Assembly (NCBI GenBank): GCA_003599475.1
Contig: QZKK01000237.1
Coordinates: forward strand, 1 to 16,369
Direction: 5' to 3'
Source: Desulfobacteraceae bacterium
Lineage (GTDB): Bacteria > Desulfobacterota > Desulfobacteria > Desulfobacterales > SURF-15
DNA length: 16,369 nt
Positions 1 through 16,369 of the stretch are shown piece by piece. A program made the position numbers and the translations under genes. Position 1 is the stretch's first letter; each line of letters begins with the position of its first letter. The notes below the pieces were generated by a model. That model was not told the origin of the DNA, ran no database searches, and saw only the letters and a list, made by a program, of their open reading frames with translations.

Positions 1-40
1 CCAGTTTGATCGAATCAGAAACTGATAAGTGTTTGTTCAT

Positions 41-110
41 TTTGGATTTTGAGTTTCGAATTTGTTTTTAATTTGTTTCGGATTTCGATATTCGAATTTC
101 GGATTTTTTA
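41..110. repeat. 7-nt degenerate tandem repeat tract (TTTCGNN type) downstream of clpA
   Basis: AT-rich tract of imperfect 7-nt units. TTTCGGA, TTTCGAT, ATTCGAA and TTTCGGA follow one another in phase from 76 to 103, and looser copies (TTTGGAT, TTTGAGT, TTTCGAA) lie to the left. The units contain the palindrome TTCGAA, so both strands look alike. The tract ends about 8 nt before the clpA stop codon, that is, immediately 3' of clpA. No hairpin plus U-run is visible for clpA. Bases 1-40 show nothing recognisable. The same unit type recurs at 5741-5775. Confidence 0.7.
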
Positions 111-117
111 TGTAGTT

Positions 118-2400
118 TCACACAAGGACGTCGGTTTCGACGACCCCCGCTTCGATTTTCACATTTGCGAACTCAAACGTCAGATGATCGCCGATTACAT
201 CCACGAAGACATGCCCGCCCTTTGCAAGACGTCCGAAGAGGATCTCGTCGGAGAGGATATCCTTGATTTCGATTTGAATCAGCCTGCCCAGCGGCCGGGC
301 TCCGAACTTCGGGTCGTGCCCTCTTTCGGCCAGCCAGGTGCGCGCCTGTGGAGAAATTGAAATGGTTACCCTCTTGACCGTAAGCTGAGCCTGCAGCTCG
401 GCCATGAACTTATCGACCACCATCTCCATGATGTCCACGGTCAAAGCGTTGAAGGTGATAATGGCATCCAACCGGTTCCTGAATTCCGGGCTGAAGAACC
501 GCTCGATCGCCTTTTTCCCCTTGGATTCGGTCTCGTTTCTGGCCTCTCGGAAGCCGATGGTGTTGCTGGTCATCTCCCGGGCGCCGGCATTGGAGGTCAT
601 CATCACGATCACGTTTCGGAAGTCTGCCTTTTTGCCGGTGTTGTCGGTCAATGTGGCATGATCGAGAACCTGAAGCAGGATGTTGTAAAGATCGATATGC
701 GCTTTCTCGATTTCATCGAGGAGCAGGACGCTGTACGGGTGCTTCCGTATACCGTCGGTGAGCAGTCCGCCCTGGTCGAAGCCGATATACCCGGGAGGAG
801 CCCCGATGAGCCGGGCAACGGCATGCTTCTCCATGTACTCGCTCATATCGAACCGCATGAATTCGATTCCGAGTATCCTTGCGATCTGCCTGGCGACCTC
901 GGTTTTACCGACGCCGGTCGGACCGGTAAACAGAAAAGATCCGATCGGTCTTTCCGGCGCGCCGAGTCCGGCACGAGAACGCTTGATGGCTGTGATCAGC
1001 GACTTTATGGCCGTATCCTGGCCGTAAACGACCTTCCTGAGCTCCTCTTCGAGGGTCTCCAGCTTCCCACGGTCCGAGGTGGATACGCTTCGGTTCGGTA
1101 TCTTTGCCATTTTGGCCACGATCTTCTCGATATCGGCCGGGTGGATCTTTCTGCGATGCTCCCCGCCGGTCAATTTGATGAAGGCGCCGGCCTCATCGAT
1201 CACATCGATGGCTTTGTCCGGAAGGTATCTGTCGTTGATATATTTTGCGGACAATTCGACGGCTGCTTTCAGGGCTGCATCCGTATATTGAATGCCGTGA
1301 TACTCTTCATAGTAGGAGCGAAGCCCCTTCAGGATCTTTACACTTTCGCCGATCTGCGGCTCCGATATTTCGATTTTTTCAAACCGCCGCGACAGCGCAC
1401 GGTCTTTTTCGAAATGGTTTTTGTATTCCTCATAGGTGGTCGATCCGATACATCGCAGCTCGCCGGTGGAAAGTGCGGGCTTCAAGATATTGGAGGCATC
1501 CATGGAACCGCCGCTGGTGGCCCCGGCTCCGACGATCGTGTGGATCTCATCGATGAACAGGATGGCGTCTTTTTTCTTCTGCAGGGATGAAATAACGCCT
1601 TTGAGGCGTTGTTCGAAATCGCCTCGAAATTTGGTACCCGCCAACATTCCTCCCAGATCCAGAGAATAGATCCGCATATTTTTCAGAAGATCCGGCACTT
1701 CCTGAAGATACACTTTCTGGGCCAGGCCCTCGGCCATCGCCGTTTTCCCCACGCCCGGGTCCCCGACAAAGATCGGGTTGTTCTTTCGCCTGCGGCACAA
1801 CACCTGGATCGTCCGCTCGATTTCGAGACCGCGCCCGATCAGCGGATCCAGCTTCCCCATTGCCGCCTGTTCCACCAGATCGATCGTGAACATCTCGAGG
1901 GGATCCGATTTCTTTTTTTTGTCTCCCTTGTCGGCTTTCAAAAATCCGCCCGGAACGTGACGGAAGGAGGCGTCGGGCATCCCATGAGAGATGTAATTGA
2001 GCACATCCAGGCGGCTGATCCCCTCCTGGCTCAAGAAATAGGCGGAATGGGAATCTTTTTCCTGAAAGATCGATACCAGGATATCGCCGATGGTAACTTC
2101 CTGCTTCTCAGCCGATCGGGCATGGTTTACAGCGCGCTGAATCACCCTCTGAAACCCGACGGTCTGCTGGAGGACGTATTCCCTCCCTTCAGGGATCTGC
2201 TCCAGTTGATCGTCAAAATAAGTTTCCAGTTTCTGTTTTAGATTATCGATGTTTCCCGAGCAACTCTCCACGATATCGATGCCGGTGCTGTCGTGCAAAA
2301 TGGCATACAGCACATGTTCGATGCAGACATATTCATGACGTCTCTTTTTGGCTTCTCTGACGGCAAATCCAAGGGTTACGCTAAGCTCCTTGTTGATCAT
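118..2400 (-). CDS. clpA: ATP-dependent Clp protease ATP-binding subunit ClpA
   Basis: Cytoplasmic AAA+ unfoldase that feeds substrates to ClpP. The 760 residues are the usual ClpA length. An N-terminal Clp repeat domain (about 1-145) binds ClpS. The first AAA module has Walker A GDPGVGKT at 213-220 and Walker B LFIDEIH at 281-287. The second has Walker A GPTGVGKT at 493-500 and Walker B VLLLDEIEKAH near 558-568. The ClpP-docking tripeptide appears as IGF at 615-617 (IGL in many ClpA), which separates it from ClpB. There is no ClpB-type middle coiled coil. The ATG lies 3 nt after the clpS stop, with a purine-rich ribosome site (GGAGAAGGAA) inside the end of clpS, so the two are almost surely co-transcribed and perhaps translationally coupled. 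clpP is not in the window. Confidence 0.97.
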   Translation of the reverse strand: MINKELSVTLGFAVREAKKRRHEYVCIEHVLYAILHDSTGIDIVESCSGNIDNLKQKLETYFDDQLEQIPEGREYVLQQTVGFQRVIQRAVNHARSAEKQEVTIGDILVSIFQEKDSHSAYFLSQEGISRLDVLNYISHGMPDASFRHVPGGFLKADKGDKKKKSDPLEMFTIDLVEQAAMGKLDPLIGRGLEIERTIQVLCRRRKNNPIFVGDPGVGKTAMAEGLAQKVYLQEVPDLLKNMRIYSLDLGGMLAGTKFRGDFEQRLKGVISSLQKKKDAILFIDEIHTIVGAGATSGGSMDASNILKPALSTGELRCIGSTTYEEYKNHFEKDRALSRRFEKIEISEPQIGESVKILKGLRSYYEEYHGIQYTDAALKAAVELSAKYINDRYLPDKAIDVIDEAGAFIKLTGGEHRRKIHPADIEKIVAKMAKIPNRSVSTSDRGKLETLEEELRKVVYGQDTAIKSLITAIKRSRAGLGAPERPIGSFLFTGPTGVGKTEVARQIARILGIEFMRFDMSEYMEKHAVARLIGAPPGYIGFDQGGLLTDGIRKHPYSVLLLDEIEKAHIDLYNILLQVLDHATLTDNTGKKADFRNVIVMMTSNAGAREMTSNTIGFREARNETESKGKKAIERFFSPEFRNRLDAIITFNALTVDIMEMVVDKFMAELQAQLTVKRVTISISPQARTWLAERGHDPKFGARPLGRLIQIEIKDILSDEILFGRLAKGGHVFVDVIGDHLTFEFANVKIEAGVVETDVLV

Positions 2401-2403
2401 GAT

Positions 2404-2718
2404 CTATTCCTTCTCCATAGTGCATTTGAGGGGAAACCCGTTCTCAACGGCCAATACATGGACGGCTTCCACCTTTGTCTCGGCGATTTCATAAGAATAG
2501 TAGCCGCACAGGCCGACCCCCTGTTTGTGAACATTCAACATGATCCGGGTCGCTTCTGCTACGGGTTTGTTGAAAACGTGCATCAAAACCTCCACCACAA
2601 ATTCCATGGTGGTATAATCGTCGTTGTGGAGGAGCACCTTGTATATGGGCGGCTCATCCGTATCGTCCTTGATATCGGATGCGGCCTGATCTTCGTGTTC
2701 GGATTCGAATTTGCTCAT
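2404..2718 (-). CDS. clpS: ATP-dependent Clp protease adaptor ClpS
   Basis: Adaptor that binds N-degron substrates (N-terminal bulky hydrophobic residues) and delivers them to the N-domain of ClpA. It has 104 residues, as usual. A disordered acidic N-terminus (about 1-24) is followed by the folded core. The core has the family signature [17 protein letters not shown], whose HNDD segment lines the substrate pocket, and later [15 protein letters not shown]. Directly followed by clpA with a 3-nt gap. The ribosome site is modest (AGAGG about 12 nt before ATG). A good promoter lies about 210 nt upstream, so the mRNA would carry a long structured leader, described separately. Confidence 0.97.
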
Positions 2719-2861
2719 GGATCCAATGAACCTCTTTCAGAAAACCCGCCGAAAGCCGTGAAGGTTTACCCCAAGGATTGGTGAGCCGCATGCCCTCATG
2801 CCGGATTGACGGCTTCGCAAACGGCGGATTCAGGATCATTGCGGCTGAAACAGGAGCTCAA

Positions 2862-2924
2862 CAGTCACGCGCTTGTCGCCCTGGCAGGCTCCGGAACCTG
2901 AAGATTCCAACAAGCTCGACACTG
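2862..2924 (-). ncRNA. Predicted long hairpin in the clpS leader (or a small RNA)
   Basis: On the minus strand, 17 nt at 2924-2908 can pair with 17 nt at 2878-2862. Fourteen positions pair (one a G-U) and three do not. Nested inside is CAGGTT, loop CCGG, AGCCTG (2900-2885), a second perfect stem if one G-U pair is allowed. The -10 hexamer ends at 2929, so the transcript would start essentially at the base of this hairpin. It does not match the conserved parts of 6S RNA, SRP RNA or a tRNA that I can recall. It could be a 5' UTR element controlling clpS-clpA, a stabilising 5' hairpin, or an independent small RNA. The structure is seen; the function is inference. Confidence 0.4.
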
Positions 2925-2928
2925 CCAC

Positions 2929-2958
2929 AGTATAATCATTTCGGCCCGGTTTTGTAAA
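2929..2958 (-). promoter_or_regulatory. Sigma-70-like promoter for clpS-clpA
   Basis: The -35 box TTTACA (2958-2953, five of six consensus bases) and the -10 box TATACT (2934-2929, five of six) are 18 nt apart. The -10 context ATGATTATACT is identical to that of the secA promoter. It points at clpS, about 210 nt away, with no other gene between. Confidence 0.55.
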
Positions 2959-3099
2959 GCGAAAGTAGACCCGGACGTTGCGCGGGATCGGCGCCGCATA
3001 CCCGACGCATTCGTTTCAAAACCGGAATCCGTGTGGATTTTAGCAGATGGACGCCCCCCGTCTGCCCGGGCATGACAGGTTGCACCGTTAGGGTAAGTA

Positions 3100-5622
3100 T
3101 CAGGCACCGCAGCACTTTTTGTATTTTTTCCCGCTGCCGCAGGGGCAAGGGGAGTTTCGGCCGACCTTTTTTTCGGAACGTTTGACCGGGTTCTTCTTCG
3201 AGGGGCCGTCCCCGTGCGATAACACCAGCTCCCGATCCGCAGGTTTTCTGAGCTCCTGCATCGTCTCGGGCTGGGCGACCTGAATCCGGAACAGGATTCC
3301 CTGGGTTTCCTCCTTTACCCGGGAGACCATGTCCTGAAACATTTCAAACCCTTCTTTTTTGTAGACTGTCAGCGGATTCTGCTGCGCATAGCCGCGCAGC
3401 CCGATTCCCTCCTTCAGGTGGTCCATGCTCAACAGGTGGTCCTTCCAGAGGTTGTCGACCGTCTGCAGCATCACCAGCCGCTCGAGCTGACGCATCTCAT
3501 CGGCGCCGACGAGGGCTTCCTTTTCATGATACGTGCGCATGACGGCATCGAAAATGAGCCTGGCCAAACCTTCCCGGTCCATACCGTCCAGATTCTCCGG
3601 ACCGATATCGAGCTGAATATTGTATTGCTTTAAGACCGCTTTTTTCAATCCCGCGAAATCCCATTCCTCCGGCAGAACCCGAGGGTCTACAAAGAGATCC
3701 GATATCTCCTCCGCCTTTTCCCGGATCATCTCTTCGACATTCTCCTTCAGATCCCGGCCCTCCAGGATATCCCGCCGCTGTCGATAGATGACTTCGCGCT
3801 GCTGGTTCATCACGTCATCATATTCGAGCAGGTGTTTGCGGATGTCGAAGTTATGGGCTTCCACTTTGCGCTGGGCATTTTCAATCGCCCTGCTGATCAG
3901 GTTATGTTCGATCGGCACCCCTTCTTCCATCCCCAACCGGTTCATAATTCCGGTAATCCGTTCGCCACCGAAGATTCTGAGCAGGTCGTCTTCCAGAGCC
4001 ATGTAAAATCGGGACGAACCGGGATCTCCCTGCCTCCCGGAACGGCCCCGAAGCTGGTTGTCGATTCTTCGGCTCTCGTGTCTTTCGGTGCCCAGGATAT
4101 GGAGCCCGCCGAGATCGGTCACCCCGGGACCCAGCACGATATCGGTCCCGCGCCCGGCCATATTGGTCGAAATGGTCACAGAGCCTTTCTGGCCGGCCAT
4201 CGCGACGATTTCCGCCTCCTTCTCATGATTTTTCGCATTCAGGACGGAATGGGGAATGCCCCTGGTTTTGAGTATCTTGCTGAGCTGTTCCGAGACATCG
4301 ATCGATATGGTTCCGACCAGCACCGGCTGCCCCCGGCCGTGCAGTTCTTCTATTTCATCCAATACCGCTTCGTATTTTTCTCTTTTCGTTTTGTAGATCA
4401 TATCCTGATGATCGATTCGGATCATCGGCTCGTTGGTCGGTACGACGATGACATCCAGATTGTAGATTTTTTTAAATTCAGCCGCTTCCGTATCGGCGGT
4501 TCCGGTCATCCCGGCCAGTTTGTCGTACATTCGGAAATAATTCTGAAACGTAATCGTTGCCAGTGTCTGGTTCTCGTTTTCGATGCGTACTTTTTCCTTG
4601 GCCTCGAGCGCCTGGTGCAGCCCCTCGCTGTATCGGCGGCCCGGCATCAGCCGGCCGGTGAACTCATCGACGATGATCACCTGTCCGTCTTTCACGATAT
4701 AGTCGACATCACGCTTGAACAACGTATGGGCTTTCAACGCCTGGTTGATATGGTGCAGCAGCTCGATATATTTGGGATCGTAGAGATTTTCGACACCCAG
4801 CATGCTCTCGGCCTTCGCGACGCCTTCGTCCGTCAAAACGGCCGAGCGGGCCTTCTCGTCCAGGGTAAAGTCCTGATCCCGGATCAGGCGCGGGATGATC
4901 ATATCGACCTGATAATAGAGCTGAGTCGATTTTTCGGCAGGCCCGGAGATGATCAGAGGCGTTCTGGCTTCGTCGATCAGAATGCTGTCCACCTCGTCGA
5001 CGATGGCGAAGTTGAGCTCCCTCTGAACCAGCGCCTTCATATCAAACTTCATGTTGTCCCTGAGGTAGTCGAAGCCGAACTCGTTATTGGTACCATAGGT
5101 GATATCGGAGTTGTAGGCCGAAGCGCGCTCCCGGTCGTCGAGGCCGTGGACGATGGTACCGACGGAAAGGCCGAGGAACCGGTAGATCTTTCCCATCCAT
5201 TCCGTATCCCGCTTTGCCAGGTAATCATTGACGGTAATGACATGGACCCCCTTCCGGGTCAGTGCGTTGAGATAGGCCGGAAGCGTTGCAACCAGAGTTT
5301 TTCCTTCACCGGTTTTCATTTCCGCAATCCTGCCTTCATTCAGAACCAGACCGCCGATGATCTGGCAATCGAAGTGCCTCATGTTCAGGGTGCGGGCGGC
5401 CGCCTCCCGGACCGTTGCAAAGGCTTCCGGAATCAGGTCCTCCAGCGGTTCGCCTCTCCCGAGCCGTTCGCGCAAGAGCCCGGTTTGAGCGCCGAGCTGC
5501 GCGTCGCTCATCCCCCGGATCTTCGGCTCCAGTGCATTGGTTTGTTCGAGTACCGGTTGAAGTCGCTTTAGTTCGCGCTCGTTCTTGCTTCCAAAAACCT
5601 TGGTTAAAAAGTCAAAGACCAT
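3100..5622 (-). CDS. secA: Preprotein translocase ATPase subunit SecA
   Basis: Peripheral membrane motor that pushes unfolded preproteins through SecYEG using ATP. The 840 residues are near the usual length. Walker A TGEGKT is at 104-109, and the DEAD-type Walker B with its following segment is seen as [21 protein letters not shown] (an unmistakable SecA signature). [10 protein letters not shown] marks the start of the second motor half, and NMAGRGTDI and [11 protein letters not shown] are the helicase-like motifs V and VI. The C-terminus carries a SEC-C zinc motif, C826-x-C828-x8-C837-C838, used for SecB or lipid binding. The ATG is preceded by AAGGAG 14 nt upstream; AAAGG closer in may also help. 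The long open frame antisense to it is a shadow. Confidence 0.98.
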
Positions 5623-5666
5623 GGCCTTTAGACCGTCTCCTTCTGAAATATCTGTGAAAACATAAT

Positions 5667-5695
5667 AGTATAATCATATGACGACGGAGACTCAA
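5667..5695 (-). promoter_or_regulatory. Sigma-70-like promoter for secA
   Basis: The -35 box TTGAGT (5695-5690, four of six consensus bases) and the -10 box TATACT (5672-5667, five of six) have the ideal 17-nt spacing. The expected transcript start is near 5660, giving a leader of roughly 40 nt that contains the AAGGAG site. secA would therefore be transcribed separately from the M23 gene upstream. Confidence 0.6.
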
Positions 5696-5715
5696 GAAAA
5701 AGTTGCATTCGATCC

Positions 5716-5775
5716 GGTTGGGGGTTCAGGGTTTATGCTGTTTCGTATTTCGAATTTCGTGTTTCGAATTTCCCC
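5716..5775. repeat. Two adjoining 7-nt tandem tracts between the M23 gene and secA
   Basis: At 5741-5775 five exact-phase 7-nt units follow each other: TTTCGTA, TTTCGAA, TTTCGTG, TTTCGAA, TTTCCCC. Just to the left (5716-5736) are three units of another kind (GGTTGGG, GGTTCAG, GGTTTAT), also 7 nt apart. The tract ends 11 nt beyond the stop codon of the M23 gene (minus strand). A small TCCCC/GGGGA hairpin (5771-5784) lies at the junction but is not followed by U residues on either strand. Confidence 0.75.
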
Positions 5776-5786
5776 GATAGGGGAGA

Positions 5787-6731
5787 TCAGGATCCGCTCA
5801 GAATGTATTTCTCCGGATTTACCGGGATTCCGTTCAGATGGACTTCGTAATGGAGATGAGGACCGGTGGTTCTTCCCGAGCTTCCGACTTGCGCGATGAC
5901 ATCCCCCCTTCTGACCGTTTCCCCGCGTTTCTTCGTCGCCTTGTGGAGATGGGCGTATCGGGTGACGATTCCGTATCCGTGATCGATCACGATTAAATTC
6001 CCGAGATAGCCTTTCTTGCCGACAAAGGTGACGGCTCCGTCTGCGGTTGCATAGATCGGAGTTTTTTTGCTTGCAGCGATATCCAAGCCCTTGTGGAATT
6101 CCCGTTTGCCGGTAAAAGGAGATTTGCGGTATCCGAATCTGGAGGTTATCCAACCCTCGACTGGGCGGATTGCAGGAGTGCTGACCAGCATGTTCTGCTG
6201 ACTTTCAAGATGATCCAAGAGAGATAAAAACGCCTCCCGCTGGCTGTTGATGGCGCCGTTGAGCAGCTCTACCTGTTCATGCATTTCCCGCAAAAGGCTG
6301 TTGTGTTTTTCATCCAGATCGACCCGGGTGTCGATATCTTCCGGAAAAGAACCGCCGATTCCCAAAAATCCTTCCTGATCCTCGGAATCCAGATTGGCGG
6401 AATCCAGATTGGCGATTGCACGCACCTTCATTTCAGAATCGTTCAGTTTGTTCAGTTTTTCTTTTAAGAGATTGATCTCCTGTGCAAACTTCTGGATCTG
6501 CCTTCGTTGGGAGTTGATTTCGTGCTTCTGCTGCGAAAGGAGGCTGTCGAGAGGCCGATTGCTGAAGGATTTTCGGTACAGATGAAAATAGTGGTAGGCA
6601 GCAAATGCCGAGAGGAGAAACAAGAAGATGATTCCACCGGCGCAGAAACGGACGAAGGTCCTTGAAGCCGTAAATTGCTTCACCCGGGTTCCGGAGTCGC
6701 TGATCAGGCAAAAAGATATTTTTCTTTGCAT
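5787..6731 (-). CDS. Membrane-anchored M23 family metallopeptidase (peptidoglycan endopeptidase)
   Basis: Probable cell-wall hydrolase anchored in the inner membrane and acting in the periplasm. From the start chosen here (314 residues): a short cytoplasmic stretch, one membrane helix at about 29-47, a coiled-coil region at about 65-105 (Gln/Lys/Glu-rich heptads), then a C-terminal LytM domain. Zinc ligands are visible: H213 and D217 in FHKGLD, and H294 with catalytic H292 in HLHYEV. All key residues are present, so it should be active, unlike degenerate EnvC-type activators. The start is uncertain. ATG 6731 is preferred because MQRKISFCLIS matches the usual N-terminus of such proteins, but its SD is weak. 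In-frame ATG 6776 and TTG 6797 lie inside a perfect inverted repeat and would add 15 or 22 residues. A 15-bp tandem duplication is present near residues 106-116. Confidence 0.9.
   Translation of the reverse strand: MQRKISFCLISDSGTRVKQFTASRTFVRFCAGGIIFLFLLSAFAAYHYFHLYRKSFSNRPLDSLLSQQKHEINSQRRQIQKFAQEINLLKEKLNKLNDSEMKVRAIANLDSANLDSEDQEGFLGIGGSFPEDIDTRVDLDEKHNSLLREMHEQVELLNGAINSQREAFLSLLDHLESQQNMLVSTPAIRPVEGWITSRFGYRKSPFTGKREFHKGLDIAASKKTPIYATADGAVTFVGKKGYLGNLIVIDHGYGIVTRYAHLHKATKKRGETVRRGDVIAQVGSSGRTTGPHLHYEVHLNGIPVNPEKYILSGS
6385..6414. repeat. Perfect 15-bp tandem duplication inside the M23 gene
   Basis: GAATCCAGATTGGCG occurs twice with no gap (6385-6399 and 6400-6414). It keeps the frame and duplicates five residues (ANLDS type) in the linker after the coiled coil. 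It looks like a recent slippage event in a tolerant linker. Confidence 0.85.
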
Positions 6732-6772
6732 TCTTTCGGCAAAATATCCGGTGGACTGTTTACAGGTATCGC

Positions 6773-6809
6773 TCATGACAGGGGCGATGCGGTTCAACCC
6801 CTGTCATGA
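6773..6809. promoter_or_regulatory. Perfect 12-bp inverted repeat between folD and the M23 gene
   Basis: TCATGACAGGGG (6773-6784) and CCCCTGTCATGA (6798-6809) are exact reverse complements around a 13-nt loop. It begins 51 nt past the folD stop and ends 42 nt before the preferred start of the M23 gene. Neither strand has a U-run after it, so it is not a standard terminator. It could be an mRNA hairpin (attenuator or processing site) or a dimeric protein-binding site. It also contains the alternative ATG at 6776, which folding would hide. Confidence 0.6.
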
Positions 6810-6859
6810 ACCCGAATTTTCCCGCTCCAATTCTGCAACAGACAGCCTCAGAGAACACC

Positions 6860-7768
6860 TCAGGCGATTCCCAAGTGGAACTTCAGAGAATTGAGCGTGT
6901 TGTTCATCAGCATGGTAATCGTCATGGGTCCGACGCCTCCGGGAACGGGGGTTATCCAGCCGGCGATCTCTTTGGCGGCTTCGAAATCGACGTCCCCCTT
7001 GAGAATGGCAATCTTTTTTCCCGTTTTTTCACTGATTTTCTCGCCGACCCGGTTGACTCCGACATCGATGACGCAAGCGCCGGGCTTGATCCACTCGGGT
7101 TTCACCAGCCCGGGAACCCCGGCGGCCACGATGAGGATATCGGCCCGCTTGCAGTGAAAGGCCATATCCTTGGTGCGCGTATGAACGACCGTAACGGTGG
7201 AATCGGCCCCCCGGGCTTTCTGCAGCATCATGTTGGCAATCGGTTTTCCCACGATGTTGGATCGGCCTACCACCACTACTTCCGCTCCGGCGGTCTGTAC
7301 TCCGGAGCGCACGATCAACTCCTGGATGCCTGCAGGCGTACAGGGTGGAAATTTGACTTCGGATCCGCCGATCATCAGGCGCCCCACGTTTACGGGATGA
7401 AATCCGTCGACGTCCTTGTCCGGATCGATGGCGTTGAGCACCTTCTTATCGGAGATGCCCTTGGGCAGCGGAAGCTGTACGAGGATCCCATGGATGGAGT
7501 CGTCACGATTATATTTATCGACGAGCGACAGCAATTGGTTTTCGGTAATGGAAACCGGCTGGTTGTCTTGGATTTCATTGAATCCGAGGCTCTTGGCGGT
7601 TTTGATCTTAGCCGTTACGTACGAAATCGATGCCGGATTTTCTCCAACCAGGATGGTCACCAGCCCGGGAACCTTACCGTATTTTTCCTTGATCTGCTTG
7701 ACCTCAGCTTCGATCTCTTTCAAAATCAACCCTTGAATTTCCGTTCCCTTGATCAGTTTTGCTGTCAT
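6860..7768 (-). CDS. folD: Bifunctional methylenetetrahydrofolate dehydrogenase/methenyltetrahydrofolate cyclohydrolase FolD
   Basis: Cytoplasmic enzyme that interconverts 5,10-methylene-, methenyl- and 10-formyl-tetrahydrofolate using NADP(H). The 302 residues are slightly longer than the E. coli enzyme. Catalytic features are visible: Y50 and K54 in SYVTAK, Q98 in GILVQLPLP, D121 in DVDGFHP. The Rossmann nucleotide signature GRSNIVGKP starts at 168, and the C-terminal PVPGGVGPMT motif is intact. The ATG has a good SD (AAGGAG, 8 nt spacing). A TATAAA hexamer (7814-7809) is a possible -10, with no good -35. It is divergent from gcvH across a 528-nt gap. Methylene-THF is the product of glycine cleavage, so the neighbourhood makes metabolic sense. 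A 51-nt spacer then leads into an inverted repeat before the M23 gene. Confidence 0.97.
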   Translation of the reverse strand: MTAKLIKGTEIQGLILKEIEAEVKQIKEKYGKVPGLVTILVGENPASISYVTAKIKTAKSLGFNEIQDNQPVSITENQLLSLVDKYNRDDSIHGILVQLPLPKGISDKKVLNAIDPDKDVDGFHPVNVGRLMIGGSEVKFPPCTPAGIQELIVRSGVQTAGAEVVVVGRSNIVGKPIANMMLQKARGADSTVTVVHTRTKDMAFHCKRADILIVAAGVPGLVKPEWIKPGACVIDVGVNRVGEKISEKTGKKIAILKGDVDFEAAKEIAGWITPVPGGVGPMTITMLMNNTLNSLKFHLGIA

Positions 7769-7826
7769 CGTCCTATCTCCTTTTCTATCGTTTTTTGAAT
7801 TTCTGCAATTTATATGCCTTATTTGT

Positions 7827-7990
7827 AACCGTTCACCGGTTCAGCGTTAAAAGGTTTAAAGGTTGGTTGATTTCAATGTCTTAAGACTCTATTAAGGACT
7901 CTTGATGTTCTCTAATTATTTTAGGACAAAAACCTGTAAGCCAGCGCAGTTCTAAACCTCTGAACGTTGAACCTTTGAGCCCCTGAACGC
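7827..7990. repeat. Palindromic element: two facing 8-nt repeat tracts with 23-bp imperfect inverted arms
   Basis: The left tract (7827-7866) has five 8-nt units such as ACCGGTTC, AGCGTTAA and AAGGTTTA. The right tract (7951-7990) has units of 7-8 nt such as TCTAAACC, TCTGAACG and TTGAACC. The reverse complement of 7951-7973 matches 7838-7860 at 19 of 23 positions by my alignment. The core between the arms is 90 nt, AT-rich and non-coding. It resembles a small non-autonomous palindromic element in shape, but no target-site duplication was established. Confidence 0.65.
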
Positions 7991-8098
7991 TTACGATGTT
8001 TCACGACTCTGCCTGTATCACGAGTTTCGTCTTCAGACAAGCGCTCAAATTACGACACCGCCGCAAGCGATGGAGAATGAACCATAGGCGCCTTCCTG

Positions 8099-8132
8099 CA
8101 TTTCGTGTGTTTCGTGTGTTTCGTGGTTAAAG
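8099..8132. repeat. 9-nt tandem repeat tract (TTTCGTGTG type)
   Basis: TTTCGTGTG (8101-8109), TTTCGTGTG (8110-8118), TTTCGTGGT (8119-8127), then TAAAG. The end TTTCGTGGTTAAAG is identical to the right end of the element at 11499-11581, so it looks like a solitary half of that element. Read on the minus strand it encodes TKHTKHTK. Confidence 0.8.
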
Positions 8133-8173
8133 CAGCCCGATTTTGCGGTAGATTTAAAGGGCGGATCGCAAAA

Positions 8174-8194
8174 AGCAGAGAGCGGAGATCGGAG
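8174..8194. repeat. Short 7-nt tandem tract (ATCGGAG type)
   Basis: Three in-phase 7-nt units, AGCAGAG, AGCGGAG and ATCGGAG. The unit type resembles that of the tract fused to the end of lipB (12314-12362). With only three copies, chance cannot be excluded. Confidence 0.5.
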
Positions 8195-8200
8195 AGTATT

Positions 8201-8229
8201 TCGATATTGAATAAATCGGAAAATATCGA
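8201..8229. promoter_or_regulatory. 8-bp inverted repeat upstream of gcvH
   Basis: TCGATATT (8201-8208) and AATATCGA (8222-8229) are exact reverse complements separated by 13 nt, in AT-rich DNA 67 nt before the gcvH start. Its position and symmetry suggest an operator for a dimeric regulator of the gcv operon. A TTGAAT (8207-8212) with TAAGTA 17 nt on is at best a poor promoter overlapping it. Function is inference. Confidence 0.35.
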
Positions 8230-8296
8230 TAAGTAAAAAGCACGCTCAAAAAGTTCCATTTGGAAACGAAATCTTCGATGAAAAAAGGGGGAAATC

Positions 8297-8701
8297 ATGA
8301 AGGAACTGGACGAATTGAACCTGCCGGAAGATGTCCGTTATGCCGAAGATCACGAATGGGTCAAGACCGATTCGGGTACGACGAGAATCGGCATCAGCGA
8401 TTATGCCCAGGACCAGCTCGGGGACATCGTTTACGTGGAGCTGCCGAGCGTCGGCCAAACGCTCAACAAGGGGGATGCGTTCGGCACCGTCGAATCCGTC
8501 AAGGCCGTATCCGAGCTCTACATGCCGATCGGAGGCGAGGTGACCGCGGTCAACAAGAAACTGGAGGACTCGCCCGATCTGGTAAACGTACAGCCCTACG
8601 GCGAGGGCTGGATGATCGAGATCAAATCCGCGGATCCCGCCGAGATGGATTCCCTCATGACAAAACAAGAGTATTTAAAGATGCTGAAAGAGAAGGAATA
8701 G
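8297..8701 (+). CDS. gcvH: Glycine cleavage system H protein
   Basis: Lipoyl-carrying shuttle protein of the glycine cleavage system. It takes the aminomethyl group from the P protein and presents it to the T protein. It has 134 residues, about the family length. The lipoyl attachment lysine is K69 in GTVESVKAVSELYMP. The preceding YVELPSVGQTLNKGD and following NVQPYGEGWMIEI segments are classic. The start is fixed by a strong AAGGGGG SD 5 nt before ATG. It is the first gene of the rightward operon, and its stop codon touches the gcvPA start. Its modification needs LipB and LipA, encoded downstream in the same direction. Confidence 0.97.
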   Translation: MKELDELNLPEDVRYAEDHEWVKTDSGTTRIGISDYAQDQLGDIVYVELPSVGQTLNKGDAFGTVESVKAVSELYMPIGGEVTAVNKKLEDSPDLVNVQPYGEGWMIEIKSADPAEMDSLMTKQEYLKMLKEKE

Positions 8702-10030
8702 ATGCGATATCTACCGCACACCGGGGAAGATATATCCCGGATGCTCGCGGCGATCGGATTGGACAGCCTGGAAGCCCTCTTTGCCCAAATCCCCGCCGAA
8801 TGCCGCCATACCGAGGATCTGAAACTGCCCGAAGCCCTGACGGAATGGGAGCTGGAGGAGCGGATGAACGCCCTTTCCAGTACCGTGGCTGTCGCGCCGG
8901 AATACCGGCTGTGGCTGGGGGCCGGCAGCTACGATCACTACATTCCCGCATCGGTTTCCCACCTTTTGAGCCGGTCTGAATTCGTAACTTCCTATACGCC
9001 GTACCAGCCGGAGATCTCTCAGGGGACCCTGCAGGGCATATTCGAGTATCAGACGCTGGTTGCACGCCTGCTCGGGATGGAAGTCGCCAATGCCTCCATT
9101 TACGACGGCGCCTCGGCGATGGCGGAAGCTCTGTTGATGACGATCCGGATCACCGGCAGAAAACGCATTGCGGTATCCTCGGCCGTACACCCCCATTACC
9201 GCCGGGTGCTTGAGACCTATTTCAAGCCGTCCGGGCATGAAATCATCCTGCTTCCGGTGCTCGAAAACGGCACGACCGATCTTTCCCCGATCGACTCGCT
9301 CGACGGACTTGCAGGGGTAGCCGTGCAGTCTCCCAATTTCTTCGGCTGCATCGAAGACCTGAAGCAGGCCGCCGAAACGGCGCATTCGAAGGGTGCGCTG
9401 TCTGTTTCGGTGTTTACCGAACCTCTTGCCTACGGCCTCCTGAAGAGTCCGGGCAGCCAGGGAGCAGACATTTCCTGCGGGGAAGGGCAGAGCCTTGGCA
9501 TCCCGCGCTCCCTGGGAGGGCCCGCTCTCGGCCTCTTCGCCTCCAGGCGAAATTACGTTCGGAGCATGCCCGGGCGGCTGGTCGGTCAAACCGTCGATCG
9601 GGAGGGGAAAAGGGGGTTTGTATTGACGCTGGCCACCCGTGAGCAGCATATCCGGCGGGAAAAGGCCACCTCCAATATCTGTACGAACAACAGCCTCTGC
9701 GCGATGGCTGCCGCGATGTATATGGCCTCGGTTGGGGGTACCGGCTTCAGGGAGCTGGCCCGGCTGAACTACGACAAGTGCGCGTATCTGAAAGCGGCGC
9801 TAAGAAACGCCGGTTTCGAAATCCCGTTTGAAACCCCCACTTTCAACGAATTCGTAACCGCGATTCCGCCGAAAGTTTACCGCCGGCTGCTTAAAAAAAA
9901 GACCGTTGCAGGCCTTCCGCTGGGGCCGTACTACCCCAAACGCCGGTTTTCAGACAAGTATCTTCTGTGCGTGACGGAGACGGCTTCCAAAGAAGCCATG
10001 GATGATCTCATCAAGGAGCTGTCATCATGA
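8702..10030 (+). CDS. gcvPA: Glycine dehydrogenase (aminomethyl-transferring), subunit 1 (P protein, N-terminal half)
   Basis: Non-lysine half of the split P protein, the PLP enzyme that decarboxylates glycine and loads the aminomethyl group onto lipoyl-GcvH. Its 442 residues match the GcvPA family. Signature stretches include YDHYIPASVSHLLSR, FVTSYTPYQPEISQGTLQ and the later EQHIRREKATSNICTNN. It carries no PLP lysine, as expected for this subunit. The ATG directly follows the gcvH TAG, with AAGGAA at the end of gcvH as SD. Its stop overlaps the gcvPB start by four bases (ATGA), which favours coupled, equimolar synthesis of the two halves. Confidence 0.97.
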   Translation: MRYLPHTGEDISRMLAAIGLDSLEALFAQIPAECRHTEDLKLPEALTEWELEERMNALSSTVAVAPEYRLWLGAGSYDHYIPASVSHLLSRSEFVTSYTPYQPEISQGTLQGIFEYQTLVARLLGMEVANASIYDGASAMAEALLMTIRITGRKRIAVSSAVHPHYRRVLETYFKPSGHEIILLPVLENGTTDLSPIDSLDGLAGVAVQSPNFFGCIEDLKQAAETAHSKGALSVSVFTEPLAYGLLKSPGSQGADISCGEGQSLGIPRSLGGPALGLFASRRNYVRSMPGRLVGQTVDREGKRGFVLTLATREQHIRREKATSNICTNNSLCAMAAAMYMASVGGTGFRELARLNYDKCAYLKAALRNAGFEIPFETPTFNEFVTAIPPKVYRRLLKKKTVAGLPLGPYYPKRRFSDKYLLCVTETASKEAMDDLIKELSS

Positions 10031-11484
10031 ATACGGGACTCGGTACGACCGGTCTGATACTGAATGAACCGCTGCTGTGGGAAAAGGGAAGAAAAGGGAG
10101 ATGCGGCTTCTCCATTCCCCGGCGCGATGTGCCCGAAGCGGGGGCGGATGCCGCAATCTGCGGCGAGGGTCCGGATTTTCCCGATCTTAGCGAAGTCGAC
10201 GTGGTGCGCCACTACACGCGACTTTCTCAATGGAATTTCGGCGTCGATACCGGAATGTATCCGCTGGGATCCTGCACCATGAAGTACAACCCGAAGATCA
10301 ACGAAAAGATGGCGCAACTGAACGGCTTTGCGGGCGCACACCCGCTCCTTCCGGCTTCGATGGTGCAGGGTGCGCTCCGGATCATGTTCGAGCTCGAACG
10401 GTACCTTGCCGAGATCACCGGAATGGATGCCGTATCGGTACAGCCGGCGGCGGGGGCACACGGCGAGCTTACCGGAATGCTGATCCTTCACGCCTATCAT
10501 GAGAAAAGCGGAAAGCAGCGAAACAAGATCATCGTCCCGGACACTGCACACGGCACCAATCCGGCCAGCGCCGCCCTCTGCGGATACCGCCCGGTCTCTG
10601 TCAAGGTAAACGAGCAGGGAATCCTCAACGTCGAACAGATTCAGGCGGTCATGGATTCCGACACCGCCGGCATCATGCTCACCAACCCGAACACGCTGGG
10701 GCTTTTCGAAGAAAACATCCAACCCATCGCGGATATCGTTCATTCCCGGGGAGGTTTGGTTTACTGCGACGGCGCCAACATGAATGCGCTGATGGGGATC
10801 GTCAGCATGGGGTGTGCCGGTGTCGATGTCATGCACCTGAATCTGCACAAGACCTTTTCCACGCCTCACGGCGGCGGCGGGCCGGGGGCTGGCCCCGTCT
10901 GCGTGAAGAAGCATCTGGAGCCCTTTCTGCCGGTGCCGAGAATCGTCGAGGGGAAAAACGGACTGGCCCTGTCCGAAGACTATCCCCTTTCCGTCGGCAG
11001 ACTCCACGCCTTCTTCGGAAGCTTCGGCGTGCTGGTAAAGGCCTATGCCTATATCCGGAGCATGGGACCCGACGGGTTGAAGCAGGCAAGCCGGCTGGCT
11101 GTCCTCAACGCAAACTACGTCAAGGAAAAACTCAAGGGGACGCTGCATCTTCCCTACGACCGGATATGCATGCACGAGTGCGTCTTTTCCGATAAGTATC
11201 AGAAAGACTTCAAGGTGACCACCCTCGATATAGTCAAGCGTCTGATCGATTACGGATTCCACCCCCCCACGATCTATTTCCCCCTGGTGGTCAACGGAGC
11301 CATCATGATCGAGCCCTGCGAAACAGAATCCAAAGAGGACCTGGACCGGCTGATCGAAGCCTTTCAATCGATTGCCGTAGAGGCCGAAGAAAGCCCGGAG
11401 CTTCTCAAAAATGCCCCGACACGGGGCAAGGTCAGACGGCTGGACGAGACGGCCGCCGCGCGGAATCCTTGTCTGACGGGGTAG
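10027..11484 (+). CDS. gcvPB: Glycine dehydrogenase (aminomethyl-transferring), subunit 2 (P protein, C-terminal half)
   Basis: PLP-binding half of the split glycine decarboxylase (485 residues). The PLP lysine is K275 in LNLHKTFSTPHGGGGPG. MYPLGSCTMKYNP near the N-terminus and VPDTAHGTNPASA are further family signatures. It overlaps gcvPA by ATGA and has AAGGAG as SD. The split P protein is usual in Firmicutes, archaea and Desulfobacterota, whereas E. coli has a fused form. A 121-nt gap with a palindromic repeat element separates it from lipB. The long open frame on the opposite strand is a shadow. Confidence 0.97.
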   Translation: MNTGLGTTGLILNEPLLWEKGRKGRCGFSIPRRDVPEAGADAAICGEGPDFPDLSEVDVVRHYTRLSQWNFGVDTGMYPLGSCTMKYNPKINEKMAQLNGFAGAHPLLPASMVQGALRIMFELERYLAEITGMDAVSVQPAAGAHGELTGMLILHAYHEKSGKQRNKIIVPDTAHGTNPASAALCGYRPVSVKVNEQGILNVEQIQAVMDSDTAGIMLTNPNTLGLFEENIQPIADIVHSRGGLVYCDGANMNALMGIVSMGCAGVDVMHLNLHKTFSTPHGGGGPGAGPVCVKKHLEPFLPVPRIVEGKNGLALSEDYPLSVGRLHAFFGSFGVLVKAYAYIRSMGPDGLKQASRLAVLNANYVKEKLKGTLHLPYDRICMHECVFSDKYQKDFKVTTLDIVKRLIDYGFHPPTIYFPLVVNGAIMIEPCETESKEDLDRLIEAFQSIAVEAEESPELLKNAPTRGKVRRLDETAAARNPCLTG

Positions 11485-11498
11485 AAGGCGGGAACGCA

Positions 11499-11581
11499 AA
11501 CCACGAAACACACGAAATACACGAAAAAGTCAAAAAGAAACTCTCGATCGTTTTTCGTGTCTTTTCGTTTTTTTCGTGGTT
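11499..11581. repeat. Palindromic element made of 9-nt tandem repeats (TTTCGTGTG type) between gcvPB and lipB
   Basis: The left arm (11499-11528) has 9-nt units such as ACCACGAAA, CACACGAAA and TACACGAAA. The right arm (11551-11581) runs the other way with TTTTTCGTG and similar units, ending in TTTCGTGGTT. The arms are reverse complements over about 30 nt with three mismatches and one gap, around a 22-nt loop. On the plus strand this would form a long hairpin between gcvPB and lipB. No U-run follows. Its plus-strand translation gives NHETHEIHEK, a nonsense peptide typical of such tracts. It begins 15 nt after the gcvPB stop. Confidence 0.75.
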
Positions 11582-11605
11582 AAAGTTGGAATTCAGGATA
11601 CGAGG

Positions 11606-12388
11606 ATGCCCGAGGTGGATAAAGGAGATTGCGGCCGTCCGGCGTGGCTTGCGGTTGCCCTTCCCCGAAGCCCCTATATGGAAATTTGGCGCCTCCAGGC
11701 GGCCCTCGCGGCAGCCCGCAGGGAAGGGACGATCGATCGGGACGTCGTGCTCTTTCTGGAGCACCTGCCGGTCTTTACGCTGGGCCGCCGGGGAGGAAGA
11801 GAAAACCTGAAGGTCCCCGAGTCTTTTCTGGACGAATCAAAAATTCCGATCGTTCACGTCGAACGCGGCGGCAGCATCACGTATCACGGCCCCGGGCAGA
11901 TCGTAGTCTATCCGATCATCGACCTGAAAAACTCTCCTTTCTCGGTGATCGAATACGTCACGTGCCTCGAAGAGGTGATGATTCGAACGCTTGCCGCCTG
12001 GGGAATTCCGGCGGAACGAAATCGCCTCAACCGGGGTGTCTGGGTAAACGACTGCAAGATCGGAAGCCTCGGGGTGGCGATTCGAAGGGGCGTTTCCTTT
12101 CACGGCTTCTCGCTGAACGTCAGCGTCTCCATGGAGCCGTTCAAATGGATGCACCCGTGCGGACTCAAGGATGTGGGAGTCACCTCCATGTCGTGCGAGC
12201 TTGCACAGGATGTTCCGGTTGCAGGGGTTTTGGAGACGATGAAAAAACAGATGTCCGATGTCTTTCATGTGAACCTGATTCCGGCAGGCATCGACGGTTT
12301 GCTCCGGAAGATGGAAATCGGAGATCAGAGGCCGGAAGTCGGATGTCGGAAATCGGAAGAGCAGGAAGTTGAGAAGTTAAGAAGATGA
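11606..12388 (+). CDS. lipB: Octanoyl-[acyl-carrier-protein]:protein N-octanoyltransferase LipB
   Basis: Transfers octanoate from acyl-carrier protein to lipoyl domains such as GcvH; LipA then adds the sulfurs. The core is complete: ERGGSITYHGPGQ at 86-98, catalytic K151 in CKIGSLG, and catalytic C185 in WMHPCGLKDVGVTS. ATG 11606 is chosen (260 residues) because AGGA lies 7 nt upstream and WLAVALPRSPYMEIWRLQ then sits at the usual distance. An in-frame GTG at 11576 falls inside the preceding repeat element and is unlikely. The C-terminus is odd: residues 236-260 are encoded by tandem-repeat DNA (7-nt then 8-nt units), which also supplies the stop codon. The catalytic core is untouched, so it should work. 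lipA follows after 28 nt. Confidence 0.95.
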   Translation: MPEVDKGDCGRPAWLAVALPRSPYMEIWRLQAALAAARREGTIDRDVVLFLEHLPVFTLGRRGGRENLKVPESFLDESKIPIVHVERGGSITYHGPGQIVVYPIIDLKNSPFSVIEYVTCLEEVMIRTLAAWGIPAERNRLNRGVWVNDCKIGSLGVAIRRGVSFHGFSLNVSVSMEPFKWMHPCGLKDVGVTSMSCELAQDVPVAGVLETMKKQMSDVFHVNLIPAGIDGLLRKMEIGDQRPEVGCRKSEEQEVEKLRR

Positions 12389-12394
12389 GAAGAT
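12314..12394. repeat. 7-nt then 8-nt tandem tracts overlapping the 3' end of lipB
   Basis: Seven consecutive 7-nt units (12314-12362; for example GAAATCG, GAAGTCG, GATGTCG) are followed without a break by four 8-nt units (12363-12394; AGGAAGTT, GAGAAGTT, AAGAAGAT, GAGAAGAT). The phase is exact throughout each block. The lipB frame runs through both and stops at TGA 12386-12388, inside the 8-nt block. Two different periods meeting end to end is notable. Confidence 0.85.
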
Positions 12395-12416
12395 TCGCTT
12401 AGAGGATTTTGTAGAC

Positions 12417-13271
12417 GTGCAGAAAAAACCTCCATGGCTGAAAAGAAGGCTCCCTGCCGGACCCGCCGTCGAAGGCGTCCGGAATCTGATTGAAAAGAGC
12501 AACCTGCATACGGTTTGTCAGGAAGCGCGGTGCCCGAACATCTGGGAATGCTTCTCCTGTAAAACGGCCACTTTCCTGATTCTGGGTTCCACCTGCACAC
12601 GCAACTGCAGGTTTTGTGCGGTTTCCGGAGGACTCCCTTCCCCCGTCGATCCGGATGAGCCGGACAAAGTGGCCGAAGCGGCCGAAAAGATGCAGCTTTC
12701 CTATGTCGTGGTCACATCGGTCACCCGGGATGACCTCCCGGACGGCGGTGCCGGAATTTTTGCCCGGACGATTTTTGCGCTTCGGCAAAGGATCCCGAAC
12801 GTAAGGGTCGAGGTTTTGATACCCGATTTTCAAGGAGACAGGCAGGCTCTCGAAAAAGTGGTCGCCGCCCGCCCGGATGTCTTGAATCACAACATCGAAA
12901 CGGTCCCACGCCTCTATCCATTCGTAAGACCGCAGGCGGATTTCGGCCGATCCGTCGAGCTCCTCGCACGGGCGAGAAAAATCGATCGGGATATCGAGAC
13001 CAAATCCGGCATGATGCTGGGGCTGGGCGAAACCCCGCAGGAGGTAACGGAAGCTCTGGAGGCGCTGCGGAGTGCGGATTGCCGCTTTCTGACACTGGGC
13101 CAGTACCTGCAGCCGAGCCGGGAGCATCTGCCGGTTCGACGCTTCGTCCCGCCGGAGGAATTCGACCGATGGAAGCAGAAAGCCCTGGCGATGGGATTTC
13201 AACATGTCGCCAGCGGCCCTCTGGTCCGAAGCTCGTACCATGCCAAAGAACTGTATGACGAGGAATTTTAG
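12417..13271 (+). CDS. lipA: Lipoyl synthase LipA (radical SAM)
   Basis: Inserts two sulfur atoms into protein-bound octanoyl groups to give lipoyl. It has 284 residues and starts at GTG; the following KKPPWLKRRLPAGP is the standard LipA N-terminus, so the start is safe although the SD (AGAGG) is about 11 nt away. Both iron-sulfur clusters are intact: C34, C39 and C45 for the auxiliary cluster, and C60-x3-C64-x2-C67 for the radical SAM cluster. The conserved C-terminal RSS (271-273) is present. It lies 28 nt after lipB and works with it on GcvH. Its stop codon TAG (13269-13271) is inside a 7-nt tandem tract that begins at 13266. Confidence 0.98.
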   Translation: MQKKPPWLKRRLPAGPAVEGVRNLIEKSNLHTVCQEARCPNIWECFSCKTATFLILGSTCTRNCRFCAVSGGLPSPVDPDEPDKVAEAAEKMQLSYVVVTSVTRDDLPDGGAGIFARTIFALRQRIPNVRVEVLIPDFQGDRQALEKVVAARPDVLNHNIETVPRLYPFVRPQADFGRSVELLARARKIDRDIETKSGMMLGLGETPQEVTEALEALRSADCRFLTLGQYLQPSREHLPVRRFVPPEEFDRWKQKALAMGFQHVASGPLVRSSYHAKELYDEEF

Positions 13272-13293
13272 ATCTAAGATTTTAGATTTTTGG
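13266..13293. repeat. 7-nt tandem tract containing the lipA stop codon
   Basis: Four in-phase 7-nt units, TTTTAGA, TCTAAGA, TTTTAGA, TTTTTGG. The first unit contributes the TAG stop of lipA. The final unit gives a short T-run but there is no GC-rich hairpin before it, so it is not a standard terminator. Confidence 0.7.
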
Positions 13294-13347
13294 GCTGATT
13301 TTCGGCATTTACAGAGATCGGCTTCTCAGTTTACGGATTTTATCATT

Positions 13348-13373
13348 CTTTGCGTGCTTTGCGACTTTGCGTG
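13348..13373. repeat. 8-9-nt tandem tract (CTTTGCGTG type) upstream of alr
   Basis: CTTTGCGTG, CTTTGCGA, CTTTGCGTG in direct succession. It lies in the lipA-alr gap, 47 nt before the alr ATG. A GTG inside the last unit opens an in-frame upstream extension of alr that is very probably not used. The rest of the gap (13294-13347) shows no convincing promoter. Confidence 0.65.
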
Positions 13374-13420
13374 AGACTCTATTATTCGTATTCAGCGGCC
13401 CGGAAGGAAATTCATTTGCG

Positions 13421-14593
13421 ATGAACCTGGATAGAGTGGAACCTTATGTCACTTGGGCGGAGATCGACCTGAAGGCGATCGTGCACAACCTCCGGTCGTT
13501 GAAAAGCATTACCCGCGCTCCCGCACGGATGATGGCGGTGGTCAAAGCGAACGCCTACGGGCACGGGTATAAGGAAGTTTCGCGGGCTGCGCTTGAAGGC
13601 GGAGCGGATATGCTGGGAGTCGCCCGGATCGATGAGGCCGTGAGGTTGAGACAAGCGGGTCTCGACGCCCCGATTCTGATTTTCGGCTACACTCCGCCCG
13701 ATCATGCGAACCTCCTGATACGGCATCATCTCACTCAGACCGTCGGTTCCTATGAAATGGCTGCCGCCCTTTCGGAAGCGATTGCAGGGGGGGAAAGCAT
13801 CCGCATCCACCTGAAGGTGGATACGGGGATGGGAAGATTGGGGATCTTACCGGACTGCCGTCGGTTCGCGCCTTTAGGACCGAGTCGATTCGCCTCTGCT
13901 GTCGACGAGGTGAAGGCGATCGCCGGGCTGCCCGGGTTCGAGTTGGAGGGCGTCTATACCCATTTTGCGAGCGCGGACAGTTCGAATAAGACCGAAGCCG
14001 AACGGCAGTTTGAAATCTTTCAGGAATTTCTGCACGACCTCACCCGCGCCGGAATCGAATTTCCCGTCCGTCATGCGGCTAACAGCGCGGCCATCATCGA
14101 TATGCCGGAGACCCATTTGGATATGGTGCGGGCGGGCATTTCCCTCTACGGGCTCTATCCATCGGAGGAGGTGGACAAGAATCGGGTCTCTCTCCGCCCG
14201 GCGATGGCGCTGAAGACGCGCATTGCACACCTCAAGCGGGTTCCCGCAGGATTCAAGGTCAGCTATGGACTTACTTACGAGACAAACGCACCGACCACAA
14301 TCGCAACGGTTCCGATCGGTTACGCCGACGGCTTCGATCGCCTCCTCTCCTCCAGGGGGCATATGCTGGTCTGCGGAAAGCGGGCCCCGATCATCGGGCG
14401 AATCTGCATGGATCAGACGATGCTGGAAGTCGGACATATTCCGGAGGCAGGCCTCGATGAGGAGGTGGTGGCTTTCGGAAGCCAGCGGGGGCATTCGATT
14501 CCCGCAGAGGAGGTCGCCTCGACGATCGGCACCATCAATTACGAGGTCGTATCCAAGATCACCGAGCGGGTTTTTCGGCGCTATCTGAAGTGA
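13421..14593 (+). CDS. alr: Alanine racemase
   Basis: PLP enzyme that interconverts L- and D-alanine, giving D-alanine for peptidoglycan. From ATG 13421 it has 390 residues. The PLP lysine is K42 in VVKANAYGHG. KVDTGMGRLGI lies mid-barrel, the second catalytic base is Y282 in KVSYGLTYE, and RICMDQTMLEV follows in the C-terminal domain. No signal peptide is seen, so it should be cytoplasmic. The start was chosen because AAGGAA lies upstream and MNLDRVEPYVTWAEIDL aligns with known N-termini; a GTG 54 nt upstream sits in repeat DNA. It follows lipA by 149 nt and converges with holA. A repeat tract begins 2 nt after its stop. Confidence 0.97.
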   Translation: MNLDRVEPYVTWAEIDLKAIVHNLRSLKSITRAPARMMAVVKANAYGHGYKEVSRAALEGGADMLGVARIDEAVRLRQAGLDAPILIFGYTPPDHANLLIRHHLTQTVGSYEMAAALSEAIAGGESIRIHLKVDTGMGRLGILPDCRRFAPLGPSRFASAVDEVKAIAGLPGFELEGVYTHFASADSSNKTEAERQFEIFQEFLHDLTRAGIEFPVRHAANSAAIIDMPETHLDMVRAGISLYGLYPSEEVDKNRVSLRPAMALKTRIAHLKRVPAGFKVSYGLTYETNAPTTIATVPIGYADGFDRLLSSRGHMLVCGKRAPIIGRICMDQTMLEVGHIPEAGLDEEVVAFGSQRGHSIPAEEVASTIGTINYEVVSKITERVFRRYLK

Positions 14594-14594
14594 T

Positions 14595-14615
14595 GCGAGT
14601 TGCGCGTTACGGGTT
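14595..14615. repeat. 7-nt tandem tract (GCGNGTT type) just after alr
   Basis: Three in-phase units, GCGAGTT, GCGCGTT and ACGGGTT, starting 2 nt after the alr stop codon. Short, but the placement matches the other tracts at gene ends. Confidence 0.55.
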
Positions 14616-14627
14616 ATTATGCATTTC

Positions 14628-14667
14628 CCCGCGTCCCCGCGTCTCAGCGTCTCCGTGTCTTGCGCTA
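14628..14667. repeat. 8-nt tandem tract (CCCGCGTC type) between convergent alr and holA units
   Basis: CCCGCGTC, CCCGCGTC, TCAGCGTC and TCCGTGTC are in exact 8-nt phase (14628-14659), with TTGCGCTA following. The last segment contains the stop codon (TAG on the minus strand, 14667-14665) of the 69-residue gene. With the previous tract it fills the whole 71-nt convergent gap. No bidirectional terminator is visible. Confidence 0.8.
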
Positions 14668-14874
14668 TTTCCGGATCTCCTGAACCAGCTCTTTGATGAT
14701 CGAGACGACGTTGCGCCCCCTTTCCCGTGCGATCGTGTGGGCGTCATCGACGATTTTGGCCGCCTGTTTTTCGAGCACTTCCGCCGGCGGCGCCGGAATC
14801 TTCAACCGCTCATACTGCCATACGAGAAATCGCACGGCCAGCCGCTCTTCCTGTTTCCTGATAAAACCCATCAT
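14665..14874 (-). CDS. Small protein of unknown function, translationally linked to holA
   Basis: 69 residues from ATG 14874. Not recognised as a known family. It is charged (many Lys, Arg, Glu), with no membrane segment or signal peptide, and probably mostly helical; a Pro-Ala-Pro-Pro break falls near residues 27-30. The start codon overlaps the holA stop as ATGA, the usual sign of coupled translation, and this decides the start: an upstream in-frame ATG at 14970 would lie deep inside holA. Its stop codon touches a tandem repeat tract. The tight coupling argues it is a real gene rather than a shadow, perhaps a conserved partner, but no role can be assigned. Confidence 0.65.
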   Translation of the reverse strand: MMGFIRKQEERLAVRFLVWQYERLKIPAPPAEVLEKQAAKIVDDAHTIARERGRNVVSIIKELVQEIRK

Positions 14875-16310
14875 CCGTTTTCCCCGCAGATGCAAAAAAT
14901 TGCCGCCTCCAGAACGATCTTCGGATTCTGTCCGGTCGTCTTGATCCGGATATCCGCTTCGGAAAGGCATTCCAGGGCATGCAGAAGCTCGGGCTCTGTA
15001 TAGGCGGCGGCTTTGACCAGCGTAAGAAAGATCGGATACGCATTCTGCGGATTTCTCGCAACGATCAGATCGGTGGAATGCTTTTTCTTCTTCTTTTTCG
15101 TCTCTTTTTCGCTCTCGACAGATTCTTCGTACCAGGACTGAATTTGATCTGTAAGTTTCCGGTCATAGGCCTCGATTTCGGAAATGATGGTTCGCTTGAA
15201 CTGTGCATAGGTCATGCGGGGCTGCCACGACCGGTTGAACGGGCTTTCCAGAAATCCCCTGGCGGAAATCAGCTTCCGAACCTGGTTGGTAAGCGCAGTG
15301 AGAATCTGCAGCGGATGGATGGCGTCTGAAAGCAGCGAACCCATCAGAGCCAATGCCTGTGGAATGTCTCTTTCCGAAACGGCATTGGTAAATTCATAAA
15401 TCGGATCCTTTCGGGTGCGGTTCAGCACGGCCTCGACATCTTCCACCGTGATGACGGAGCGCGTCCCGACGAAATCGGCCAGCTTCTCGAGATTGTGGGA
15501 AAAGGTTCGAAGATCGAATCCGGTCATATCGCAAACGGCGAGAAACGCATCTTTGTCGAGGGTTTTTCCTGTGTTCGACAGAGTCGATTTCACCATATCC
15601 CAAAGAACCGCCTCCTGCGCGATCTTCTCTTCCCTCCTGTCCCCTTTGGGTACCGAGCAATCGATAACCAATCCGCGTTCCAGAACGGCTTTGAAGAGGC
15701 TTCTCCGTTTGTCCACCACATCCGTTGTGATGATGAGATGGTTGTTTTTCGGAAATCCCCTTTGAACCGCCTTTTCCAGCAGCGAGGCATCGTCGCTGTC
15801 CGGAATGGATAGCTTATTTTCCATGCAATACGTCTTCAGGGTCTCGATCCATGCACCGTCATCCGGTTGTTCTCCCAGCAGCTTTTCGGCCCTTTCCGCA
15901 TCCGCGATGTCTTCGAGGGTCAGATCCTTGGTCCGAAGAAGGGAAATGAAGAGCCTAGCCGCCTTTTTTTGCTCGTTTAGCGCCAGAGCCTCCCGGATCT
16001 GACTCGACAGCTTGGCTTCGTCCTGTTTTCCATAAAATACCTTAGAATCGAGCAGGGCGACGATTTTGCGCCCGGGTTGAAGGGAAAAAGTACCGCTGCG
16101 TTCGATGGCTTGGCGAATGCTTCCTTCGGCATCGCTCACGGGGTCGTAATTGAGGCTTCGCTTCCCCTCCGGAAGCAGGGAATCGAGCAGTCGCTCGAAC
16201 GCGGATTTATAGAGAACCTCTTCTCCGTAGAGAAGATAGACCGGACACGGCGGTTTATCCGAAAGCCCTTTCAGATAACGATCCAACTGGCTGCAGGAAA
16301 GTTCAGGCAT
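14871..16310 (-). CDS. holA: DNA polymerase III subunit delta
   Basis: Subunit of the clamp loader that opens the beta sliding clamp; it acts in the replisome. Recognised from the N-terminal CPVYLLYGEEVLYKSAFERLL, the SL/TGFDLRTFSHNLEKL central part and the YEFTNAVSERDIPQALALMGSLL...HPLQILTALTNQVRKL C-terminal collar region. With 479 residues it is clearly longer than the roughly 340 of typical delta subunits. The extra length sits mainly in the first domain (about 95-200) and in a lysine-rich insertion (six lysines at 405-410) near the C-terminus. The ATG lacks a strong SD; an upstream frame may run into it. A small gene follows with an ATGA overlap. Confidence 0.9.
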   Translation of the reverse strand: MPELSCSQLDRYLKGLSDKPPCPVYLLYGEEVLYKSAFERLLDSLLPEGKRSLNYDPVSDAEGSIRQAIERSGTFSLQPGRKIVALLDSKVFYGKQDEAKLSSQIREALALNEQKKAARLFISLLRTKDLTLEDIADAERAEKLLGEQPDDGAWIETLKTYCMENKLSIPDSDDASLLEKAVQRGFPKNNHLIITTDVVDKRRSLFKAVLERGLVIDCSVPKGDRREEKIAQEAVLWDMVKSTLSNTGKTLDKDAFLAVCDMTGFDLRTFSHNLEKLADFVGTRSVITVEDVEAVLNRTRKDPIYEFTNAVSERDIPQALALMGSLLSDAIHPLQILTALTNQVRKLISARGFLESPFNRSWQPRMTYAQFKRTIISEIEAYDRKLTDQIQSWYEESVESEKETKKKKKKHSTDLIVARNPQNAYPIFLTLVKAAAYTEPELLHALECLSEADIRIKTTGQNPKIVLEAAIFCICGENG

Positions 16311-16369
16311 CGGCTCTGGTTCTCATTCCGGAAACCGGTTGAAAAGGAGATTCATACAATTCTGAAGAA
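16303..16369 (-). other. Window edge: possible 3' end of a gene upstream of holA
   Basis: Two minus-strand frames are open from the window edge. One stops at TGA 16305-16303, overlapping the first codons of holA; the other stops at 16325-16323, 12 nt before it. In related bacteria an LPS-assembly lipoprotein gene (lptE) often precedes holA, but about 20 residues are too few to recognise a protein. Confidence 0.25.

Follow-up and report, generated by a model that had tools for sequence, protein, structure and literature searches.

Short-period tandem tracts of a Desulfobacteraceae contig as probable arms of small, gene-less selfish elements

Heptamer repeats of cyanobacteria, Xanthomonas and other bacteria have been on record for decades without a mechanism, and those of the Calothrix type bear the name STRR. 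In eukaryotic foldback transposons, a middle part that varies lies between inverted ends composed of short tandem units. The parts of PMC4692102 used here mention the Calothrix heptanucleotide repeats in the introduction and describe GGGAATC / GGGGA(C/T)T heptamers of Xanthomonas and Nostoc as intergenic, mostly of four units and close to ORF ends (mean 28 nt), with each Xanthomonas genome holding 70-75 inverted pairs. For the TAACTGA repeats, dispersed intergenic heptamers found in Beggiatoaceae, Cyanobacteria and Bacteroidetes, horizontal spread is suspected (PMC4679880, in part). The 23S rRNA intervening sequences (IVS) consist of an S23p ORF between complementary, stem-forming borders; they occur sporadically and have been called parasitic elements (PMC4990558, in part). 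The titles and abstract openings listed by searches of open-access literature link neither four-helix-bundle/S23 genes nor GxxExxY genes to tandem repeats.

The window, that is, the whole 16,369-nt stretch of Desulfobacteraceae DNA analysed here, contains real tracts of this general kind. A sequence-only reading had placed them at 13 positions, where they are indeed present. The window's 1652 nt of intergenic DNA were scanned for periods 4-20 against 200 dinucleotide shuffles, yielding three segments of period 7 (shuffle mean 0.04) and two of period 9 (mean 0.02), each count reached by 0/200 shuffles, one of period 8 (mean 0.05; reached by 10/200), one each of periods 11, 14, 16 and 17 (reached by 5-9/200) and zero at the remaining periods. 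Interval by interval, 10 of the 13 tracts stand clearly above shuffles (reached by at most 4/300); periodicity alone gives no clear significance for 41-110 (61/300), 7951-7990 (43/300) and 13348-13373 (18/300). Calling the period strict, as had been done, overstates it: the step in 13348-13373 is first 9 and then 8 nt, and the best score of 41-110 falls at period 11. The tracts had also been described as intergenic, but at its 3' end the lipB reading frame runs through 12314-12388.

41..117, no strand: degenerate heptamer tract with TTTCGNN units that reaches up to the clpA stop (clpA on the minus strand, stop 118); period 7 at 76-106, whole interval alone not significant
5741..5772, plus: TTTCGNN heptamer arm about 15 nt past the M23 peptidase stop; 5716-5775 reached by 0/300 shuffles; in G220 a TTTCG-type unit borders a four-helix-bundle gene
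7827..7866, plus: left arm of a predicted hairpin element (z -3.3)
7951..7990, plus: right arm of the same predicted hairpin (z -3.3); periodicity alone weak, 43/300
8101..8130, minus: single GxxExxY-type arm CCACGAAACACACGAAACACACGAAA, from period scan, anchor motif and shuffle test
8174..8195, plus: short heptamer tract, assigned from period only
11499..11581, plus: complete gene-less predicted hairpin with GxxExxY-type arms, AACCACGAAACACACGAAATACACGAAA and its inverse, 15 nt past the gcvPB stop (fold z -3.0)
12314..12362, plus: GAAGTCG heptamer tract translated as the LipB C-terminus; the unit also flanks a four-helix-bundle-like ORF in L244
12363..12394, plus: GAGAAGTT octamer tract spanning the lipB stop (12388), assigned from period and position only
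13265..13290, plus: ATTTTAG heptamer tract spanning the lipA stop (13271), assigned from period and position only
13348..13377, minus: GxxExxY-type arm CACGCAAAGTCGCAAAGCACGCAAAG, spacing 9 then 8, from the anchor motif; periodicity alone 18/300
14595..14615, plus: heptamer tract resembling the GGGTTACG family, immediately past the alr stop; 4/300 shuffles; compare the L003 arms
14628..14664, minus: GxxExxY-type arm CACGGAGACGCTGAGACGCGGGGACGCGGG, from period scan and anchor motif

Six gene ends (clpA, M23 peptidase, gcvPB, lipB, lipA and alr) have a tract within about 15 nt of the stop codon or across it, a proximity absent from the sequence-only reading; no such closeness to a stop is seen for the folD/gcvH gap's four tracts or for the two starting at 13348 and 14628. 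One predicted hairpin has 7827-7866 and 7951-7990 as its arms, and 11499-11581 is a whole one with 26 predicted base pairs and arms of 30-31 nt. All window copies are gene-less, these two being the ones that form predicted hairpins, and a family search of window ORFs of at least 70 aa gave no four-helix-bundle or GxxExxY match. Complementary ends predicted to form stems are present both in these hairpins and in gene-bearing elements of relatives.

In relatives, short-period tracts are the inverted arms flanking genes of two small families. Arms of the four-helix-bundle family (PF05635/TIGR02436, '23S rRNA intervening sequence protein') have mostly 7-8-nt units, and those of the GxxExxY family (PF13366/TIGR04256, PD-(D/E)XK nuclease fold) have three CRCRRAR-like anchors 8-10 nt apart. 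Among 17 four-helix-bundle genes, taken from the stronger family-search matches with arms disregarded in the choice, 15 have a tract upstream (two lack one at the threshold), 13 downstream and 11 on both sides, compared with 34, 27 and 1 of 333 control ORFs. The CRC anchor triple, a motif defined after inspecting GxxExxY arms, lies upstream of 20 of 30 GxxExxY genes, downstream of 16, on either side of 25 and on both sides of 11, and is missing on both sides in 5; control ORFs gave 0, 2, 2 and 0 of 333. In the window, four of the listed tracts carry this motif, which is found nowhere else in it. Flank-to-flank inverted similarity of at least 20 was found for 14 of 29 GxxExxY genes from the family search, 15 falling below this threshold, versus 0/341 small control ORFs, 3/41 other ORFs of GxxExxY loci and 6.5% of mismatched flank pairs. 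The gene-flanking arm pattern recurs on plasmids of four phyla. For the four-helix-bundle copies of Cyanobacteriota, Pseudomonadota and Gemmatimonadota in the plasmid set (13/26 records examined), a tract lies upstream in 13/13 and on both sides in 10/13 at score 8.5, and in 12/13 and 9/13 at score 9; controls from the Desulfobacterota samples gave 27 and 1 (score 8.5) and 24 and 1 (score 9) of 338. Exceptions are a four-helix-bundle gene with 9-nt units (L386), a Fusobacteria GxxExxY gene with direct instead of inverted flanks (L412) and a Sphingomonas GxxExxY gene with an arm upstream only (L410). L413 and L414 were rejected as elements: their arms, 1.4 kb apart, enclose ordinary long ORFs between separate copies.

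Window arms also share sequence with other genomes. The 27-mer AACCACGAAACACACGAAATACACGAA recurs verbatim in G061 and G064, and a search for three CTTTGCG anchors separated by 0-3 nt matched 42/297 genomes against 1/297 for the reversed-pattern control, with nearly all listed sites spaced 8-8, or 9-8 as in the window. Gene-bearing relatives with window-like ends are G036, whose GxxExxY arm matches the window arm except at 2/27 positions, and G220, where TTTCG-type arms surround a PF05635 gene. Dispersed copies of one short palindrome are found in relatives for the G273 TTTCG element and the G001/G022 element. The sequence-only reading was also right to mention NHETHE-type peptides in predicted proteins: a GxxExxY protein of G036 starts MNHETHENHEK, owing to a gene start that lies within such an arm. 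Reversed heptamers used as controls also match in a number of genomes. TTTCGNN x4 occurs in 22/148 genomes versus 12/148 for the reversed pattern, itself a heptamer, with strong excess confined to single genomes (G273 78:0, G246 25:0, G220 12:0). Discarded patterns include CGGANNT x4 (13/148 genomes versus 17/148 reversed), with a clear excess only in G184 (31 versus 6 sites) and G245 far below control (0 versus 37), and the 9-nt TTTCGTGTNTTTCGTG with one mismatch (6/20 genomes, reversed control likewise 6/20).

The sequence-only reading had proposed a common architecture with varying unit sequences, which is borne out, arising from unrelated seeds, which is disfavoured by the verbatim 27-mer, the anchors in 42/297 genomes and the arms around two gene families. 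As generator it had suggested, for example, a slippage-prone or template-jumping synthesis. If slippage were the only process, any short sequence could expand to a few 7-9-nt units, their size reflecting the polymerase footprint and the gene association being incidental. Slippage does occur secondarily: whole 7-nt units account for the differences between orthologous copies; long near-perfect arrays (L395, for example) also fit, as does the over-representation of heptamers in many bacteria, for which the consulted part of PMC4692102 proposes a polymerase-footprint cause. However, inverted arms surround two gene families, the 27-mer and the anchor spacing are kept in other genomes, and the 31-nt arms of G273 vary mostly at two of seven unit positions. 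The shared sequences and the gene association thus disfavour slippage as the main cause, and we consider it improbable as the whole explanation.

A period scan of relatives revealed a genome-wide intergenic 7-nt excess over shuffles. The four genomes sampled had 10+13, 45+5, 12+0 and 14+5 tracts of period 7 plus period 14 (0-0.2 in shuffles), compared with 0 in Desulfopila and 1 in Bacillus; coding DNA of the same four genomes, by simple gene calls, held 3, 9, 3 and 0 period-7 tracts. Four units are the commonest class by rounded length (61/135 period-7/14 tracts). An inverted partner within 200 nt accompanies 54 of 164 intergenic tracts in relatives, against 16 for direct, 11 for other-tract and 1 for shuffled partners; for 110 the partner arm is undetectable within that distance. 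Phases without mismatch average 3.95 versus 2.99 (81 tracts), an excess set aside as proof, since re-duplication of variant units would give the same. Elements often begin at an upstream stop: in 11/15 cases, against an expected 5.4, no more than 12 nt separate the arm start from a stop on the same strand. This tendency to lie just past stop codons, the purine-rich sense strand of tracts there (31/37 versus 31/73 elsewhere) and the good predicted folding of the window hairpins would suit selected terminators or mRNA 3'-end structures, with the repeats a by-product of long stems. Such selection, which we judge about as improbable as slippage alone, leaves unexplained the genes between the arms, the presence of different elements at one orthologous site and the correlation between arms and proteins.

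That correlation comes from 19 elements compared between genomes (162 pairs, Mantel p 0.0015) and shows that four-helix-bundle arms are alike when their proteins are alike. One gap holds three different elements in the four closely related genomes G002, G001/G022 and G029. A Nostoc plasmid junction was found in three states (empty, gene-less and gene-bearing), with about 41 nt replaced and no clean target duplication; the sole clean 8-nt duplication lies at another palindrome that has heptamers only in its interior. The Nostoc edaphicum region gave no match to phages. Copies on two Calothrix brevissima plasmids were dismissed as evidence of movement: they belong to a larger duplication because their flanks are shared. 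Operator arrays would account for the protein-specific arms and for units with constant and variable positions, the small proteins being regulators that bind repeats around their own gene and the gene-less arrays distant operators. Arms on both sides in inverse orientation and the replacement of whole gaps, both in this gap and at the Nostoc site, speak against this, as does, weakly, the finding of no DNA-binding domain beyond the two families themselves; we regard it as the most doubtful of these three alternatives. A simple microsatellite of one motif, slipping independently of neighbouring genes, fails on the shared sequences and gene association, a single repeat family is ruled out by two gene-linked classes with many unit sequences, and quadruplexes are rejected as common cause since many units are not G-rich (ATTGAAG, TTTCGAA and AAATTCC have no run of at least three G per unit, and some others are G-rich).

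The tracts are best read, with a probability of roughly 0.78, as the arms of small selfish intergenic elements, all window copies being gene-less derivatives. A complete element would span about 400-500 bp, with a left arm of three to four short units, one small gene and an inverted right arm. The encoded protein, or one supplied in trans, may recognise the arms and promote insertion or exchange behind stop codons. Pairing of the arms in transcripts might make the insert tolerable, or let RNase III remove it as in rRNA intervening sequences. After gene loss the arms would persist as hairpins or single tracts and drift through slippage. A wider proposal, rather unlikely though somewhat less so than the alternatives above, is that these selfish elements, each with one gene between short-tandem-repeat ends, form a superfamily that is widespread but undescribed and targets gene 3' ends. 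It would occur in Desulfobacterota, Cyanobacteriota, Pseudomonadota, Gemmatimonadota and Bacteroidota at the least and account for most bacterial heptamer and 8-10-nt tracts; its four-helix-bundle protein, a weak bAvd relative, would act on an RNA intermediate, and a reverse transcriptase in trans would copy that RNA, with template slippage during the copying giving rise to the tandem arms.

To our knowledge, PF05635 and GxxExxY are common families with no established role. The repeat-gene link gives both a testable one, recasts a so far unexplained class of repeats as the ends of elements that can be identified, and could account for repeat tracts known from many bacteria for decades. Suggested landing places are behind stop codons and also within operons, for example cas and fabD/fabG. 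Annotators should be aware that repeat-coded peptides (NHETHE and similar) are element arms.

Compared with known systems, the likeness to bAvd of diversity-generating retroelements is that two four-helix-bundle proteins match the Pfam bAvd profile weakly (E about 2e-4, which misses the cut-off); the short plasmid regions inspected, 150-700 nt on either side, carry no annotated reverse transcriptase. Foldback transposons are much larger, eukaryotic and carry unrelated genes. Like MITEs, the elements include, in relatives, gene-less dispersed short palindromes and gene-bearing partners with matching ends; unlike them, their arms are built of short tandem units and no regular target duplication was seen. 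With 23S rRNA IVS they share the PF05635-type four-helix-bundle ORF (in relatives), complementary ends and a stem; they are not classed as IVS because the annotated plasmid copies and the G002/G001/G022 copy lie between protein genes, outside 23S rRNA helices. A further difference is that their stems are short tandem repeats. TAACTGA repeats are likewise dispersed intergenic heptamers, but direct and mostly ahead of start codons, with no element or gene proposed in the portion of PMC4679880 considered. With the Xanthomonas/Nostoc heptamers the present tracts share mostly four units, intergenic position, nearness to ORF ends and inverted pairs; XCC0516 of Xanthomonas campestris (PDB 2gsc) is a four-helix-bundle protein. 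Those heptamers have one G-rich unit, discussed as a quadruplex in the part of PMC4692102 used, whereas the present genomes have many units each, often not G-rich and tied to two gene families.

Short-period tandem tracts, which a sequence-only reading had listed as 13 intervals, are indeed present in the window where it placed them. Period 7 yields three segments in the intergenic DNA (shuffle mean 0.04) and period 9 two (0.02), both above all 200 dinucleotide shuffles, while period 8 yields one (0.05; above 190 of the 200); tested singly, ten of the 13 intervals are clear and three are not. The interval 11499-11581 is a single long hairpin of 26 predicted pairs with arms of 30-31 nt (z -3.0), and 7827-7866 and 7951-7990 are the two arms of a second one (z -3.3). 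We conclude that the window tracts are gene-less remains of one-gene elements, in which a left arm of short tandem units and an inverted right arm enclose one small gene.

Window genes, named from their translations without a family search, include clpA, clpS, secA, an M23 peptidase gene, folD, gcvH, gcvPA, gcvPB, lipB, lipA, alr and a DNA polymerase III delta-like gene. By gcvPB, the nearest relatives in the genome collection are MAGs of Desulfobacterales type, the top seven at 70-76% identity. At 12310-12388 the lipB reading frame enters a heptamer tract, so that about 25 residues of the LipB C-terminus are repeat-coded. Separately, the M23 peptidase gene contains a perfect 15-nt tandem duplication (6383-6414).

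The small genes between arms were found by reading the sequence around repeat-pattern matches; for the follow-up gene tests, loci were chosen without regard to arms. Among 17 of the stronger four-helix-bundle (FHB; PF05635) matches listed in the family search, a tract lies upstream of 15, downstream of 13 and on both sides of 11, against 34, 27 and 1 of 333 control ORFs. Arm similarity tracks protein similarity (19 elements, 162 cross-genome pairs, Mantel p 0.0015), and 11 of 15 arms start at most 12 nt from a same-strand stop, where 5.4 were expected.

The second class encodes GxxExxY proteins (PF13366/TIGR04256). In one locus (L335) a 112-aa ORF stands between an arm and its inverse, identical over 30 nt. 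Another gene (L325) begins within its arm, giving the protein start MNHETHENHEK, a match to the NHETHE-type peptides that the earlier reading had mentioned for predicted proteins of environmental genomes. Inverted flank similarity of at least 20 was found in 14 of 29 family-search loci, compared with 0/341 control ORFs, 3/41 other ORFs of the same loci and 6.5% of mismatched pairs. A three-anchor motif, composed after GxxExxY arms had been viewed, occurs upstream of 20, downstream of 16 and on both sides of 11 of 30 such genes (control ORFs: 0, 2 and 0 of 333). Within the 16.4-kb window it falls on exactly four of the listed tracts and nowhere else.

The tracts had been read as the suggested outcome of one process acting on different seeds; the comparison across genomes instead points to conserved sequence families. 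A 27-mer of the window recurs verbatim in two genomes (G061 and G064). Three CTTTGCG units are found in 42 of 297 genomes, the control matching one (16 sites); nearly all sites among those listed show a spacing of 8-8 or the window's own 9-8. The pattern AACCACGAA-CACGAA-CACGAA, allowing spacers of 0-3 nt, matched 17 of 297 genomes from the phylum and its reversed control 2; the sites listed mostly keep an exact 9-nt spacing with hypervariable 3-nt spacers, G397 and G366 differing. Arrays of AACCACGAACACG in G397 have a 13-nt period, unlike the 9-nt arms of other genomes. TTTCGNN x4 matched 22 of 148 genomes and its reversed pattern, also a heptamer, 12; the excess is clear in single genomes such as G273 (78 sites against 0). 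In 12 regions viewed there, TTTCG units make up the end of a dispersed palindrome; this end is usually 31 nt long and varies mostly at two of seven unit positions. CGGANNT x4 did not exceed its reversed control overall (13 and 17 of 148 genomes).

The genome scan proposed earlier was run on sampled relatives of the window organism with simple gene calls of our own, and intergenic 7-nt periodicity exceeded shuffles in all four. Period-7 plus period-14 tracts numbered 10+13 in G002 (338 kb), 45+5 in G012 (348 kb), 12+0 in G006 (253 kb) and 14+5 in G029 (287 kb), with 0-0.2 in shuffles; called-coding DNA held 3, 9, 3 and 0 period-7 tracts, respectively. Desulfopila aestuarii (136 kb) had no intergenic tract of either period and Bacillus haynesii (205 kb) one. 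An inverted partner lies within 200 nt of 54 of the 164 intergenic tracts, compared with 16 for direct partners, 11 with another tract's sequence and 1 with shuffles. Of 110 tracts in co-directional gaps, 69 lie closer to the upstream stop; 32 begin at most 20 nt from it and 16 end at most 20 nt before the next start. The sense strand is purine-rich in 31 of 37 tracts within 30 nt of a stop versus 31 of 73 others.

Single sites reveal turnover. Of 56 distinct gcvPB gaps, 16 have a 7-8-nt tract beginning at most 25 nt past the stop, with units including ATTGAAG, GGGTTAC, CCCCGAA, GAGGGCT and AGGCGCA; the remainder are short or tract-free, one having a tract farther downstream. Even in a close group (G001, G002, G022, G029; GcvPB 89.5-94% identical) this gap holds very different elements, as compared in G002 and G029. 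One gap of the same genomes, with flanks 79-91% identical, has three contents, each beginning 0-2 nt past the stop codon by our own reading:
G002: a TCAGC-armed gene
G001/G022: a different, AGGCGCA-armed gene
G029: a gene-less hairpin

A Nostoc plasmid junction past a TraM-domain gene carries a gene-bearing element in strain C052 and N. edaphicum (right arms of 7 and 6 units, own reading), a gene-less one in ATCC 53789 and none in C057 (52-nt spacer); about 41 nt were replaced there, with no clean duplication.

Other palindromes were also seen. One of about 140 bp (L237:10118-10262; ends about 22 nt, 8-nt target duplication TGATTTAT) is missing at the orthologous G001 site, and related matches occur elsewhere in G001, G022 and G029. 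In two orthologous foldback-like elements, L237:4079-4442 and its counterpart in G022, the loops contain small G+C-rich palindromes that differ from each other but lie at nearly one position, as though they too were inserts.

Beyond the phylum, 13 of 26 matching plasmid FHB records were examined. At score 8.5 a tract lies upstream in 13/13 and on both sides in 10/13, at score 9 in 12/13 and 9/13 (Desulfobacterota control: 24-27 and 1 of 338). Hosts are Pseudanabaena, Calothrix, Nostoc, Geminocystis, Stanieria, Picosynechococcus, Trichormus, Leptolyngbya, Azospirillum and Gemmatirosa, and some genes sit within operons (cas6, FHB, cas4; cas10, FHB, cmr3). Five of seven plasmid GxxExxY genes were examined: inverted arms of the CACAGAG/CGCAGAG type flank those of Bernardetia, Gemmatirosa and Bacteroides, and that of Sphingomonas (L410, NZ_CP155749.1) has an upstream arm only. 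The Sphingomonas gene lies nearly spacer-free between fabD and fabG, which suggests that inserts are tolerated within essential operons. On a Fusobacteria plasmid (L412, CP102406.1) the flanking copies are direct, not inverted. Inverted flanks (similarity at least 20) were present at each of seven IMG/VR loci, of which two are near-identical; at score 9, six have an upstream tract and four have tracts on both sides.

We conclude that the window tracts at 8101, 11499, 13348 and 14628 are of GxxExxY type. All others are most like FHB arms: TTTCG-type arms bracket a PF05635 gene in G220, GAAGTCG brackets an FHB-like ORF in L244, and GGGTTACG heptamer arms flank an FHB gene in the gcvPB gap of L003; 8174, 12363 and 13265 are assigned by period and position only, and the 7827/7951 hairpin by structure. 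How the elements move, and what their proteins do, we can only infer. Among known systems, rRNA intervening sequences and the Xanthomonas/Nostoc heptamer pairs come closest; the definition of neither fits these elements fully.
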